A stretch of 64,000 nucleotides of DNA from Actinomadura sp. DC4 (GTDB taxonomy: Bacteria; Actinomycetota; Actinomycetes; Streptosporangiales; Streptosporangiaceae). Made by a program: the position numbers and the translations under genes. Within the stretch, counting starts at the first letter, position 1. Each line of letters starts with the position of its first letter. The stretch is taken from assembly GCF_030406325.1 (NCBI RefSeq), contig NZ_JAUEQY010000009.1, positions 248,001 to 312,000 on the forward strand, read 5' to 3'. This document shows, one piece after another, positions 1 through 64,000 of the stretch. The notes below the pieces were generated by a model. The model was not told the DNA's origin. It did no database searches and saw only the letters and a list, made by a program, of their open reading frames with translations.

Positions 1-2
1 TG

Positions 3-392
3 CTATCGGCTGCGCATCAGGCCGGCGATCACGCGGTTGATCTCTTCCATGCGCTGGGAGTACTCCGCCTGGATCTCTTCCAGCCTCGCGCGCAACCGGT
101 CCTCGGAGGCGGGGCCCGGGTCGTGGTCGGCGAGCCGGCCGAACCAGTCCCGCTGCGCCGCGCGTACGGCCTCCCGGGTCAGTTCACCGAGCGTGCGGGC
201 GTCCTGCCGCAGCGCCCGCGGGTTGATCTCCACCGTGTCCACGAGGCCGTCGGTGCCGATGGTGACCCGCACGTTGTCGTCCGCGGAGGCGCCGTGACCG
301 GTCGGTGGCTTCTCGAGTGCCGCCGGGCCGCCCGGCCACGCCGAGGCGGGCGCCTCGTCCTTTCCTGCGGAACGCTTGCGAAAGTCAGCCAT
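3..392 (-). CDS. YbaB/EbfC-like DNA-binding family protein
   Basis: Predicted 129-residue cytoplasmic protein. The central part (VRVTIGTDGLVDTVEINPRA, then an amphipathic helix with ARTLGELTREAVRAAQRD) resembles the YbaB/EbfC nucleoid-associated fold common in actinobacteria, where such proteins often carry an extra C-terminal coiled coil. Here the last 45 residues are helical and charged (ARLEEIQAEYSQRMEEINRVI), consistent with a coiled coil. The ATG was chosen because the residues before it are arginine-rich and not protein-like. Its partner genes would lie left of the window, so its role (often ESX or secretion-linked in this phylum) cannot be judged. Confidence 0.6.
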   Translation of the reverse strand: MADFRKRSAGKDEAPASAWPGGPAALEKPPTGHGASADDNVRVTIGTDGLVDTVEINPRALRQDARTLGELTREAVRAAQRDWFGRLADHDPGPASEDRLRARLEEIQAEYSQRMEEINRVIAGLMRSR

Positions 393-526
393 GACGACAC
401 CGTCCCCATTTTCGGATCGACGGTGAAGCCTGCGGAGGCACCGCCGAAACAAGATCAAAGTAGCGGAACGGTCCGTGACCGGCGCAAGAGTCGAACACAT
501 TCCCCTGCGCCGCCCTCTCCGTACGG

Positions 527-562
527 CGCGGCCCCCGGGAGCGTCGTCTCCCGGGGGCCGCG
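527..562 (-). terminator. Intrinsic terminator after the chitinase gene
   Basis: A perfect 15-bp stem (arms 527-541 and 548-562, built around GCCCCCGGGA) with a 6-nt loop lies 10 bases past the chitinase stop codon on the minus strand. It separates this transcript from the YbaB-like gene. There is no clear U-tract, as is usual in high-GC actinomycetes. Confidence 0.75.
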
Positions 563-571
563 TCCGGGGTC

Positions 572-2002
572 TCAGCCGGTGAACGCCTTGGTGAACGCGT
601 CCGCGGCCTGGTCGATGCTGCTGCAGGTCGCGCTGGCGGTGCTCTGCGCCCCGCCGGGGCACGGCTTGTCACGCGTCGCCGACCACATCGACGTCCAGGC
701 CAGCTTCTTCTCCTTGGCGAACGCGGCGACCTTCGTCGCGTCGGCCGGCCGGAAGACCTCGGTGCTGGTGTCGTTGACGCCGATCATCGGCGTGATGGCG
801 ATCTTGCTCCAGGCGTCGCCGACGCCGAGGGCCTGCTCGACCTGCTTCTCGGTGGACGTGGCCGCCTGGATGGCGTAGTCGCCCATCTTGCCGTCCGGGT
901 TCGGCGCCTGGCCGTCGCCGTAGTCCATGGCCATCACGTTCACCGCCGCGACGTCGGTGCCCTTGGCCTTGGCCGACGAGAGGAGGTTCACCCCGTCCTG
1001 GGTGAGCCCGCTGGGCAGCACGGGCAGCGTGAACGAGACGTCGAGCCCGCCGACCTGCTTCTGGAGCGTCGTGATCGCCTCGGCCCGCCGGTCGTTCGCC
1101 GTCTTGTCCGCGATGGCGGCGCCCTCGATGTCGAAGTCGACCTTCTTCAGGTCGAAGGCGTCGATCACCTTCTTGTACGCGGTGGCCAGGTCGCCGGCGC
1201 TCGTGCACGCCTGGGCGAGCTCGGTGCCGTTCGCGCCGCCGAAGGAGACGCGGACGTCGCCGCCCGCCGCGCGCAGGTCACCGATCTTCTTGGCCACCTC
1301 GTTGTCGCCGAGTTCCTGCGAGCCGCCCCACTTGGGCGCGCAGCCGCCGCCGGAGACGACGAACGCGAGGTTGAACGTCTTGACGCCGGTGCGCCTGGCA
1401 GCGTCGACCAGGTCGTACGGCGGGAACAGGCCGACGTCGACGTACGGGGAGAAACCGCCGCTCGACGACGACTTCGGAGGCGTCGGCGGTGCGCTCTTGG
1501 TCGGCTCGGGCGTGGCCGTCAGCGTGGCGGCCGGCGGAGGCGGGCTCGGCGCCTGCGTGTCGCCGGCGTTCTCACAGGCCGAGCCGTTGACCTGGCACGC
1601 GGACGGAGCGCTCGTGGCGCCCTGGGCGACGAACCCGACGACGGTGGAACCCCCGGGCCCGAGGTCGGCGTTCCAGGAGGCGTTCTTGACCTGCACGTGG
1701 GTGCCGCCGGCCGAGTAGACGCCGTCCCACAGGCTGCTCACCTTCGTCCCGGAGGGCAGGTCGAACTGCAGGTTCCAGCCGTGGATGGCCTCGGCGCCGG
1801 TGTTGGTCAGCGTGTACTGGGCGCTGTAACCGCCGTCCCACGCGCTGACCCGCTTGTACGTGGCCTTGATCGATGCCGCGTCGGCCGGTCCGGTGGTGAC
1901 GAACAGGGCGGCACCGGTGATGCCGACGACGGTGGTCAGACCGCCTGCGGTCCACAGGGCCAGCCGCCGCCGGCGAGGGTGGCGCGCTCGGTGTGCGCTC
2001 AT
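572..2002 (-). CDS. Secreted chitinase, CBM2 plus GH18 catalytic domain
   Basis: A 476-residue secreted enzyme predicted to cleave chitin outside the cell. Residues 1 to about 44 form an Arg-rich, hydrophobic signal peptide. About 45-150 is a cellulose/chitin-binding CBM2 domain (ATYKRVSAWDGGYSAQYTL, IHGWNLQFDLP, SWNADLGPGGS, final Cys pair). A Pro/Thr linker precedes a GH18 barrel starting near residue 185. The catalytic DxxDxE-type motif is VDFDIEG near residue 289, with Glu as acid/base. This matches the domain layout of Streptomyces ChiC/ChiD-type endochitinases. The ATG at 2002 has GGGAGG seven bases upstream. A strong hairpin follows the stop. I see no obvious DasR box upstream. Confidence 0.93.
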   Translation of the reverse strand: MSAHRARHPRRRRLALWTAGGLTTVVGITGAALFVTTGPADAASIKATYKRVSAWDGGYSAQYTLTNTGAEAIHGWNLQFDLPSGTKVSSLWDGVYSAGGTHVQVKNASWNADLGPGGSTVVGFVAQGATSAPSACQVNGSACENAGDTQAPSPPPPAATLTATPEPTKSAPPTPPKSSSSGGFSPYVDVGLFPPYDLVDAARRTGVKTFNLAFVVSGGGCAPKWGGSQELGDNEVAKKIGDLRAAGGDVRVSFGGANGTELAQACTSAGDLATAYKKVIDAFDLKKVDFDIEGAAIADKTANDRRAEAITTLQKQVGGLDVSFTLPVLPSGLTQDGVNLLSSAKAKGTDVAAVNVMAMDYGDGQAPNPDGKMGDYAIQAATSTEKQVEQALGVGDAWSKIAITPMIGVNDTSTEVFRPADATKVAAFAKEKKLAWTSMWSATRDKPCPGGAQSTASATCSSIDQAADAFTKAFTG

Positions 2003-2088
2003 GGGGGTACCTCCCGAAGAGGTGGGAATTGACGAGGTCACGCCTGCAGGGCGGTACGACACTAAGGCGCTGGGACGTCCGGGAGGCC

Positions 2089-2101
2089 GGGGCTAAGCCC
2101 C
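2089..2101. other. Small hairpin between chitinase and tetR genes
   Basis: GGGGC-TAA-GCCCC forms a short stem with a three-base loop, 25 bases past the tetR stop codon (minus-strand reading). It might act as a weak terminator for tetR. It is too short to be sure. Confidence 0.3.
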
Positions 2102-2125
2102 GCTTAAGGGCCTGCTGAGCAAGGC

Positions 2126-2740
2126 CTAATCTCGCGCGTCGGGCACCAGCAGCGGCAGCAGGACGTCGTCGACGATCCCGGTCAGTACGCCGTCGGGGAT
2201 GGGCGTGCCGTGGATCAGGAAGTGGTGGTCCACCAGCGCAGGCGCCAGGCCGATCAGGCGGGGCTTGATCGCCGTGGCGGCGATGTCCCCGCGGGCCGCC
2301 GCGCGGTCGAGGATCTCGCGCATCAGCCGGTCGCGGGCGACGAACATGCCGGCCCGTACGCGCGCGGTCCGGTCGGGGTCGGTGAGGGTCTCGACCATCA
2401 GCCCGCGTGCCGCCTCCCCGAACGGCCCTTCGAGGCGCCGTGCGCCGCGGCGCAGCAGGGTGAGCACGTCCTCACGCAGGCTGCCGGTGTCCGGCGCCGG
2501 GTCGGCGGGGCCCCGGCCGTGGCGCAGCGCGGCGACGACGAGCTCGGCCCGGCTGGGCCAGCGTTTGTACAGCGACGCCTTGCTGGTGTGGGCGCGGGCC
2601 GCGATCCGCTCCATCGCCAGGCGCGCGTAACCGACGTCGTTCAGCTCGGCCAGCGTCGCGTCCAGGATCGCGGCCTCGAGCACCTCGCCGCGCCGCCGAG
2701 GCCCCGTCCGGTGGTCGGCCCGGCCGTCGGTTGGAGCCAT
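2126..2740 (-). CDS. TetR-family repressor, likely controls the MMPL pump
   Basis: A 204-residue regulator. The N-terminal helix-turn-helix (about residues 17-63) is typical: VLEAAILDATLAELNDVGYA, then MERIAARAHTSKASLYKRWP. The C-terminal part fits the ligand-binding domain of TetR_C-type regulators (LREDVLTLLRRGARRLEGPF). It is divergent from the MMPL transporter gene at 2882. The shared 140-bp gap holds an 11-bp inverted repeat (2817-2861). The simplest reading is autorepression plus control of the pump, relieved by a pump substrate that cannot be told from sequence. Confidence 0.9.
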   Translation of the reverse strand: MAPTDGRADHRTGPRRRGEVLEAAILDATLAELNDVGYARLAMERIAARAHTSKASLYKRWPSRAELVVAALRHGRGPADPAPDTGSLREDVLTLLRRGARRLEGPFGEAARGLMVETLTDPDRTARVRAGMFVARDRLMREILDRAAARGDIAATAIKPRLIGLAPALVDHHFLIHGTPIPDGVLTGIVDDVLLPLLVPDARD

Positions 2741-2816
2741 CCACGCCCTTTCTCCGAGTCAGCGCACGATAGCGCAGCCCTGCTCCGCACCCACCGTACG
2801 CGCCTTAGAGTCCGTT

Positions 2817-2861
2817 GCGTTCTCTATGTGAGGTGATCTATGGTCGCCCGATAGAGAACGC
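2817..2861. promoter_or_regulatory. Probable TetR operator in the tetR-mmpL divergent promoter
   Basis: Perfect 11-bp inverted repeat, GCGTTCTCTAT at 2817-2827 and ATAGAGAACGC at 2851-2861, separated by 23 bp. It lies 20 bp before the pump start codon and about 77 bp before the tetR start. The two arms are too far apart for one small dimer site, so two dimers or a wide operator are possible. Confidence 0.6.
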
Positions 2862-2881
2862 TGCGTACTTTAGGGAGCAGA

Positions 2882-5029
2882 ATGGAAGGGTTCGCGCGAT
2901 GGTCGGTGCGGCATCGGTGGTGGGTGATCGGCGGATGGCTCGTACTCGTCCTGGCCCTGGCAGGGCTGTCCCACCAGGCCGGCGGCGCGGAGTACAAGAA
3001 CACCTTCCGCTTCTCCGGCCGTGACTCGCAGGACGCCCGCGCCGTGCTGGAGCGCGACTTCCCGCAGGCCGCCGGGGACGGCGACCAGATCGTCTTCCAC
3101 ACCACGGCCGGCCGGGTGACCGATCCGGCGGTACGCGATCGGATGCGGGCGATGTTCGCGCGGGTCGAGCGGCTGCCGCACGTGGTCCAGGTGGCCGACC
3201 CGTACGCCTCGCGCGGGCAGGCGATGTCGAGGGACGGTACGACGGCGTTCGCCACGGTGACCTTCGACGCGCAGGCAGGCGAACTGCCCGAGGACGCGAT
3301 CGGCACGGTGGTCGACACCGCGCGGGCGGCCCGTACGAGCGCGCTTCAGGTCGAGCTCGGCGGGCAGGCGGTCGAACGGACCGTGAGTCAGGGGCCGGGC
3401 CCGGCCACGGCGGTCGGGCTCACGGCCGCGGTGCTCGTGCTACTGGTCATGTTCGGGTCCGTGACCGCGATGCTGATGCCCATCCTGACCGCGCTGATCG
3501 CCGTCGCGGCCGGCGTCAGCGTGAACGCCCTGGTCACGCATGTGATGGACGTGAACACCGGCGCGGAGGTGATCGCGCTGATGATCGCGCTCGGCGTCGG
3601 CGTGGACTACTCGCTGTTCATCGTGTCCCGGTTCCGCGGCATGCTCGCCGAGGGCCGCGACCCGGAACAGGCGGCCGTCGGCGCGGTGAACACCTCCGGG
3701 CGGGCGGTGCTGTTCGCCGGCGGCATCGTGGTGGTGGCGCTGCTCGGGCTGCTGCTGTTCGGGGTCGGCGTCCTCGACGGGATCGCGGTCTCGGCCGTGG
3801 TCGAGGCGGCGTTCACCATGGCCGCCGCGCTCACCTTGCTGCCCGCGGTGCTGTCCCTGCTCGGCCGTCGCGTCAACGGCCTGCGCGTGCCCGGCCGGCA
3901 CCCGGCCGGGTCCACGGCGGTCTCCCCACGCCTCGGAGCGTGGGCCGACCTCGTACGGCGGCATCGGTGGGCCGTCGCCGTGGGGACGGTCGCCGTCCTG
4001 GCCGTACTGGCGCTGCCGGCGCTGTCGCTGCGGCTGGGCAGCTCCGACGCCGGCGCGGATCCCGCGTCGGCGACCACGCGCCGGGCCTACGACCTGCTCG
4101 CCGACGGCTTCGGGCCGGGCTTCAACGGCCCGCTGCTGCTCACCGTGCGGCTGCCGTCCGCGTCGTACGGGGCCGTGCTCGGGCGGCTGTCCGAGGCCGT
4201 CGCGGCCGACCCGGGAGTGGCCTCGGTCGGCCCGCCGCGTATCAGCCCGTCCGGGACCGCCGCCGTGCTACGGGCTTACCCGGCGACCTCGCCGCAGTCG
4301 GCGGCCACCGGCGCTCTGGTGCGCCGGCTCCGCGTCGCGGTCATCCCGCGCGCCGTCGGTGGCGGCGGCGTCGCGGTGCACGTCGGCGGGCCCACCGCCA
4401 CGTTCGTCGACCTGGGCTCGCTGCTGGGCGGGCGGCTGGTGCCGTTCGTCGCCGTGGTCGTCGCGATCGGGTTCGTGCTGCTGCTCGTAGTGTTTCGCTC
4501 ACTGGCCATCCCGCTCACCGCCGCGGCGATGAACCTGTTGTCCATCGGCGCCGCTCTGGGCGTGGTGGTCGCCGTGTTCCAGAAGGGCTGGACAGGTCTG
4601 TCCACCGGGCCGGTCCATTTCGCGGTGCCGGTGATGACGTTCGCGATCGTCTTCGGGCTCTCCACCGACTACCAGGTCTTCCTGCTCACCCGCGTCCAGG
4701 AGGAGTGGCACACCCACGGGGACAACCCCCGCGCCGTACGGGAGGGCATGGGCCGGGTCAGCGGCGTGATCACCGGTGCCGCGGTCATCATGATCGCCGT
4801 CTTCGGCTCGTTCGTGCTCGGCGGCGCGCGCTTCATCGCGGAGGTCGGCGTCGGGCTGGCGGTCGCCGTGACCCTGGACGCGTTCCTGATCCGGTTCATG
4901 CTGGTCCCGGCGATCATGTACATCCTGGGCGACCGGAACTGGCGGCTGCCCCGCCGTCTGCGCCGGCTGCCGCGCGTGCACATCGAGCCGGCCGGGCCCC
5001 CGCCTCCCGCGTACGAGCCGCGGCGGTGA
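2882..5029 (+). CDS. MMPL-family RND transporter
   Basis: A 715-residue inner-membrane protein of the actinobacterial MmpL/ActII-3 type, probably a proton-driven exporter of a lipid or drug-like molecule. It starts with a cytoplasmic amphipathic segment and TM1 (RWWVIGGWLVLVLALAGLS). A first periplasmic loop follows, then a five-helix block (about 180-330), a second single TM near 360, a second loop and a C-terminal five-helix block (about 515-690). The duplicated pattern is the RND hallmark (GVGVDYSLFIVSRFR in the first half, FGLSTDYQVFLLTRVQEEW in the second). The ATG follows AGGGAGCAG. It is divergent from tetR. Confidence 0.92.
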   Translation: MEGFARWSVRHRWWVIGGWLVLVLALAGLSHQAGGAEYKNTFRFSGRDSQDARAVLERDFPQAAGDGDQIVFHTTAGRVTDPAVRDRMRAMFARVERLPHVVQVADPYASRGQAMSRDGTTAFATVTFDAQAGELPEDAIGTVVDTARAARTSALQVELGGQAVERTVSQGPGPATAVGLTAAVLVLLVMFGSVTAMLMPILTALIAVAAGVSVNALVTHVMDVNTGAEVIALMIALGVGVDYSLFIVSRFRGMLAEGRDPEQAAVGAVNTSGRAVLFAGGIVVVALLGLLLFGVGVLDGIAVSAVVEAAFTMAAALTLLPAVLSLLGRRVNGLRVPGRHPAGSTAVSPRLGAWADLVRRHRWAVAVGTVAVLAVLALPALSLRLGSSDAGADPASATTRRAYDLLADGFGPGFNGPLLLTVRLPSASYGAVLGRLSEAVAADPGVASVGPPRISPSGTAAVLRAYPATSPQSAATGALVRRLRVAVIPRAVGGGGVAVHVGGPTATFVDLGSLLGGRLVPFVAVVVAIGFVLLLVVFRSLAIPLTAAAMNLLSIGAALGVVVAVFQKGWTGLSTGPVHFAVPVMTFAIVFGLSTDYQVFLLTRVQEEWHTHGDNPRAVREGMGRVSGVITGAAVIMIAVFGSFVLGGARFIAEVGVGLAVAVTLDAFLIRFMLVPAIMYILGDRNWRLPRRLRRLPRVHIEPAGPPPPAYEPRR

Positions 5030-5944
5030 GGGCGGGCGGACCTGAACGGCGCCGTCGCGTGGCGGCGGTCGCGGCGCTGGCGGCGGGCCTGCTGCTGACC
5101 TTCGCCGCCGTTACCGGCGGTCTGGCTGCGCGGACGCCTCCTGGACAGCCGCCGGTACGTCGCCACCGTGGCCCCGCTCGGCAGAGACCCGGTGGTACAG
5201 GACGAGGTCGCGGCCAAGGTCACCGCGGCGATCTCCCAGGGCCTGGACGTACGGAGGCGAGCCGCGGGCGGGAGGCCGCTCGCCGGGCTGCTGGACGAGG
5301 CCACCCGGCGGCTGGCCGCGCGGGTCACCGCCGAGTTCGTGCGAAGCCCCGAGTTCGAGCGGCTGTGGGTGACCCTCAACCGGACCGCGCACCGGCAGCT
5401 CGTCGCGATCCTCACCGGCCGCCCGGCCGCCGGCGGAACCGTACGCGCCGATCCCGACGGCCGGCTGTGGCTGGACCTGGGACCGGTGATCGAGCAGGTC
5501 CTGAGGAAACTGCCGGGCATGGGACCGGCGGCGGCCGGGACGCCGCCCGTGCGGCTCGAGCTCGGCCGGGTGGCGGCGGCCGGCCGGGCACGAGCCGCCG
5601 CCCGATGGCTCGACCGCACCGCCGCATGGCTGCCCTGGGCGGCGGCGATCTGCCTCCTCGTGTCGGTCGCCCTGTCCCGCGACCGAAGGCGGACGGTCCT
5701 GGCGCTCGGCCTCGGAACCGTCGTGACGATGCTGACCCTGCGCGCCGGCCTGTCGGCCGTACGCCATGCCGGCCTCGCCGCGATCCCGCCCGAGGCGCTC
5801 GGCCCGGCGGTCGCCGGCCACGTCTTCGACCGGGTGACCGCCGGGCTGCGGGACACGCTGCGCGTCCTCACCCTCCTCGGCGTCCTCGTCGCGGTGGCGG
5901 CCCTGACCTGGGCTCACCTGAAGAGGATCTCCTGGAGGAGGTGA
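5026..5944 (+). pseudogene. Membrane-protein gene with an apparent +1 frameshift near 5113-5125
   Basis: The reading begins with a GTG at 5026 that overlaps the MMPL stop (GTGA). It gives an Arg-rich start and a TM helix (VAAVAALAAGLLLTFAAVTG). Around 5113-5125 the coding signal moves one base to the next frame, which reads AVWLRGRLLDSRRYVATVAP and continues to 5944. That longer part has two or three further TM segments (LPWAAAICLLVSVALS, VLALGLGTVVTMLTL, VLTLLGVLVAVAALTWAHL). The joined product of about 305 residues fits a family of actinobacterial membrane proteins with one N-terminal and several C-terminal helices and an extracytoplasmic region of unknown function. It could be a true pseudogene or a single-base sequencing error. 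The alternative GTG at 5168 has no ribosome site. Confidence 0.65.
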
Positions 5945-5967
5945 GGCTCGGCCGGGCCGTCACCGGC

Positions 5968-7332
5968 TCACGAGGGCAGGTGCCACACCTGGTTGGCGCC
6001 GCCCGTGCAGTCCCAGATCTCGACCTGGGTGCCCGGGGTGGTGGACCATCCGGTGTCGTCGAGGCACCGGTTGGACTGGGGGTTGTACAGCGATCCGTTG
6101 GACTGGGGGATCCAGACCTGGGCCGCGGTGTTGTTGCAGTCGTACAGGTCGACCAGGGTGCCGTTCGCGGTGCCACCGCCGTTGATGTCTAGGCACTTGC
6201 CCAAGACGTGCAGCGTGCTGCCGGCCTTGACCACGGTCCACTGCTGGGCGCCGCTGCCGTTGCAGGTGTAGATCTGGATCGGGTTGAAGTTCGCGGTGCT
6301 GGAGGAACGGTCGTCCAGGCACAGCCCGCCGTACCCGGTGATCGCGCTGCCGGACGGCGGCGGGTTGCCGCCTCCCGATCCGCTCGTCAGGACCCGTACG
6401 TAGTCGACCAGCATCGGCACTCCCGACTGGGTCGAGCCGGTGGGGCCGCCGCCGAACGCGGCGGGGAAGCCGCCGCCCATCGCCACGTTGAGGATCATGA
6501 AGAAGCCGTGGTGGACGGCGTTGTTCCAGGTGGTGGCGTCGACCTGGTTGGCGTTGATGGTGAAGAAGTTGTTGCCGTCGAGGTAGTAGCGCAGCTGTTC
6601 GGGAGAGACGCTGCGGTCGTACTCCACCGCGTACTGGTGGAAGCCCGTCTGGCACCCGCCGCAGGCGCGTTCGCCGCTGCTGATGCCGGTGGTCTCGTTG
6701 CAGGGACCGTTCGGACTCGAGCCGCAGTGCAGGGTGGCGAACTCCGAACTACGCCCGTTGATGTCCTCCATGATGTCGATCTCGCCGATGCTCGGCCAGT
6801 TCGTCGCGCCGGCCGGGCGGGCCGCCGCGCCGAGCGCCCAGAACGCCGGCCAGTACCCGGCGGCCGCCGCGCCGGAGACGTTCGGCTGCTGGATCGAGGC
6901 CTCCATGCGCAGCTTGCCGCCGGTGGGGGCGGCGAAGTCGGTGCGCTGGGTCTCCACCCGGCCGGAGGTCCAGCGGCCGCTGCCGTCGCGGAGCGGCTTG
7001 ATCACCAGGTTGCCGCCGCCGTCCTGGTAGACGTTCTGGGTGCTGTTGGTCATGGTCTCGACCTCGCCGGTGCCCCAGTTGGCGGCGCCGCCGGGATAGC
7101 TGGTCCCGATGTCGTACAGCCAGTTGGAGGTGTTCAGGCCCGTTCCGGCGGCACCGGTGAAGTCGTCGCTGAACACGCTGGTCCAGCCCGAAGGGGGCGG
7201 CGGGATCGACGCGCCGGCGTCCGGCGCGACGGCGACCGTGGCGGTCGCGGTGGTCAGTGCCGCGACGGCGGCGAGGAGGAGCCGGCGAAGGCGGGGCTTC
7301 CGCGTGGGCGTGGCTGGGGGATCCGCGAACAC
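5968..7332 (-). CDS. Secreted GH16 beta-glucanase with C-terminal ricin-type CBM13
   Basis: A 454-residue secreted glycoside hydrolase, likely a laminarinase-type endo-beta-1,3-glucanase. A signal peptide covers about residues 1-45 (RRLLLAAVAALTTATATVAV). The GH16 domain runs to about 300 and carries the catalytic signature GEIDIMED near residue 182, with the two Glu residues as nucleophile and acid/base. A Gly/Pro linker leads to a beta-trefoil carbohydrate-binding domain with three QxW repeats (GAQQWTV, AAQVWIP, ANQVWHL). The GTG start follows AGAAGAGG at good spacing. A CebR-like palindrome lies about 105 bases upstream, which suggests control by oligosaccharide inducers. Confidence 0.93.
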   Translation of the reverse strand: MFADPPATPTRKPRLRRLLLAAVAALTTATATVAVAPDAGASIPPPPSGWTSVFSDDFTGAAGTGLNTSNWLYDIGTSYPGGAANWGTGEVETMTNSTQNVYQDGGGNLVIKPLRDGSGRWTSGRVETQRTDFAAPTGGKLRMEASIQQPNVSGAAAAGYWPAFWALGAAARPAGATNWPSIGEIDIMEDINGRSSEFATLHCGSSPNGPCNETTGISSGERACGGCQTGFHQYAVEYDRSVSPEQLRYYLDGNNFFTINANQVDATTWNNAVHHGFFMILNVAMGGGFPAAFGGGPTGSTQSGVPMLVDYVRVLTSGSGGGNPPPSGSAITGYGGLCLDDRSSSTANFNPIQIYTCNGSGAQQWTVVKAGSTLHVLGKCLDINGGGTANGTLVDLYDCNNTAAQVWIPQSNGSLYNPQSNRCLDDTGWSTTPGTQVEIWDCTGGANQVWHLPS

Positions 7333-7436
7333 GACGTACCTCTTCTCAGGGGTTACTGCGAGGCACAACGGTGTCGGCCACCTGGGGGAGAGGTCCACGA
7401 CACCGATGCGTGGCAGAGGAGTGGTGGCGGGCGGGG

Positions 7437-7456
7437 CTGTGAGAGCGCTCTCACAG
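7437..7456. promoter_or_regulatory. CebR/LacI-type operator upstream of the GH16 gene
   Basis: A 20-bp perfect palindrome centred on TGAGAGCGCTCTCA (7440-7453). That core matches the actinobacterial CebR/CelR box TGGGAGCGCTCCCA at 12 of 14 positions. It lies between the divergent GH16 and DinB-like genes; the GH16 gene is the likelier target. Confidence 0.75.
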
Positions 7457-7554
7457 CCATGGTGTTCCTCTGTTAAGAATCCTGTCAATACTGAATCCGG
7501 GCGGTCGGCGCGGTCGTGGAAAAACACTGGCGAGCCGGACGCGTGAGGACGAAC

Positions 7555-8124
7555 ATGGCCGGGGTGAGTGACGAAACCCCGCGATGGAGCCAGGCAGTCG
7601 TCTACCAGGACATGTGGGTGGATCCCGATGACGATCCCCGGGAGAGCGATGCCCCCAGCCCGGACGGAGAACGGGCGACGCTGGAGGACTATCTGACGAA
7701 CTACCGGCTGACCCTCCTGATGAAGTGCGAGGGCCTCGACACGGAGCAACTGGCCCGCCGTGCGGTGCCGCCGTCGACCATGTCGCTGCTCGGCCTGCTC
7801 CGCCACCTCGCCGAGGTGGAACGCGACTGGCGCGGCTGGATCTCGCCCGGCGAGCCGCCGTCGAAACTGTACGGCCCGCGCGACGCCGACTTCGATGACG
7901 CGGCCGCCGAACAGGAAATGGTCGACGCCGCGTACGCCGATTTGGTCCGGGAACAGGCCGCGACGGACGCCGCACTGGCGGAGTATCCGGACCTGGGCGT
8001 ACGCGTGGGAAAGAAGGCCATCGCCGTACGGGAGTTGCTCGTACACCGAGTCGAGGAGTACGCCCGTCACTGTGGCCACGCAGATCTGCTGAGAGAGTGC
8101 ATCGACGGCCGCGTCGGCCAATGA
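7555..8124 (+). CDS. DinB-like protein of the DUF664 group
   Basis: A 189-residue predicted four-helix-bundle protein. The helical core (LLMKCEGLDTEQLARRAVPP, LLGLLRHLAEVERDWRGW) and C-terminal VRELLVHRVEEYARHCGHADLLRE match DUF664/DinB_2 proteins. In that group, spaced His residues can bind a metal and some members are bacillithiol- or mycothiol-dependent transferases. Here His residues occur in LLRHLAE, LLVHRVEEYARH and CGHADLL. The ATG at 7555 is preferred because it follows GTGAGGA. The substrate is unknown. Confidence 0.75.
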   Translation: MAGVSDETPRWSQAVVYQDMWVDPDDDPRESDAPSPDGERATLEDYLTNYRLTLLMKCEGLDTEQLARRAVPPSTMSLLGLLRHLAEVERDWRGWISPGEPPSKLYGPRDADFDDAAAEQEMVDAAYADLVREQAATDAALAEYPDLGVRVGKKAIAVRELLVHRVEEYARHCGHADLLRECIDGRVGQ

Positions 8125-8490
8125 TTCAGCGGCCGAAAAGGCTGCCTGCGCCGGACCGGAGAAGTCGCAGGTCAAGGCCCTGACGTGCGGGCCGGACCTC
8201 CGATGGCTTTCCCGTCTGGCCGGTCCCGGCCGAATGCCCGCCCCGGGCGACGACCCGGGACATCGCCACTGGTCAATGCGTTACTGAATTAACCTCCATA
8301 CTAAGTGATCTTCGTCACAATTTACAGCCTGCGTCAATTTAAGTACAAACAATCTGTCGACGCATACAGGAATGTGGATCCCGCCATCGCCTTCGAGAAA
8401 AGCCGCTACGACCGACCTCGATAAGTGGGAAACACACCCGCCGTCGCGGGCCTCCCACTGATTCCGCATGGCAGGAACAGGGAGGATCCG
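8125..8490. other. Intergenic leader of the terpene locus
   Basis: 366 bases without a convincing gene. The part from 8281 to 8400 is AT-rich compared with the surroundings and probably holds the promoter of the P450 gene at 8491. It contains a GTGA-N6-TCAC element at 8305-8318. A separate 14-mer, CACTGGTCAATGCG at 8267-8280, recurs with one mismatch at 13511-13524 near the second P450 gene. Confidence 0.6.
8305..8318. promoter_or_regulatory. GTGA-N6-TCAC element upstream of the first P450 gene
   Basis: GTGATCTTCGTCAC matches the form reported for Streptomyces Crp sites, GTG-N6-GNCAC. It lies about 170 bases before the start codon in an AT-rich stretch. A matching palindrome stands upstream of the paralogous P450 at 13500-13513. 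Confidence 0.45.
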
Positions 8491-9861
8491 ATGGGTGTCC
8501 CATTGTCGGCGGTGCCACGCGCCCCGGGGCGGGTGCCGCTCGCCGGGAACGTTCCGGCGCTGCTGCGGCGCCGTATGGAGTTCATTCAGTCGCTGCGCAC
8601 GATCGGTGACATGGTGCGCGTCGACATCGGCACCTGGCCGGTCTACTTCGTGACGTCGTCCGACCTGATCCACCAGGTCCTGGTCACCAACGCCGGTAGC
8701 TTCCAGCGCGGCCGGCTCTTCGACCGGGCCCGTCCGGTCTTCGGCACCGGGCTCGGCACGATGAACGGTGAGGAGCATCGGCGGCGGCGCCGGCTGATGC
8801 AGCCGGTGTTCCAGCGCAGCCGCATCACGGGCTACACCCAGATCATGGGCGACTGCGCCAGGGCGGAGACCGAGACCTGGACGCCCGGCGAGACGCTCGA
8901 CGTGGACGACGCGATGTACTCCCAGGCGCTGACCACCGTGGCCCGGACGATGTTCTCCGCCGACCTGGCGCGGCCCGCCATCGAGGAGGTCCGCCGCTGG
9001 CTGCCCGTACTCGTCAAGGACGGGGTGACCCGGGCGCTGCTTCCGCGGTCGATGGATCGGTGGCCGATCGGGGTGAACCGCCGGTTCAACACCGCTGCGA
9101 CCCGGCTGCGCGCGGTGATCGACAAGGTGGTCGAGGAGTACCGCGTCGGTGAGATCGACAACGGCGACCTGCTGTCGGTCCTGATGGCCGCGCGCGACCC
9201 CGAGACCGGTCAGACGCTGAGCGACACGCAGCTGCGCGACGAGCTGGTGACGATCATGGTGGGCGGCACCGAGACGACCGCCCTCACCCTGGCGTGGACG
9301 TTCCACGAGCTGGGCCGCCACCCGGAGGTCGAGCGCCGCCTGCACGAGGAGGTCGACTCCGTCGTGGGGACCCGGCCGATCGAACCGGAAGACCTGCCCC
9401 GCCTCGGCTACACCACCAGGGTCCTCAACGAGACCCTGCGCCTGCACTCGCTGCTGGTGTTCATGCGCCGCGCGGCCAAGCCCGTCGAGATCGGCGGAGT
9501 CGACATCCCGCCCGGTACCGAGATCGGCTACAGCCTCTACGCGCTGCACCATGACCCGCGGCTGTTCACCGACCCCGACCGCTTCGACCCCGACCGGTGG
9601 CTGCCGGAACGCTCCAAAGACGTGCCGCGCAACGCCTACATCCCCTTCAGCGCGGGCAGCCACAAGTGCATGGGGGACGGCTTCGCCTCCATCGAGATGG
9701 TCATCTCCCTGGCGACCATCGTCGCCCGGTGGCGGCTGCTGCCGGTGCCGGGCCACGTGGTCCGGGAGATGACGGCCGCGCTTCCACGCCCCCAGGCGCT
9801 GCCGATGATCCCGGAGTTGCGCCACGTGACGGCGTCCGAGCGGGTCCAGCCCGCGCGATGA
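8491..9861 (+). CDS. Cytochrome P450, terpene-locus type
   Basis: A 456-residue soluble haem monooxygenase. It shows the I-helix oxygen-binding motif (VGGTETTALTL), the ExxR motif (LNETLRLHS), the PERF-like region (DPDRFDPDRW) and the haem loop FSAGSHKCMGDG with Cys393 as axial ligand. This layout is of the CYP170/CYP183-like class often found beside actinobacterial terpene cyclases. The ATG has GGGAGG five bases upstream; a longer in-frame start lacks one. It is 16 bases before the prenyl synthase gene and presumably oxidises the terpene made by the downstream cyclase. The protein at 12036-13385 is a close paralogue. Confidence 0.92.
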   Translation: MGVPLSAVPRAPGRVPLAGNVPALLRRRMEFIQSLRTIGDMVRVDIGTWPVYFVTSSDLIHQVLVTNAGSFQRGRLFDRARPVFGTGLGTMNGEEHRRRRRLMQPVFQRSRITGYTQIMGDCARAETETWTPGETLDVDDAMYSQALTTVARTMFSADLARPAIEEVRRWLPVLVKDGVTRALLPRSMDRWPIGVNRRFNTAATRLRAVIDKVVEEYRVGEIDNGDLLSVLMAARDPETGQTLSDTQLRDELVTIMVGGTETTALTLAWTFHELGRHPEVERRLHEEVDSVVGTRPIEPEDLPRLGYTTRVLNETLRLHSLLVFMRRAAKPVEIGGVDIPPGTEIGYSLYALHHDPRLFTDPDRFDPDRWLPERSKDVPRNAYIPFSAGSHKCMGDGFASIEMVISLATIVARWRLLPVPGHVVREMTAALPRPQALPMIPELRHVTASERVQPAR

Positions 9862-9877
9862 CGGACAAGGAGCCGAC

Positions 9878-10939
9878 ATGGTCCAGCCCGACGCGGCGGA
9901 GATCCTCATCCGCACCCGTGACGCCGTCGACCCCGAACTGCGCAAGGCCGTCCACCACCTGCCGGAGTCGTTACGGACCATCGCCGGGTACCACCTCGGC
10001 TGGTGGGACGAACACGCCACGCCGACCGACGCCGGCGCCGGCAAGGCGGTCCGCGCGACCCTGACCCTGCTGGCGGCGGAGGCGGTGGGCGGCACGGCCG
10101 AGCAGGGGATGCCCGCCGCCGTCGCGGTGGAGCTCGTGCACAACGCCTCGCTGCTGCACGACGACGTCATCGACGACGACCGCACGCGACGGCACCGGCC
10201 GGCCGTCTGGTCGGTGTTCGGGGTGCCCGCGGCGATCCTCGCCGGTGACGCTCTGTTCTTCCTGGCCATCCGGATCCTCGGTGAGGCGCCGGCCCCGCTG
10301 AGCACGGTGGGCGTGAACCGGCTGAACGACGCGGTCCAGCAACTGCTCGACGGGGAGTACGCCGACACCGCCTTCGCCGTACGCGACGAGGTCACCGTGG
10401 CCGAGTGCCAGGCCATGGCCAGTGCCAAGACGGGCGCGCTGATCGTCTGCGCCTGCACGCTCGGCGCCCTGGCGGGCGGCGCCGGCCCGGCACAGCTCGA
10501 GGCGTTACGCGCGTTCGGCCACCACCTCGGGATCGCCTTCCAGATCATCGACGACCTGACCGGCATCTGGGGCGACCCGGCCCGGACCGGAAAACCGCAC
10601 CTGTCGGACCTGCGTACGCGCAAGAAGAGCTTCCCGGTCGCGGCGGCGTTGCGCGGTGACTCGGCGGCGGCGCGGGAGCTGGCCGGGCTGTACCGGCACC
10701 GGGACGAGCTCGGCGAGGCCGAACTGCACCGGGCGGCCGACCTGGTCGAGGCGGCGGGCGGGCGCGGCTGGGCCGGCCGGCAGGCCGCGTACCACCTCGA
10801 CGCGGCGCTGGACCGCATGCACGGACCCGCGTTCCGCGCGGAGGCGGCCACGAAACTGGCCGCACTCGTCGATCTCCTCACGAGCCAGTACCCGCTGGCG
10901 CCATCCGGAGCGCATCCCCGTACGCAGGAGGAACGGTGA
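9878..10939 (+). CDS. Polyprenyl diphosphate synthase
   Basis: A 353-residue trans-prenyltransferase that would condense isopentenyl diphosphate with allylic diphosphates to supply the adjacent cyclase, as farnesyl or geranylgeranyl diphosphate. The first aspartate-rich motif is DDVIDDD (from Asp95) in LLHDDVIDDDRTRRHRP. The second region is IIDDLTGIWGDP (from Asp225), followed by TGKPHLSDLRTRKKSFPV. The DDxxGIWGD form is usual in actinobacterial members, although it departs from the textbook DDxxD. Chain length cannot be assigned from sequence. Its stop overlaps the cyclase GTG start. Confidence 0.93.
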   Translation: MVQPDAAEILIRTRDAVDPELRKAVHHLPESLRTIAGYHLGWWDEHATPTDAGAGKAVRATLTLLAAEAVGGTAEQGMPAAVAVELVHNASLLHDDVIDDDRTRRHRPAVWSVFGVPAAILAGDALFFLAIRILGEAPAPLSTVGVNRLNDAVQQLLDGEYADTAFAVRDEVTVAECQAMASAKTGALIVCACTLGALAGGAGPAQLEALRAFGHHLGIAFQIIDDLTGIWGDPARTGKPHLSDLRTRKKSFPVAAALRGDSAAARELAGLYRHRDELGEAELHRAADLVEAAGGRGWAGRQAAYHLDAALDRMHGPAFRAEAATKLAALVDLLTSQYPLAPSGAHPRTQEER

Positions 10940-12033
10940 CCGACACCGCCATCTTGATCGAGATCCCGCCGGTGTACTGCCCGATCCCGGCGGCGATCCA
11001 CCCGGCCGCACGACGGCTGGAGGAACGCGGACTCCTCTGGATGCGCCGGTACGGCTTCTGCGCCGACGAGACGCTGAGCGCCATGGTCGCCGGCAGCAAC
11101 TCCGGCGAGGCGATGGCGCTGGTGCTGCCGCACGCCGACGAGGACCGGCTGCAGCTCTTCACCGACTGGTGTTACCTCGGCTTCCTCATGGACGACCTGA
11201 TGTACCGGATGGGCGACGGGGGCGGGGCCGGTTTCGCGCCGCTCGCCGGCAGGCTCCTGCGGACGCTGGAGAACCCGCGGGCCGGCCTGCTCGGCGACGA
11301 CACGTTCGCCGCGGCGATCGTCGACGTCGCCGACCGGCTCCAGCGGCTGCTGACCCCGGTCCAGCACCGCCGCTGGACCGACCTGACGCGGCGCTGGTTC
11401 CTGGGCACGATCTGGGAAAAGGCGGTGGCGAAGGCCGGAACGCCACTGACCCTGAACGAGTACGCGGCGCTGCGGATGGACAGTTGCGCCGGGCCGCTGT
11501 GGTTCGGGCTGTGCGAGTTCGCCCGCGCCGCGGAGATCTCCGACCGGGAGATGGACGCGCCGCCCGTACGCGCCCTCAACGAGCTCTGCTGGCTGCTTGT
11601 CGGCTGGGACAACGACCTGTTCTCCGACGCCAAGGAACGATGGCTCGCCGAACGCGCCGAGGTGGCCGTGGACCACGCGCCCACGCTGGTCTCGGTGCTC
11701 GCCGCCGAGGAGTCGCTGGAGCCCGCCGAGGCGCTGCGCCGCGCCGCCACCGTACGGGACCACCTGATGAGCCTCTTCGTACGGCTGCGCGCCCAGGTGC
11801 TGCCGTCGGCGAGCCCCGAGCTGCGCGCGTACCTGGGCGAGGCGGGTCACATGATCCGCGGCAACCTGGACTACTACCTCCGCCCGCGTACGACCCGCTA
11901 CAGCGATCCCGACGGCCGGTCACCGGGCGCGCTGCGCTTCACCGGCGGCTTCGTCGACTCGCCGCCGGGCGGTGTGGAGGAGCCGCTCCCGCTCCCCTCC
12001 ATCGCCTGGTGGTGGGAGCAGCTCACCGGCTGA
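10936..12033 (+). CDS. Class I terpene cyclase
   Basis: A 365-residue bacterial terpene synthase. The Mg-binding NSE triad NDLFSDAKE (Asn226, Ser230, Glu234) is canonical and the C-terminal Arg-Tyr pair is present (TTRYSDPDG). The aspartate-rich motif reads MDDLMYRMGDG with Asp86-Asp87. The usual acidic residue four or five positions on is missing, and the next Asp is eight positions after the first. It is translationally coupled (GTGA) to the prenyl synthase. The product is not predictable; sesqui- and diterpenes are both possible. It is not a geosmin-type two-domain enzyme. Confidence 0.9.
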   Translation: MTDTAILIEIPPVYCPIPAAIHPAARRLEERGLLWMRRYGFCADETLSAMVAGSNSGEAMALVLPHADEDRLQLFTDWCYLGFLMDDLMYRMGDGGGAGFAPLAGRLLRTLENPRAGLLGDDTFAAAIVDVADRLQRLLTPVQHRRWTDLTRRWFLGTIWEKAVAKAGTPLTLNEYAALRMDSCAGPLWFGLCEFARAAEISDREMDAPPVRALNELCWLLVGWDNDLFSDAKERWLAERAEVAVDHAPTLVSVLAAEESLEPAEALRRAATVRDHLMSLFVRLRAQVLPSASPELRAYLGEAGHMIRGNLDYYLRPRTTRYSDPDGRSPGALRFTGGFVDSPPGGVEEPLPLPSIAWWWEQLTG

Positions 12034-12035
12034 CC

Positions 12036-13385
12036 TCAGATGACGGTGACCCGCCGCGCCTCCGGCACCATCGACAGCGTACGGGGATGGGGAAGCGGCG
12101 TCGGCGCCTCCCGATCCCCGTCGCCGGGCACCGGCCGCAGCCGCCACCGGGCGACGATCGTGGCCAGGAAGATGGACATCTCGATGGAGGCGAAGGCGTC
12201 TCCCATGCACTTGTGACTGCCTTCGCTGAAGGGGAGGTACGCGCTGCGCGGCACGTCTTTGGAGCGTTCGGGCAGCCACCGGTCGGGATCGAAGCGTTCG
12301 GGGTCGGTGAACAGCCGCGGATCCCGGTGGAGCGCGTAGAAGCTGTAGCCGATCTCGGTACCCGGCGGGACGTCGACTCCGCCGATCTCGAGGGGCTCGG
12401 CCGCGCGGCGCATGAACACCAGCAGTGAATGCAGCCGCAGGGCCTCGTTGAGCACCTTGGCGGTGTACTCCAGGCGGGGCAGGTCCTCGGGTTCGATCGG
12501 CCGGGTCCCCACGACGGAGTCGACCTCCTCGTGCAGGCGGCGCTCGACCTCCGGGTGGCGGCTCAGCTCGTGGAGCGTGGAGGTCATGGTCAGCGCGGTG
12601 CTCTCGGTGCCGCCCATCATGATGGCCAGGAGCTCGTCACGGAGCTGGACGGCGCTCAGCGGCCGGCCGGTTCCGGGGTCGCGCGTGGCCATCAGGGCCG
12701 AGAGCAGGTCGCCGTCGTCGACTCCGCCGGCGCGGTACTCCTCGATCACCTGGTCGATCACCGCCCGCAGCCGGGGGATGGCGGTGTTCAGCCGCCGGTT
12801 CACCCCGATCGGCCACCGGTCCATCGCGCGGGGGAGGAACGCCCGGGTCACGCTGTCCTTCAAGATGACGGGCAGCCAGCGGCGGACCTCCTCGACCGCG
12901 GGACGTGCCAGCGTCGCGGAGAACATCGTCTGGGCCACGCTGGTCAGCGCCAGGTCGTACATCGCGCCGCCCACGTCGACCGGCTCGCCGGCCGTCCAGG
13001 CCTCGACCTGCGTACGGGCGCAGTCGCCCATGGTCCGGGCGTATTCGGTGACCCGGTTGCGGTTGAAGAGCGGCTGCATCAGCCGGCGGCGCCGGAGGTG
13101 CTCCTCACCGTTCATCGTGCCCATCCCGGTGCCGAGGAGCGGCTGCGCCCGGTCGAAGAGCCGGCCGCGGCGGAAGCCGGCGGCGTCGGTGATGAGGACC
13201 TGGTGGATCAGCTCGGGCGAGGTGACGAAATAGACCGGCCAGGTGCCGATGTCGACGCGCACCATGTCACCGACCGTACGCAACGACCGCATGAATTCCA
13301 GCGGGCTCCGTAAGAGAGAGGGAACGTGTCCGGCGAACGGCAATCGGCCCGGCGCGCGCGGCACCTCCGACAATGGGACACCCAT
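12036..13385 (-). CDS. Second cytochrome P450, paralogue of the 8491 gene
   Basis: A 449-residue P450 that faces the terpene cyclase, with the two stop codons only two bases apart. It begins MGVPLSEVPRAPGRLPFAGH, nearly the same as the first P450 (MGVPLSAVPRAPGRVPLAGN), and stays highly similar throughout. The I helix reads MGGTESTALTM, with Ser where the paralogue has Thr. The ExxR motif is LNEALRLHS and the haem loop is FSEGSHKCMGDA with Cys393. AGGAGG precedes the ATG. A recent duplication and split of duties in terpene oxidation is likely. Confidence 0.92.
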   Translation of the reverse strand: MGVPLSEVPRAPGRLPFAGHVPSLLRSPLEFMRSLRTVGDMVRVDIGTWPVYFVTSPELIHQVLITDAAGFRRGRLFDRAQPLLGTGMGTMNGEEHLRRRRLMQPLFNRNRVTEYARTMGDCARTQVEAWTAGEPVDVGGAMYDLALTSVAQTMFSATLARPAVEEVRRWLPVILKDSVTRAFLPRAMDRWPIGVNRRLNTAIPRLRAVIDQVIEEYRAGGVDDGDLLSALMATRDPGTGRPLSAVQLRDELLAIMMGGTESTALTMTSTLHELSRHPEVERRLHEEVDSVVGTRPIEPEDLPRLEYTAKVLNEALRLHSLLVFMRRAAEPLEIGGVDVPPGTEIGYSFYALHRDPRLFTDPERFDPDRWLPERSKDVPRSAYLPFSEGSHKCMGDAFASIEMSIFLATIVARWRLRPVPGDGDREAPTPLPHPRTLSMVPEARRVTVI

Positions 13386-14509
13386 CACGTCCTCCTGGTT
13401 CCTGCTCACCTTGAATGGCGAAATCCGCGTTGCGTGGCACCCTTTTGCCGAAGAATGTCGTTGATTTATTTTTACGTTAAGTATCACTACCGGTAAATGG
13501 TGACCTAGGTCACTGGTCGATGCGTGCGCCGTCCGGAACTCATCAGTCACGCTGACCTGCGGGTTCGTCGCGGCCGCAGGTCTGCCGGGCGTTGACCGCG
13601 GAGTCAGGAGGGCAGGCTCCCCGCCGGCGTCACGGCGTGAAGCGTCCGGACGGAGAATGATGCCGTGACCTGGGCTATCCGCAGCGGAGCGAATCGACCG
13701 TCGTCTCGTCAAGCGTCATGCCCGGCCATCGAAGTTCGTCGTTCTCGAGCACTCACTCTCGCCGTACCATCGGGCCTTGAAGCGCCGGTTCCGCGATTCC
13801 GGTGCCGGTGACTCCAGGTAGTCGGCCGAGACCATGCCTCACCTGCCTGGCCGTTTCCGCCTCGCGGACACCGGCCGACCGCGGCGGGCACGGTCTCCCG
13901 CCGATCGCGTGACCTGTCCTGGCCACGACGGCGGCCCGCCGGCCCGCCATGGCGGGCCGGAAGCGTCCCCTTGTCCAGGGCCATCCGCCGGCCGCGTACG
14001 CCGCCAGGGAGGGCCCCTTCCCTCTTCTGTGAACGGCCTGGCTCCCGTGGCCCGCGGCGTGTCTCGAATCCAGGGAGCAATTGCGGCGCGGGTGTTCGCC
14101 GGCGCTCTCACCAGGACCGGCGCCATTGATCGCACTCCCTCTTTACATCTCGGGCATCCGGCGGCGGTACGGGTTCTTGCACCCGACCGGCTCTCTTCCC
14201 CTCGCGTGCGTGCTGCAGTGCCGCCGTGCAAGTGAAGGCGGCGCGGCCTCTTCCGAAAAGACGGCGAACGGCCGCTGCGGGAAAGCGATTTCACCTCCGG
14301 CTGCGACCCGCGGGGCCGACCCTGGCAGGCGAAAGATCAACTCCTTCGGCCGGATATCCGCTCAGTCGGCGCTATGAACTAATTTTCCTTTCGAATCTGG
14401 AACCTTGATGGGTACTTCAGTTAGTGTTCGTGACTCTTGCGTTGGGGTGGGGGCGGGACACGGGGTGAGACGATTGCTGAAGCGGGATCATGCTGCCCAG
14501 GGAACACAT
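13386..14509. other. Long intergenic region without a convincing gene
   Basis: Over 1.1 kb between the second P450 and the conservon. Small open frames here are Arg/Pro/Gly-rich and look non-coding. The left end (13440-13500) is AT-rich and likely holds the P450 promoter with the palindrome at 13500-13513. A 22-bp perfect palindrome with no loop sits at 13939-13960, centred on GGCCCGCCATGGCGGGCC. The right end should carry the conservon promoter. Confidence 0.6.
13500..13513. promoter_or_regulatory. GTGA-N6-TCAC palindrome upstream of the second P450 gene
   Basis: GTGACCTAGGTCAC is a perfect 14-bp palindrome 115 bases before the start codon of the minus-strand P450. It shares the GTGA-N6-TCAC form with the site at 8305-8318, which suggests that one regulator, possibly Crp-like, acts on both P450 promoters. 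Confidence 0.5.
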
Positions 14510-16810
14510 ATGCGTCCCCGCACACGGGCCATCGGGACCCGGATCGCGGCGCTTCTGTTGGTGCCCCTGCTCTCCTTGACCGCCCTCTGGGCGTTCGCGG
14601 CGACCATCACCCTGAACGCGGCGCTCGCCAAGTCCGACTTCTCGACCACGCTCTCCGACGTCTCGACCCCGGTGACCGGGTACGTCGCGATGCTCCAGGA
14701 CGAGCGGGCCGCGGCGGCGGTCGCCCTGTCCACCGAGGACCCGGCCGCGCAGGCCAAGTACCAGGAGCAGGAGCGCAAGACCGACGCGGCGATCACCGCC
14801 TTCCGCGCCCAGGCGCTCTCGTCCCACGTGAAGGACACGGTCGGCGACGAGACCTGGGAGCGGCTGAACGAGGCCGACCAGTCGCTCTACGGGCTGGCCG
14901 AGCTGCGATCGCGGGTCCAGTCGGCCGCCGTCACCCCGCTTCAGTCGATCCAGGACTACAGCGCCATCTCCGACACGACCTTCCGGTTCCTCACCAACGT
15001 CGGGACCTCCGACGAGGCGCCCGTGTTCCGGCGGGTGACGTCGCTGCTGTACGGGTACTGGGCGCGGGACATCATGCTGCGGGAAGACGCGCTGATGTCC
15101 TCCCTGCCGCCGAGGGGCCGGATCAGCGTGGCCGGCCGCGCCGCCTTCGCCCGGTGGGCCGGCGGCCGCGAGCAGATCTCCGGCCTGGCACTGGCCGGGC
15201 TGGACGGCGAGCTGCGGACGATCGACCAGAAACTGACCGACTCCCCGCTGTACAGCAGGTACGAGAGGCTGGAGAACGGCATCGTGACGGCGGGGGTGAA
15301 CACTCCCACCGGCACCGACCTGTCGGAATGGCGGACGACGAAGACCCTCCTGTCACCCCTGTGGCTGCAGAACGGTGAGGAAGCGGGGGCGCTGCTCGCC
15401 CAGCAGGACAAGTCCGCGGGCACGCGGATCCTCATTCGCTTCTACCTGGCGGCCGGGGTCGGCCTCCTGGCGGTCGTCGCGTCCGTCGTGCTCTCGGTGC
15501 TGTTCGGCCGCGGGATCTCCGGAGAACTGCGAGGGCTGCAGGAGGCCGCGCAGACCCTGGCGCACGAGCGGCTTCCACGGGTCGTGGCACGGCTGCGCAG
15601 GGGTGAGGACGTCGACGTGGACGCCGAGGCCGCGCCGCCGGCCGCCGGGCGGACCAAGGAGGTCACGCTGGTCGCCGACGCCTTCGCCACAGTGCAGCGG
15701 ACCGCGATCGAGACCGCCGTGGGAGAGGCCGAACTCCGCGGCAGCATCAACCGGGTCTTCACGAACCTGTCCTGGCGGAGCCAGTCGCTCCTGCATCGCC
15801 AGCTGAAGCTGCTGGACGCGATGGAGCGCCGTGCCTCCAGCTCGGAGGAGCTGGAGGACCTGTTCCGGCTCGACCACCTGACCACCAGAATGCGGCGGCA
15901 CGCCGAGGGCCTGGTGATCCTGTCCGGGTCGCCGACCGTACGCGCCTGGGACCACCCGGTCGTACTGGAGGACGTCGTCCGCGCCGCCATCGCGGAGGTG
16001 GAGGACTACACGCGGGTGGACGCGGCCGTCAGCTCGTCGGCGTCGATTCTCGGCGCCATGGTCGCCGACGTCATCCACCTGCTGGCCGAACTCATCGAGA
16101 ACGCCACGGTGTTCTCGCCGCCCAACACCGAGGTGCTCGTACGCGCCGACGGAGTGGCCAACGGCATCGCCGTCGAGATCGTCGACCGCGGGATCGGGCT
16201 ACAGCCGGAGCAGGTGGAGGAGATCAACCGGCGGCTGACCGAGCCACCGGAGTTCGACCTTGCCGACACCGACCGGCTCGGGCTGTTCGTCGTGGCGCGG
16301 CTGGCGGCACGGCACGACATCCGGGTCTCGGTCCAGCCGTCCGCGTACGGCGGCGTCACCGCGGTCGTGCTGCTCCCCAACACGCTGGTGGCGCCGGAGG
16401 TGACGGGGCCCACGCCGGTTCCCGCCCTGCCGAAGCCCCGAGTGGAGGTCGAAGCGCCGCCGCAGGCCGTGAGGGAGTCCGTCACGGGACGGCTGAACGC
16501 TCCGGGGTCGCCCCACACCGTTCCGGCCACGGTTTCGGGAACCGTCGACGAGGACGCCGTGGCCGCCGACGCGGAGTCGAGCGAGGTGACCGGGGTGCTG
16601 CCGCGGCGCAGGCGGCAGCAGCACTTGGCCCCGCAACTGCGCGGGTCCCCCACGAGGACACCCAAGGCGGACGCGGACGACTTCGACGAGCCCAGCCCCG
16701 AACTCAGCCGCGACCTCATGGCGTCGCTGCAGTCCGGCTGGTCGCGCGGCCGTGACGCCGACGAGGACCTGCCTGACTTCGATCCATGGAATAAGCGAGG
16801 GAAGCAATGA
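14510..16810 (+). CDS. cvnA: Conservon sensor kinase-like protein CvnA
   Basis: A 766-residue membrane protein with TM1 near residues 10-33 (RIAALLLVPLLSLTALWAFA). It then has a nitrate/nitrite-sensing-like extracytoplasmic domain, TM2 near 310-332 (LAAGVGLLAVVASVVLSVLF) and a HAMP-like stretch. The helical region HRQLKLLDAMERRASSSEEL lies where a dimerisation/phosphoacceptor domain would be. An HATPase_c domain follows (LLAELIENATVFSPP near 523, VDRGIGLQPEQ, DRLGLFVVARLA). The last 130 residues are disordered. It is the first gene of a four-gene conservon, thought to form a G-protein-coupled-receptor-like signalling complex at the membrane. ATG 14510 follows AGGGA; a longer start is possible. 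Confidence 0.92.
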   Translation: MRPRTRAIGTRIAALLLVPLLSLTALWAFAATITLNAALAKSDFSTTLSDVSTPVTGYVAMLQDERAAAAVALSTEDPAAQAKYQEQERKTDAAITAFRAQALSSHVKDTVGDETWERLNEADQSLYGLAELRSRVQSAAVTPLQSIQDYSAISDTTFRFLTNVGTSDEAPVFRRVTSLLYGYWARDIMLREDALMSSLPPRGRISVAGRAAFARWAGGREQISGLALAGLDGELRTIDQKLTDSPLYSRYERLENGIVTAGVNTPTGTDLSEWRTTKTLLSPLWLQNGEEAGALLAQQDKSAGTRILIRFYLAAGVGLLAVVASVVLSVLFGRGISGELRGLQEAAQTLAHERLPRVVARLRRGEDVDVDAEAAPPAAGRTKEVTLVADAFATVQRTAIETAVGEAELRGSINRVFTNLSWRSQSLLHRQLKLLDAMERRASSSEELEDLFRLDHLTTRMRRHAEGLVILSGSPTVRAWDHPVVLEDVVRAAIAEVEDYTRVDAAVSSSASILGAMVADVIHLLAELIENATVFSPPNTEVLVRADGVANGIAVEIVDRGIGLQPEQVEEINRRLTEPPEFDLADTDRLGLFVVARLAARHDIRVSVQPSAYGGVTAVVLLPNTLVAPEVTGPTPVPALPKPRVEVEAPPQAVRESVTGRLNAPGSPHTVPATVSGTVDEDAVAADAESSEVTGVLPRRRRQQHLAPQLRGSPTRTPKADADDFDEPSPELSRDLMASLQSGWSRGRDADEDLPDFDPWNKRGKQ

Positions 16811-17250
16811 GCCAGCCACAGTTGGCCGGGGAGCTTGGGTGGCTGCTCGACGATCTGGTGAAGCGGGTCGACGACGTACGGCAGGCGGTGCTGCTGTCAC
16901 GCGACGGCCTCGTGATGGGCGCGTCGGAGGAGGTCACCCGCAGGGACGCGGAGTTCCTGTCGGCGTTGTCGTCGGGATTCCACAGTCTGGCCAACGGGGC
17001 GGCGGAGCACTTCGCGGCCAAGCGGGTGCGGCAGACCGTCATCGAGATGGACGGGTTGCTGTTCTTCGTCGTGCCCGCGGGCGAGGGCACGTGCCTCGCG
17101 GTGCTGAGCGAGGCCGGCAACAACGCGGGTGTGGTGGCCTACGAGACCGCGCTGCTGATCAAACGAGTGCGTCAGCACCTGGCCGCGGCGCCACGTTCGG
17201 CCGAGGACGAGCCGCCCCGCCCGGCCCGGTCCAGCGCCGACCCACAGTAA
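16807..17250 (+). CDS. cvnB: Roadblock/LC7 protein CvnB
   Basis: A 147-residue roadblock/LC7-domain protein (LGWLLDDLVKRVDDVRQAVL, LLSRDGLVMGAS, ETALLIKRVRQHL). Such proteins regulate small GTPases and bind the other conservon products. The ATG overlaps the cvnA stop (ATGA), indicating tight coupling. The last 25 residues are Pro/Ala/Ser-rich and probably flexible. Confidence 0.95.
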   Translation: MSQPQLAGELGWLLDDLVKRVDDVRQAVLLSRDGLVMGASEEVTRRDAEFLSALSSGFHSLANGAAEHFAAKRVRQTVIEMDGLLFFVVPAGEGTCLAVLSEAGNNAGVVAYETALLIKRVRQHLAAAPRSAEDEPPRPARSSADPQ

Positions 17251-17259
17251 GCCCCGGCG

Positions 17260-17634
17260 ATGGAAGTCCCGAGAGAGCGGTGGGTCGGCCGGGATGCGGG
17301 GCCGGTGGTACGCCCGTACGCGATGACGCGCGGGCGGACCGGGTCCGGGGACGCGAAGCTCGACCTGATCACGATCTTGGTTGCGACCGGCCGCGAGTCG
17401 AACGACTTCATCCGGCTGTCGCGGGAGCAACGGCGTTTGCTGGAACTCTGCGGCCGGCCGACGACCGTCGCCGACCTGGCCTCCGAGGTCGACCTCCCGT
17501 TGCGGGTCGTGCAGGTGCTGCTGGGGGATCTGCTCCAGCAGGACCGGATCGAGGAAGTGCCGCAGGCGCTGCTGACCGAACGGCCCGACCCCCGAATACT
17601 GATGAGAGTGCTCGATGACCTCCGCCGCCTTTAA
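17260..17634 (+). CDS. cvnC: DUF742 protein CvnC
   Basis: A 124-residue DUF742 protein, the third conservon component. The family signature is visible: VVRPYAMTRGRT near residue 16, then a winged-helix-like C-terminal half (LELCGRPTTVADLASEVDLP, LRVVQVLLGDLLQQDRIEE). Its biochemical role is not well defined; it associates with CvnB and CvnD in known systems. The coding region overlaps the next gene by 20 bases. Confidence 0.92.
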   Translation: MEVPRERWVGRDAGPVVRPYAMTRGRTGSGDAKLDLITILVATGRESNDFIRLSREQRRLLELCGRPTTVADLASEVDLPLRVVQVLLGDLLQQDRIEEVPQALLTERPDPRILMRVLDDLRRL

Positions 17635-18217
17635 TCCCGCCCAATCGGCCCCGAGTGACATGTCCGACGTTCCGCGCGTCGCCCTGAAAGTCCTTATAGC
17701 GGGGGGATTCGGGGTCGGTAAGACCACGATGGTCGGCTCGGTCAGTGAGATCCGGCCCCTGCGGACCGAGGAACTCCTGACCGACGCCGGAGTGGGCGTG
17801 GACGACCTGTCGGGGGTGAAGGCCAAGACCACGACCACGGTCGCGATGGACTTCGGCCGGATGACGTTCCGCGACGGCGTACGGCTGTACCTGTTCGGCA
17901 CGCCGGGGCAGGAGCGTTTCTGGTTCATGTGGGACGAGATCGCGTACGGAGCGATCGGCGCGATCGTCTTGGCCGACACCCGGCGGCTGACCGCCAGCTT
18001 CGCCTCGATCGACTACTTCGAGCGCCGCGACATGCCGTTCGTGGTGGCGGTCAACTGCTTCGACAGCGCCCGCCGCTACACCGTCGAGACCATCCGCGAC
18101 GCCCTGGACCTCCCCGCCGAGGTTCCGGTGCTGCTGTGCGACGTACGCCGCCGCGACTCGGCGAAGGACGCACTGGTCGCCCTGGTCGAACACGCCATCA
18201 CGGTGTCGGAGCGATGA
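17615..18217 (+). CDS. cvnD: Small GTPase CvnD
   Basis: A 200-residue Ras-like ATP/GTP-binding protein. The P-loop GGFGVGKTT lies near residue 29, the switch II region is LFGTPGQERFWFMWDEI, and the base-recognition region is VVAVNCFD. It closes the cvnABCD operon and would act as the nucleotide switch. Some conservons carry a fifth gene for a P450; here none follows on this strand, although a P450 gene lies about 1.1 kb upstream of cvnA on the other strand. Confidence 0.95.
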   Translation: MTSAAFNPAQSAPSDMSDVPRVALKVLIAGGFGVGKTTMVGSVSEIRPLRTEELLTDAGVGVDDLSGVKAKTTTTVAMDFGRMTFRDGVRLYLFGTPGQERFWFMWDEIAYGAIGAIVLADTRRLTASFASIDYFERRDMPFVVAVNCFDSARRYTVETIRDALDLPAEVPVLLCDVRRRDSAKDALVALVEHAITVSER

Positions 18218-18359
18218 GCCGACCTTTCGGTCTCCACCGAAAGGATCCCCTCACTCGCGGGAGATCCGCACGGCCCGCCGGCCGCGAAGACCGGACAGGT
18301 TCTCATCAACGGCGCTCTCGCCCGGATGCGCCGTACGAGGCGCCTGACGGTCCGAGCGA

Positions 18360-18391
18360 GCCGGCCGCGGGGTGGGGAACCCGCGGCCGGC
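18360..18391. terminator. Bidirectional terminator between cvnD and the FG-GAP gene
   Basis: A perfect 12-bp stem (GCCGGCCGCGGG at 18360-18371 and its complement at 18380-18391) with an 8-nt loop lies between two convergent genes. It is 10 bases beyond the FG-GAP stop codon and can serve both strands. Confidence 0.75.
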
Positions 18392-18400
18392 CCTGAGATC

Positions 18401-19930
18401 TCAGCCGGTACGGCCGGTCCGTACGCCGATCTGGGCGTCCAGGCCGGTGACACCGAGGGTGCCCGCCCCGAACGTCCACGAGCCGGTGCCCGTGACCTGG
18501 GTCGACGTGCCCGGCAGGACGCTCACCGCGCCGTCGGTGCCGTTCTCCTTCGGTGCTCCGGCGATCAGGTCACCGCGCCCGTCGTGATTGACGTCGAGCA
18601 CGCTGACCGTCCAGCCGAACTCGTCGTTCGCCTCGGCCGCGCCGTCCACGCCCGCGGTGCTCTGTGAGAACGCCTGCGAGCCGGTGCCGCTCAGGCCGTC
18701 GGTCCCGCCGTACAGTGCGATCGCCTCACCGGCGATGGCCTGGCTGCTGACCGTCCTGTACGGGACGCCCGCCACAAGGTCGTCCTTGCCGTCACCGTTG
18801 AAGTCGCCGGCCGCGACGGAGTACCCGAAGCGGTCGCCCGCGACGCCGGTGCCCGGCACGCCCGCGGTGTCCTGGGTGATGGTGGTGGAGGTGCTCAGCG
18901 ACAGAGAGGCGTCGCCCGGCCAGATCTGCACATGGCCGCCCGTACCGCCGGTCTCGCCGCTGTCCCCGACGGCGACGTCGTCGGCACCGTCGCCGTTGAA
19001 GTCCCCGGTGGTCAGCGAGGTGATCGTCGTGGAGACGGTGGCGATCGGCAGACTGCCGTCGGATGAGCTGGGCAGCACCTCGAACCCGGAGCGGTCCGCC
19101 GGATCGGTGGCGTCAGGGTTCTGGAAGCCCATGACGATGTCGCCCGCTCCGTCGCCGTTGACGTCGGCGATCGCCGGGAAGTAGGACATCGACGACGCGG
19201 CCGCCGCACTCACGGCCTTGCCGCCGGACTTCGGCCGCAGCCGCGTGCCGTGGACGCTCGCCGGGAACTTCTTGGCGGCCGCCGCCCGTACGCCGTCGAC
19301 CGGGTTCGTGGTCGTGTACCAGAAGAACGCCGCGCCGGGCGCGGTGGTGATCCAGTCGGTGTAGCCGTCGCCGTCGATGTCACCCTCGGCCATCGAGGCG
19401 CCGAACCGGTGACCCGCCGCCGGGCCCTCGGTGCCGTTGCTGGGCTCGTTCCGGCTCTGCGAGACGGCTCCGGTCAGCCCCGTCGGGGTCCCCCAGAAGA
19501 TCCACTCGGCACCCGCGTCGGTGCCGTCGGTGGTGTCCTCATCGGGCGCGCCGACGAGCAGGTCGGCGTAACCGTCCTGGTCGATGTCCAGCGAGGTGAG
19601 CGCCCAGCCGAAGTGGTCACCGGCCTCGGAGGCGCCCGGAACGCCTGCGGTGCTCTGGCTGAGGGTCACCTTGCCCGAGGTGACCGGCCCGCTGGCCGAG
19701 CCAGGGACGATCGTCACGAAACCGGCGCTGGTGAGCCCGCCGACCGTGCCGTACGGGCTGCCGAACGCCAGGTCGGCGTAGCCGTCGCCGTTGAAGTCGT
19801 ACGGCTTGGCCGACGTGCCCGCCAGCGCCTTCGGACGAGCGCCCGCGGACGCGGCATGCGCCGGCCCTGTCGCTCCTACCGCGCCGGCCACCGACACGGC
19901 CAGCGTGAGAGCGAGAAAACGAGAAATCAC
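18401..19930 (-). CDS. Secreted FG-GAP repeat protein (integrin alpha-like)
   Basis: A 509-residue exported protein. The signal peptide ends near residue 26 (FLALTLAVSVAGAVGATGPAHA). The mature protein is a beta-propeller of about seven FG-GAP repeats with calcium-binding loops, among them DFNGDGYADLAFGSP, DIDQDGYADLLVGAP, DIDGDGYTDWITTAP, DVNGDGAGDIVMGF, DFNGDGADDVAVGD, DFNGDGKDDLVAG and DVNHDGRGDLIAGAP. No enzyme domain is seen. Such proteins in actinomycetes are of unknown function and may bind surfaces or ligands. GTG was chosen because AAGGAGG stands four bases before it. Confidence 0.88.
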   Translation of the reverse strand: MISRFLALTLAVSVAGAVGATGPAHAASAGARPKALAGTSAKPYDFNGDGYADLAFGSPYGTVGGLTSAGFVTIVPGSASGPVTSGKVTLSQSTAGVPGASEAGDHFGWALTSLDIDQDGYADLLVGAPDEDTTDGTDAGAEWIFWGTPTGLTGAVSQSRNEPSNGTEGPAAGHRFGASMAEGDIDGDGYTDWITTAPGAAFFWYTTTNPVDGVRAAAAKKFPASVHGTRLRPKSGGKAVSAAAASSMSYFPAIADVNGDGAGDIVMGFQNPDATDPADRSGFEVLPSSSDGSLPIATVSTTITSLTTGDFNGDGADDVAVGDSGETGGTGGHVQIWPGDASLSLSTSTTITQDTAGVPGTGVAGDRFGYSVAAGDFNGDGKDDLVAGVPYRTVSSQAIAGEAIALYGGTDGLSGTGSQAFSQSTAGVDGAAEANDEFGWTVSVLDVNHDGRGDLIAGAPKENGTDGAVSVLPGTSTQVTGTGSWTFGAGTLGVTGLDAQIGVRTGRTG

Positions 19931-20215
19931 CGAACCTCCTTGTTCACCGCCCGCCGTGGCGGAGGGCGGTGAACAAAAGACGCTGAAGGCAATTCGGCGG
20001 TTTACCCGTTTCAACCGTATTTTGTCGAGCCGTTACCCGGACGGGGCCGCCATCCTTATAGCGACTCGGCGACATATGGCTGTGACCAGCGTAAATGCGT
20101 CCGCAGGCCGTATGGCACAGCTGGTGGACATCGCGCTCTGCATTTGATTGCATACGCAGAGTTTCCGGTGCGATCCGAGAAGCCTCGGGCACCCTGAACA
20201 GAAGGAGCGACACTT

Positions 20216-20683
20216 ATGTTCAAATTCCGTAGTTCCGTCTGCGTCGCGACCATGACCGCCGGATTGGCTCTCGCTGGCTCCGCGGCCGCCGGCGCCGCCC
20301 AGGCGATCACTGCCGACACCACCGTCCAGACCCGTGCACACCAGCGGGCCGACACGATCATCCGGCCCACGGCCACGCTGCACCGCAACCAGGCATGGAC
20401 GTCGGGGAACGGCCGGACCATCCTGCGCCTGCAGCAGGACGGCAACCTGGTGCTCTACAAGGACGGCAGAGCGGCCTGGCAGGCTCCGAACGCCTGGAGC
20501 CGTGGCGTCACCGCGGTCTTCCAGCAGGACGGCAACTTCGTCGTCTACAACGGGGGCGGCGGACCGGTCTGGGCATCGGGTACCTGGCACAAGGGGGACT
20601 ACCTCGCGGTCCAGGATGACGGCAACCTCGTCATCTACAACGGCAACCACCGCCCGGTCTGGGCGACCAACACCGGAGACTGA
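20216..20683 (+). CDS. Secreted bulb-type mannose-binding lectin-like protein
   Basis: A 155-residue secreted protein with a signal peptide (to about residue 30) and one B-lectin domain. The three mannose-site motifs of the form QxDxNxVxY are present as QQDGNLVLY, QQDGNFVVY and QDDGNLVIY. This pattern is found in plant GNA-type lectins and in bacterial LlpA-like and putidacin-type lectin bacteriocins. With a single domain it may simply bind glycans. GAAGGAG precedes the ATG. It is divergent from the FG-GAP gene, sharing a 285-base gap in which I see no clear site. Confidence 0.88.
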   Translation: MFKFRSSVCVATMTAGLALAGSAAAGAAQAITADTTVQTRAHQRADTIIRPTATLHRNQAWTSGNGRTILRLQQDGNLVLYKDGRAAWQAPNAWSRGVTAVFQQDGNFVVYNGGGGPVWASGTWHKGDYLAVQDDGNLVIYNGNHRPVWATNTGD

Positions 20684-20709
20684 CGGAAACGCCCCGGACG
20701 ACGCGAACG

Positions 20710-20739
20710 GCCCCTGGTGCGCCAAGCGCCCACCGGGGG
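20710..20739 (+). terminator. Probable terminator after the lectin gene
   Basis: GCCCCTGGTG and CACCGGGGGC pair with one mismatch across a short loop, about 27 bases past the lectin stop. It also lies just beyond the convergent oxidoreductase gene. Confidence 0.5.
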
Positions 20740-20755
20740 CACCCGGCCACGGCTC

Positions 20756-21592
20756 TTATCGGAGGACTCGCGCGTCGCTGACGAGGGCGGTGATCTCGTC
20801 CAGCGTGCGCAATGTCTCGGCCTCCGGCAGGGTCGGCAGTGTCAGGGCCACGCGGTCGGCGCCGGCCTCCGCGTAGGCGGCGATGAGCTCAGGCCTGGGT
20901 GGCACGGAGGCCACGATCACCGGTACGTCTCCGCAGACCTCGGCCAACTGGTCGAGCTGCGGCCGGACCTGGGACGGGTCGCCCGCCGAGTGCGGCATCC
21001 AACCGTCGCCGTACGCCGCGACCCTCTTCAGCGCGGCCTTGCCATCGCCGCCGATGTAGAGGGGCGGATGCGGCCGCTGTACGGGCTTGGGCCAGCAGAA
21101 GATCGGGTCGAAGTCCACGTACTCACCGTGGAACTCCGCCTCGTCCCTGGTCCAGATCTCCTTGATCGCGGCCAGCTGCTCGTTCAGCAGCGCCCCCCGC
21201 GTACGCGGATCAGTGCCGTGGTTGCGCATCTCCTCACGGCTCCAGCCCGTGCCCACACCGAAGATCACCCGGCCGCCGGACACCAGGTCCAGGGTGGCGA
21301 CCGCCTTGGCGGTGTGGATCACGTCGCGCTGCACCAGCAGCGCGATTCCGGTCCCGAGCAGCAGGTCGCCGGTCACCGCCGCGGCGGCGGTCAGGGCGAC
21401 GAACGGGTCGAGCGTGCGGTAGTACATCCGAGGCAGCTCGCCGCCCATGAGGAACGGTGTCTCCCGCTTGACCGGAACGTGGCTGTGCTCGTGCAGGAGG
21501 AGCGAATCGAAACCGCGCTCTTCCAGCGCCTCAGCCAACGGAGCAGGCTGAATGCCCTCGTCCGTGATGAATGTCGTGATTCCGACCTTCAT
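20756..21592 (-). CDS. LLM-class F420-dependent oxidoreductase
   Basis: A 278-residue TIM-barrel flavin/F420 oxidoreductase of the luciferase-like monooxygenase superfamily. Typical segments are MKVGITTFITDEGIQPAPLA, LEERGFDSLLLHEHSH, LVSGGRVIFGVGTGWSREEM, and the family signature NHGTDPRTRGALLNEQLAAI. Actinobacterial members of this TIGR03619-like branch generally use coenzyme F420; the substrate is unknown. The ATG at 21592 starts the first beta strand directly, so the longer upstream reading is rejected. Confidence 0.9.
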   Translation of the reverse strand: MKVGITTFITDEGIQPAPLAEALEERGFDSLLLHEHSHVPVKRETPFLMGGELPRMYYRTLDPFVALTAAAAVTGDLLLGTGIALLVQRDVIHTAKAVATLDLVSGGRVIFGVGTGWSREEMRNHGTDPRTRGALLNEQLAAIKEIWTRDEAEFHGEYVDFDPIFCWPKPVQRPHPPLYIGGDGKAALKRVAAYGDGWMPHSAGDPSQVRPQLDQLAEVCGDVPVIVASVPPRPELIAAYAEAGADRVALTLPTLPEAETLRTLDEITALVSDARVLR

Positions 21593-21763
21593 AGCCCCAG
21601 TGAAGCACGCCTCTCGCGCCCGGGTCCGCCAGGGGTAAGCCGAAGCCGCACGGTGCCCGCGAATGAGGCCCATCCGTCCCATCGGCCTCTCACGGCACAA
21701 GAGAGCGCTGCGGGTAGTGTCGGAACGTAAGCAGGAAATCACGGGAAAGCGCGAGGATGAATT

Positions 21764-22396
21764 ATGCCGAGCGTCACATATGGGCCGAAGGCCACCGGCC
21801 TGGTCCTCATCGATACGGTGAACGACATCTTCTCAGAAGACGGAAAAGCCTATTCCCTCTTCAAGGACGAGTTCGCGCGGATCGGCGTTCTGGACAATCT
21901 CCAGCGCCTGCTCGCCGGGGCACGCGAGCGGCGGATGCCGATCTTTTTCTGCCCGATGTCCTACACCGAAGAAGACTTCACGACGTGGAAGCATCTGTCC
22001 GGCATCCACCAGGAGATGTACGAGAATCGGCTGTTCGCGGCCGGCAGCTGGGGCGCCGACTTCCACCCCCGGCTGGGGCCGCGCCCGGGCGAGATCACGA
22101 TCGTCCCGCACAAGAACATCGACGTGATCGCCAACACCGACCTCGACGTCCAGCTACGTCAGCACGGCGTCGAGTACGTCGCCATCGGAGGGATGATCGG
22201 CACCCTGTGCGTGGAGTCGACGGTGCGCAGTGCGATGGAGCGCGGCTACCACGTGACGACGTTCACGGACGCCACCGCCGGCATCGGCGGCGAGGCCGCT
22301 CACGAGGTGATGATTCAGCGCTACCGGCTGATCTCCCATGCCACCCTCGACGTCGACGATTTCCTCGCCGCGAGTGGCGAGAGCGATCACCACTGA
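21764..22396 (+). CDS. Isochorismatase-family cysteine hydrolase
   Basis: A 210-residue amidohydrolase-like protein with the complete catalytic triad: Asp17 (VLIDTVND), Lys117 (VPHKNID) and Cys149 (MIGTLCVEST, with the preceding cis-peptide region GGMIG). The family includes nicotinamidases, N-carbamoylsarcosine amidases and biuret or isochorismate hydrolases, and the substrate cannot be fixed from motifs. Its 3' end overlaps the convergent cyanase gene by 10 bases. Together they hint at small-nitrogen-compound use, such as release of carbamate, cyanate or ammonia, but this is inference. Confidence 0.88.
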   Translation: MPSVTYGPKATGLVLIDTVNDIFSEDGKAYSLFKDEFARIGVLDNLQRLLAGARERRMPIFFCPMSYTEEDFTTWKHLSGIHQEMYENRLFAAGSWGADFHPRLGPRPGEITIVPHKNIDVIANTDLDVQLRQHGVEYVAIGGMIGTLCVESTVRSAMERGYHVTTFTDATAGIGGEAAHEVMIQRYRLISHATLDVDDFLAASGESDHH

Positions 22397-22830
22397 TAGG
22401 GCAGGAACTTCCCGTCCAGCGTCACCACGACCCGGTCGCCGGCCGGATCGGGCACGCGCTTGACGTCGAGGCGGAAGTTGACGGCGCTCATGATGCCGTC
22501 GCCGAACTCCTCGTGGATGAGTTCCTTGATCGTCGGCCCGTAGACCTGGAGTACCTCGTAGAACCGGTAGATCGTCGGGTCCGCTGGCACCACGGTCTCC
22601 AGCGCCCCGCGGGTGGGCTGGAGCCGCAACGCCTGCTGAACATCGTCCTTGAGGTCGAGCAACGATGCCGCCGCCTCGGCCTGCGCGGCGCTCATCGGAT
22701 GCTCTCCCAGTAGCGCCGACACCGTCCACGCCGGAGGCCGCCCGACCGCCTCGGCGATCTGGTCCCACGTCACACCCAGCCGCGCCTTGGCCGCGCGTAC
22801 CGCCTCGGCCGCTTCCTTCTTGGTCATCAC
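22387..22830 (-). CDS. cynS: Cyanate hydratase (cyanase)
   Basis: A protein of 146-147 residues converting cyanate and bicarbonate to ammonia and CO2. An N-terminal helical domain (VTWDQIAEAVGRPPAWTVSA) precedes the catalytic C-terminal domain (PTIYRFYEVLQVYGPTIKEL, EEFGDGIMSAVNF). The catalytic Arg, Glu and Ser are present as Arg88, Glu91 and Ser114 counted from the ATG at 22827, a constant offset of eight from E. coli Arg96, Glu99, Ser122. A GTG one codon earlier is better spaced from GGGAGG. No cynT carbonic anhydrase or transporter is adjacent. Confidence 0.96.
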   Translation of the reverse strand: MMTKKEAAEAVRAAKARLGVTWDQIAEAVGRPPAWTVSALLGEHPMSAAQAEAAASLLDLKDDVQQALRLQPTRGALETVVPADPTIYRFYEVLQVYGPTIKELIHEEFGDGIMSAVNFRLDVKRVPDPAGDRVVVTLDGKFLPYQW

Positions 22831-23025
22831 AGTGGTCCTCCCAGGAACCGGGGATCCGGCACAGTTGAAACGCTACGCCGCGAAGATTCCACCCGCGTTA
22901 CACGGGGGACTCCGGGCCGAAGGCGTGGACGAGCGGATCACTGGTCGAACTCGACGAGTCAATGATCATCAAGTCGTCGACGTCGACCAACCGCAGGCAG
23001 GGCAATGTGCCTAGCATCACGACGC

Positions 23026-24414
23026 ATGGGCAACCTTGACGACATTCAGGCCTGGCTTGACGAGCGGCTTCCGCTGTTGATCGAGGAGTACGACGTCCCC
23101 GGCGCGGCGTGGGCCGTCGCACAGGGCGATCAGGTGGTCGACGGAGCGGCCGGGTTGCTCAGCAAGGCGACGGGGGTCGAGGCGACCGCGGATTCGGTCT
23201 TCCAGATCGGGTCGATCACCAAGCTCTGGACCAGCACGCTGGTCATGCAACTGGCCGATGAGGGCAAGGTCGACCTCGACCGGCCGGTGCGCACGTATCT
23301 GACGGAGTTCCGCATCGCCGACGACGAGGCGGCCGGGCAGATCACCGTACGGCAGCTGCTCACCCACACCGCCGGGTTCGAGGGGGACATCTTCACCGAC
23401 ACCGGGGTGGGCGACGACTGTCTGGAGAAGTACGTCGCGACCCTGCACGACGTGCCGCAGCTGTTCCCGCCCGGCGAGCAGTTCTCCTACAACAACGCCG
23501 GCTACTGCGTGCTCGGCCGGCTCGTCGAGGTGCTGCGCGGGCAGCCGTACGACGTGTGCCTGCGCGAGCACCTCATCGCGCCACTGGGGCTCACCCACAC
23601 CGCCACCGGGCCGTACGAGGCGATCATGTTCCGCGCCGCGATGGGCCACATCGAGATGGAGCCGGGCACCGGTTACGTGCCGGCGCCGATGTGGGCCATG
23701 GCGCGCTCGAACGCCCCGGCCGGCTCGATGCTCGCGATGCGGCCGCGGGACCTGGTCGCCTTCGCGCGTACGCACCTGGAGGACGGCCGGGCGGCCGACG
23801 GCACGCGCGTGCTGGCCGAGGGGACCGCGGCCCGGATGCACGAGCGGGAGGTCGACCTGCCCGACCTCGGTCTCATGGGGACGTCGTGGGGCCTCGGTTT
23901 CGAACGGTTCGACACGCCGGCCGGCGCCATCATCGGCCACGACGGCAGCACCATCGGGCAGGGTGCCTTCCTGCGGATGATCCCCGAGGCCGGGCTGGCC
24001 GTCGCGCTCCTGACCAACGGCGGTGACACCGTCTCGCTCTACCGCGATGTCGTGGGCCACGTCCTCGACGAGCTCAGCGGCGTCGGTCTTCCCGGCCTCC
24101 CCGTCCCGCCCGCGGAGCCCCGGCGGATCGACGCCGAGCGGTACGTCGGCACGTATTCGGCTCAGGTCTTCGACCTCACCGTCAGCCAGGACGACGAGAG
24201 ACGGATCTGGATCGAGCAGACCCCCAAGGGCCTGTTCGTAGAGCTGGGCGGGAAGGTCGAGCGGACCGAACTCGTCCACTACCGCGACGACATGCTGATC
24301 CCGGTCCAGGCCGACCGCGGCATGCACATGCCGCACGCGTTCTTGGGCGACGACGGCACCGGCCACGCGCTGTACCTGCACCTCGGCCGCGCGGTCCGCC
24401 GCGCCGGCGCCTGA
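23026..24414 (+). CDS. Class C beta-lactamase-family serine hydrolase
   Basis: A 462-residue cytoplasmic-looking (no signal peptide) penicillin-binding-protein-fold hydrolase. The active site is complete: Ser63-x-x-Lys66 in FQIGSITKLWTS, Tyr155-Asn-Asn in FSYNNAGYC, and His305-Asp-Gly in IGHDGSTIG, the counterpart of KTG. Relatives include D-aminopeptidases, D-amino acid esterases and AmpH-like peptidases. A C-terminal lipocalin-like extra domain follows (RIDAERYVGTYSAQVFDLTV). It is strikingly similar to the C-terminal half of the protein at 29819-33112. It opens a same-strand block with an oligopeptide importer, so a peptidase role is likelier than resistance. Confidence 0.88.
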   Translation: MGNLDDIQAWLDERLPLLIEEYDVPGAAWAVAQGDQVVDGAAGLLSKATGVEATADSVFQIGSITKLWTSTLVMQLADEGKVDLDRPVRTYLTEFRIADDEAAGQITVRQLLTHTAGFEGDIFTDTGVGDDCLEKYVATLHDVPQLFPPGEQFSYNNAGYCVLGRLVEVLRGQPYDVCLREHLIAPLGLTHTATGPYEAIMFRAAMGHIEMEPGTGYVPAPMWAMARSNAPAGSMLAMRPRDLVAFARTHLEDGRAADGTRVLAEGTAARMHEREVDLPDLGLMGTSWGLGFERFDTPAGAIIGHDGSTIGQGAFLRMIPEAGLAVALLTNGGDTVSLYRDVVGHVLDELSGVGLPGLPVPPAEPRRIDAERYVGTYSAQVFDLTVSQDDERRIWIEQTPKGLFVELGGKVERTELVHYRDDMLIPVQADRGMHMPHAFLGDDGTGHALYLHLGRAVRRAGA

Positions 24415-24456
24415 CCCCGAACCCCCGCCACGAGAACGTACGGAAACGGAACAGCC

Positions 24457-26052
24457 ATGAAGCTGACCTCTGTGGGCATCAACGGCCTCTGCCTCGCCCT
24501 GGCCGCAGCCGCGCTCGCCGGCTGCGGGGGCGCCTCGCATCGCGGAGGAAAGGGCGAGGTCGTCGAAGGCGGCACCTTCACCCTCGGGCTCTCCTCCGAC
24601 CCGGGCGGCCTGGACCCGCAGATGGGCGCGGGCACCTCCCTGTTCACCGTCACCCAGTTCGCCTACGACCCGCTGGTCAGCGTCGACGGCCGGACCGGCG
24701 CCATCCAGTCGGCGCTGGCCAAGAGCTGGCAGGCGAAGGGCAAGTCGGTCACGCTGACACTGGCCGACGGCATCACCTGTTCCGACGGCACGCGCCTCAC
24801 CGCCTCCGACGTGGCGGACAACCTCAACTTCGTCGCCGACCCGAAGAACAAGAGCCCCTTCCTGGGGACCTTCCTCCCGGCGGGCGCCACGGCGAAGGGC
24901 GACGACGCCACGCGGGTCGTGACGCTCACGCTGGCCGGGCCGGCCCCGTTCGTCCTCAACGGACTGGCCTCGTTGCCGATCGTCTGTCCCAAAGGCATGG
25001 CCGGACGGTCCTCGCTGAAGACGGCGACGGCCGGCACCGGGCCGTACAAGCTGATCGAGGCCGCGCCGGGCGACCACTACACGTACGCGATCCGCGACGG
25101 TTACACGTGGGGTCCGAACGGTGCGACGACGGCGACCAAGGGTCTGCCGAAGACCGTCGTGGTCAAGGTGGTCGAGAACGAGACGACGGCGGCGAACCTC
25201 CTGCTGTCGAGCGGGCTGAACGCCGCGCAGATCGCCGGGCCCGACGTTGACCGGCTGGAGAAGGCGGGCCTGTACGCCACCAAGACCCCGGCTCTGGTGG
25301 GGGAGCAGTGGTACAACCACCACGCCGGCCGCGTCACCGACGACCCCAAGGTACGGATGGCGCTGACCCGGGCGCTCGACCTCGGCCAGCTGCAGAAGGT
25401 GCTCACATCGGGCCGCGGCGCCGCGGCGACCACGCTGGCCACGAACGCGCCGACCGCCTGTCCCGGCGACTCGGTCTCCCACGCTCTGCCGGCCCGTGAC
25501 CCGCAGGCGGCGGGCGCCCTGCTCGACCAGGCGGGCTGGGTCAAGGGGAGCGACGGCAGGCGTACGAAGGGCGGCAAGCCCCTGGCGCTGACCTTCCTGT
25601 ACCAGAACAACAACGGCAGCGGCGGCGACGCGGCGGCCGAACTGGCGGTCAAGCAGTGGAAGGCGATCGGGGTGGCGGCCACCGGGCACAGCCAGAGCGA
25701 GACGACGCTGACCGGCACGATCTTCGGCGGTGGGAACTGGGACGTCGTCTGGGTCTCGCTCAACGTCAACACCCCGGACCAGCTCGTGCCGTTCCTCTCC
25801 GGGCCGGCGGCGCCGCACGGGAACAACTTCGCCGCGATCTCCGACCCGGACTATGACAAGGCGGTGAAGTCGGCGACGGCGATCCAGGGCGTGGCCGGGT
25901 GCCGCGCCTGGCTCGCCGCGGAGTCCGGCCTGATCACCAAGGCGGACATCGTGCCGTTCGCCGGCAACGTCGTGCACACGTTCGGCAAGGGCGCGGAGTT
26001 CCAGACGCCCGGCCAGCTCGTCCCGACCAGCATCCGCATGCTGGCGAAGTAG
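24457..26052 (+). CDS. Oligopeptide ABC transporter, substrate-binding lipoprotein
   Basis: A 531-residue SBP_bac_5 (DppA/OppA-type) lipoprotein. The signal peptide ends in the lipobox LAGC near residue 22. Family segments are GGTFTLGLSSDPGGLDPQ, QFAYDPLVSVDGRTG and ALAKSWQAKGKSVTLTL. It would capture peptides (or related ligands) outside the membrane and deliver them to the permeases encoded directly downstream. Five genes from here to 33112 have tiny gaps or overlaps and should be one operon. Confidence 0.93.
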   Translation: MKLTSVGINGLCLALAAAALAGCGGASHRGGKGEVVEGGTFTLGLSSDPGGLDPQMGAGTSLFTVTQFAYDPLVSVDGRTGAIQSALAKSWQAKGKSVTLTLADGITCSDGTRLTASDVADNLNFVADPKNKSPFLGTFLPAGATAKGDDATRVVTLTLAGPAPFVLNGLASLPIVCPKGMAGRSSLKTATAGTGPYKLIEAAPGDHYTYAIRDGYTWGPNGATTATKGLPKTVVVKVVENETTAANLLLSSGLNAAQIAGPDVDRLEKAGLYATKTPALVGEQWYNHHAGRVTDDPKVRMALTRALDLGQLQKVLTSGRGAAATTLATNAPTACPGDSVSHALPARDPQAAGALLDQAGWVKGSDGRRTKGGKPLALTFLYQNNNGSGGDAAAELAVKQWKAIGVAATGHSQSETTLTGTIFGGGNWDVVWVSLNVNTPDQLVPFLSGPAAPHGNNFAAISDPDYDKAVKSATAIQGVAGCRAWLAAESGLITKADIVPFAGNVVHTFGKGAEFQTPGQLVPTSIRMLAK

Positions 26053-26070
26053 CGAAGGGCGGCGGCGGAC

Positions 26071-27066
26071 ATGTCAGTGGCGTTGACCGCTCCGAGCCCG
26101 GCGCGACCGCGCGTATGGGCCCTCCCATGGGTACGGTTCGGTGGCCGGCGCCTGGGACGGCTGCTGGTCTCGCTGTGGGTCCTGGTCACGGCGTCCTTCG
26201 CGATGATCCACCTGATCCCGGGCGACCCGGTACGGGCGGCGCTCGGCCCCACCGCGCCGGCGGACCTCATCGAGGCTCGCCGGCGTGCCCTGGGCCTGGA
26301 CGACCCGCTCCTCATCCAGTACCTCCACTACCTGAAGGGGCTGGTCACCGGGGATCTCGGCACGTCGCTCTCCTCGCAGCTGCCGGTCTCCGGGGTGATC
26401 TCCCAGCGGCTGCCGGCCACGCTCCTCCTGGCCGTGTTCGCGTTCCTGGCGGCCGTGGTCGTGGCGATCCCGCTGGGCGTCGTCACGGGCGTGCTGACCC
26501 GGCGGGGTCACGGCCGCCGTACCGAGCTCGCCTTCACCACGACCAGCGTCATCGTGGCGACCATCCCGGACTTCCTGATCGGCGTCGCGCTGGTCTACGT
26601 CTTCGGCATCCGGCTCGGGTGGCTGCCCGTCGCCGGTGACGACACGCCGGCGGCGTACGTGCTGCCGGTGTTCTCCCTGGCGATCGGGCCGGCGGCGATC
26701 CTGTCCCGCATCGTCCGCGTCGAGATGGTCGGCGTGCTCGAGGCGGACTTCGTCCGTACGGCCCGGGCGAAACGCCTGCCGGCCCGGACGATCTACCTCG
26801 GCCACGCCCTGCCCAACGCCGTCACCGCCGCGCTGACGGTGGGCGGGCTGCTGCTGAGCGCCCTGGTCGCCGGCACCGTGCTGGTCGAGAACGTCTTCGC
26901 CTGGCCGGGCCTCGGCAGCACGATCGTGCGGTCCATCCTCACCAAGGACTACCCGGTGGTGCAGGCGATCGTCCTCGTGTACGGCGTCGGCGTGCTCATC
27001 ACCAACCTGGTCGTCGACGTGGCCCTCGCCCTGCTCGACCCCCGCTCGAAGATCCGGGAGGACTGA
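26071..27066 (+). CDS. Oligopeptide ABC transporter permease (DppB-type)
   Basis: A 331-residue inner-membrane permease with about six TM helices. The family motifs are RLLVSLWVLVTASFAMIHLI, the IPGDPVRAALGP block and the EAA-like loop VRTARAKRLPARTIYLGHAL. The ATG lies 18 bases after the binding-protein stop. It pairs with the fused permease-ATPase encoded four bases downstream. Confidence 0.93.
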   Translation: MSVALTAPSPARPRVWALPWVRFGGRRLGRLLVSLWVLVTASFAMIHLIPGDPVRAALGPTAPADLIEARRRALGLDDPLLIQYLHYLKGLVTGDLGTSLSSQLPVSGVISQRLPATLLLAVFAFLAAVVVAIPLGVVTGVLTRRGHGRRTELAFTTTSVIVATIPDFLIGVALVYVFGIRLGWLPVAGDDTPAAYVLPVFSLAIGPAAILSRIVRVEMVGVLEADFVRTARAKRLPARTIYLGHALPNAVTAALTVGGLLLSALVAGTVLVENVFAWPGLGSTIVRSILTKDYPVVQAIVLVYGVGVLITNLVVDVALALLDPRSKIRED

Positions 27067-27069
27067 CGG

Positions 27070-29010
27070 ATGCAGCGACGCTGGAGGCGGGTCGTCCGTA
27101 CGCCGCTGGGGCTCACGGCGACGGTGTTCGTGGCGGTGGTCGTCGCCCTGGCCGTCCTGGGACCGGTGCTGTGGGGATCCGGCGCCGGCGCCGTCGACAC
27201 CGACGACATCATGGCCCGGCCGTCCGCCGGGCACTGGGCGGGGACCGACAGCCTCGGCCGGGACATCCTCCTGCGGGTCCTCGTCGCGTCCCGGCTGTCG
27301 ATCGCCCTCGCCCTGCTCGCCATCGCGATCGCGGTGCTCGCCGGGCTGCTGCTCGGGTCGGCGCCGTTCGTGCTCGGACGCCGGTCCGGCCGGCTGGCGT
27401 CGGCCGTGGTGAACATCGCCGTCGCGTTCCCCGGGTTGCTGCTGGCGTTGTTCTTCGCGGTCGTGTTCGGCGTCGGCGCCACCGGCGCGGTCCTGGCCAT
27501 CGGGCTCGCGGGCGCCCCGGCGTTCGCGCGCCTCACCCAGACGCTCGTCGCCGGGGTTGCGGCGCGGGACTACGTCGCGGCCGCCCGGACCATGGGCGTC
27601 GGCCGGCTCCGGATCCTCCTCCGCCACGTGCTGCCCAACATCGCCGAGCCGCTGGTCGTCAACGCCACCATCGGGGCCGGCAACGCACTGCTGTCCTTTG
27701 CCGGGCTGTCGTTCCTCGGTCTCGGCGTCCAGTCTCCCTCCTACGACTGGGGCCGGCTGCTCTACGACGGCATCGGCGCCATCTACGAGAACGCGGCCGC
27801 GGCGCTCGCCCCGGGCGCGGCGGTGCTGCTGGCCGGGCTGGCGTTCAACCTCTTCGGCGAGTCGGTCGCCAAGGGGCTCGGCATCCCCGTCGGCATCGGC
27901 CTGCGCGCGGTGGTGACCACGCGCGCCGAGCCCGAACCCGAGCCCGCGGACCACGGCGATGAGCCCGGAGGCCGGTCGTCCGACGTGGTGCTCGACGTCC
28001 GCGACCTCGAGGTGACCGTTCCCGGCCCGTCGGGTGCGGTACGCCCGGTCCGCGGGGTGTCCTTCGACGTACGCCGCGGCGAGGCGGTCGGCATCGTCGG
28101 GGAGTCGGGCTCCGGCAAGTCCATGACCGCCCTGGCGGTCACCCGGCTGCTCGCCGACGACGGCCGCGTCGACGCCTCCCGCCTGGAGTTCCTCGGGAAC
28201 GACCTGCTGGCGGCGGACACCCCGGTCCGGCGCCGGATGCTGGGCACCTCGCTGGCGATGGTCTTCCAGGACCCGATGACCGCGTTCAACCCCACTCGCC
28301 GGATCGGCGCCCAGCTGGCGGAGGTGGCAACGCACCACCAGGGCATGAGCCGCCGGGAGGCGGTGGCCCGCGCGGTCGACCGGCTGACCTCGGTACGGAT
28401 CCCGGACGCGGACAGGCGCGTGCGTCAGTACCCCCACGAGTTCTCCGGCGGGATGCGCCAGCGGGCGATGATCGGGATGGGACTGATGGGCACCCCGGCC
28501 CTGATCGTGGCGGACGAGCCGACCACCGCCCTCGATGTCACCGTGCAGCAGCAGGTGCTGGACCTGCTCGCCGCGATCCGCGCGGCCGACGACGTCGCGC
28601 TGGTCCTGATCAGCCACGACGTCACGGTGGTCGGCGAGGTCTGCGACCGGACCCTGGTGATGTACGCCGGCCGGATCGTCGAGGACCTGCCGGCCGCCGA
28701 CCTGGCCACGGCCGCCCGGCACCCCTACACCCGCGCGCTGGTCGACGCGGTGCCCGACATGACCACTGACGTGGCCAGGCCGCTCGCGACGATCCCGGGC
28801 CGCCCGGTCGACCCGGGCGACGTGCCACCCGGCTGTGCCTACGCCGCCCGGTGCCCGCTCGCCGACGCCCGCTGCCGGGCCGAGGACCCGCCGCTGGTGG
28901 CCGGCCCCGGCGACTCGCCGCGCCATCGGGTGGCGTGCTGGCACGCGGGCGAGCCGTTGCCGGACGAACCGGCCGATCTGGACACCGACGAACTGGTGGA
29001 GTCGCCATGA
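27070..29010 (+). CDS. Fused oligopeptide permease and ATPase (DppC-DppD)
   Basis: A 646-residue fusion. Residues 1 to about 285 are a DppC-type permease (VVVALAVLGPVLWG, ARTMGVGRLRILLRHVLPNI as EAA loop, FLGLGVQSPSYDWGRLL). A charged linker follows (TRAEPEPEPADHGDEPGGRS). Residues from about 307 onward are a DppD-type ATPase with Walker A GESGSGKSM, signature FSGGMRQRAMIGMG, Walker B LIVADEPTTALD and the Opp/Dpp C-terminal cysteine region CAYAARCPLADARC. These are separate genes in most bacteria; fusion is known in some actinobacteria. The stop overlaps the next ATPase start. Confidence 0.93.
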   Translation: MQRRWRRVVRTPLGLTATVFVAVVVALAVLGPVLWGSGAGAVDTDDIMARPSAGHWAGTDSLGRDILLRVLVASRLSIALALLAIAIAVLAGLLLGSAPFVLGRRSGRLASAVVNIAVAFPGLLLALFFAVVFGVGATGAVLAIGLAGAPAFARLTQTLVAGVAARDYVAAARTMGVGRLRILLRHVLPNIAEPLVVNATIGAGNALLSFAGLSFLGLGVQSPSYDWGRLLYDGIGAIYENAAAALAPGAAVLLAGLAFNLFGESVAKGLGIPVGIGLRAVVTTRAEPEPEPADHGDEPGGRSSDVVLDVRDLEVTVPGPSGAVRPVRGVSFDVRRGEAVGIVGESGSGKSMTALAVTRLLADDGRVDASRLEFLGNDLLAADTPVRRRMLGTSLAMVFQDPMTAFNPTRRIGAQLAEVATHHQGMSRREAVARAVDRLTSVRIPDADRRVRQYPHEFSGGMRQRAMIGMGLMGTPALIVADEPTTALDVTVQQQVLDLLAAIRAADDVALVLISHDVTVVGEVCDRTLVMYAGRIVEDLPAADLATAARHPYTRALVDAVPDMTTDVARPLATIPGRPVDPGDVPPGCAYAARCPLADARCRAEDPPLVAGPGDSPRHRVACWHAGEPLPDEPADLDTDELVESP

Positions 29011-29753
29011 GCGAGCTGCGCTTCGACGACGTCACGGTCCGGTACGGCCGGACGACCGCCGTCGACGGGGTCAGCCTGACGGTGCCGGAGGGCGCCGTGG
29101 TCGGGCTCGTCGGCGAGTCCGGCTCAGGCAAGTCCACGCTGGCCCGGGCCGCCGTCGGCCTGGCCCCGCTCGCCGGCGGCCGGATCACCCTCGGCGGGGC
29201 GCCGGTGCCGACTCGGGGCCGGTCCCGTCCGCTGCAGATCGTCTTCCAGGATCCCTACTCCTCGCTCGACCCGCGGATGACGGCCGGTGAGAGTGTGGCC
29301 GAGGCGATGGCGCCGGGCGGCTCACGCGCCGACCGGCGGGCCGAGGTCGCGCGGCTGCTCGAGCTGGTCCACCTGGACCCGGCCTGCGCCGGCGTCGTAC
29401 CGTCGCGGCTGTCCGGCGGCCAGCGGCAGCGGGTCGCGCTGGCGCGGGCCCTCGCGGCGCGCCCGCGCGTGATCATCGCCGACGAGATCACCTCCGCCCT
29501 GGACGTGTCGGTCCAGGGGGCGGTGCTCAACGTCGTCCGTGAGCTCCAGCGCGAGCTGGGCCTGGCGATGCTGTTCATCTCCCACAACCTCGCGGTGGTC
29601 CGCTACGTCGCCTCGCACGTCGCCGTCATGCGGCACGGCCGGATCGTCGAGCAGGGGCCGACGGCACACGTGCTCACCGAACCCGGTCACGACTACACCC
29701 GCGAACTGCTCGCCGCCGTACCCGGGCGAACGACACGAAGGAGCAGGCCATGA
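29007..29753 (+). CDS. Oligopeptide ABC transporter ATPase (DppF-type)
   Basis: A 248-residue ABC ATPase with Walker A GESGSGKST, Q-loop FQDPYSSLDPRM, signature LSGGQRQRVALARAL, Walker B VIIADEITSALDV and H-loop FISHNLAVV. It forms the second ATPase half of the importer with the fused DppC-DppD protein. ATG 29007 overlaps the upstream stop. The protein is shorter than usual for this family because it lacks the C-terminal cysteine-rich extension. Confidence 0.92.
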   Translation: MSELRFDDVTVRYGRTTAVDGVSLTVPEGAVVGLVGESGSGKSTLARAAVGLAPLAGGRITLGGAPVPTRGRSRPLQIVFQDPYSSLDPRMTAGESVAEAMAPGGSRADRRAEVARLLELVHLDPACAGVVPSRLSGGQRQRVALARALAARPRVIIADEITSALDVSVQGAVLNVVRELQRELGLAMLFISHNLAVVRYVASHVAVMRHGRIVEQGPTAHVLTEPGHDYTRELLAAVPGRTTRRSRP

Positions 29754-29818
29754 ACGAGCGGAGCGAGTGCATCAATGAACACGGCGCCCCTGGTCACTCC
29801 TCCGACGAAGGAGGACTG

Positions 29819-32800
29819 ATGAGCCGGCGACTGCGCATCGAGGACCTCACCGGCCTGGCGGTGCCGTCGCAGCCGGTGCTGTCGGCGGACGGCGGCCGGA
29901 TCGCGTACGTGCTCCGCACCCTGGACGCGGACGGCGACCGCGCCGTCGACGAGCTGTGGCTGGTCGGCACCGACGGCGGCACGCCCCGCCGCCTCACCTC
30001 CGGCCCGGCCGACACGGCGCCGGCCTGGTCGCCGGACGGCCGCCGGCTCGCCTTCCTCCGCGACGGGCAGGTCGCCGTGCTCGACGCCGGGGGAGGAGAG
30101 CCCGAGCGGGTGATCGACCTGCCGCTCGGGGCCGGGGCTCCGCGCTGGAGCCCGGACGGCCGCCGGCTGGCCTTCGCCGCGCCGGTCGACCCGGCCGGCG
30201 GCACGGGGGGACCGATGGTCACCGACGGACTCGACTACCAGGCCGACGGGGCGGGGATGTACGGCCCCGTACGTCAGCAGCTGCACGTCCTCGACCTGGA
30301 CGGCCGCGAGGTCCGGCGGCTCACCGACGGACCGGAGAGCGCGGGGGACCCGGCCTGGTCGCCGGACGGCACCGTCGTCGCCTTCACCCGCAGGGCCGGT
30401 GCCGACAGCGACCTGCGTCACCCCACCCCGGTGCACGTGGTCGAGGTGGACGCGCCGTACGCCCGGCCGCGTGTGGTCGCCTTCGCCGACGGAGTGGCCG
30501 CCACCGTGAGCTGGACCGGAGACGGCTCGGCGCTGCTCGTGGTCGGCTGGGCCGAAGACCCGGTCGGTCACGCCCGCCTGTACCGCGTCGGCGCCGCCGG
30601 AGGCGAGGTCACCGACCTCTCCGGCGCCCTCGATCGCAACGTGATGCCCGGCGCTCCCGCCTATCCCGGCGGCCTGCCGCTTGAGCACGAGGACCGGATC
30701 CTCTTCTGCGTGCGCGACCACGGCTGCACCCACCTGTGGTCGGTCGCGGCCGGCGGCGGTGACGTGCGCCCGGTCGTGGCCGGGGCCGGCCGGATCGTCT
30801 CGGGACTGTCGGCCGGCGGCGGCCGCGCCGCGATCGCGCTCACCACCCCCACGTCATTCGGCGAGATCGCCGTCGTGGAGCCGGCGACCGGGGCCGAGAC
30901 CGTGCTGACCGGCCACGGCGCCGCACTCGCCGGCGTGGACCTGTACCCCCGCGAGGAGCGGTGGTTCACGATCTCCGACGGCACCGAGGTGCAGGCCTGG
31001 CTGATGCACGATCCCGCGCGCAGCGGCCCGCGGCCGGTACTCCTCGACGTGCACGGCGGCCCGCACAACGCGTGGAACGCGGCCGCGGACGAGATCCACC
31101 TCTACCACCAGGAGCTGGTCGAGCGCGGCTGGGCGGTGCTGCTCGTCAACCCGCGTGGCAGCGACGGATACGGCGAGGCGTTCTACGACGGTGTCCGCGG
31201 CGGCTGGGGCGTCGCGGACGCGGCCGACTTCCTCGAACCGCTCGACCGGCTCGTCGCCGAGGGGTTCGCGGACCCGGAGCGGCTCGCGGTGGCGGGCTAC
31301 AGCTACGGCGGCTTCATGACCTGCTGGCTGACCGGCCACGACGACCGGTTCGCGGCGGCCGTCGCGGGAGGTACGGTCAGCGACCTGGTGAGCATGGGCG
31401 GCTCCAGCGACGACTGCCACTTCCTCAGCGCCTACGAGCTGGGCGGCACCCCATGGCAGAAGCCGGCGGAGTACGCCGCCATGTCACCGCTCACCCGCGT
31501 GGCCGGCGTCCGCACGCCGACCCTGCTGCTCCACGGCGCCGACGACCTGACCTGCCCCCTCGGGCAGGCCCAGCAGTGGCACACCGCGCTGCGCGAGCAG
31601 GGCGTCCCGACGCGGCTCGTCGTCTACCCGGACGCCTCGCACGTGTTCATCCTCCTCGGCCCGCCCTCGCAGCGGCTCGACTTCAACCACCGCGTGCTGG
31701 ACTGGCTCGAACGGCACACCGGCCGGGCGCGCGTCGACGGCGCCCACTGGCAGCGGCGGCTGGCCGGGCTCGCCGAGCGGCACAAGGTGCCCGGCGCGCA
31801 GCTCGGCATCCTCCGCATCGGGGCGGGCGAGACCGGCGACGAGCTGGTCGAGGCCGCCCACGGCGTCCTGAACGTCCGCACCGGCGTACCGGCCGATACC
31901 GACGCGCTGTTCCAGATCGGCTCGATCACCAAGGTGTGGACCGCGACCGTGGCGATGGCCCTGGTCGACGAGGGGCTGCTCGCGCTGGACACCCCGGTCG
32001 CCGAGGTCCTGCCGGAGCTGCGGCTCGCGGGCCCCGACGTCACGAAGTCGGTCACGCTGCGGCACCTGCTCACCCACACCAGCGGCATCGACGGCGACGT
32101 GTTCACCGACACCGGCCGCGGCGACGACTGCCTGGAGAAGTACGTCGACGTCCTCGGCGAGGCCGGGCAGAACCACCCGCTGGGCGCCACCTTCTCGTAC
32201 TGCAACTCGGGGTACGCGCTGCTGGGCCGGATGATCGAGAAGGTCACCGGGACGACCTGGGACCAGGCGCTGCGCGACCGGCTGTTCGCCCCGCTCGGGC
32301 TGACGCACACGGTGACCCTGCCCGAGGAGGCGCTGCTCTTCTCCGCCGCGGTCGGCCACGAGGACCGCGACGGTTCGCAGGTCCCGGCATCCATATGGAC
32401 GCTGCCCCGCTCGATCGGCCCGGCCGGTCTCGTCACCTCGACCGCCGCCGAGGTGCTGGCCTTCGCGCGCCTGCACCTGACCGGCGGCGTCGCGCCCGGC
32501 GGCACGCGCGTCCTCAGCGCGGAGAGCGCCGCCGCCATGGCCGCGCACCAGGCCGACCTGCCCGACAAACAGGTCCTCGGCGACTCGTGGGGGCTCGGCT
32601 GGATCCGGTTCGGCTGGGACGGGCACCGCCTGATCGGCCACGACGGCAACACCCTCGGCCAGGCCGCGTTCCTGCGGATACTGCCCGAGCAGGGGCTCGC
32701 CGTCGTCCTGCTCACCAACGGTGGTCACGGTCGCGACCTCTACCAGGACCTGTACCGGGAGATCTTCGCCGAGGTCGCCGGCGTCACGATGCCGCAGCCG

Positions 32801-33112
32801 TTCGCACCGCCACCGGAACCGGTGACCGTCGACGTGGCGCCGTACGTCGGCGTGTACGAGCGGAGCGGCGTCCGGATGGAGGTCGAGAACGGCCCGGAGG
32901 GCCCACTGCTCCGGACCACCATCACCGGCCCGCTCGCCGAGCTGCTGCCGGACCCGGTGGAGGAGCACCCGATGGTCCCGGCCGGTCCGGCGCTGTTCGC
33001 CGTCAAGCCGCCCGAGGCGGAGACCTGGGCGCCGGTCACCTTCTACGAGCTGCCGACCGGTGAGCGCTACCTGCACTTCGGCGTACGCGCCACGCCGAGG
33101 GTGGACCGATGA
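29819..33112 (+). CDS. Fusion of S9 prolyl-oligopeptidase and class C beta-lactamase-family domains
   Basis: A 1097-residue two-enzyme fusion without a signal peptide. Residues 1 to about 390 form a WD40/PD40-like beta-propeller. The S9 alpha/beta-hydrolase domain (about 390-640) has Ser495 in AGYSYGGFM, an acidic residue at 575-576 (HGADDLTC) and His608 (DASHVFI). From about 645 to the end lies a beta-lactamase-family serine hydrolase with Ser702-x-x-Lys705 (GSITKVWT), Tyr794-Cys-Asn796 and His941-Asp-Gly, plus the C-terminal lipocalin-like module. That half closely resembles the 23026 gene product. It would degrade imported peptides in the cytoplasm, with one active site suited to L- and one perhaps to D-residues. 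ATG 29819 has GAAGGAGG; a start at 29750 overlaps the ATPase stop. Confidence 0.9.
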   Translation: MSRRLRIEDLTGLAVPSQPVLSADGGRIAYVLRTLDADGDRAVDELWLVGTDGGTPRRLTSGPADTAPAWSPDGRRLAFLRDGQVAVLDAGGGEPERVIDLPLGAGAPRWSPDGRRLAFAAPVDPAGGTGGPMVTDGLDYQADGAGMYGPVRQQLHVLDLDGREVRRLTDGPESAGDPAWSPDGTVVAFTRRAGADSDLRHPTPVHVVEVDAPYARPRVVAFADGVAATVSWTGDGSALLVVGWAEDPVGHARLYRVGAAGGEVTDLSGALDRNVMPGAPAYPGGLPLEHEDRILFCVRDHGCTHLWSVAAGGGDVRPVVAGAGRIVSGLSAGGGRAAIALTTPTSFGEIAVVEPATGAETVLTGHGAALAGVDLYPREERWFTISDGTEVQAWLMHDPARSGPRPVLLDVHGGPHNAWNAAADEIHLYHQELVERGWAVLLVNPRGSDGYGEAFYDGVRGGWGVADAADFLEPLDRLVAEGFADPERLAVAGYSYGGFMTCWLTGHDDRFAAAVAGGTVSDLVSMGGSSDDCHFLSAYELGGTPWQKPAEYAAMSPLTRVAGVRTPTLLLHGADDLTCPLGQAQQWHTALREQGVPTRLVVYPDASHVFILLGPPSQRLDFNHRVLDWLERHTGRARVDGAHWQRRLAGLAERHKVPGAQLGILRIGAGETGDELVEAAHGVLNVRTGVPADTDALFQIGSITKVWTATVAMALVDEGLLALDTPVAEVLPELRLAGPDVTKSVTLRHLLTHTSGIDGDVFTDTGRGDDCLEKYVDVLGEAGQNHPLGATFSYCNSGYALLGRMIEKVTGTTWDQALRDRLFAPLGLTHTVTLPEEALLFSAAVGHEDRDGSQVPASIWTLPRSIGPAGLVTSTAAEVLAFARLHLTGGVAPGGTRVLSAESAAAMAAHQADLPDKQVLGDSWGLGWIRFGWDGHRLIGHDGNTLGQAAFLRILPEQGLAVVLLTNGGHGRDLYQDLYREIFAEVAGVTMPQPFAPPPEPVTVDVAPYVGVYERSGVRMEVENGPEGPLLRTTITGPLAELLPDPVEEHPMVPAGPALFAVKPPEAETWAPVTFYELPTGERYLHFGVRATPRVDR

Positions 33113-34218
33113 TGCGCGACATGCTCGCCGACGCCCGGACCCTCATCGAGTGCGAGTCGCCCTCCGCCGACCTGGCCGCCGTCGCGCGATCGGCCGAGGT
33201 CGTCGCGAGGGTCGGCACCGCCCGTCTCGGCGCCGCACCCGAGCGGATCGTGCTGGAGGGCCGGACCCACCTGCGCTGGCGCCTGGGTACGGGACCGTCG
33301 CGGGTGCTGCTGCTCGGCCACCACGACACCGTCTGGCCGGTCGGCACGCTGGCCGGCCACCCGTGCACGGTCGAGGACGGGGTCCTGCGCGGACCCGGAT
33401 GCTTCGACATGAAGGCCGGCCTGGTCATGGCGTTCCACGCGGCCGCCGGCCTCGACGGCGTCACACTGCTCGTGACCGGTGACGAGGAGATCGGCTCGCC
33501 CAGCTCCCGCGGGCTGATCGAGCGGGAGGCCAGGGCCGCGACGGCCGCGCTGGTCCTCGAGGCGTCCGCCGGCGGCGCCCTCAAGACCGAGCGCAAAGGC
33601 GTCTCGCTGTACGAGGTGCGCGTGACCGGGCGCGCCGCCCACGCCGGGCTCGAACCGGACCGGGGCGTGAACGCCACACTGGAGCTCGCCCGCCAGGCGC
33701 TGGCGGTCAGCGCGCTCGCCGACCGGGAGGCCGGCACCACGGTCACGCCGACCGTCGCCCGCGCCGGCACCACCACCAACACCGTCCCGGCCGAGGGGGC
33801 GTTCGCCGTCGACGTACGAGCCGGAACCGTGGCGGAACAGCGACGCGTCGACCGGGCGATGCGCGCCCTGCGGCCGGTGCTGCCCGGCGCGGGCGTCGAG
33901 ACGACCGGCGGCCCGAACCGCCCTCCACTCGAGGCGGCGGCCTCGGCGCCGCTCTTTGAGCTGCTCTGCCGGATCGCCGCGGACCGGGGACTGCCTGAGC
34001 CCACCCGGGCCGCGGTCGGCGGCGCGTCCGACGGGAACTTCACCGCCGGCGTCGGCACGCCCACGCTGGACGGCCTCGGCGCGGTCGGCGGCGGCGCGCA
34101 CGCCGCCGACGAACATGTGCTGGTCGAGGAGATGCCACCGCGGACCGTGCTGCTGCGCGCGCTGGCCGAACGGCTGCTCGCGGACTCGCTCGCCACAGCA
34201 CGACCCACGATGAGTTGA
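33109..34218 (+). CDS. M20-family metallohydrolase
   Basis: A 369-residue zinc amidohydrolase/peptidase. Metal and catalytic motifs are visible: LLLGHHDTVWP (His ligand and Asp), GPGCFDMKAG (bridging Asp) and VTGDEEIGSP (catalytic Glu-Glu), with a dimerisation insert around RAAHAGLEPDRGVNA. Closest in type to glutamate carboxypeptidase, ArgE or N-acyl-L-amino acid hydrolases. Beside a racemase and an acyltransferase, the likely job is removing the acyl group from N-acyl-L-amino acids. It overlaps the preceding stop (ATGA) and the next frame. Confidence 0.9.
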   Translation: MMRDMLADARTLIECESPSADLAAVARSAEVVARVGTARLGAAPERIVLEGRTHLRWRLGTGPSRVLLLGHHDTVWPVGTLAGHPCTVEDGVLRGPGCFDMKAGLVMAFHAAAGLDGVTLLVTGDEEIGSPSSRGLIEREARAATAALVLEASAGGALKTERKGVSLYEVRVTGRAAHAGLEPDRGVNATLELARQALAVSALADREAGTTVTPTVARAGTTTNTVPAEGAFAVDVRAGTVAEQRRVDRAMRALRPVLPGAGVETTGGPNRPPLEAAASAPLFELLCRIAADRGLPEPTRAAVGGASDGNFTAGVGTPTLDGLGAVGGGAHAADEHVLVEEMPPRTVLLRALAERLLADSLATARPTMS

Positions 34219-34232
34219 GGAGCGGGAACGTC

Positions 34233-35108
34233 GTGACCGATATCAGCGCAACGGCCGCGGAGCCGGTGCTGGACGACGCGGTGCGGGCCGCGGAGGCCGC
34301 GGCCCGCGCGGCCGGCGTCTCGGTGCGTGAGCTCACCGACATCGCCGAGCTCACCGGTGTGGTCACCCTGCTCGGCACCATCTGGGGCCGTTCCGCGAAC
34401 CCGCCGGTGACCATCGAACTGCTGCGCGCCTTCACCAAGGCCGGCAACTACGTGGCCGGCGCCTTCGACGGCGACGACCTGGTCGGCGCCTGCGTGGGCT
34501 TCTTCCACGCCCCGGCGGGCGACGCCCTCCACAGCCACATCGCCGGCGTCGCCCCGGCCGCCACCGGTCGCAGCATCGGCTTCGCGCTCAAACTGCACCA
34601 GCGCGCGTGGGCGTTGCTGCGCGGTGTCTCCGAGATCGCCTGGACGTTCGACCCGCTGGTGGCCCGGAACGCCTACTTCAACCTGGTGAAGCTGGCCGCG
34701 CGGCCGGTCGAGTACCTGCCGGACTTCTACGGCCCGATGTCCGATGCCATCAACGGCGACGAGTACTCCGACCGGCTCCTGGTGAGCTGGCGGCTCCGCG
34801 ACGGCGCGGTGGCGCTCGCCGGTCTCGGGAGCGGCGCCGGCGACGTCGCCGAGGACGAGCTGAGGGCGGGCGCCGTCCTCGCGTTGAGCATCGCCGAAGA
34901 CGGCAGCCCGGTACTCGGCCGGCTCGACGGCGTGACCTCACTCGTCGCCGTGCCCCGGGACATCGCGGCGCTTCGCACTCACGAACCGGAGCTGGCACGG
35001 CGCTGGCGGCTCGCCGTACGCGAGGCGCTCTCCGGTCTGACCGGCCGCGGTGGCCGGATCGACGGCTTCGACCGTACCGGCTGGTACGTCATACGGAGGG
35101 ACTCGTGA
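34233..35108 (+). CDS. GNAT-superfamily acyltransferase (COG3375-like)
   Basis: A 291-residue predicted N-acyltransferase. The N-terminal half carries the GNAT fold (TIELLRAFTKAGNYVAGAFD, VGACVGFFHAPAGDALHSHI, RSIGFALKLHQRAWALLRGV, WTFDPLVARNAYFNLVKLAA), with the CoA-binding loop likely around TGRSIG. COG3375-type proteins are recurrent neighbours of N-acylamino acid racemase. In Geobacillus the equivalent enzyme N-succinylates D-amino acids. The GTG at 34233 is preferred over a TTG at 34215 because GAGGAGCGGG precedes it. The stop overlaps the racemase GTG. Confidence 0.82.
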   Translation: MTDISATAAEPVLDDAVRAAEAAARAAGVSVRELTDIAELTGVVTLLGTIWGRSANPPVTIELLRAFTKAGNYVAGAFDGDDLVGACVGFFHAPAGDALHSHIAGVAPAATGRSIGFALKLHQRAWALLRGVSEIAWTFDPLVARNAYFNLVKLAARPVEYLPDFYGPMSDAINGDEYSDRLLVSWRLRDGAVALAGLGSGAGDVAEDELRAGAVLALSIAEDGSPVLGRLDGVTSLVAVPRDIAALRTHEPELARRWRLAVREALSGLTGRGGRIDGFDRTGWYVIRRDS

Positions 35109-36211
35109 AACTCACCGGCGTCGAACTGCGATGGATCTCCATGCCACTCGTCGCGCCGTTCCGCACGTCGTTCGGCACCCAGACCGTCCGCGACATCCTG
35201 CTCGTACGGGTGATGGCGGACGACACCGAGGGCTGGGGCGAGTGCGTGGCGATGACCAGCCCCCGCTACTCGTCCGAGTACGTCGACGCGGCCGCGGACG
35301 TGCTGCGCCGCTTCCTCGTCCCGGCGGTGATGGCGGCCGGGCCGCCGTCGGCCCAGTCCGTCGCCGGGATCCTCGCGCCGTTCAAGGGCCACCACATGGC
35401 CAAGGCGGCACTCGAGATGGCGGTGCTGGACGCCGAGCTGCGCGCCGAGGGCCGCTCGTTCGGCCGCGAGCTCGGCGCCGTACGCGAGCGGGTCCCGTGC
35501 GGGGTCTCGGTCGGGATCATGGACAGCGTTCCCGAGCTCCTCGACGCCGTCGACGGTTACCTCGCCGAGGGATACGTCCGCATCAAGCTCAAGATCGAGC
35601 CGGGCTGGGACGTCGAACCGGTCCGCGCGGTCCGCGAGCGGTACGGTGACGACCTGCTGCTCCAGGTGGACGCCAACACGGCCTACACCCTGGCCGACGC
35701 ACGGCAACTGGCCCGGCTGGACCCCTTCGACCTCCTGCTGATCGAGCAGCCCCTCGACGAAGAGGACGTGCTCGGCCACGTGGATCTGGCCCGCCTCATC
35801 CGTACGCCGATCTGCCTGGACGAGTCCATCACCTCGGCCCGCGATGCCGCGGCGGCGATCCGGCTGGGCGCCTGCAGCGTGGTGAACATCAAGCCCGGGC
35901 GGGTCGGCGGGTACCTGGAGGCCCGCCGGATCCACGACGTCTGCGCGGCCCACGGCGTACCGGTGTGGTGCGGCGGAATGCTGGAGACCGGCCTCGGCCG
36001 GGCCGCCAACCTCGCGCTCGCGGCGATGCCCGGTTTCACACTGCCCGGCGACACGTCGGCGTCCGGGCGGTACTACGCCTCGGACATCACCGAGCCGTTC
36101 GTCCTCGACGACGGCCACCTCGGCGTGCCCACCGGCCCCGGGCTCGGCCTGGTGCCGGTGCCGGACCGGCTCGCCGAGGTCACCAGCGCCACCGAGTGGC
36201 TCACCGGCTGA
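35105..36211 (+). CDS. N-acylamino acid racemase / o-succinylbenzoate synthase family
   Basis: A 368-residue enolase-superfamily enzyme. All key residues are present at the positions numbered as in the Amycolatopsis NSAR/OSBS enzyme: Lys161 and Lys163 (KLK), metal ligands Asp189 (VDANTAY), Glu214 (LIEQPL) and Asp239 (CLDESI), and Lys263 (NIKPGRVGG). The C-terminal block GDTSASGRYYASDITEPF and the VPTGPGLG loop are characteristic of the actinobacterial NSAR type. It would racemise N-succinyl or N-acetyl amino acids. A pure menaquinone role is unlikely because no other men genes are nearby. GTG 35105 follows GGAGGG and overlaps the previous stop. Confidence 0.93.
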   Translation: MKLTGVELRWISMPLVAPFRTSFGTQTVRDILLVRVMADDTEGWGECVAMTSPRYSSEYVDAAADVLRRFLVPAVMAAGPPSAQSVAGILAPFKGHHMAKAALEMAVLDAELRAEGRSFGRELGAVRERVPCGVSVGIMDSVPELLDAVDGYLAEGYVRIKLKIEPGWDVEPVRAVRERYGDDLLLQVDANTAYTLADARQLARLDPFDLLLIEQPLDEEDVLGHVDLARLIRTPICLDESITSARDAAAAIRLGACSVVNIKPGRVGGYLEARRIHDVCAAHGVPVWCGGMLETGLGRAANLALAAMPGFTLPGDTSASGRYYASDITEPFVLDDGHLGVPTGPGLGLVPVPDRLAEVTSATEWLTG

Positions 36212-36241
36212 CCGGCCGGGCGGGTTGACCGTGCGTCTACC

Positions 36242-37912
36242 GTGACACTTGTGCAGCAGGCCGGCGTCGCGCGCCCCCGCGCGAGTCTCGGACGGGTCGT
36301 CGACGACCTGGGGGCTACCCTGCTCGAACTCGCACACGGCGACCCCCACCGCCCCGGAGAGATCAGCGCCGTCGTCTTCCACGACCCGCTGGACCAGCCG
36401 GTGCTGCCGCCCCACGCGCTGGTGCTCGGCGTCGGGGTGGACGCTCCCGGCCACATCGCCGCGCTTCTGCGCACGCTGGGGCACCAGAACGCGGCCGCGC
36501 TCGTCCTCCGCGCCCCGGTCCCGCTCACCGACGAGGTCCGCGCCGCCGCCGACGAGGCGGCGGTCGCCGTGCTCGGCCTGCGCCGCGGCGCTCCGTGGGG
36601 TCACCTCAGCGAGATGCTCCGGTCCCTGCTCGCCCGGGGCGCCGGCGTGGAGTCCGCGGAGTCGCTCGGCGGGCTGCCGGCGGGTGACCTGTTCGCGGTC
36701 GCGAACGCGATCGCGGCGCTTCTCGACGCGCCGATCACCATCGAGGACCGCAACTCCCGCGTGCTGGCCTTCTCCGGCCGCCAGGACGAGGCCGACCCCT
36801 CCCGGGTCGAGACCATCCTCGGCCGGCAGGTGCCGGAGCGGTACGCGCGCATGCTGCACGAGGGCGGGGTCTTCCGGGACCTGCTGCGCAGCGACCAGCC
36901 CGTCTTCATCGAACCCATCTCCGACGGCATGGGCGGCTTCACGCTGCCACGCGTCGCCATCTCCGTACGCGCGGGCGACGAGGTTCTCGGCTCCATCTGG
37001 GCGGCGGTACCCGCCCGTCTCAGCGACGAGCGCAACGAGGCGCTGCGCGAGTCGGCCAAGCTGGTCGCGCTGCACATGCTCAGGGTCCGTGCCGGCGCCG
37101 ACGTGCAGCGGCGGGTACGGGCCGACCTGCTGAGCACCGCGCTCGAAGGCGGCGTCGGCGCGGGCGAGGCGCTCGAACGGCTCGGCCTGTCGAGCCAGCC
37201 CCTGCTGGTGCTCGGAGTGGCCCTCGACGAGCGCGGCCCGCACTACGACAACGCCGACAGCGCGGCCGTGGTCCACGACCGGCAGCGGCTGAGCGACGCG
37301 TTCGCCCTGCACCTGTCCGCGATCCACCCCCGGTCCGCGGCGGCGGCGATCGGCGCGGTCACCTACGGGCTGGTGCCCATGACCGGAGCCGCGGAGACGG
37401 CCGAGACCCGCGCGGTGGGGATCCTCCAGGACTTCCTGGACCGCGTGGGAGACCGGCTGCCACCGATCACCGCGGTCGGCCCGGTGGCACTCGACCTGTC
37501 CGACGTGGCCCACAGCCGATCGTGCGTGGACCGGGTCCTGCGGGTGCTCCGCGACCGGCGCCTCCACCGGCGGATCGGCCGCTTCGACGAGATGCAGGGC
37601 GAAGCACTGATCTCGGAGCTGCGCGACCTCGCCGGAGCGCGGAGCGAGGAGCCGACGGGAGCCTTGGCGCGGCTGATCGCCTACGACCGCCGCCACCGCG
37701 GCAATCTCGTCCAGACACTCCGCGCCTGGCTCGACGCGTTCGGCGACGTCGTCATGGCCGCCGAGTCCGTCGGCGTCCACCAGAACACCTTCCGCTACCG
37801 GTTCCGGCGGGTCGCCGAGGTCGGACAGTGCGATCTCAGCGACCCCGATCAGCGGTTCGCCATGATGGTGCAACTGCAGGTACTCCGCGTCGACTCCCCG
37901 CCCGACCCCTGA
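36242..37912 (+). CDS. PucR/CdaR-family transcriptional regulator
   Basis: A 556-residue regulator. It has an N-terminal PucR-like ligand region, a central GAF/GGDEF-like part (LLVLGVALDERGPHYDNADS), and a C-terminal PucR helix-turn-helix (HTH_30) with AYDRRHRGNLVQTLRAWLDA and AAESVGVHQNTFRYRFRRVA. PucR proteins often control catabolic genes for purines, amino acids or peptides. Being last on the same strand as the peptide block, it is the obvious candidate regulator of it. The start is uncertain between GTG 36242 and GTG 36251; neither has a clear ribosome site. Confidence 0.9.
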   Translation: MTLVQQAGVARPRASLGRVVDDLGATLLELAHGDPHRPGEISAVVFHDPLDQPVLPPHALVLGVGVDAPGHIAALLRTLGHQNAAALVLRAPVPLTDEVRAAADEAAVAVLGLRRGAPWGHLSEMLRSLLARGAGVESAESLGGLPAGDLFAVANAIAALLDAPITIEDRNSRVLAFSGRQDEADPSRVETILGRQVPERYARMLHEGGVFRDLLRSDQPVFIEPISDGMGGFTLPRVAISVRAGDEVLGSIWAAVPARLSDERNEALRESAKLVALHMLRVRAGADVQRRVRADLLSTALEGGVGAGEALERLGLSSQPLLVLGVALDERGPHYDNADSAAVVHDRQRLSDAFALHLSAIHPRSAAAAIGAVTYGLVPMTGAAETAETRAVGILQDFLDRVGDRLPPITAVGPVALDLSDVAHSRSCVDRVLRVLRDRRLHRRIGRFDEMQGEALISELRDLAGARSEEPTGALARLIAYDRRHRGNLVQTLRAWLDAFGDVVMAAESVGVHQNTFRYRFRRVAEVGQCDLSDPDQRFAMMVQLQVLRVDSPPDP

Positions 37913-37917
37913 TGATC

Positions 37918-37940
37918 GGCCGTTTCGTCGGCCTTCTTAT
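37918..37940 (+). terminator. Probable terminator after the PucR gene
   Basis: GGCCG, a six-base loop and CGGCC, followed by TTCTTAT. A short stem, but the T-rich tail right after the pucR stop fits an intrinsic terminator. The 250 bases up to the next gene hold nothing else I can name. Confidence 0.5.
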
Positions 37941-38159
37941 GGGGGGCGATTAATTCGGTCGCCGTCCTCATGGCCCGGGGCTTTAGGTCCGCTAAAGGGA
38001 TGGTCGAACCGACATTGCCCAGCTCAGCCTGTCGAGGTCGGCCGGCGGATCCGGAAGCACGAAATCGGCACGCCGGAAAGTCGTCGATCGTGGGTACATT
38101 GAGCTGGTCGTAGTAATCATCGGCTGCCGGCCGGATGACGGCCGCGATCGGAGTCGACC

Positions 38160-39371
38160 ATGACGGAATCACCACCCGTAGCCTCGCCGTTCGTTGAAGC
38201 CGCACCGACCGCTCGCTATGCCGCATTCGCCGAGCTCGCGGCGGCCGGGCCCGTACAACAGGTCACGTTGTTCACCGGTATCCCGGTATGGGTGATCACC
38301 GGGTACGCCGAGACGCGGGAGGCGCTCACCCACCCGGACATCATCAAGGGCAGCAGTGGTGACGGCCCGCACAATGACGCGGTCCCGGCCGACCTCGCCG
38401 CGGCGATGCACAACAATCTGCTCGGCGCCAATCCGCCCGATCACACCCGGCTGCGGCAGTTGGTGTCCGCCGCGTTCACCCGGCGCCGCATCGACGCATT
38501 GGAGCCGGCGATCCGGCGCATTGTCGACGACCTGCTGGACGATATCTCGGTCGCGGGCCAGAATGGCGCACCGGTCGACCTGCTGGCCGCCTTGTGTTAT
38601 CCCCTGCCGCTCACCGTGATCAGCGAACTGCTCGGCGTACCGGAGGACCGCCGGCGCGACTTCCTGGAATGGACGACCGTGGCCATTCACGGCCCGGCCC
38701 ACGCCGCCGACGCCTTCGTCGCCGCGGCGACGTCGTTGATCGGTTACATCCGCGAACTGATAGCGCAGAAGCGGGTCGACCCGTCCGACGACCTGATCTC
38801 GGCAATGGTCGCGGCGCGCGCCGACGGCGACCGGTTGTCCGAGGACGAGCTGACCTCGATGCTCTTCCTGCTGCTCCTCGCCGGCTACGAGACGACGGCC
38901 CATCTGATGTCCGGCGGCACGCGGGCGCTGCTGACCCATCCCGACCAGCTCGACCTCGTACGCGCCGAACCCGGCCGCTGGCCCGCGGTCGTCGAGGAAC
39001 TGCTCCGTTTTCACAACCCGGTGCAGGTGACGCCCCCGTACCGGACCGCGGCGCCGGTACTGATCGGCGGCGTCACCATCCCCGCCGGCGAGATGGTGCT
39101 GCCCTCACCGCTCGCCGCCAACCGCGACCCTGGTCAGTTCTCTGAGCCGGAGCGGCTCGATATCACCAGGTCACAGGCGCATCTGGCCTTCGGGCACGGC
39201 ATCCACCACTGTCTCGGCGCACCGCTGGCGCGGCTCGAGGCAAGGATCGCGCTCAGCGCACTGTTCGATCGATTCCCGAAAGTGCGCCTCGCCGTACCCC
39301 CGGAGGAGCTCACGATGCAGGCCAGCCTGCTCGTCAACGGGCTCACCGCCCTGCCGGTCATCGTGGACTGA
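38160..39371 (+). CDS. Cytochrome P450 (CYP107-like)
   Basis: A 403-residue bacterial P450, unrelated in detail to the two terpene-locus P450s. Diagnostic motifs are the I helix LLAGYETTAHLM, ExxR within VEELLRFHN (EELLR), and the haem loop FGHGIHHCLGAPLARLE with Cys351. The short N-terminus without membrane anchor and the overall pattern fit CYP105/CYP107-type oxidases of antibiotics or xenobiotics. No ferredoxin gene is adjacent. The next gene, a cupin, is 172 bases downstream and may or may not be cotranscribed. Confidence 0.92.
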   Translation: MTESPPVASPFVEAAPTARYAAFAELAAAGPVQQVTLFTGIPVWVITGYAETREALTHPDIIKGSSGDGPHNDAVPADLAAAMHNNLLGANPPDHTRLRQLVSAAFTRRRIDALEPAIRRIVDDLLDDISVAGQNGAPVDLLAALCYPLPLTVISELLGVPEDRRRDFLEWTTVAIHGPAHAADAFVAAATSLIGYIRELIAQKRVDPSDDLISAMVAARADGDRLSEDELTSMLFLLLLAGYETTAHLMSGGTRALLTHPDQLDLVRAEPGRWPAVVEELLRFHNPVQVTPPYRTAAPVLIGGVTIPAGEMVLPSPLAANRDPGQFSEPERLDITRSQAHLAFGHGIHHCLGAPLARLEARIALSALFDRFPKVRLAVPPEELTMQASLLVNGLTALPVIVD

Positions 39372-39543
39372 GAGCGTTGCCGCCCCCGTTGATCGGCACG
39401 GCCCCGGTCAACGGGGCGCAGCGCCAGGGTCGCGTCCATGCAGGTCACGGGCCCACCCGGCGAGGTGAAGATCGTCTCGACGGGTAAACTGGGTGGTCTT
39501 CGCGGATCCATCGGGCGCGCTGCCGCCGGTAAAAGGAGTCGTC

Positions 39544-40014
39544 ATGGAAGTCACCTCCGCCGTGGTCGTACAGCCCGGCGAGGCGGCCAGGGTGTCGCTG
39601 GCGAACGGTGAGTTCGAACTTCTCACCGACGGGGGCGCGGTCAGCACGAGCCGCCTCACCCTCGGAACCGGCGCCAACGGGGGATCCCCACACCACCACA
39701 AGCTCTCCCACGAGGTCTTCTACGTGCTGGACGGGACGATGCTCTTCCGTCTCGGCGACACTCTGACCTCGGTGAGAAGGGGCGGCCTGGTCATCGTCCC
39801 GCCGGGCATGGTGCACGCCTTCGGCGCGGCGGACGGCGAGGTGGCCGACGTGCTCGTCGTGCTCAGCCCCGGCATCGAACGGTTCGGCCTCTTCGAACAC
39901 CTGGCCGCCATCAGCCGTGGCGAGGCGGAGTTCTCCTCGCTTCTCCCCGAACGGGACCGCTACGACTTCCACCTCGCGGACCTTCCCAACTGGCGGTCGG
40001 CCCCCGCACAGTAG
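39544..40014 (+). CDS. Single-domain cupin protein
   Basis: A 156-residue cupin_2 protein. The first cupin motif is HHHKLSHEVFYVLDGTMLFR (His-rich metal site and Glu) and the second is PPGMVHAFGAADGEVADVLV. Such proteins can be dioxygenases, isomerases or ligand binders; no substrate is evident. ATG 39544 follows AAAGGAG and is preferred to an upstream start. Confidence 0.85.
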   Translation: MEVTSAVVVQPGEAARVSLANGEFELLTDGGAVSTSRLTLGTGANGGSPHHHKLSHEVFYVLDGTMLFRLGDTLTSVRRGGLVIVPPGMVHAFGAADGEVADVLVVLSPGIERFGLFEHLAAISRGEAEFSSLLPERDRYDFHLADLPNWRSAPAQ

Positions 40015-40040
40015 GGGGCGTCCTCGCGCCGAGCGGCGCG

Positions 40041-40733
40041 GTGGGAGCCGAACCGGCAGAGGTGATCATCCTGCGATCGAAGCTGTACTCCTGTGTGGCG
40101 AGCGATCATTATTGCGTGACATGCGTACGCGGCCTCCCGCCGGACGAGGTGCCGGCCAGGTTGGGCGTCTCCGGCCAAGGACCGCATCCGCAGTACACCT
40201 CACTTGAGGCGGCACGGCATTTCGGCTACGGCGTCCCGGTCGTGCGCGTGCACGCCGGCGGTGATTGGACCCTCCTGCTGGAGGTCAATCCCAATATCAC
40301 CGACGCGGCGTTCCAGAAGCAGTTGCTCTCTCGCCTGTCCGTCGGAACCGAGGCGGTCTGCGTGCAGAAGCTGATGGACAGTACGGCCAAGGCCACGCAT
40401 GCGCGCGACGGGGAGGTCCTGGCCACTTACCTTGATTGGGACTTCACACCGGCGAAGGGGCCGGATCCCTCGCGCCTCAACCGCGGCTTGTCAGAAGTTG
40501 GATTCTTCCAGGACGGAAGCGAAGACTACGACCATTGGAACCCTGCGGAGATGGTGTTGCTGGCGGTGGAGCGCGAGTTCGAAATAAGCGTGTTCCCCGA
40601 TATTGTCAACGGCCCGCTACCGACGGTGAGGATTCCCGGATGGAATGCTCCGGAACCCGCCCCGCAGAGTCTGCAGAGGAAGCCGGACTCCACGCCAAGG
40701 CGCCCACGGCGGCAGTCGGACAGATCTAATTGA
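40041..40733 (+). CDS. Hypothetical protein, DUF6461-like
   Basis: A 230-residue protein of unknown function. The pattern DHYCVTCVRGLPPDEVPARL near the N-terminus resembles DUF6461 proteins of actinomycetes, which are cytoplasmic and uncharacterised. No catalytic motif is visible. The last 30 residues are Arg/Pro/Ser-rich. Base composition is less GC-rich than the neighbours (codons such as AAT, GAT, TTG are frequent), suggesting separate acquisition. GTG 40041 or GTG 40062 could be the start. Confidence 0.6.
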   Translation: MGAEPAEVIILRSKLYSCVASDHYCVTCVRGLPPDEVPARLGVSGQGPHPQYTSLEAARHFGYGVPVVRVHAGGDWTLLLEVNPNITDAAFQKQLLSRLSVGTEAVCVQKLMDSTAKATHARDGEVLATYLDWDFTPAKGPDPSRLNRGLSEVGFFQDGSEDYDHWNPAEMVLLAVEREFEISVFPDIVNGPLPTVRIPGWNAPEPAPQSLQRKPDSTPRRPRRQSDRSN

Positions 40734-40892
40734 GTGCGTACATGTAGTCGGTTGGCGACGACCGGAAAGTTGCTCGTGTGATTCCTATGCCCTAACGGAC
40801 TCGCCGACACTTGGCGATATTTGCCATTTCTTGTCAGGAGCTGAAAAGAAACCCTTAAGGCGATCGGCCCCAGCACCCGCCAAGGAGGCTCC

Positions 40893-41309
40893 ATGCAGTA
40901 CCGACAACGTGTCCGGCCGGCCTGGACGACGCGGCTTCTCGTCGCGGTCGTCGCCGTCACGTCGGTGTTCGGCCTGTCCGCGGTCGTCAGCCCGGCGCAG
41001 GCATCGGTCTACAGCACCTGCACGATCTCCCGGTGCCCGGACGCCCGGACGGCCAACACGGCCTGGAAGGCCAAGGGCTACCCGACGACTCGGGGATGGG
41101 TCACGTGGACCGGCGGCCAGTGCAGCTACGCCGGCGGCCAGTACTACAACTACGAGGCCGAACTGCCCAGCGGCCGCACCTACTACGAGTACGACGTCTA
41201 CCCGCGCACCTGCGGCGCCGCTCGTGACGCCTACCGGATCATCGTCGACAAGGGCCTCGGCAAGGTCTGGTTCTCCCCGAACCACTACACCGACTTCTAC
41301 CTGCTCTGA
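40893..41309 (+). CDS. Secreted guanyl-specific ribonuclease of the Sa/T1 (N1) type
   Basis: A 138-residue precursor with a signal peptide (TTRLLVAVVAVTSVFGLSAV, likely cleaved after PAQA). The mature domain of about 100 residues follows the RNase Sa layout: an N-terminal helix, then YEAELPSGRTYYEYDVYP, AYRIIVDKGL and SPNHYTDFYLL. The catalytic residues appear as Glu99, Arg115 and His131, spaced 16 and 16; RNase Sa has Glu54, Arg69, His85. Cysteines at the start of the mature part and in PRTCGA could form disulfides. AAGGAGG precedes the ATG. No barstar-type inhibitor gene is adjacent. An extracellular nutritional or antagonistic RNase is likely. Confidence 0.8.
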   Translation: MQYRQRVRPAWTTRLLVAVVAVTSVFGLSAVVSPAQASVYSTCTISRCPDARTANTAWKAKGYPTTRGWVTWTGGQCSYAGGQYYNYEAELPSGRTYYEYDVYPRTCGAARDAYRIIVDKGLGKVWFSPNHYTDFYLL

Positions 41310-41324
41310 ACCCCCGCCAGGGCC

Positions 41325-41363
41325 GGCCCCGCGCCACCTCCGACACGGAGGCGGCGCGGGGCC
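41325..41363 (+). terminator. Intrinsic terminator after the ribonuclease gene
   Basis: A 17-bp stem with one mismatch (arms 41325-41341 and 41347-41363) around a 5-nt loop, 16 bases past the stop codon. Confidence 0.75.
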
Positions 41364-41373
41364 GTACGGCTTA

Positions 41374-41390
41374 TGAGGCAAGTTGCCTCA
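41374..41390. promoter_or_regulatory. TetR operator A, upstream of the NAD(P)-binding gene
   Basis: TGAGGCA-AGT-TGCCTCA, inside a longer perfect inverted repeat (11-bp arms, 41371-41393). It shares the form TGAGRCA-N3-TGYCTCA with sites at 41419 and 42660, so it is probably bound by the TetR protein encoded at 42081-42647. Confidence 0.7.
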
Positions 41391-41418
41391 TAACTGGCGT
41401 CATGGGAACATTCATCTC

Positions 41419-41435
41419 TGAGACATTATGTCTCA
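41419..41435. promoter_or_regulatory. TetR operator B, upstream of the NAD(P)-binding gene
   Basis: TGAGACA-TTA-TGTCTCA, a perfect 17-base inverted repeat 28 bases before the GTG start at 41464 and 45 bases after operator A (centre to centre). Same consensus as operators A and C. Confidence 0.7.
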
Positions 41436-41463
41436 CATCGATGGTGTTGCCGTGAGGAGAGCC

Positions 41464-42084
41464 GTGCGTATCGTCGTTCTGGGATCTACCGGACCCACCG
41501 GCCGTCAGGTGCTGAACACCGCACTCCAGCGCGGCCATGACGTCGTCGCGCTCGCCCGGCGGCCCGATGCGCTGTCCGACCTGGCGCACGACGGCCTGGC
41601 GATCAGGCAGGCGGACGTGCGGGTTCCCGACACGGTCACCTCGGCCTGCCGCGACGCCGATGCGGTCATCAGCGCGCTGGGCGTCAGGAGGGGAGCGCCG
41701 GCCGGCACTCTCTCAGCCGGCGCCCGAGCGATCGTCGACGCCGGACCGCCGCGCATCGCCTGGACGGGCACGTTCGGCGCCGGGGCCTCCGCCCGTCGCG
41801 CGGGCCTGCCGTACGACGTGATCCTGCGCCTCGTGCTCGGTGACGGCTTCGCCGACAAGTCGGTCGCGGACGAGGTGGTCACCGGTTCACAGGGCACGGT
41901 GTTCCATCCGGTCATGCTCACCGGCGGGCCGGCGACGGGTACGGCCACGGTCGTCCCGCTGGACCTCCTCGACCGGTCCTGGCGGCTCATGCCGCCGAAG
42001 GTCTCCCGCGCCGACGTCGCCGCGGCGATGGTCACCGAGGTCGAGAGCCCGGCGTACGCGGGGCGGACCGTCGCCGTCTATTAG
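41464..42084 (+). CDS. NAD(P)-binding Rossmann protein (atypical SDR, NmrA-like)
   Basis: A 206-residue NAD(P)-dependent epimerase/dehydratase-like protein. The dinucleotide site is VRIVVLGSTGPTGRQVL. DVRVPDTVTSACRDADAVIS and an ISALG motif follow. No Tyr-x-x-x-Lys catalytic pair is evident, as in flavin-reductase-like atypical SDRs. GTG 41464 follows GAGGAGA and starts directly at the first beta strand. Two operators lie just upstream and the convergent tetR gene ends four bases inside its 3' end. It may be a stress or quinone-reductase-like function under TetR control. Confidence 0.82.
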   Translation: MRIVVLGSTGPTGRQVLNTALQRGHDVVALARRPDALSDLAHDGLAIRQADVRVPDTVTSACRDADAVISALGVRRGAPAGTLSAGARAIVDAGPPRIAWTGTFGAGASARRAGLPYDVILRLVLGDGFADKSVADEVVTGSQGTVFHPVMLTGGPATGTATVVPLDLLDRSWRLMPPKVSRADVAAAMVTEVESPAYAGRTVAVY

Positions 42085-42647
42085 ACCTGCCAGGTGCCCA
42101 CGCCGCCGATGAGCCGGTCGATGAAGTCATCGGATACCACGTCCATCTGCGACGTCGTCCGGTAGACGATCGGCCCGACCAGCATCGCCACCAGATCCAC
42201 CGGACCGGCGTCGGTCTCGACCTCCCCCGCCTCGGCGGCCGACCGTACGGCGACGAAGATCCGTTCGGTGATCGTCTTGAGGGACTCGTCACGCCGGTGT
42301 GCGATCTCCGGATCCCAGATCGCGGACTGCATCAGCGCGAGCGACATGGCGGCGACCGCGGGTACGGCAAGCTCATCGGCCATCCGCCGAAGCTCTCGAC
42401 GCAGCCACCGGCGGACCGGCGCCTCGGGATTCTTGAAGAGTGGGAGATCGGCCCCGCTCATGACGTCGAGCAGCAACTGTTCGGGCCGAGGCCAGTGCCG
42501 GTAGACGGTGGCCCGCCCGACACCCGCCTGCTGAGCCACCCGCTGATGCGTGACCGCGCCGGGCCCCTCGGCCACCAGCAGCTCCCGGGCGGCGACGAGC
42601 ATCGCCTCCCGGCTACGCGCCGCGCGCGGATCCGTCGAGTACCTCAC
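42081..42647 (-). CDS. TetR-family repressor of the neighbouring NAD(P)-binding gene
   Basis: A 188-residue TetR regulator with N-terminal helix-turn-helix (REAMLVAARELLVAEGPGAV, HQRVAQQAGVGRATVYRHWP) and a TetR_C-type domain ending in a conserved DDFIDRLIGGVG helix. It is convergent with the Rossmann gene, with stop codons overlapping by four bases. Its own promoter has an operator (42660-42676) that matches the two before the Rossmann gene, so it likely represses both. GTG 42647 is chosen because upstream in-frame residues run through the operator; no strong ribosome site is seen. Confidence 0.85.
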   Translation of the reverse strand: MRYSTDPRAARSREAMLVAARELLVAEGPGAVTHQRVAQQAGVGRATVYRHWPRPEQLLLDVMSGADLPLFKNPEAPVRRWLRRELRRMADELAVPAVAAMSLALMQSAIWDPEIAHRRDESLKTITERIFVAVRSAAEAGEVETDAGPVDLVAMLVGPIVYRTTSQMDVVSDDFIDRLIGGVGTWQV

Positions 42648-42659
42648 CGGAACAGCGTA

Positions 42660-42676
42660 CGAGACACGTTGCCTCA
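42660..42676. promoter_or_regulatory. TetR operator C, in the tetR promoter
   Basis: CGAGACA-CGT-TGCCTCA, a one-base deviation from TGAGRCA-N3-TGYCTCA, 13 bases upstream of the tetR start. It is also about 170 bases before the divergent hydrolase gene at 42843. Confidence 0.65.
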
Positions 42677-42842
42677 TCGGCCGTCGACCGGCGCCGCCGG
42701 GAGGCTTGGTCGCTCGTTGTCCCCAGTGCGAGCTACCTGAAATGTCCTCCGCAGAGTGAAGCGTGGTATCCGATCCGCTCAATAGCCTTTCTTGCCGCCG
42801 CGTACCCCGTTCGCGGTCGATTCTCGCTTGAAAGGCGTGAGC

Positions 42843-44441
42843 ATGAAAACTCGTCCACCCCTCAACTCTCATAAAAGGCGAAACGTCTCGATGACGGTGA
42901 CGGCCGGAATCGCGGCGGTGATGGGCATGGCGACGTCGTGTTCGGCCGACTCCTCCTCCGCTCAACCGGCGGCTCAGAAATCATCCTCAGCCCCGGCCAC
43001 AACGAGTTCGGCCGCGCTCGCGTGGGGCGCATGTCCTCCGCTCGCGCAGGGAGCGAAACGAGACCCGCGCGAGAAGTGCGGGACGGTGAAGGTGCCGTTG
43101 GACTATCGGCATCCGGACGGCAAGACCATCTCGATCGCGGTGTCCCGGATCGCCACGGCCAAGCCGGGCAAGCGGCGCGGGGTGCTGCTGCTGAACCCCG
43201 GCGGACCGGCCCTGGAAGGGCTGGACACGCCCGGAGAGATGGCACCGACGTTGCCCGCGCCGGTCCTCGACGAGTACGACCTGATCGGGTTCGACCCGCG
43301 CGGAGTCGGGCACAGCGCACCGATCAGCTGCCACCTGACCGACCCCAGCCTGTCGAACATGTTCCCCTACCCCGCCGCCGATGGCTCGATCACGGCCAAC
43401 GTCACCCTGGCACGTACGACCGCGCGGCAGTGCGCCTCGGCGCTCGGTGACGATGTCGCGTTGTTCACCACGCGGAACACCGCACGGGACCTGGACCTGG
43501 TCCGTCAGGCACTGGGGGAGAAGAAGATCTCCTATTGGGGCCAGTCCTACGGCACGTATCTCGGCACGGTCTACCGTTCACTGTTCCCCGCCGACACCGA
43601 CCGGATGGTTCTGGAGGGCAACGTCGACCCGAACAAGGTCTGGGCGCGGCAGTCCGCCACCTGGGGCAAGGGAATGGCCGACCGGTTTCCCGACGCCGCT
43701 CGCCTCGCGGCGGCCCACAACGACAGCCTTGAACTCGGTAAGGACGTCGCCCAGGTCAAGAAGGCCTACCTGGCCCTGGGCGACCGCCTCGACCGTAAGC
43801 CCATTCCGCTGCCGGGCTCGAAGTCATCCTTGAACGGGGTGACCTTTCGACAGTTCACGTACGGGCTGCTGTTGCACAATGAGCTGCTCCCCGTCCTGAC
43901 GCAGTTCTGGAAGGCCGCAGCCGATATGGCCGCCGGTCAGCCGTCGAGCCAGGACTCCGCGGTGCTGGGGCAGTTGTTCGCGGACAGCCCACCCGAGCCC
44001 GGCGTTCCGGCGGACAACCAGGCCACCATGTTCCTGGCCCTCACCTGCGGGGACGTCCAATGGTCACACGACGTGGCGAAGTACGCGGCCGGCACCGCCG
44101 CCGACCGTGAGAAGTGGCCACTGAGCGCCGGCATGCCCGGCAACATCTGGCCGTGCGCGTTCTGGCACGCCCCGATCGAGGCGCCGGTGAAGGTCACCTC
44201 GCACGGCTCCCGTGACGTACTGCTTCTGCAGAATCGCCGCGACAACGCCACTCCCTGGGAAACCGGACGCGGCCTGCGCCGGGCACTGGGCTCCCAGGCG
44301 GCCTTCGTCGGTGTCGACAACGGCGGCCACTACGTCTACCACTCCGGATCGACGTGCGCCGACGCCGCCACGGTCGCGTTCCTCGCCGAGGGGAAGCTCC
44401 CGGCCAAGGACGTCCACTGCACCGCCAAGCCGCTCAACTGA
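42843..44441 (+). CDS. Secreted lipoprotein alpha/beta-hydrolase, tripeptidyl aminopeptidase (TAP)-like
   Basis: A 532-residue exported hydrolase. The signal peptide ends at a lipobox-like MATSC (Cys about residue 37), followed by a Ser/Ala/Gln-rich linker. The alpha/beta-hydrolase core has an oxyanion region LLLNPGGPALEG, the nucleophile Ser235 in GQSYGTYLG, and the C-terminal TAP-like domain (VLLLQNRRDNATPWETGRG with acidic residue, NGGHYVYHSGSTCAD with His). SlpD/SlpE-type mycelium-associated peptidases of Streptomyces share this plan. It probably removes N-terminal peptides outside the cell. Confidence 0.88.
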   Translation: MKTRPPLNSHKRRNVSMTVTAGIAAVMGMATSCSADSSSAQPAAQKSSSAPATTSSAALAWGACPPLAQGAKRDPREKCGTVKVPLDYRHPDGKTISIAVSRIATAKPGKRRGVLLLNPGGPALEGLDTPGEMAPTLPAPVLDEYDLIGFDPRGVGHSAPISCHLTDPSLSNMFPYPAADGSITANVTLARTTARQCASALGDDVALFTTRNTARDLDLVRQALGEKKISYWGQSYGTYLGTVYRSLFPADTDRMVLEGNVDPNKVWARQSATWGKGMADRFPDAARLAAAHNDSLELGKDVAQVKKAYLALGDRLDRKPIPLPGSKSSLNGVTFRQFTYGLLLHNELLPVLTQFWKAAADMAAGQPSSQDSAVLGQLFADSPPEPGVPADNQATMFLALTCGDVQWSHDVAKYAAGTAADREKWPLSAGMPGNIWPCAFWHAPIEAPVKVTSHGSRDVLLLQNRRDNATPWETGRGLRRALGSQAAFVGVDNGGHYVYHSGSTCADAATVAFLAEGKLPAKDVHCTAKPLN

Positions 44442-44599
44442 GCCCATAACAGCGACAGTCGGCTCCGCGTACGTCCACACGGCACGGCGCGACGTGGTCC
44501 ACGGACCCACGAGGTTTCGCGGATCCCGGTCGCATCCCAGCGCCCGGGCACCGTGCCCTTTCTCAGGCGTCGAAGCCGGCCGGCGAGCCGTACGCATGA

Positions 44600-44626
44600 G
44601 CCTCCGGCCCTGGCGGCGCCGGAGGC
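44600..44626. terminator. Probable bidirectional terminator
   Basis: A 9-bp perfect stem (GCCTCCGGC and its complement) with a 9-nt loop between two convergent genes. The rest of the 300-base gap holds nothing I recognise. Confidence 0.55.
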
Positions 44627-44739
44627 GGGAACGATGATCGATATATGAGTTCCGAGGATGCGGCGCTCCCAGCCCCGATGGCTCGTGAGGCCGGCGCGGC
44701 AAGCCCGGCCGAGGGGCAGGGAGATCATCGGCCCGCCGG

Positions 44740-45603
44740 TCAGGGCTTGCGGGCGACTCCGCCCAGGAACGCGTAGTGGAGGGGCGCGATCTCGGCGGCG
44801 GTCTGCACATGCGGGGCCGCCTCCGGGGACGGGCGCCACTGCAGGAGCGGCACCAGGCCGGGTTCGACGAGCTCCAGGCCGCCGAAGTAGGCGAGGATCT
44901 CCTCGCGTGTTCGCCAGCGCCCGGTGCCGAGGCGCTCGTTGAACAGCTTCTCGTCGGCGGTGACCTGCGCGGCCACCGCCGGGTGCGCGGCGCCGGGATT
45001 GTGGAAGTGGGAGATGGCGATGTAGCTGCCCGCGGGGAGCCCGGCCAGGAGCCGGGTGGCGATGCCGCGTGGATCCTCGTCGTCGTTCAGATGATGCAGG
45101 ATCGCGAAGAGCAGCAGGCCGACCGGTTGGTCGAAGTCGATGAGCTGCCGGACCTCGGCGTGGGCCAGGAGCGCTTCCGGCTCGCGGATGTCGCCCTGCA
45201 CAATGCTGGTGATTCCGTCCTCGGCGAGCATGGCCCGGCCATGTGTGAGAACGATCGGGTCGTGGTCGATGTACACCACGCGCGCCGCCGGAGCGACCGC
45301 CTGGGCGATCTGGTGCACGTTCCCCTGCGTGGGCAGGCCGGACCCCAGGTCGATGAACTGCCGGACGCCGGCCTCGCCGGCGAGGTAGCGCACGGCGCGC
45401 TGGAGGAACTCCCGGTTGGCGCGGCCCGTCGCCGGCGCGTCCGGGGAGATCTCCAGAGCCATCTCGGCCACCTGCCGGTCGACGGCGAAGTTGTCCTTGC
45501 CGCCGAGCAGATAGTCATAAACGCGGGCGACGCTGGGCACCGTCGTATCGACGCCTCGCGGCGCCCGCTCCCTCTCGGTCAAGGCAGTCCTCTCGCGTGT
45601 CAC
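44740..45603 (-). CDS. SAM-dependent methyltransferase, DUF574 / Methyltransf_19 type
   Basis: A 287-residue protein of the large actinobacterial DUF574 family. Signatures are PSVARVYDYLLGGKDNFAVD near the start, the SAM-binding FIDLGSGLPTQGNVHQIAQ, VVYIDHDPIVLTHGRAML and the central LLLFAILHHLNDDEDP. These occur in many copies in Streptomyces-like genomes, often beside regulators; targets are unknown. The start could be GTG 45603 or a TTG 21 bases later that has GAGAGGA upstream. Whether it belongs to the RiPP locus next door is unclear. Confidence 0.88.
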   Translation of the reverse strand: MTRERTALTERERAPRGVDTTVPSVARVYDYLLGGKDNFAVDRQVAEMALEISPDAPATGRANREFLQRAVRYLAGEAGVRQFIDLGSGLPTQGNVHQIAQAVAPAARVVYIDHDPIVLTHGRAMLAEDGITSIVQGDIREPEALLAHAEVRQLIDFDQPVGLLLFAILHHLNDDEDPRGIATRLLAGLPAGSYIAISHFHNPGAAHPAVAAQVTADEKLFNERLGTGRWRTREEILAYFGGLELVEPGLVPLLQWRPSPEAAPHVQTAAEIAPLHYAFLGGVARKP

Positions 45604-45946
45604 CGCAACTGATCCAATCTATGGCCCAGCGCTCGGGAAATCCTCGCAATACGGTCATCCGCCGCGATTGCTGGAGCCGGTCCGTCCGGTCCGGCCAAGC
45701 CTGCTTCACCGCGCAAGCCCGGGGACGGGCTCCTGGCAACCGGCGTCCGGGGGAACGCCGGCGTCGGCCCGAGTGCGGCCGGCCGACGAGCCGCACCGAC
45801 ACGGTCACCACGTCGAGGCATCCCGGACCCTCGCACCCGCCGGCGAGCTTCGTCCAGTCCAAGGCTGGGCGGCGACCCCGGGAGAGTTCATCGGCGGCGG
45901 CGCGGGCGCCAGTCAGCGCGTTCGTGAGGGGGGTCTCCCGGGGCCG
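45604..45946. other. Intergenic region without a recognisable gene
   Basis: About 340 bases between the methyltransferase start and the 3' end of a decayed small gene. Open frames on both strands are Arg/Pro/Gly-rich and lack ribosome sites. The methyltransferase promoter should lie here. Nothing else is seen. Confidence 0.5.
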
Positions 45947-46221
45947 TCAATGCGCGCGTCGGGCCTGCGGCTTCCTGTCTGCGGACGGGACGGTGGCACG
46001 GGCGGCGGCCGGCGAGTAGAGGCCCACCACGTGGTGGCCGAAGTCCACCGCCGCCGGTGCCGGCGCGGAGAGGTTCGGCGTGAACCTCGTGCCGGTCGTG
46101 GCATCCACCCCAGTACGTGCCGCCCGGGTGTCACGACGGGGATCGGCGTGGCCGCCGGGGCGACGAGGACGATCTGGAAGGCGGACGAGGCGGAGGTCGC
46201 GTACGCGGGCGGGGACGCCAT
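45947..46221 (-). pseudogene. Possible small frameshifted gene following the carbamoyltransferase
   Basis: An ATG at 46221 with GAAGG six bases before it lies 25 bases past the carbamoyltransferase stop. It opens MASPPAYATSASSAFQIVLV and continues to TPIPVVTPGRHV, with almost every third base G or C. The coding signal then moves to another frame reading GVDATTGTRFTPNLS and VDFGHHVVGLYSPAAARATV, ending at a TGA at 45947-45949. Joined, this gives about 90 residues of no family I know. It may be a broken gene, a sequencing error, or chance coding-like sequence. Confidence 0.4.
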
Positions 46222-46246
46222 GACGCGCCTTCCGCCACGCGACCTC

Positions 46247-47887
46247 TCAGCCGGTGCGCTCCAGTACGTGGTCGTCGAGGACAAGGACGTCCAGCTCGCT
46301 CCGCATGAACGTGGACAGGGCGTCCTCGGGTGAGCTCACGATGGGCTCGCCGGCCAGGTTGAAGGACGTGTTGAGCACGGCCGGCGTGCCGGTGCGGTCG
46401 CGGAACGCCTCGATCACCTCGTAGTAGCGCGGCGTCCATTCCCGGCGTACGAACTGCGGCCGCGCGGTGCCGTCGACGTGCACCGTCGCCGGCATCAGCG
46501 GGCGTACGCCGTCGCGCACGAGAGTCGCTCCGAGCATGTAGTGGCCTAGGTCGCCGACGTCGTGCGCGAAGACGCGGTCGCGGTCCTCGGCCAGCACGCT
46601 GGGCGCGAGCGGCCGCCACAGCTCCCTGCCCTTGACCTGGTTCAACCGGCCGACCATCGCGCGGTGCCGCGGGTCGGCGAGGATGCTCCGGGCGCCCAGC
46701 GCCCGCTGCCCGACCTCGGCCCTGCCCTGATACCAGCCCACCAGGCGGCCCGCGGTGAGGTGCTCGGCGACGCAGTCGACCAGGTCGGAGTCGGAGAGCC
46801 GCTGGCCGGCCAGCGGCGCGGTCTCCGCGACCTCCGCCACCTGTCCGGAGTAGTCGCGGCCGAGGTAGGCGCCCACCCTGCCGTTCACGGTGGACATGCC
46901 GGCCATGCCGCCGTCCTTCGCGGCCAGCAGGGCCGCGCCGGCGGCCACGCCACAGTCGTAGGCGAACGGCGGCACGTAGAGCTCCTCGACCGACGGGTGG
47001 CGCGCGAGCTTCCCGTTGGCGGAGCAGTTCATCGCGACCCCACCGGCCAGGACGACGTTGGCGCAGCCCGTCGCCGACACGGCGGCGCTGAACAGGGAGC
47101 TCAGCGCGGTCTCCAGGGAGGACTGCACGGAGGCCGCGAAGTCCGCGTACGCCATGATCTCCACACCGTCGCCCTCCCCGTACGGGAAGCACGCGGAGAA
47201 GTAGGGCGTGACACTGCGGTTCAGGGCCTCACGCAGTTCCGGCATGGTCCGGTTCGGCACTCGCTCAGCTCCGGCCAGCCGGTAGCCGTCCGAGGTCACC
47301 TCGATCGGCATCGCCATCGCCGGAGCGCCGTACGCGGCCAGGCCCATGAACTTGCCGACGTCGGTGGGCCCGAGCCCGGTCCACGACGACGCCTTGCTGT
47401 AGTAGCGGCCCAGTGACTCGGCGAGGTCCCACTGGGCCAGCTGCTTGAAGTCGTCGGCCTCGGCGTAGTACGTCGTCGTGGCGGCGTCCTCGCCCCGCCC
47501 ATCCGTGATGATCACCGTCGCCCGGTCCCAGCCGCTGGTCCAGAACGCGCTGGCGGCGTGCGCCAGATGGTGGCCGTAAAAACGGATCGGGATCTCCTCG
47601 GGAACGCCGATGCGCTTCCGGAAGACATCCAGGGGGAAGCCTCGTCCCTCCAGCGCGAAGTATTTCGGCATATCCCAGCCGACGGCGACGCACGAGACGT
47701 CGCTCAGCGCGATGCCGGCGTCTTTCAGGCAGGTCATCATGGCGTCACGAGGTGACTCGTTGACCGCGCGCTTGCGGCGGCTGATCCGTTCCTGCTCGAC
47801 CAGTGAGATTATCTTACCGTCCTTCAGCAATGCCGCCGAGGCGTCATGTGATCCGGTATTGATCCCAACGATATAGGTACTCGACAT
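46247..47887 (-). CDS. Carbamoyltransferase (NodU/CmcH/TobZ family)
   Basis: A 546-residue O-carbamoyltransferase that would use carbamoyl phosphate and ATP to carbamoylate a hydroxyl on a small molecule or peptide. The N-terminal Kae1-like domain begins YIVGINTGSHDASAALLKDG and holds the metal/ATP site GHHLAHAASAF (His106, His107, His110). Later come VVLAGGVAMNCSANGKL and, in the C-terminal YrdC-like-linked part, EVGQRALGARSILADPR and TPAVLNTSFNLAGEPIV. These enzymes are typical of antibiotic tailoring. It is divergent from the peptide gene at 48111, sharing a 220-base promoter region, so it most likely belongs to that locus. Confidence 0.93.
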   Translation of the reverse strand: MSSTYIVGINTGSHDASAALLKDGKIISLVEQERISRRKRAVNESPRDAMMTCLKDAGIALSDVSCVAVGWDMPKYFALEGRGFPLDVFRKRIGVPEEIPIRFYGHHLAHAASAFWTSGWDRATVIITDGRGEDAATTTYYAEADDFKQLAQWDLAESLGRYYSKASSWTGLGPTDVGKFMGLAAYGAPAMAMPIEVTSDGYRLAGAERVPNRTMPELREALNRSVTPYFSACFPYGEGDGVEIMAYADFAASVQSSLETALSSLFSAAVSATGCANVVLAGGVAMNCSANGKLARHPSVEELYVPPFAYDCGVAAGAALLAAKDGGMAGMSTVNGRVGAYLGRDYSGQVAEVAETAPLAGQRLSDSDLVDCVAEHLTAGRLVGWYQGRAEVGQRALGARSILADPRHRAMVGRLNQVKGRELWRPLAPSVLAEDRDRVFAHDVGDLGHYMLGATLVRDGVRPLMPATVHVDGTARPQFVRREWTPRYYEVIEAFRDRTGTPAVLNTSFNLAGEPIVSSPEDALSTFMRSELDVLVLDDHVLERTG

Positions 47888-47963
47888 GGATACTTCTCCT
47901 TCGCGCCGAAAAAAGCCTCTCAATAAGGAACACCGCTGTCAAGGTGGACGGATATCGCTATTG

Positions 47964-47979
47964 CCGTAACGCGTTACGG
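47964..47979. promoter_or_regulatory. Palindrome in the carbamoyltransferase-peptide divergent promoter
   Basis: CCGTAACGCGTTACGG is a perfect 16-bp palindrome about 77 bases before the carbamoyltransferase start and 130 before the peptide gene. It is a candidate regulator site. Confidence 0.45.
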
Positions 47980-47990
47980 GGCTGCTGACC

Positions 47991-48019
47991 TGGCAATACA
48001 AGTGCCTCATTGCGATAAT
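47991..48019 (+). promoter_or_regulatory. Candidate promoter for the 27-residue peptide gene
   Basis: TGGCAA at 47991-47996 and GATAAT at 48014-48019 are separated by 17 bases. They lie in an AT-richer stretch 92 bases before the peptide start. The -10 is good; the -35 is weak, as expected for an activator-dependent (for example SARP) promoter. Confidence 0.4.
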
Positions 48020-48023
48020 TCGT

Positions 48024-48047
48024 CGCCTGTCAGGCACCTGACAGGCG
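48024..48047. promoter_or_regulatory. Inverted repeat just downstream of the candidate -10
   Basis: CGCCTGTCAGG and CCTGACAGGCG are perfect 11-bp arms separated by two bases. Placed at the likely transcription start of the peptide gene, this could be an operator or a 5' leader hairpin. Confidence 0.5.
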
Positions 48048-48110
48048 GTTGCCAGTGAGGTGATAGCGCGGTGTGCTAAAACAAATCGGAACAAGGGGAG
48101 GTGAACACAA

Positions 48111-48194
48111 ATGGGTGAGACCACCACGGCCCTCGATGTCGTCGAGGACACGTCGGAATACGACGTGATGCTTCTCCAGTGCGAGTGCTACTAG
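48111..48194 (+). CDS. Putative RiPP precursor peptide 1 (27 residues)
   Basis: A short gene with an excellent ribosome site (GGGGAGG, nine bases before ATG). The product starts MGETTTALDV, has an acidic middle (EDTSEYDV) and ends LLQCECY. Length, acidity, the Cys/Tyr-rich tail and placement directly before two SagB-type dehydrogenase genes and a peptidase are what is expected of a ribosomal precursor with an N-terminal leader and a C-terminal core. A strong hairpin follows the stop, allowing excess precursor over enzymes. I recognise no known precursor family. Modification sites (two Cys, Tyr, Glu) are inference. Confidence 0.72.
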   Translation: MGETTTALDVVEDTSEYDVMLLQCECY

Positions 48195-48213
48195 TAAGAC
48201 ACAGGTAAGTCGG

Positions 48214-48256
48214 TGTCGTGGTGCCGGCGCTGGCAGACGGCGACGGCACCACGACA
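48214..48256 (+). terminator. Hairpin (terminator or attenuator) between the peptide and first SagB genes
   Basis: A perfect 13-bp stem with arms 48214-48226 (TGTCGTGGTGCCG) and 48244-48256 and a 17-nt loop, 19 bases after the peptide stop codon. It should partly stop transcription or protect the upstream peptide mRNA, raising the peptide-to-enzyme ratio. It also excludes an earlier start for the SagB gene. Confidence 0.65.
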
Positions 48257-48292
48257 TTCGACCGTTGCCGCCGAGTGACGTCTGAGGGCCTC

Positions 48293-49444
48293 ATGCTCGT
48301 GCGAATCAATCCAGCGGTCCGAGTGATTCCGCCGTCGGAGCTGGTCGGCGATCGCTGGATAGCGGAGAATCTGCTTGAGAAGAAGCGTTACAACCTTCAG
48401 GTGCCCGCGGCCGCGGCGCTCACCGCCGCGTTCCGGCCGCGTACGCCGGACGACCTCGCCGGGCGCCTGGCGGACCACGATCCCCAGCGGAGGCCGGCGG
48501 CGTACTGGTCGGGTCTGGTCGAGGTGCTGCGCGACCGCGCGCTGATCGTCGAGGCGTCGCGGGCCGCAGGCGACCCCCGGCTCGGCTGGCTGGCCGGGCT
48601 CCGTGAGAGCTGGAGCCGGTACGGCTGGGCCGAGGCCGCCGAGTACCACACGCTCGCCTACGACTACCCGTGCGTGGACTACTCCGAGGCGGCGGGCACG
48701 TACTTCGACCACGATCGCATGCGCGCCTACCAGGCCGTGGAGCCCGACACCGACCGGTACAAGCTGGACTACGCCGACCGGCCCGGGCTCCCGCTTCCCC
48801 CGCCCGGCGAGGAGATGGCGCCCGGGACGGTGCGCACCGTGTGGGGCGACGAGCGGCTCCGGAGCCGGGTCGACGTCGAGGCCCTCTCCCGGGTCCTGTC
48901 GCTGTCCTTCGGCGCCACCGGGGTGCGGGTGCCGATCACCGACGCGGCGCCGCTGCTGCGCAGGAGCAGCCCGTCTGGAGGAGGGCGTAACCCCTCCGAG
49001 GGATACGTGGTCGTCCGGGACGTCGCCGGCGTCGAGGCGGGCCGCTACCACGTCACGATGCAGCCGTTCGGCCTGCGAAGGCTGGAAGACGGCGGCCCCA
49101 TCGACGACGAGCAGATCCGCAGGATCTTCCCGGAGACCAGCCGGCGGTTCTCCGGCGACGTTCGGGCGCTGGTCGTCATCACGAGTTTCTTCGAGCGCAA
49201 CATGTACCGCTATCGCGAGCCGCGCACCTTCCGGACGGTGCACATGGACGCGGGACACATCGCGAGCACGCTGTCGATGTCGGCGCGCGCGCTGGGACTG
49301 AGTGCCGGCGTCTACGACCGTGACGCGGCCGCGGACGTCGAACAGGCCCTGGGGATCCGGGGCATGCGGGAGGGCTACCTGCTCACCGTCGCCATCGCCG
49401 ACGGCGCCGAGCCGGCGGAGCACGCACAGGGAGAACGACCATGA
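48293..49444 (+). CDS. SagB-type FMN-dependent dehydrogenase 1
   Basis: A 383-residue nitroreductase-fold enzyme of the SagB/ThcOx group, which in known RiPP pathways oxidises azolines to azoles. The flavin-binding signature is LRRSSPSGGGRNPSEGYVVV. MQPFGLRR, RNMYRYREPRTFRTVHMDAG and SMSARALGLSAGVYDRD follow, as in the family. The first 170 residues form the occluded N-terminal region seen in full-length SagB proteins. ATG 48293 has GAGGG; earlier starts fall inside the hairpin. Its stop overlaps the next SagB gene (ATGA). No cyclodehydratase is encoded nearby, so the substrate bond is unclear. Confidence 0.88.
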   Translation: MLVRINPAVRVIPPSELVGDRWIAENLLEKKRYNLQVPAAAALTAAFRPRTPDDLAGRLADHDPQRRPAAYWSGLVEVLRDRALIVEASRAAGDPRLGWLAGLRESWSRYGWAEAAEYHTLAYDYPCVDYSEAAGTYFDHDRMRAYQAVEPDTDRYKLDYADRPGLPLPPPGEEMAPGTVRTVWGDERLRSRVDVEALSRVLSLSFGATGVRVPITDAAPLLRRSSPSGGGRNPSEGYVVVRDVAGVEAGRYHVTMQPFGLRRLEDGGPIDDEQIRRIFPETSRRFSGDVRALVVITSFFERNMYRYREPRTFRTVHMDAGHIASTLSMSARALGLSAGVYDRDAAADVEQALGIRGMREGYLLTVAIADGAEPAEHAQGERP

Positions 49445-50520
49445 CGTCGGCTGCAAGCCCGGGGGCCCGCTGGCCGGCCGGATTCAGGATGAGGCCCGCC
49501 GCGGACCCGGAGTCGGCGGAGGTCGAGGTGACCGACGCGGCCACCGGCCGGCGGTTCCACTGGTCTCCCGAGACGCTGTCCGAGCACATCATGCGCGGCG
49601 ACACCGACCTCGCGACGCTGGACGACGGCGACGAGTGGAAGAACGCCCTCAAGACCTCGGACGAACGCCGTGAGCTCATCCCCGACTGGCGGCACTGGCA
49701 GCATCGCCGCTGGCACCCGTCCGACCACTACTACCTCGTCTCACGGCTCGGCGGGCAGGCGCAAGAGGCCGACGTCGACGACTCCATCCGCCTCAGCATG
49801 ATCGATCTCTTCCTGCTGGCGGACGGGCCGCCGCCGGAGGAGCGGCGCCCGGACGGCCCGGTGCTGTCGCTGGGCACGCCGCCGCCCCTCGGCGAGCAGG
49901 AGATCTCCCGGCTGCTCGTGACCCGCCGCAGCGGGCGCTCCTACATCAGGCGGGCGCCCTCGCTGGACAGCCTCTCGGCCCTGCTCTGGTACGGCCTCGC
50001 GGAGGTGCGCGCGGGCCGGCGCGACACCGGCCGGCTCGACCCGGCCACCTACCTGGACTGCTACGGCGCCGCCTGGGACTTCTACCTCTGCGTCTACAAG
50101 GTCGACGGAGCCGAGCCGGGCGTCTACCGGTACGACGTGCTGAACCACGAGCTGATCGGTGTACGGCCCGGTGACCACCGCGACGCCATGATCGACGTCC
50201 TCCAGGGCATGCACTCGCCGGCGACCGCGGCGTGGACCCTCGGGCTGGTCGCCGACTTCCCCCGCTACCAGTGGCGCTACCGGCACGAGCACGGCCTGCG
50301 GCGTCTCTACCTCGAGGCGGGCGTCCTCGGCCAGCAGCTCATCGTCCTGGCCATGGCGTACGGCCTGAACACGCTGGTCACGCCCGCGCAGAAGGACCGC
50401 GCCTACCTGGCGCTGCACGACCTTCCCGAGGACCGCTTCGCGCCGGTCTACACACTCACGATGGGGCTCTCTCGCGGCAGCGAGGGCGTCGGCTTCGACA
50501 ACGCCCCGGGCGCCTCGTGA
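49441..50520 (+). CDS. SagB-type dehydrogenase 2
   Basis: A 359-residue second SagB-like flavoprotein, diverged from the first. The N-terminal part has WRHWQHRRWHPSDHYYLVSR, as in SagB proteins. The nitroreductase core has LLVTRRSGRSYIRRAPSLD, LSALLWYGLAEVRAG, YRYDVLNHELIGVRPG, RRLYLEAGVLGQQLIVLAMA and the closing YTLTMGLSRGS. The RSxPSGG flavin motif of protein 1 is altered, so the two may form a heterodimer or one may be inactive. Overlapping starts (ATGA, GTGA) place it in an operon with SagB 1 and the S9 peptidase. Confidence 0.85.
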   Translation: MTSAASPGARWPAGFRMRPAADPESAEVEVTDAATGRRFHWSPETLSEHIMRGDTDLATLDDGDEWKNALKTSDERRELIPDWRHWQHRRWHPSDHYYLVSRLGGQAQEADVDDSIRLSMIDLFLLADGPPPEERRPDGPVLSLGTPPPLGEQEISRLLVTRRSGRSYIRRAPSLDSLSALLWYGLAEVRAGRRDTGRLDPATYLDCYGAAWDFYLCVYKVDGAEPGVYRYDVLNHELIGVRPGDHRDAMIDVLQGMHSPATAAWTLGLVADFPRYQWRYRHEHGLRRLYLEAGVLGQQLIVLAMAYGLNTLVTPAQKDRAYLALHDLPEDRFAPVYTLTMGLSRGSEGVGFDNAPGAS

Positions 50521-52379
50521 CCGCGTCACCGGTGCTCGACGGCTCACGGCTCAGGCGGGCGCTGCTCGCCGTCGAGCGCGACACCGCGCCCAGGCTGTCG
50601 CCGGACGGCCGTTCGATCGCGTTCGTGCGGACCGACGACAACGGCCCGGAGCTGTGGATCCGCACCGGCGACGGCGCCGAGCGCCGGCTCGCCGCGCACC
50701 ACGGGGAGGCGATCCAGGACCTCCGGTGGACGGCCGACGGCTCGACGCTGCTCTACCGGCACGCCCCGCGCGGGCGCGAGTCCTGGAGCCTTTCGGGACT
50801 GCGCGGTGCCGCCTTCGAGCCGATCACGATCGCCGCGCGGGGATCGGTCACCGGTTACTGGCCCTCCGGCACGGACCCCGACGCGCTCGCTTACAGCCGG
50901 CGCGGCCCGGGGAGCGGTCGCGGGGACCTGTACCGGGCCGACCTCGGCGACCCCGGCGGCGAGCACCGCCGGATCGCGGTGAACCCGGGGTTCCACCGCT
51001 GGCTCGTGGACGGCGCGCTCCGGCCGCGCGGCGGTACCCGGCTCGCCGAGGACGGCTCGACGACGATCGTGCTGGGCGGCGACCTCGACACGGGGCGCGA
51101 CGTGCTCACCGTGCCGGTCGACGCCGTCCCCGACCTGGCCGTGTACGGCTTCAGCCGCGACGGCGATCGTCTCTTTCTCCTGACGGGCGGTGAGACGGGC
51201 ACGCGACGGCTGGTGGCGGCCGACTCGGGTGACGGCACGACCTCGACGGTCTTCGAGCACCCGGAGCTGGACGTCGGCGGCTACCCGATCGGCAACGACG
51301 GCGTGTGGTTCGACCCGGTGACCGGGCGGCCGGACGTCTGCGCGGTCATGGACCAGCGGCTGCGCTACCACGGGCTGACCGAACGGGCGCGCGCCGCCGT
51401 CGCGCGCCTCGCCGCCACCGACGAGCACTCCGCGGTCATCATCGACCGGAGCGCGGACGACCGTACCTGGCTGATCGTCTACGTTCACGACGACGGCCCG
51501 ATCGCCTACCACTCCTACGATCCCGTCACCGGGGCGACCGAGCCGCTGTTCGTCAACCGGCCCGACCTCGCCGGGCACCGGCTGTCACGGCTCGAGGACT
51601 TCCGTTTCACCGCGGACGACGGCCGCGAGCTGAGCGGGTACGCGATGCGCCCGCGCGCGGGAACGGCGCCGTTCCCGACGGTCGTACTCGTCCACGGCGG
51701 CCCGGCCAGCCGCGACTACTGGCGGTTCCACGCCGACGCGCAGTACCTGGCGTCGCTCGGCTACCTGTCGCTGCACGTCAACTACCGGGGGTCGAAGGGC
51801 TCCGGCGGCGAGTTCCGGATGGCGGGCCACGGCGAGTGGGGCGGCCGGATGCAGCGGGACCTGTACGACGCGGTGGCGCACGGCGTGTCGGCGGGGCTGG
51901 TGGACCCGGGCCGGGTCGCGTTCTTCGGCGCGTCGTACGGCGGCTACGCCTCACTGCTCGCCGCCTGCACCCGGCCGGATCTCGTGCGTTGCGCGGTCGC
52001 CATCAGCCCGCCCTGCGACCTGGTCTCCTTCACCCAGAAGCCGCCGCCGTACTGGCAGCCGCTCGCCGTACTGCTCCGGCGGCAGGTGCTCGGCGACCGT
52101 GGCGGCCGGCCGCTGGGGGAGCAGGCGCTCCGCCGCCGGTCACCCCTCCAGTCGCTGGACGCCTCGTGCGCGCCGGTGCTGCTCGCGCACGGCGTACGCG
52201 ACCCTCGCGTGCCGGTCGCGGAGGTCGACCTGTTCGCGGACCGGGCGCGAGATCTCGGCGTCCCGGTCCGGTACCTGCGGTTCGAGGACGAGGGGCACCA
52301 CGTGAGGTCCAACGTCAACCGGCGGGCCCTCTTCACCGAAGTCGAGCATTTCCTGGAGGCACACCTTGGCGCCCGCTAG
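50517..52379 (+). CDS. S9-family prolyl-oligopeptidase-type peptidase
   Basis: A 620-residue cytoplasmic serine peptidase. A beta-propeller with PD40-like blades (PRLSPDGRSIAFVR, LRWTADGSTLLYRH) covers residues 1 to about 370. The alpha/beta-hydrolase domain carries Ser473 (GASYGGYASL), Asp562 (GVRDPRVP) and His594 or His595 (EDEGHHV). In RiPP pathways such enzymes can remove leaders or trim cores, and that is the likely role beside a precursor and SagB genes. GTG 50517 overlaps the SagB 2 stop. It is distinct from the S9 fusion at 29819. Confidence 0.9.
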   Translation: MTASPVLDGSRLRRALLAVERDTAPRLSPDGRSIAFVRTDDNGPELWIRTGDGAERRLAAHHGEAIQDLRWTADGSTLLYRHAPRGRESWSLSGLRGAAFEPITIAARGSVTGYWPSGTDPDALAYSRRGPGSGRGDLYRADLGDPGGEHRRIAVNPGFHRWLVDGALRPRGGTRLAEDGSTTIVLGGDLDTGRDVLTVPVDAVPDLAVYGFSRDGDRLFLLTGGETGTRRLVAADSGDGTTSTVFEHPELDVGGYPIGNDGVWFDPVTGRPDVCAVMDQRLRYHGLTERARAAVARLAATDEHSAVIIDRSADDRTWLIVYVHDDGPIAYHSYDPVTGATEPLFVNRPDLAGHRLSRLEDFRFTADDGRELSGYAMRPRAGTAPFPTVVLVHGGPASRDYWRFHADAQYLASLGYLSLHVNYRGSKGSGGEFRMAGHGEWGGRMQRDLYDAVAHGVSAGLVDPGRVAFFGASYGGYASLLAACTRPDLVRCAVAISPPCDLVSFTQKPPPYWQPLAVLLRRQVLGDRGGRPLGEQALRRRSPLQSLDASCAPVLLAHGVRDPRVPVAEVDLFADRARDLGVPVRYLRFEDEGHHVRSNVNRRALFTEVEHFLEAHLGAR

Positions 52380-53634
52380 TTCACCCGGCCTGCGGATGCG
52401 GTCGCGCTACACGCGCAGCGACCCCAAGGGCCTGTTCCCCCGTCTCACCGGCCTTCCCGAGCTGCCGCACAACCGGCTCGGCGCCTTCTGGCGGCCGATC
52501 ATCGACATGACCGACAGCGACCTGGCGTCGTCCCGGCTCCGCATGATCCGTCCGGTCGCCTCCTGGCTGGCCGATCCGGCCTCGGCCGAGCCACTGTGGT
52601 TCGCGCGGATCAACGTCGCGGGCCTGCGTCACCAGGTGATCCGGCACTCGGGTCTGAACGCGTACGACTGCCAGGAGCCGAAGGACCTGGCCGAGGAGCT
52701 GCGCACGCCCGAGTGGGAGACGCTGGTACGGGCCATCGACGGGTTCGAGGACCTGGACTACTACGTCCGTACGATCGTGCTCTTCCAGCTCGCCCAGCTC
52801 TCCTACTGCGAGCTGGGGGTACGGCTGGCCGGTGACGTCGAGCCCGACGGCGATCCCGTTCGCGACCGGTACGTCTACCAGGTGGCCCGGCTGCACGCGC
52901 GCCTGCCCGGCAGCAGGCCGCTCGCCCTGCGGCTCTTCGAGCGGCTCGCCACGTCGTCCAAGGACTCGCTGCTGGCGCTGCTGTCGTGCTTCCAGGGGAT
53001 CAGCCACGCGATCCGCAAGGAGGACGACCTCGACCTGGCGTGCCGGTTCGAGCGGTACGGCCACGCGATCACCGGCCTGCCCGGCGACTGGCACACCTAC
53101 CTGGTCAAGAGCCGCTTCCACCGGGCGCTGGCCCTGCTCCGCCTGAACGAGCGCCGGTTCGGGGAGATGCGCGACGAGCTGGAGACGGCCCTGGACCTCC
53201 ACGAGAGACTGCGTCCCGAGGTGTCCGGCGAGATCGACACGATGGTCGCGAACGAGAACCGGCGCATCCTGCTGGAGTCGCAGATCAACGCCGCGATCCG
53301 GGCCCGCGGTGACGAGTCCGCGACCCAGGTGCGGGCGCTGTGCGAGGAGATCATCGGGCTCGACCCGTACTGCGTGCTGGTCAGGCTCGCCGTAGGTGAC
53401 GGGCACGCGGCCATCGGCGACCACGCCGAGGCGGCGCGCTGGTTCGAGCGGGCCGGCGAACTGGGCACCGGGGCCGGCGCGATCGGGTGGTTCCGCGCGG
53501 GGCAGTGCCACGACTTCCTCGGCGACCGCGGCGCCGCCGTCAACGCCTACGGACGCTGCCTGGAACTCGACGCGACGGCCGTCGAGCCCCGCGAGTATCT
53601 GACCACGGGCCGCCGGCCGGGCGATCCGGCATGA
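52366..53634 (+). CDS. TPR-like protein of unknown function, copy 1
   Basis: A 422-residue soluble protein with no enzyme motif I recognise. The N-terminal 170 residues are distinctive: RSRYTRSDPKGLFPRLTGLP, LGAFWRPIIDMTDSDLASSR, RMIRPVASWLADPASAEP. The remainder is all-helical and repeat-like, ending in GDHAEAARWFERAGELGTGA and GDRGAAVNAYGRCLELDATA, which are typical TPR units. The protein at 55695-56900 is a clear paralogue with the same order of motifs. A scaffold or peptide-binding role in the RiPP locus is plausible. TTG 52366 has GGAGG; ATG 52396 is the alternative and aligns with the paralogue start. Confidence 0.75.
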   Translation: MAPASSPGLRMRSRYTRSDPKGLFPRLTGLPELPHNRLGAFWRPIIDMTDSDLASSRLRMIRPVASWLADPASAEPLWFARINVAGLRHQVIRHSGLNAYDCQEPKDLAEELRTPEWETLVRAIDGFEDLDYYVRTIVLFQLAQLSYCELGVRLAGDVEPDGDPVRDRYVYQVARLHARLPGSRPLALRLFERLATSSKDSLLALLSCFQGISHAIRKEDDLDLACRFERYGHAITGLPGDWHTYLVKSRFHRALALLRLNERRFGEMRDELETALDLHERLRPEVSGEIDTMVANENRRILLESQINAAIRARGDESATQVRALCEEIIGLDPYCVLVRLAVGDGHAAIGDHAEAARWFERAGELGTGAGAIGWFRAGQCHDFLGDRGAAVNAYGRCLELDATAVEPREYLTTGRRPGDPA

Positions 53635-55046
53635 CCGCGGACGTCGCCTCCGACGCGCGGACGCCGGTCCGCCAGATCGTCGTCCTCGGGCTCCCGTTCC
53701 TCCTCGGCGCCTTCTCCTCCTCGATCTCGGGTGTCATCGACACGGCCATGATGGGCCGGTACGGCTCCGCCGAGCTGGCGGCGGTGGCCGGCGCCTCGGC
53801 GATCTTCGACGTCCTCTCGGGCGTGGTGCTCGCCTCGGTCGTCGGCCACCAGATCCTGGCGGCGCGGTTCGCCGGCCGCGACGACCCCGCCGGGATACGC
53901 CGGTCGCTGCGGTCGTCGGTCCGGTACTGCGGCGGGCTGGCGATCCTGCTCACCCTGCTCTGCCTGTTCGGGGGCGGCTGGCTGACCGGGCTGATCTCGG
54001 ACGGCCACGGCGACCTCCGCCGGCTCGGCGCGGACTACCTGACCGCCCGGGGCCCGACGCTGCTGCTGCTGGTGCCCTTCAGCCTCCTGGCCGCGACGTT
54101 CAACGCCTACAAGCGGCCGCGCTACGCGATGGTGGCGAGCGTCGTGGTCAACGCCGTCAACATCCTGCTCGACTGGTTGTTGATCTACGGGCCCGGCCCG
54201 CTGCCGCGGCTCGGCGCGACCGGCAACGGGCTGGCGACCACGATCTCCTGGCTGCTGGGCATCGGCTGCCTGCTGGTGGCGGCCCGGCGCTTCGGCCTGG
54301 CGGACCTGCTGCGGCGGCCCGGCTCCGGCGAGGCCGCCGACTTCGAGACCTCGATTCTCCGGCTCGGCTGGCCGGCCGTCGTCTCGATGGGGCTGGACTA
54401 CGCGAGCAACGCCATCTTCTTCGCCATCATCGGCGGGCTCGGCGAGGCCGCCCTGGGCGGCGGCCGGATCGCCTTCCAGACGATGGTCCTGATCTACGGC
54501 GTCGGCACGGCCTTCTCGTCGTCGGCGCGCATCCTCATCGGACGTGCCGCGGGCGCCGGCCGCGTGGAGGACTTTCCCGCCCTCTGGCGGGGCACCCGGC
54601 TGGTCCTGCTGCCGCCCGCCCTGGTCCTGACGGTCGCGCTGGTGGCCGCCCCCCGTTCCGCGGCGCTGCTGTTCACCTCGTTTCCCGCCGTGGTGACGGC
54701 CGCCGCCAGGGCGATGCCGCTGATCGGCCTCTGCGCCCTGCTGATCGCCTGGACGCTCGGCAACGTGAGCGTGCTCCGCGCGCTCGGCCAGACCCGCTGG
54801 GACATGTACGGAAACCTGGTGGCCGCGCTGTGCGTCCAGCTCCCCCTGAGCTGGCTGCTCGCGCGCGTGGCGGGGTTCGGTATCACCGGCGCGTACGTCG
54901 GCGTCGTCGGCTACTGGCTCGTCCGCGGCGCGCTGACCGAGATGCTCGCCCGAAGCGGCATCCGGCGCGAGACGCGGCCCGCCGCCGTGGCGGAGGACGA
55001 CGGCGTCCTGGAGCCCGCCGCCCCGATGCCGGACCCGAGAGCCTGA
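53631..55046 (+). CDS. MATE-family efflux transporter
   Basis: A 471-residue multidrug and toxin extrusion transporter with about 12 TM helices in two similar halves. Typical segments are IVVLGLPFLLGAFSSSISGV, DTAMMGRYGSAELAAVAGAS, LDWLLIYGPGPLPRLGATGN and FQTMVLIYGVGTAFSSSARI. It would export the mature product of the locus by cation antiport. ATG 53631 overlaps the TPR gene stop (ATGA). RiPP loci more often use ABC exporters, so a MATE here suggests a small, trimmed product. Confidence 0.9.
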   Translation: MTADVASDARTPVRQIVVLGLPFLLGAFSSSISGVIDTAMMGRYGSAELAAVAGASAIFDVLSGVVLASVVGHQILAARFAGRDDPAGIRRSLRSSVRYCGGLAILLTLLCLFGGGWLTGLISDGHGDLRRLGADYLTARGPTLLLLVPFSLLAATFNAYKRPRYAMVASVVVNAVNILLDWLLIYGPGPLPRLGATGNGLATTISWLLGIGCLLVAARRFGLADLLRRPGSGEAADFETSILRLGWPAVVSMGLDYASNAIFFAIIGGLGEAALGGGRIAFQTMVLIYGVGTAFSSSARILIGRAAGAGRVEDFPALWRGTRLVLLPPALVLTVALVAAPRSAALLFTSFPAVVTAAARAMPLIGLCALLIAWTLGNVSVLRALGQTRWDMYGNLVAALCVQLPLSWLLARVAGFGITGAYVGVVGYWLVRGALTEMLARSGIRRETRPAAVAEDDGVLEPAAPMPDPRA

Positions 55047-55077
55047 CCCCTCGCATGGAACGACAAAGGAGCCGACT

Positions 55078-55674
55078 GTGACCGAACACCTCATCGAGGT
55101 CCCGCCGCTGTCCGCGAAGGCCCAGGCGATCGCGGACAAGGGCAGATGGGGCCTCTCGTCGGACCGGCAGACGGGCGCGCTGCTGCGGACTCTCGCCGCG
55201 AGCAAGCCCGGGGGGCGGATCCTGGAGATCGGCGCCGGCGTGGGCGTCGGCTCCGGCTGGCTGCTGGCCGGCATGGACTCCGCGGCCCGGCTGACGACCC
55301 TGGAGCTGTTCCCCGGCCTGGCCAAGGCCTGTGCGTCGGTGCTCGCCGCCGACGGCCGCGCCGAGGTGGTGCACACCGACGCGGTGGACTGGCTCACCGC
55401 CTACGCGGGCCCGCCGTTCGACCTGGTCTTCGTCGACACGACCATCCTCAAGTTCGAGCGCCGCGACCTGGTCTTCGCGCACCTGGCCGACGGGGCCCTG
55501 TTCGTCGCCGACGACCTGCTGCCGCAGGAGAAGTGGACCGAGGCCCACTATCCGCGCGTCGAGCGGTTCCGTGAGGAGATCATGGCCGAACCGGACCTGG
55601 TGCCCACGCTGGTGGACTGGGCCTCCGGGCTCGTCATCGCGAGCCACCGCAAGAGCGAAAGGCCGGGGCCCTGA
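55078..55674 (+). CDS. SAM-dependent O-methyltransferase-like protein
   Basis: A 198-residue class I methyltransferase. Motif I is GGRILEIGAGVGVGSGWLLA, motif II LTTLELFPGLAKACASVLAA, and the FDLVFVDTTILKFERRDLVF block resembles motif III/IV of the catechol-type O-methyltransferase group, although the metal-binding set is incomplete. It might methylate a hydroxyl or carboxyl in the product. GTG 55078 follows AAGGAG. The stop lies 18 bases before the second TPR gene. Confidence 0.85.
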   Translation: MTEHLIEVPPLSAKAQAIADKGRWGLSSDRQTGALLRTLAASKPGGRILEIGAGVGVGSGWLLAGMDSAARLTTLELFPGLAKACASVLAADGRAEVVHTDAVDWLTAYAGPPFDLVFVDTTILKFERRDLVFAHLADGALFVADDLLPQEKWTEAHYPRVERFREEIMAEPDLVPTLVDWASGLVIASHRKSERPGP

Positions 55675-55694
55675 GCGCGACGGACGGGTTCCGG

Positions 55695-56900
55695 GTGCGG
55701 CAGCGCTACACGCGTAGCGACCCCCGGGGCATGTTCCCGCGGGTCACGGGCCGTCCGGCGCTCCCGTACAACCGGCTCGCGGCCTTCTGGCGGCCGCTCT
55801 TCGACCTGACCGACAGCGAGGTCGCGCCGCTGCGGCTGCGGATGATCCGTCCGGTCGCGGCGTGGCTGGCCGACCCGGCGTCGGCGGCGTGGCCGTGGTT
55901 CTCGCGGATCGGCCTCCCGGGCCTCCGGCGTCAGGTCGTCCGGCACGCGGGCCTGGACCGGTACGACTGTCATGACCCACGGGATCTGCCCGAGGAGCTT
56001 CGCACGCCCGGGTGGACCACGCTGGCCGAGACGGTGGACCGGTTCGCCGAGCTCGACCATCGGGCCCGCACTCTCGTGGTCGTTCAGCTCACCCAGCTCT
56101 CCTATCACCCGCTCGCGCTGAAACTGGCCGGGGCCGTACGACCTGACGGCGACCCCGAACGGGACCGGTACGTCTACGAGGTCGCCCGGGTGCACGCCGG
56201 GTGTCCCGGCCACGCCGCACGCGCCCTCGCGCTGTTCGAGGACCTGGCCACCTCTTCCGGCGGGGGGCCGGTGGCGCTGGCCGCGTGCTTCCAGGGCATC
56301 GGTCACGCGATCCGCGACGCGAACGACCTCGCGCGGGCCCGGCGGTTCGAGGAACGCGGCCACGACCTGGCGAAACCGCCGGACGACTGGCACTCCTGTC
56401 TGGTCGGGAGCCGGTTCCACCGGGCGGTCGCCCTGCTCCGGCTGAAAGAGGGCGACACCGGAGCCGCGCGGCGCGCGCTGGCCGTGGCGGCACGCCTCCA
56501 CGACGACCTGGCGGTCTCGCCGCCGACCGACGCGGACGAGATGATCGTTCGCGAGAACCGGCGCTACCTCCTCGAACTGGAGCTGGCCGCCGAGACGCGC
56601 GGCGTGCCGGGTCCGCGGACCCGCTCGCTCTGCCGCGAGCTGCTCCGGCTCGACCCGTACTGCGTGCACGCGCGCCTGCTCGCGGGAGACGGGTTCGCGG
56701 CCGCCGGGGACCACGCCGAGGCGGCGCTCTGGTACTCGCGCGCCGGTGAGCTCGGCACCGGAGCGGGCGCGACCGGCTGGTTCCGCGCCGCGCAGTGTCA
56801 CGACCTCCTCGGCGATCGCGCCGGCGCCGTCAACGCCATGGGGCGCTGCCTCGAACTCGACGCGACGGCCGTCGAGGCCCGCGACTACCTGACCGGCTGA
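55695..56900 (+). CDS. TPR-like protein of unknown function, copy 2
   Basis: A protein of about 401 residues, paralogous to copy 1: RQRYTRSDPRGMFPRVTGRP, LAAFWRPLFDLTDSEVAPLR, RMIRPVAAWLADPASAAWPW, GLDRYDCHDPRDLPEELRTP, and the same C-terminal GDHAEAALWYSRAGELGTGA and GDRAGAVNAMGRCLELDATA. No enzyme motif. Keeping two diverged copies inside one biosynthetic operon argues for a heterodimer or two different binding partners. The start is uncertain: GTG 55695 lines up with ATG 52396 of copy 1 but lacks a clear ribosome site. Confidence 0.75.
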   Translation: MRQRYTRSDPRGMFPRVTGRPALPYNRLAAFWRPLFDLTDSEVAPLRLRMIRPVAAWLADPASAAWPWFSRIGLPGLRRQVVRHAGLDRYDCHDPRDLPEELRTPGWTTLAETVDRFAELDHRARTLVVVQLTQLSYHPLALKLAGAVRPDGDPERDRYVYEVARVHAGCPGHAARALALFEDLATSSGGGPVALAACFQGIGHAIRDANDLARARRFEERGHDLAKPPDDWHSCLVGSRFHRAVALLRLKEGDTGAARRALAVAARLHDDLAVSPPTDADEMIVRENRRYLLELELAAETRGVPGPRTRSLCRELLRLDPYCVHARLLAGDGFAAAGDHAEAALWYSRAGELGTGAGATGWFRAAQCHDLLGDRAGAVNAMGRCLELDATAVEARDYLTG

Positions 56901-57059
56901 CCCCGCCCGGCCGCGCGCGCCGTCTCCAACGTCGCCCCGGCCAAGGCGTCGCTTCGAAGAATCTGCAAATGCCGGGGCTTCTCAGGCGCGCCCGCCCAAG
57001 ATGGCGATGGGCCGCCGGACCGGCGGTGGGCCCGCCGAGGCGAGGAGCGTGGCGGATGG

Positions 57060-59888
57060 ATGAGCCCGTTGGGTGATCCCGGCCTCGCCGCGCGAGCCGG
57101 GTGCGGCCGGCGCTTCGAGTTCGGGCTCCTAGGTCCGCTCACGGTGACGTACGACGGGGCTCCCGTTCAGGTCAAGGCGGCCAGGCAGCGGGCGCTCCTC
57201 GCGTCGCTGCTGGTCGACGCCAACCAGATCGTGCCCGCCGACGAGCTGATCGCCCGCGTGTGGCGGACCGGCTCCACCGAGAACGCGCGGGCCAATCTGC
57301 ACACCTACGTCATGCGGCTGCGCCGTGTGCTCGCGGGCGGCGGTGCGCCCGTCCCCATCATGACCAGGCCTGAGGGATACCTCATCGAGGTGCCGGACGA
57401 CGCGCTGGACCTGTACCGGTTCGACGTGCTGGTGGACGAGGCGAAGACCGCCGAGCCGGCGCGGGCGTCCGCCCTGCTGGACGAGGCACTGACGCTCTGG
57501 TCCGGCGCACCGCTGTCCGACGTCTCGTCGGAGTTCCTGCACCGTGAGATCGTGCCCGGCCTGGCCGAGCGGCGGCCGCTGGCGCTGGAGGCGTACGTGG
57601 ACGCGGAGCTGGCGCTCGGCCGCCACCACGACCTGCTCGTCAGGCTGCGGGACCTGACCGCCCGGCACCCGCTGCGGGAACGGTTCTGGACGCAGCGGAT
57701 GATCGCTCTGTACCGCTGTGGACGGCAGGCCGAGGCGTTGGAGTGCTTCCGTACGGTCGGCGCGCTGCTGGCCGAGGAACTGGGCGTCGAGCCCGGCGCC
57801 GAGCTCCAGGAACTGCACCAGGCGATCCTGGCCGGGGATCCACGCCTCGCGACGCCGGCTCCGAGAGTCCGGTTCCGGCGTGACGACCTGCCGGGCGAGG
57901 TTCCCGGCTTCACCGGACGCTGGGCCGAGACGCGGCGCCTCGTCACCGCTATCGACGAGGCCGGACCCGACGCGGCCGTGGTCGTCCTGGCGATCGACGG
58001 GATGGCCGGGGTCGGCAAGACCGCGCTCGCCGTACGCCTGGCCCATCGGTTCGCCGGCCGCCACCCCGACGCACGGCTCTTTCTCGACCTGCACGGCCAC
58101 ACCGCCGGTCGCGAGCCCGTCGACCCCGCCGAGGCGCTCGACGTCCTGCTGCGCGCCGTCGGCGTGCCCGGCGAGCGCATCCCGGAGCGCGCGGAGGAGC
58201 GGGCCGCGATGTGGCGGGACGAACTCGCCGGCCGGCGGGCGCTGATCGTCCTCGACAACGCCGCCGGTGCCGCGCAGGTACGGCCGCTCCTGCCCGGGGG
58301 CGGCGGCTGCCTGGTGCTGGTCACGAGCCGGCGTCGGCTCGCCGATCTGGACGCGTCGGAGACGCTGTCCCTCGACGTCCTGCCGCCCGGGGACGCCACG
58401 ACGCTGTTCGCCGGGCTGGTCGGGGAGGCGCGGGCGGACGCGGAGACGGACGCGGTCGCCGACGTGGCCGAGGCGTGCGGGTACCTTCCGCCGGCCATCC
58501 GCGCCGCCGCCGGGCGGCTGCGCGGCCGCCCGGCGTGGACCATCGGCCACCTGGCCCGGCGGCTGCGCGAGCATCGGCCGCGGCTCGACGCGTTGACGCC
58601 GTCGTACGAACACCTGACGCCGGACGGGCGGGACCTGTTCCGCCTGCTGGGCGTGCTTCCCGGCGCGGGCGTCGACGCCTGCCTCGCCGCCGCGGTGGCC
58701 GGGATCGGTCTCGACCGGGCCGACCGGCTGCTCGAAAATCTCGTCGACGTGCACCTGCTCGAGCAGCCCGCACCCGGCCGCTACCGCCTGCACGACCTGG
58801 TCCGCGGCTTCGCCTGCGCGACGGCGCGCGCGACCCTGCCGGACGCGTCGCGGCGGGAGGCGGCCGGGCGGATGCTCGACTACTACCTCCACGTCGCAGG
58901 CCTCGCCGACCGGCACTTCGGCGCCGGCCGTCCCACACCGGCGCGCCCGCCCGCTCACGTGCCGCCCATCGCGGACCAATCCGCGGCGCTGGCATGGTGC
59001 GACGAGGAGTACGCGAACCTCGTCGGGGCGGTCGCGTACGCGGCGGCGCACGGCTGGGACGAGCACGCCTGGCGACTGCCGCACTCGCTGTGGCGGTTCT
59101 TCTCCATCCGTCACCACGTCGAGGACTGGATCGCCACCCACCGGCTCGCGCTGGCCGCCGCGGACCGGCGGGGTGACCGTACCGCCCAGGCCAGGACGCT
59201 GAGCTCGCTCGCCGTCGCGTACCTGCGGGTCGGCCGCCACGACGACGCGGCCGGCCATCTCCGGCGCGCCCTGGCCCACTTCCGCGAGGCCGGCGACCGC
59301 TGGGGCGAGGCCGAGTGCCGGAGCCACCTCGGCCACGTCCTCGGGCGGCTGGGCCGCCACGACGAGGCCGCCGGCCTCATCCACCGGTCCCTCGCCTACT
59401 TCCGTGAGGCCGGTGACGGCTGGGGTGAGGCGGGGGCGCTCAACGAGCTCGGCGCGGTCCTCCGGGAGCTGGGCCGCCACGACGAGGCCGCCGGCCTCCA
59501 TCGCCGGGCGGTCGTCCGCACCCGTGAGATCGGCGACCGCTGGGGCGAGGCCCGATCGCTCGGCGGCCTCGGCGCCGCCGTCGCCGGACTGGGCCGGTAC
59601 GACGAGGCCGCCGGCCACCACCGCCACGCCCTCGCTCTCTTCCGCGCGATCGGCAACGCCTGGTACGAGGCCCGCAGCCTGGACGACCTCGCCGCCGCCT
59701 ACCGCGGCCGCGGCGACCACGAACGCGCGGTGACCCTTCATCGGGAGGCCCTGGCCCTGATCCGTACCCTGGGCGACCGCGACGCCGAGAACGTCATCCT
59801 CGCCGGCCTGGCCGAGACCAGCCGCCGCGCGGCGCGGCACGTCCGCGGTGCCGCCGCGGATCCGTCCCACGGCGTGGTGCCCTGCTGA
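57060..59888 (+). CDS. SARP-family regulator with NB-ARC and TPR domains, copy 1
   Basis: A 942-residue AfsR-like activator. The winged-helix DNA-binding and BTAD domains cover about residues 20-265 (FEFGLLGPLTVTYDGAPVQV, RQRALLASLLVDANQIVPAD, LHTYVMRLRRVL). The NB-ARC ATPase has P-loop GMAGVGKTALAVRLAHR near 316 and RALIVLDNA. About six C-terminal TPR units follow from 690 on (RYDEAAGHHRHALALFRAIG). SARPs activate secondary-metabolite operons through direct repeats overlapping -35 elements. It lies directly downstream of the RiPP operon on the same strand and is a likely pathway-specific activator. Confidence 0.92.
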   Translation: MSPLGDPGLAARAGCGRRFEFGLLGPLTVTYDGAPVQVKAARQRALLASLLVDANQIVPADELIARVWRTGSTENARANLHTYVMRLRRVLAGGGAPVPIMTRPEGYLIEVPDDALDLYRFDVLVDEAKTAEPARASALLDEALTLWSGAPLSDVSSEFLHREIVPGLAERRPLALEAYVDAELALGRHHDLLVRLRDLTARHPLRERFWTQRMIALYRCGRQAEALECFRTVGALLAEELGVEPGAELQELHQAILAGDPRLATPAPRVRFRRDDLPGEVPGFTGRWAETRRLVTAIDEAGPDAAVVVLAIDGMAGVGKTALAVRLAHRFAGRHPDARLFLDLHGHTAGREPVDPAEALDVLLRAVGVPGERIPERAEERAAMWRDELAGRRALIVLDNAAGAAQVRPLLPGGGGCLVLVTSRRRLADLDASETLSLDVLPPGDATTLFAGLVGEARADAETDAVADVAEACGYLPPAIRAAAGRLRGRPAWTIGHLARRLREHRPRLDALTPSYEHLTPDGRDLFRLLGVLPGAGVDACLAAAVAGIGLDRADRLLENLVDVHLLEQPAPGRYRLHDLVRGFACATARATLPDASRREAAGRMLDYYLHVAGLADRHFGAGRPTPARPPAHVPPIADQSAALAWCDEEYANLVGAVAYAAAHGWDEHAWRLPHSLWRFFSIRHHVEDWIATHRLALAAADRRGDRTAQARTLSSLAVAYLRVGRHDDAAGHLRRALAHFREAGDRWGEAECRSHLGHVLGRLGRHDEAAGLIHRSLAYFREAGDGWGEAGALNELGAVLRELGRHDEAAGLHRRAVVRTREIGDRWGEARSLGGLGAAVAGLGRYDEAAGHHRHALALFRAIGNAWYEARSLDDLAAAYRGRGDHERAVTLHREALALIRTLGDRDAENVILAGLAETSRRAARHVRGAAADPSHGVVPC

Positions 59889-59953
59889 GCTCGTCACCGC
59901 GACGCCGGGCTCGCGCGGGTAGCCGCGAAAATGACCCACCGGAGGAGCGGGAG

Positions 59954-62752
59954 ATGCGCGTCGAGTTCGGAGTATTGGGGGAGATCTGCGCCCGGGTGGA
60001 CGGCCAGGCGGTCGACTTGGGCCCGCAGCGGCAGCGATGCGTGCTCGGGGTGCTCCTCGCCGATGTCAACCGGCCCGTCTCCGCCGACCAGCTCGTCGAC
60101 CGCGTCTGGGGAGCGGATGCGCCGCAGCGGGCCGCGGAGACGCTGCGCAGTTACCTGTCCCGGCTGCGCGTCGCGGTGCCGGCCGCCGGGGAGTGGGGCA
60201 TCCGGCGCCGCTCCGGCGGCTATCTCCTCGAGATCGACGAGGCGGCGGTGGACCTGCACCGGTTCCGCCGTCTGGCGGACCGGGCGCGCGCCGGCGAGGA
60301 CGCCACCGCCGCGGTGGCGCTGTACGAGCAGGCGCTGGGACTGTGGCGGGGCGACGCGTTCGCCGACCTGGGCATCCCCTGGCTGACCGGCCTGCGCCAC
60401 ATGCTCCAGGCCGAGCGTTTCGCGGTGCAGCTGGACTGCCACGACGTCCGGCTACGGCGTGGTGAGGCGGCGACGCTGCTCGCCGGCCTCACGGCGCTGG
60501 CCGCCGTACAGCCTCTGGACGAACGGCTGGCCGGGCAGCTCGTGCTCGCCCTCTATCGCAGCGGCCGCCAGGCCGACGCCCTGGAGCACTACGAGCGGAT
60601 GCGGCGGCGGCTGGCCGACGATCTGGGCGCCGATCCGGGCCCGGCCCTCCAGCGGCTCCACCGCCAGATCCTCACCGGCGACCCCGCGCTCACCGAGACC
60701 GCCGCGCCATCCGTCCACGTGACCACGGCGCCGCCGGTCCTGCGGCAGCTTCCGGCGCCGCCGCCCTTCTTCACCGGCCGGTCCCGGGAGCTGGCCGCCC
60801 TCGACCGGGCGCTGGACACACGAGGCGAGGCGGGGAGGACGGTGGTGATCTCCGCGATCGGCGGTGGCGGCGGCATGGGCAAGACCTGGCTCGCCCTGCA
60901 CTGGGCCCACCGGAACATCGCAGAGTTCCCGGACGGGCAACTGCACGTCAACCTGCGCGGCTTCGACCCATCGGGCTCGCCGATGCCGCCGGAGGTGGCC
61001 GTACGCACCTTCCTCGACGCCCTCGCCGTGGCCCCGTCGGGCATTCCCGCGGAGCTGGACGCGCAGGCCGCGCTGTACCGCGGTCTGGTGGCCGACCGGC
61101 GGATGCTCATCGTGCTGGACAACGCCCGCGACACCGCGCAGATCGCTCCCCTGCTGCCGGGCGGATCCTCGTGCACCGTTCTGGTCACCAGCCGCCACCA
61201 GCTCACCGGTCTGGTGACCGGCCACGGCGCGCATCCGATCACCCTGGACGTCCTGGAGCCCGCCGAGGCGCAGCAGGTGCTCACCCGCCACCTGGGCACC
61301 GGCAGGGTCGGGGCCGAGCCCGAGGCGGTGGCCGAGCTGCTGGATCACGCCGCCGGGCTGCCGCTCGCGCTCGGCATCATCGCGGCCCGCGCGGCCATGC
61401 GCCCCGGCCTCCCCCTCAGCGTCCTCACCAAGGAACTGGGCCGGGACTACGCCCGGCTGGACTCCCTGGACGCCGGGGAGGCCACCGCCAACCTCAGGGC
61501 GGTGTTCTCCTGGTCCTATCGCACGCTGACCTCACAGGCGGCCCGGCTGTTCCGGCTTCTGGGGATCCACCCCGGTCCCGACATCGCCGAGCCCAGTGCG
61601 GCCAGCCTGGCCGGTCTCACCCTCACCCAGGTGCGCCCGCTGCTGGCCGAGCTGGCCCGCGCGCATCTCATCACCGAGCACAGCGCCGGGCGGTACGCCT
61701 TCCACGACCTGCTGCGCGCCTACGCCACCGAACAGGCCCACAGCCTCGACACCCCGGACGAGCGGCGTACGGCACTGCACCGTGTGCTGGACCACTACGT
61801 GCACACCGCGCACACCGCCGCACTGCTGCTCTACCCACACCGCCATCCGATCACCCCGTCCACGCCCCGCGAGGGGGTCACCCCCACCGGACTGGCCGAC
61901 CACCAGCAGGCGATGGCCTGGTTCACCGACCAGCACGCGGTGCTGGTCGCGGCCGTCCACGAGGCCGCCGACCTCGGGTTCGCCACCCACGCCTGGCAGC
62001 TGGCCTGGGCGCTGGTGACCTACTTCGACCAGCAGGGGCACTGGCGCGACCTCCTCTCCACGCAGAGTGCCGCCCTCGACGTGACCCGGCGGGAGGGGGA
62101 CCGGCTCGGGCAGGCCCACGCCCACTCCGGCCTGGTGCGGGCCTGCACGCGGCTCGGCCGCCATGACGACGCCCGCGCGAGCCTCGACCGCGCGCTCGCC
62201 CTGTTCACCGAGCTCGGGGACCGGATCGGCCAGGCCAACACCCACCGCGGCCTCGGCTGGCTGCTCGAAGCGCACGACCGCCACGGCGAGGCCCTCGGCC
62301 ACGCCCGGCAGGCCCACGACCTGTACCGGGAGGCCGGTCACCGAGCCGGGCTCGCCCACGCCCTCAACGCGATCGGGTGGTACCACAGCCTCCTCGGCGA
62401 CCACCGCCAGGCCCTCGTCCACTGCGAGCGGGCCCTCGAACTGCACCAGGAACTCGATCACCGGCAGGGGCAGGCCGCCACCTGGGACACCATGGGCCAC
62501 GCCCACCACCATCTCGGCGACCACGCGAAGGCCGCGGACTGTTACCAGCACGCCCTGAGACTGTTCCGCGAGGTCGCCGACCGCTACAACGAGGCCGACA
62601 CGCTCATCCGCCTGGGCGACACCCACCACGCCGTCGGCGACCGCCGCGCGGCCGGCGACGCCTGGGAGCGCGCCCTGGAGGTCCTGGACGAGCTCGGCCA
62701 CGCCGGCGCCGACCAGGTCCGGGGCAGGCTCAAGCGGCTGCGGAGGACCTGA
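59954..62752 (+). CDS. SARP-family regulator with NB-ARC and TPR domains, copy 2
   Basis: A 932-residue second AfsR-like regulator. It has a winged helix and BTAD domain (MRVEFGVLGEICARVDG, RQRCVLGVLLADVNRPVSAD, LRSYLSRLRVAV), an NB-ARC part with P-loop GGGGMGKTWLALHWAHR near 308, and TPR units to the end (GDHRQALVHCERALELHQEL, GDHAKAADCYQHALRLFREV). GGAGGAGCGGGAG precedes the ATG. It stands 65 bases after copy 1 and 100 bases before peptide gene 2. Two such regulators in tandem suggest control of two transcription units, perhaps one for each precursor. Confidence 0.92.
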   Translation: MRVEFGVLGEICARVDGQAVDLGPQRQRCVLGVLLADVNRPVSADQLVDRVWGADAPQRAAETLRSYLSRLRVAVPAAGEWGIRRRSGGYLLEIDEAAVDLHRFRRLADRARAGEDATAAVALYEQALGLWRGDAFADLGIPWLTGLRHMLQAERFAVQLDCHDVRLRRGEAATLLAGLTALAAVQPLDERLAGQLVLALYRSGRQADALEHYERMRRRLADDLGADPGPALQRLHRQILTGDPALTETAAPSVHVTTAPPVLRQLPAPPPFFTGRSRELAALDRALDTRGEAGRTVVISAIGGGGGMGKTWLALHWAHRNIAEFPDGQLHVNLRGFDPSGSPMPPEVAVRTFLDALAVAPSGIPAELDAQAALYRGLVADRRMLIVLDNARDTAQIAPLLPGGSSCTVLVTSRHQLTGLVTGHGAHPITLDVLEPAEAQQVLTRHLGTGRVGAEPEAVAELLDHAAGLPLALGIIAARAAMRPGLPLSVLTKELGRDYARLDSLDAGEATANLRAVFSWSYRTLTSQAARLFRLLGIHPGPDIAEPSAASLAGLTLTQVRPLLAELARAHLITEHSAGRYAFHDLLRAYATEQAHSLDTPDERRTALHRVLDHYVHTAHTAALLLYPHRHPITPSTPREGVTPTGLADHQQAMAWFTDQHAVLVAAVHEAADLGFATHAWQLAWALVTYFDQQGHWRDLLSTQSAALDVTRREGDRLGQAHAHSGLVRACTRLGRHDDARASLDRALALFTELGDRIGQANTHRGLGWLLEAHDRHGEALGHARQAHDLYREAGHRAGLAHALNAIGWYHSLLGDHRQALVHCERALELHQELDHRQGQAATWDTMGHAHHHLGDHAKAADCYQHALRLFREVADRYNEADTLIRLGDTHHAVGDRRAAGDAWERALEVLDELGHAGADQVRGRLKRLRRT

Positions 62753-62770
62753 GCGGCAGCGGCCCGGCCA

Positions 62771-62789
62771 GCGGATTCCACGAATCCGC
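62771..62789. other. Inverted repeat before peptide gene 2
   Basis: GCGGATT and AATCCGC flank a five-base loop in the 100-base gap between the SARP gene and peptide gene 2. It could end the SARP transcript or be an operator. Confidence 0.4.
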
Positions 62790-62854
62790 AGCGTTTCTGC
62801 AACGCCGCCGAAGCAGCCTGGTCCCTGCCATCCGTTCCAGGGAGGGAGGGTGAA

Positions 62855-62962
62855 ATGGACGAGCTGCGCAATGGCGTCGAGCTGCCGGAAAGCGAGGAGG
62901 CACTCCTCGCCGACTTCGGTGTGCTGGTCGCGGCCGAGTACGACTACTCGCTCGGCGGCTGA
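62855..62962 (+). CDS. Putative RiPP precursor peptide 2 (35 residues)
   Basis: A short gene with an exceptionally strong ribosome site (AGGGAGGG four bases before ATG). The product begins MDELRNGVELPESEEA, is acidic, passes through a hydrophobic stretch (ADFGVLVAA) and ends EYDYSLGG. A hairpin follows the stop, then the halogenase gene. Two tyrosines near the C-terminus are natural substrates for a phenol-type halogenase. The EYDxxL pattern also occurs in peptide 1 (SEYDVMLL), hinting at a common origin or a shared enzyme-recognition motif. Cleavage and core boundaries are unknown. Confidence 0.68.
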   Translation: MDELRNGVELPESEEALLADFGVLVAAEYDYSLGG

Positions 62963-63007
62963 TCGGACCCTTACTGCCGTGGGCGGAGCTCATCGGCCCG
63001 CCTCCGT

Positions 63008-63042
63008 CGCCGGAGGCGACCTGTTCCGGGTCGCCTCCGGCG
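63008..63042 (+). terminator. Hairpin between peptide gene 2 and the halogenase
   Basis: A perfect 14-bp stem (arms 63008-63021, containing GCCGGAGGCGACC, and 63029-63042) with a 7-nt loop, 45 bases after the peptide stop. The arrangement mirrors the hairpin after peptide gene 1. Confidence 0.68.
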
Positions 63043-63126
63043 GCCCGCCCGGTCGTTTCGCCGCGCCGGCGCGTTCATGAAGGCCCGTTGTCCCGAGCGA
63101 TGCCCTGACAAGGTGGTTCCGATCTC

Positions 63127-64000
63127 GTGAGTGAGTCGCGCGAAGACTGCGATGTGCTGGTGGTCGGTGGCGGTCCGGCCGGAAGCTGTGCCGCGGGCCT
63201 GCTCGCCAGCCGCGGTGTCTCGGTCACGCTCATCGAGGGAGCGAGGTTTCCGCGGAGCCACATCGGCGAGTCGCTCCTCGCCATGTCGATGCCCTATCTG
63301 CGCAGCTGGGGCGTGGGCGACATCGTCGACGGCGCCGGCTTCGTTCTCAAGTCCGGTGCCATCTTCCGGTGGGGCGGGCAGAAGAACGAGATGCGGCTGG
63401 GCATGCCGCATCCCGGTTATGCCTATCAGGTGTCGCGGGACGAATTCGACGACCTGCTGCTGCGGCGCGCGGAAGCGGCCGGCGTGCGGGTGGAACGGGA
63501 GACCTGGGCCCGCGAGCTGTCCTGTGACGGTGCGGGCGACGTCGACGGGGTCCTCACCCAAGAAGGCACTCTCAAGAGACGGCTGCGGGCGAAGTACGTC
63601 ATCGACGCCAGCGGGCTGTTCCAGTTCGTACCCCGTTCGCTCGGGCTTCCGTCGGCGGACGACGGTCATCAGCGTGTCGCCGTGGGCGCCTACTACGAGG
63701 GCGCCGGAAGAACAGCGGGCGACCGCCGCAACGACATCATCACCGAGGCCGCCGACGACAGCTGGCTGTGGTTCATCCCGCTGAGCGATGAGATCACCAG
63801 CGTCGGCATGGTCACCGACGCCGACCTGGTCGAGCACCGTCATCCGCAGAAGTCGATCGACCAGGCGATCGGGGAGACCCACCTGATCAGGGGACTTCTG
63901 GAGACGTCGCGGCCGGCCCGCCGGGGCCGCCTGCTGCGGTACACGAACCACGTCGTCACCGCCCCGATGTGGGACCGGGGCTATGTGCTGGTCGGTGACA
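63127..64000 (+). CDS. Flavin-dependent halogenase, cut by the window end
   Basis: The first 291 codons of a FADH2-dependent halogenase-type flavoprotein; the reading frame stays open to the last base. The dinucleotide site is DVLVVGGGPAGSCAAGLLAS. The catalytic-lysine region is FVLKSGAIFRWGG with Lys75, close to the Lys71-79 position in characterised halogenases. The family motif WxWxIP is SWLWFIPLS with Trp213, Trp215 and Pro218. The form resembles phenol/pyrrole-type rather than tryptophan halogenases. GTG 63127 is preceded by AAGGTGG. With a Tyr-rich precursor gene directly upstream, a tyrosine of peptide 2 is the natural candidate substrate. Confidence 0.85.
   Translation, partial: MSESREDCDVLVVGGGPAGSCAAGLLASRGVSVTLIEGARFPRSHIGESLLAMSMPYLRSWGVGDIVDGAGFVLKSGAIFRWGGQKNEMRLGMPHPGYAYQVSRDEFDDLLLRRAEAAGVRVERETWARELSCDGAGDVDGVLTQEGTLKRRLRAKYVIDASGLFQFVPRSLGLPSADDGHQRVAVGAYYEGAGRTAGDRRNDIITEAADDSWLWFIPLSDEITSVGMVTDADLVEHRHPQKSIDQAIGETHLIRGLLETSRPARRGRLLRYTNHVVTAPMWDRGYVLVGD

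Follow-up and report, generated by a model that had tools for sequence, protein, structure and literature searches.

A conserved SagB pair beside a short peptide gene: a candidate YcaO-independent RiPP family

In the window, as we call the whole stretch of 64,000 nucleotides analysed here, a pair of SagB-type genes follows a short peptide gene, pepA, and both the peptide and the accompanying gene set are conserved. The first protein of the pair, SagB1, has a predicted RRE-like fold, the flavin motifs are split between SagB1 and SagB2, Arg stands in place of Lys, and YcaO was not found in two genomes. A SagB gene is usually taken to encode an azole dehydrogenase that belongs to a YcaO pathway. 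For this pair we favor, at somewhat less than an even chance, a leader-guided oxidation by a SagB heterodimer that would be independent of YcaO and would most likely be an alpha,beta-desaturation of the C-terminal Tyr of the peptide.

The locus and its putative precursor peptide

One run of genes, made up of pepA, sagB1, sagB2, an S9 peptidase gene, two TPR paralogues, a MATE exporter gene and a methyltransferase gene, recurs in four close relatives. The features of the locus are listed below, those 3' of pepA in the order in which they lie, and every feature named by the earlier note is among them (the 27-residue peptide gene, ribosome site, hairpin, SagB pair, S9 peptidase, TPR proteins, MATE exporter, methyltransferase, carbamoyltransferase, SARP regulators, second peptide gene and halogenase-like gene). 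Gene calls were made with a simple caller of our own rather than a standard program, and the contig extends 21,973 bases past the window.

46247..47887, minus strand: NodU-type carbamoyltransferase (Pfam), probably outside the conserved pathway; no tblastn match in 10 relative loci (9 records with limited flanks)
48111..48194, plus strand: pepA, putative 27-residue precursor peptide; ORF (ATG) with ribosome site, 6 of 7 relatives share the leader end in front of sagB1, pN < pS
48204..48269, plus strand: predicted hairpin in the pepA-sagB1 gap, z -5.2 against shuffles
48293..49444, plus strand: sagB1, RRE-like N-domain and nitroreductase domain; PSGG motif present, RxSxR absent at its usual place
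49441..50520, plus strand: sagB2, nitroreductase-fold partner; RxSxR motif present, PxGG absent at its usual place
50532..52379, plus strand: S9 (prolyl-oligopeptidase-type) peptidase (Pfam S9), candidate leader peptidase; found in 4/4 closest relatives
52396..53634, plus strand: TPR1, TPR-superhelix protein, 61% identical to TPR2; all-helical AlphaFold2 model (pLDDT 89.6) whose PDB matches are TPR folds
53631..55046, plus strand: MATE exporter, NCBIfam TIGR00797 above cut-off; 4/4 closest relatives
55078..55674, plus strand: MT1, SAM methyltransferase, Pfam PF13578 above cut-off; 4/4 closest relatives, 58-69% identity
55695..56900, plus strand: TPR2, paralogue of TPR1 (61% identity)
57060..59888, plus strand: SARP-type regulator 1, with BTAD, Trans_reg_C, NB-ARC and TPR domains
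59954..62752, plus strand: SARP-type regulator 2
62855..62962, plus strand: pepB, 35-residue putative precursor (...LLADFGVLVAAEYDYSLGG) that belongs to a separate, second module; L090 and L091 have homologues
63127..64000, plus strand: FAD-dependent halogenase/monooxygenase-like gene, with which the enzymes of module 2 begin; its end lies 680 bases beyond the window; 45% identical homologue in L091

Upstream of the pepA ATG the sequence reads GGGGAGGTGA. We would divide the peptide into a leader end, DVVEDTSEYDVMLLQ, and a core, CECY, with the split after Gln. Seven of the 8 loci with the SagB pair, which come from three phyla, have a small gene immediately before the pair that encodes a common leader end (...VVEETSAYDVMLLQ); in the eighth, the upstream peptide is doubtful. 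Judged by sequence, these seven loci appear to hold what is looked for in a RiPP, a short gene-encoded precursor with a conserved leader and a variable core beside modifying enzymes. Besides the recurrence of the leader end directly before the pair, two results speak against chance. In all 10 pairs among the five TPR-branch peptides, pN was lower than pS (leader). When a leader score was built from the same five peptides, the Pelagibius peptide ranked 1st of 195 small ORFs in its locus and the Thermus peptide 1st of 142; the Sphaerisporangium peptide is doubtful because it ranked only 3rd of 78.

At the TPR-bearing loci (5/5) the short variable core ends in Tyr (CECY, SSAY, GRIY, TSYY, SIDMY), and this Tyr is the sole core residue that the five have in common. 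Cores of the ThiF branch are not Tyr-ended (TCGDGDSDPGW, GCGDIAQ and the doubtful MEASRP), so Tyr cannot be a universal target. Cys, Ser or Thr is present in 7/8 cores, with two Cys in the window's CECY and none of the three residues in the core GRIY of a metagenome-assembled genome (MAG). Taken from the cores alone, this composition leaves heterocycle or thiol chemistry possible, a point against desaturation of Tyr.

The pepB and halogenase-like genes open a different conserved RiPP module, which comprises a TPR pair, a HExxH hydroxylase, an E1-like protein and an M16 peptidase and runs past the window edge. Its hydroxylase scores above the TIGR04267 cut-off; relatives also have such modules, and the pepA gene set does not include the hydroxylase. 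Two genomes have the pepB module but no full-length SagB pair, 6 have the SagB module but not the E1-like gene of the pepB module, and only the window's genome has both modules. A single pathway with two precursors was rejected, since the modules occur separately in other genomes, and the second peptide gene and halogenase, which the earlier note took to complete one set, belong to a separate conserved module. The same note had foreseen a carbamoylated, methylated and perhaps halogenated pepA product. Because the modules occur apart and the carbamoyltransferase lacks a match in the relative loci, carbamoylation and halogenation are unsupported, whereas methylation stays plausible because MT1 is found in 4/4 closest relatives. 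The refutation that it would have seen in a lack of conservation of the peptide genes beside the enzymes in relatives did not come about: the pepA leader end recurs in 6/7 (the seventh doubtful) and pepB in two genomes.

The SagB pair and its distribution

ATG 48293 is the most likely start of sagB1: it is the one used in the four closest relatives, and the stretch between it and the alternative start further upstream, GTG 48218, is partly taken up by the hairpin. Both SagB proteins have a nitroreductase domain (Pfam PF00881, above cut-off), and with 71.4 and 55.1 bits they fall below the NCBIfam SagB cut-off of 78.4 bits. McbC and ThcOx are among the matches. The SagB1 model, of moderate confidence (pLDDT 68.6), has an RRE-like fold in its N-terminal domain, which answers to the leader-binding domain (RRE) looked for in RiPP-modifying enzymes.

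Flavin-site motifs are divided between SagB1 and SagB2 in 8/8 loci, with P-x-[AG]-G at the usual place in 0/8 SagB2 proteins, whereas 26/27 other SagB-like proteins, from one order only and among the matches listed, hold both motifs. These 27 controls are the 30 listed loci minus the window and two paired-family loci, taken irrespective of YcaO neighbourhood. With the first pattern, PS[AGS]G, both motifs were seen in only 13/27 controls; the pattern was widened to P-x-[AG]-G after the data had been seen (P-C-G-G, P-A-G-G and P-Q-G-G variants), which gave 26/27, and it was with this wider pattern that the SagB pairs, too, were searched. This split in all pairs, set against the controls, indicates that SagB1 and SagB2 probably work only as a heterodimer, with a single flavin between them. 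The Lys-Tyr pair of SagB has a catalytic role; Arg-Tyr replaces it in 8/8 SagB1 and 7/8 SagB2, and Lys-Tyr is found in 26/27 controls. The exceptional controls are L029, which also has Arg-Tyr, and L033, which is without RxSxR.

The SagB pair was found in 8 loci from three phyla, 7 of them with a leader-bearing peptide gene. Besides the window, the paired family was found in none of 396 genomes of the phylum (search of 1.5 kb to each side), and 385 genomes of the class of Pelagibius yielded Pelagibius and one diverged pair, the latter without a recognisable peptide on a short contig. Aminoacyl-tRNA synthetase genes adjoin the MAG locus (IleRS) and the Pelagibius locus (MetRS), and in Thermus a ValRS gene lies ~7 kb away from the last gene of the locus. 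Self-resistance by an extra synthetase was rejected: the MAG genome has no match above the family cut-off other than this IleRS, and the Thermus ValRS aligns from end to end, with very high identity, to the known T. thermophilus enzyme 1gax, so that only Pelagibius has a clear second copy.

Proposed pathway and alternative readings

In the pathway that we infer, the N-terminal RRE-like domain of SagB1 would bind the conserved leader end, and SagB1 and SagB2 would form one composite FMN site in which RxSxR of SagB2 holds the FMN phosphate and SagB1 gives PSGG. The heterodimer would remove two electrons from the core without a YcaO azoline, most likely at Calpha-Cbeta of the invariant C-terminal Tyr, to give a C-terminal dehydrotyrosine peptide. 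MT1 would methylate, the S9 peptidase would remove the leader, perhaps after the invariant Gln, the MATE protein would export the product, and the TPR proteins may be peptide-binding or scaffold subunits. A wider proposal, which we hold only as a doubtful possibility, is that of a RiPP family in three phyla whose split obligate SagB heterodimer, with its one composite flavin site, acts as a leader-guided, YcaO-independent desaturase that makes C-terminal dehydrotyrosine peptides out of cores of 4-5 residues, while a sister family next door uses the same TPR proteins with a HExxH hydroxylase and an E1-like protein. If true, N-acyl dehydrotyrosines and tyrazolones would have in such peptides a counterpart of ribosomal origin.

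The absence of YcaO up to the window edge, as claimed by the earlier note, holds up to the contig end, with no match anywhere on the window's contig. The note had also allowed for a class-defining enzyme just outside the window; no YcaO lies there, but a HExxH hydroxylase and an E1-like gene do, together with the second peptide. Ordinary azole chemistry, in which the SagBs would oxidise azolines introduced into pepA by a YcaO from another part of the genome, could draw on two YcaO matches in the window's genome (both on contig 45, the window being contig 101), on the YcaO genes that four other pair-bearing genomes have on other contigs, and on the Cys, Ser or Thr of most cores. We consider it highly improbable, as YcaO was not found in G048 and G346, two genomes with an intact gene set (one a MAG of 98% completeness, a figure for that one only), GRIY offers no Cys, Ser or Thr, and Lys-Tyr is changed to Arg-Tyr. 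The earlier note is supported in that the locus is RiPP-like and its SagB pair is without a YcaO partner, and the pair probably acts by a route other than YcaO azolines. Scarcely less improbable than a YcaO from elsewhere is attenuation, in which pepA would be no precursor but a leader ORF with a regulatory role, its translation controlling the hairpin. All 8 loci have a short ORF and, in the gap behind it, a predicted hairpin (z -1.9 to -5.2, unrelated sequences; that of the window is stable against 100 shuffles by our own script), but conservation falls on an acidic motif within the peptide and the C-terminus is variable, SagB1 has its RRE-like domain, and precursor lengths range from 27 to 52 residues.

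We find it unlikely that the SagB pair is an oxygenase, with reduced flavin from a flavin reductase of the cluster activating O2 to hydroxylate the C-terminal Tyr and MT1 then O-methylating it. A flavin reductase gene in 4/4 closest relatives, the conserved methyltransferase and the invariant Tyr (5/5 TPR-branch cores) fit this idea, as does the lack of a flavin monooxygenase gene in L050 and L051 among the ORFs compared or scanned, a part of all ORFs. The reductases of the four relatives, however, are only 26-53% identical, none is annotated in the Thermus stretch, the only one found in the window's locus lies in module 2, and that of Rhizocola could be partnered by the luciferase-like monooxygenase encoded just upstream of the peptide gene (L048:7502-8359). 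Plain O2-coupled dehydrogenation needs no flavin reductase, yet the gene is present in all four relatives, an observation that speaks against desaturation of Tyr. Action at another core or backbone site, such as oxidative decarboxylation or Cys/Ser/Thr chemistry, is unlikely to a similar degree; for the ThiF branch one may think of an oxazolone, like that of the tyrazolones, formed from a C-terminus under E1 activation. A ThiF/E1-like gene lies directly 3' of sagB2 in 3/8 loci, ThiF with a nitroreductase gives acyl-oxazolones according to the available part of PMC10404671, and the core composition is compatible, but the genes conserved among the five TPR-branch loci do not include ThiF, and the C-terminal Tyr is the one core residue that these loci share.

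Comparison with known systems

That the SagB pair is conserved along with a precursor of its own, in two cases in genomes where YcaO was not found, suggests a second life for the SagB family in RiPPs. The available part of PMC12636437 describes RiPP-cluster nitroreductases that have no YcaO association as rare and functionally uncharacterized; the present locus makes the question directly testable with three genes, and a 4-5-residue core with a known leader end is a compact test substrate. The TPR family occurs in both of the RiPP modules and may offer genome mining a new handle. New here are the RRE-like fold predicted for SagB1, the split flavin motifs and Arg-Tyr for Lys-Tyr. The SagB-pair system is not described in the titles and abstract openings among the matches listed, nor in the available parts of PMC13060819, PMC12452194 and PMC12710340.

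Azol(in)e-containing peptides, or thiazole-oxazole-modified microcins (SagB, McbC), share the SagB-type nitroreductase-fold oxidase, as the matches to McbC and ThcOx reflect, but differ in that the locus here has no YcaO, its flavin motifs are split over two chains, Arg-Tyr stands for Lys-Tyr and one of eight cores is without Cys, Ser or Thr. PflD, an MNIO-nitroreductase fusion of the pfl RiPP, is likewise a nitroreductase-fold RiPP oxidase not tied to YcaO, and it dehydrogenates an aromatic residue, by the available part of PMC12636437; here, in contrast, there is a two-gene pair, no MNIO among the genes scanned, a short core and a different precursor. TyzB/TyzC and OxzB, as portrayed in the accessible portion of PMC10404671, employ a nitroreductase-superfamily oxidase, in part with a ThiF partner, on N-acyl-Tyr with O2, and TyzC is predicted to have a single flavin site, but their substrates are N-acyl amino acids rather than ribosomal peptides, the oxidase is a single chain and there is no leader. 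The tandem nitroreductase Ava_2154 of Anabaena (PDB 3eo7, titled putative nitroreductase) matches SagB1 best in its N half and SagB2 best in its C half, as one fused chain where the SagB pair is two genes. From their titles, the cyclodipeptide oxidase entries AlbA/AlbB (PDB 8uc3, 9exv) combine the nitroreductase fold with C-C oxidation of cyclodipeptides, although AlbA/AlbB is a filament acting on cyclodipeptides and not on leader-bearing peptides.

Paired-SagB loci and their precursor peptides

The window represents bases 248001-312000 of contig 101 in a host genome of 10.67 Mb. Its first module, headed by the 27-residue precursor gene pepA, and the regulators that follow are arranged as listed.

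From 48111, + strand: pepA, sagB1, sagB2, S9 peptidase, TPR1, MATE exporter, methyltransferase MT1, TPR2
3' of TPR2, + strand: two SARP regulators

Elsewhere in the window, cytochrome P450, polyprenyl synthetase and terpene synthase genes lie in a row at 8491-12033, likely a terpene pathway, and one 1097-residue gene (29819-33112), near oligopeptide-binding and enolase-superfamily genes, encodes an S9 peptidase fused to a beta-lactamase-family domain.

Loci of the pepA type were sought by a pattern scan of one genome per species (84,980 species), which returned six, and the locus of Thermus thermophilus SG0.5JP17-16 was added by plasmid search. The boundary between leader and core was placed after Gln by our own reading.

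Precursor peptides encoded directly 5' of sagB1 (source; leader end; core)
Window; DVVEDTSEYDVMLLQ; CECY
Rhizocola hellebori; DVVEETSAYDVMLLQ; SSAY
MAG; DVVEETSAYDVMLIQ; GRIY
Paractinoplanes ovalisporus; EVVEETLAYEVMLLQ; TSYY
Actinoplanes sandaracinus; DIVEETSAYEVMLLQ; SIDMY
Pelagibius litoralis; GIEELPAFDLALMQ; TCGDGDSDPGW
Thermus; VIQELEPFDLALVQ; GCGDIAQ
Sphaerisporangium rufum (doubtful); VEALPEMPIALRQ; MEASRP

The first five loci make up the TPR branch, and a leader score built from their peptides ranked the Pelagibius peptide first among 195 small ORFs of its locus and the Thermus peptide first among 142. The Sphaerisporangium peptide ranked only third of 78 and is therefore doubtful. Over the 16 leader codons, all 10 pairs of the five TPR-branch peptides gave a pN lower than pS. 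A hairpin is predicted between the peptide gene and sagB1 in all eight loci (z -1.9 to -5.2), with unrelated sequences. The pepA-type loci are a conserved RiPP-like family.

In all four TPR-branch relatives, sagB1, sagB2 and S9 are accompanied by MATE, MT1, one or more TPR genes and a flavin reductase gene. The MAG locus has an extra radical SAM C-methyltransferase (rSAM_ocin_1, 611 bits; L035:8659-10599, - strand) 3' of its last TPR gene, and Rhizocola has a luciferase-like monooxygenase gene (PF00296; L048:7502-8359) just 5' of the peptide gene. In the Sphaerisporangium, Pelagibius and Thermus loci a ThiF/E1-like gene lies 3' of sagB2; the latter two also carry MATE and encode a protein that matches DUF885 with a score under the Pfam cut-off. 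The annotated start of Thermus SagB1 (WP_196795863.1, at 215) is probably too late, as an in-frame ATG at 74 (L088:74-1186) adds an N-terminal part conserved among other SagB1 proteins. Adjoining the Pelagibius locus is a second methionyl-tRNA synthetase gene (L052:11882-13657, - strand), flanked on either side, by eye, by transposase-like ORFs; it is a possible self-resistance gene.

By match score, three of the 345 genomes in the order, window included, have the SagB-pair family, and the window is its one occurrence among 396 genomes of the phylum. Among 385 genomes of Pelagibius' class it was found in Pelagibius and as one diverged pair (L108:361-2479) on an A+T-rich contig of a small alphaproteobacterial genome; that 5.7 kb contig held no recognisable precursor.

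Separation of the pepA and pepB modules

The second module opens at the 35-residue precursor gene pepB and continues past the window edge.

62855-64000 of the window and L003:127-11779 of the contig: pepB, FAD halogenase/monooxygenase-like, TPR3, TPR4, alphaKG-HExxH hydroxylase (TIGR04267 match over its cut-off), E1-like ThiF protein, flavin reductase, MFS exporter, M16-like peptidase, methyltransferase

TPR1-TPR4 form one family (TPR1/TPR2, 61%; TPR1/TPR3, 26%, E 9e-16; TPR3/TPR4, E 2e-10). The predicted structure of TPR1 is all-helical and confident (pLDDT 89.6), with a general likeness to TPR proteins, and TPR1 may be a peptide-binding or scaffold component.

Homologues of pepB occur in two genomes of the family, G148 (...LLEEFGTLMSAEYNYMAQ) and G180 (...LLEEFGVLLAAEYNYQAQ), in both cases beside ThiF, M16 and MFS genes, a pair of TPR genes and two or more HExxH-like genes; G180 additionally has FAD, methyltransferase and flavin reductase genes. 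Full-length SagB1 matches (at least 495 bits) were found in seven of nine genomes searched and module-2 ThiF matches (at least 250 bits) in three, and only the window's genome had both. The pepA and pepB modules are separable. The earlier note had read one locus with two precursors; its RiPP-like character holds, but given this distribution the locus is two neighbouring RiPP modules with a common TPR family, and the single product proposed for it should be split in two. The carbamoyltransferase placed in that pathway probably drops out, with no tblastn match in the stretches covered by 10 relative loci (9 records, flanks limited).

Chemistry of the SagB pair

The originally noted lack of a YcaO cyclodehydratase beside the SagB pair was borne out. 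The window's genome has two YcaO matches, both on a contig other than the window's. YcaO was also found in six of nine genomes or records searched, and in the four of these six with a SagB pair it was never on the pair's contig. The MAG genome (98% complete), the P. ovalisporus genome (no completeness figure given) and the Thermus record, which covers a plasmid rather than a whole genome, gave no match. Cys, Ser or Thr is present in seven of the eight cores, which counts toward azoline chemistry; azoline oxidation by the pair is nevertheless unlikely because two genomes with the pair yielded no YcaO, one core has none of these residues, and the usual Lys-Tyr is changed. The pair may instead be an oxygenase, as the flavin reductase genes in all four closest relatives would permit, a point against the desaturation favored below.

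Alpha,beta-desaturation of the C-terminal Tyr is the reaction we favor by analogy, since Tyr is the last core residue in all five TPR-branch loci and a Tyr-ended peptide is an N-acyl-tyrosine, the substrate type of TyzC; the cores of the ThiF branch, which have no terminal Tyr, speak against it. TyzC carries out an O2-using desaturation of N-acyl-tyrosine and the ThiF-like TyzB closes an oxazolone (PMC10404671; also PMC12479983). In a RiPP, the PflD nitroreductase domain forms Z-dehydrophenylalanine, and the authors of that study suggest other dehydroamino acids as products of other nitroreductases without a YcaO link (PMC12636437). These precedents fit the SagB pair better than azoline oxidation does.
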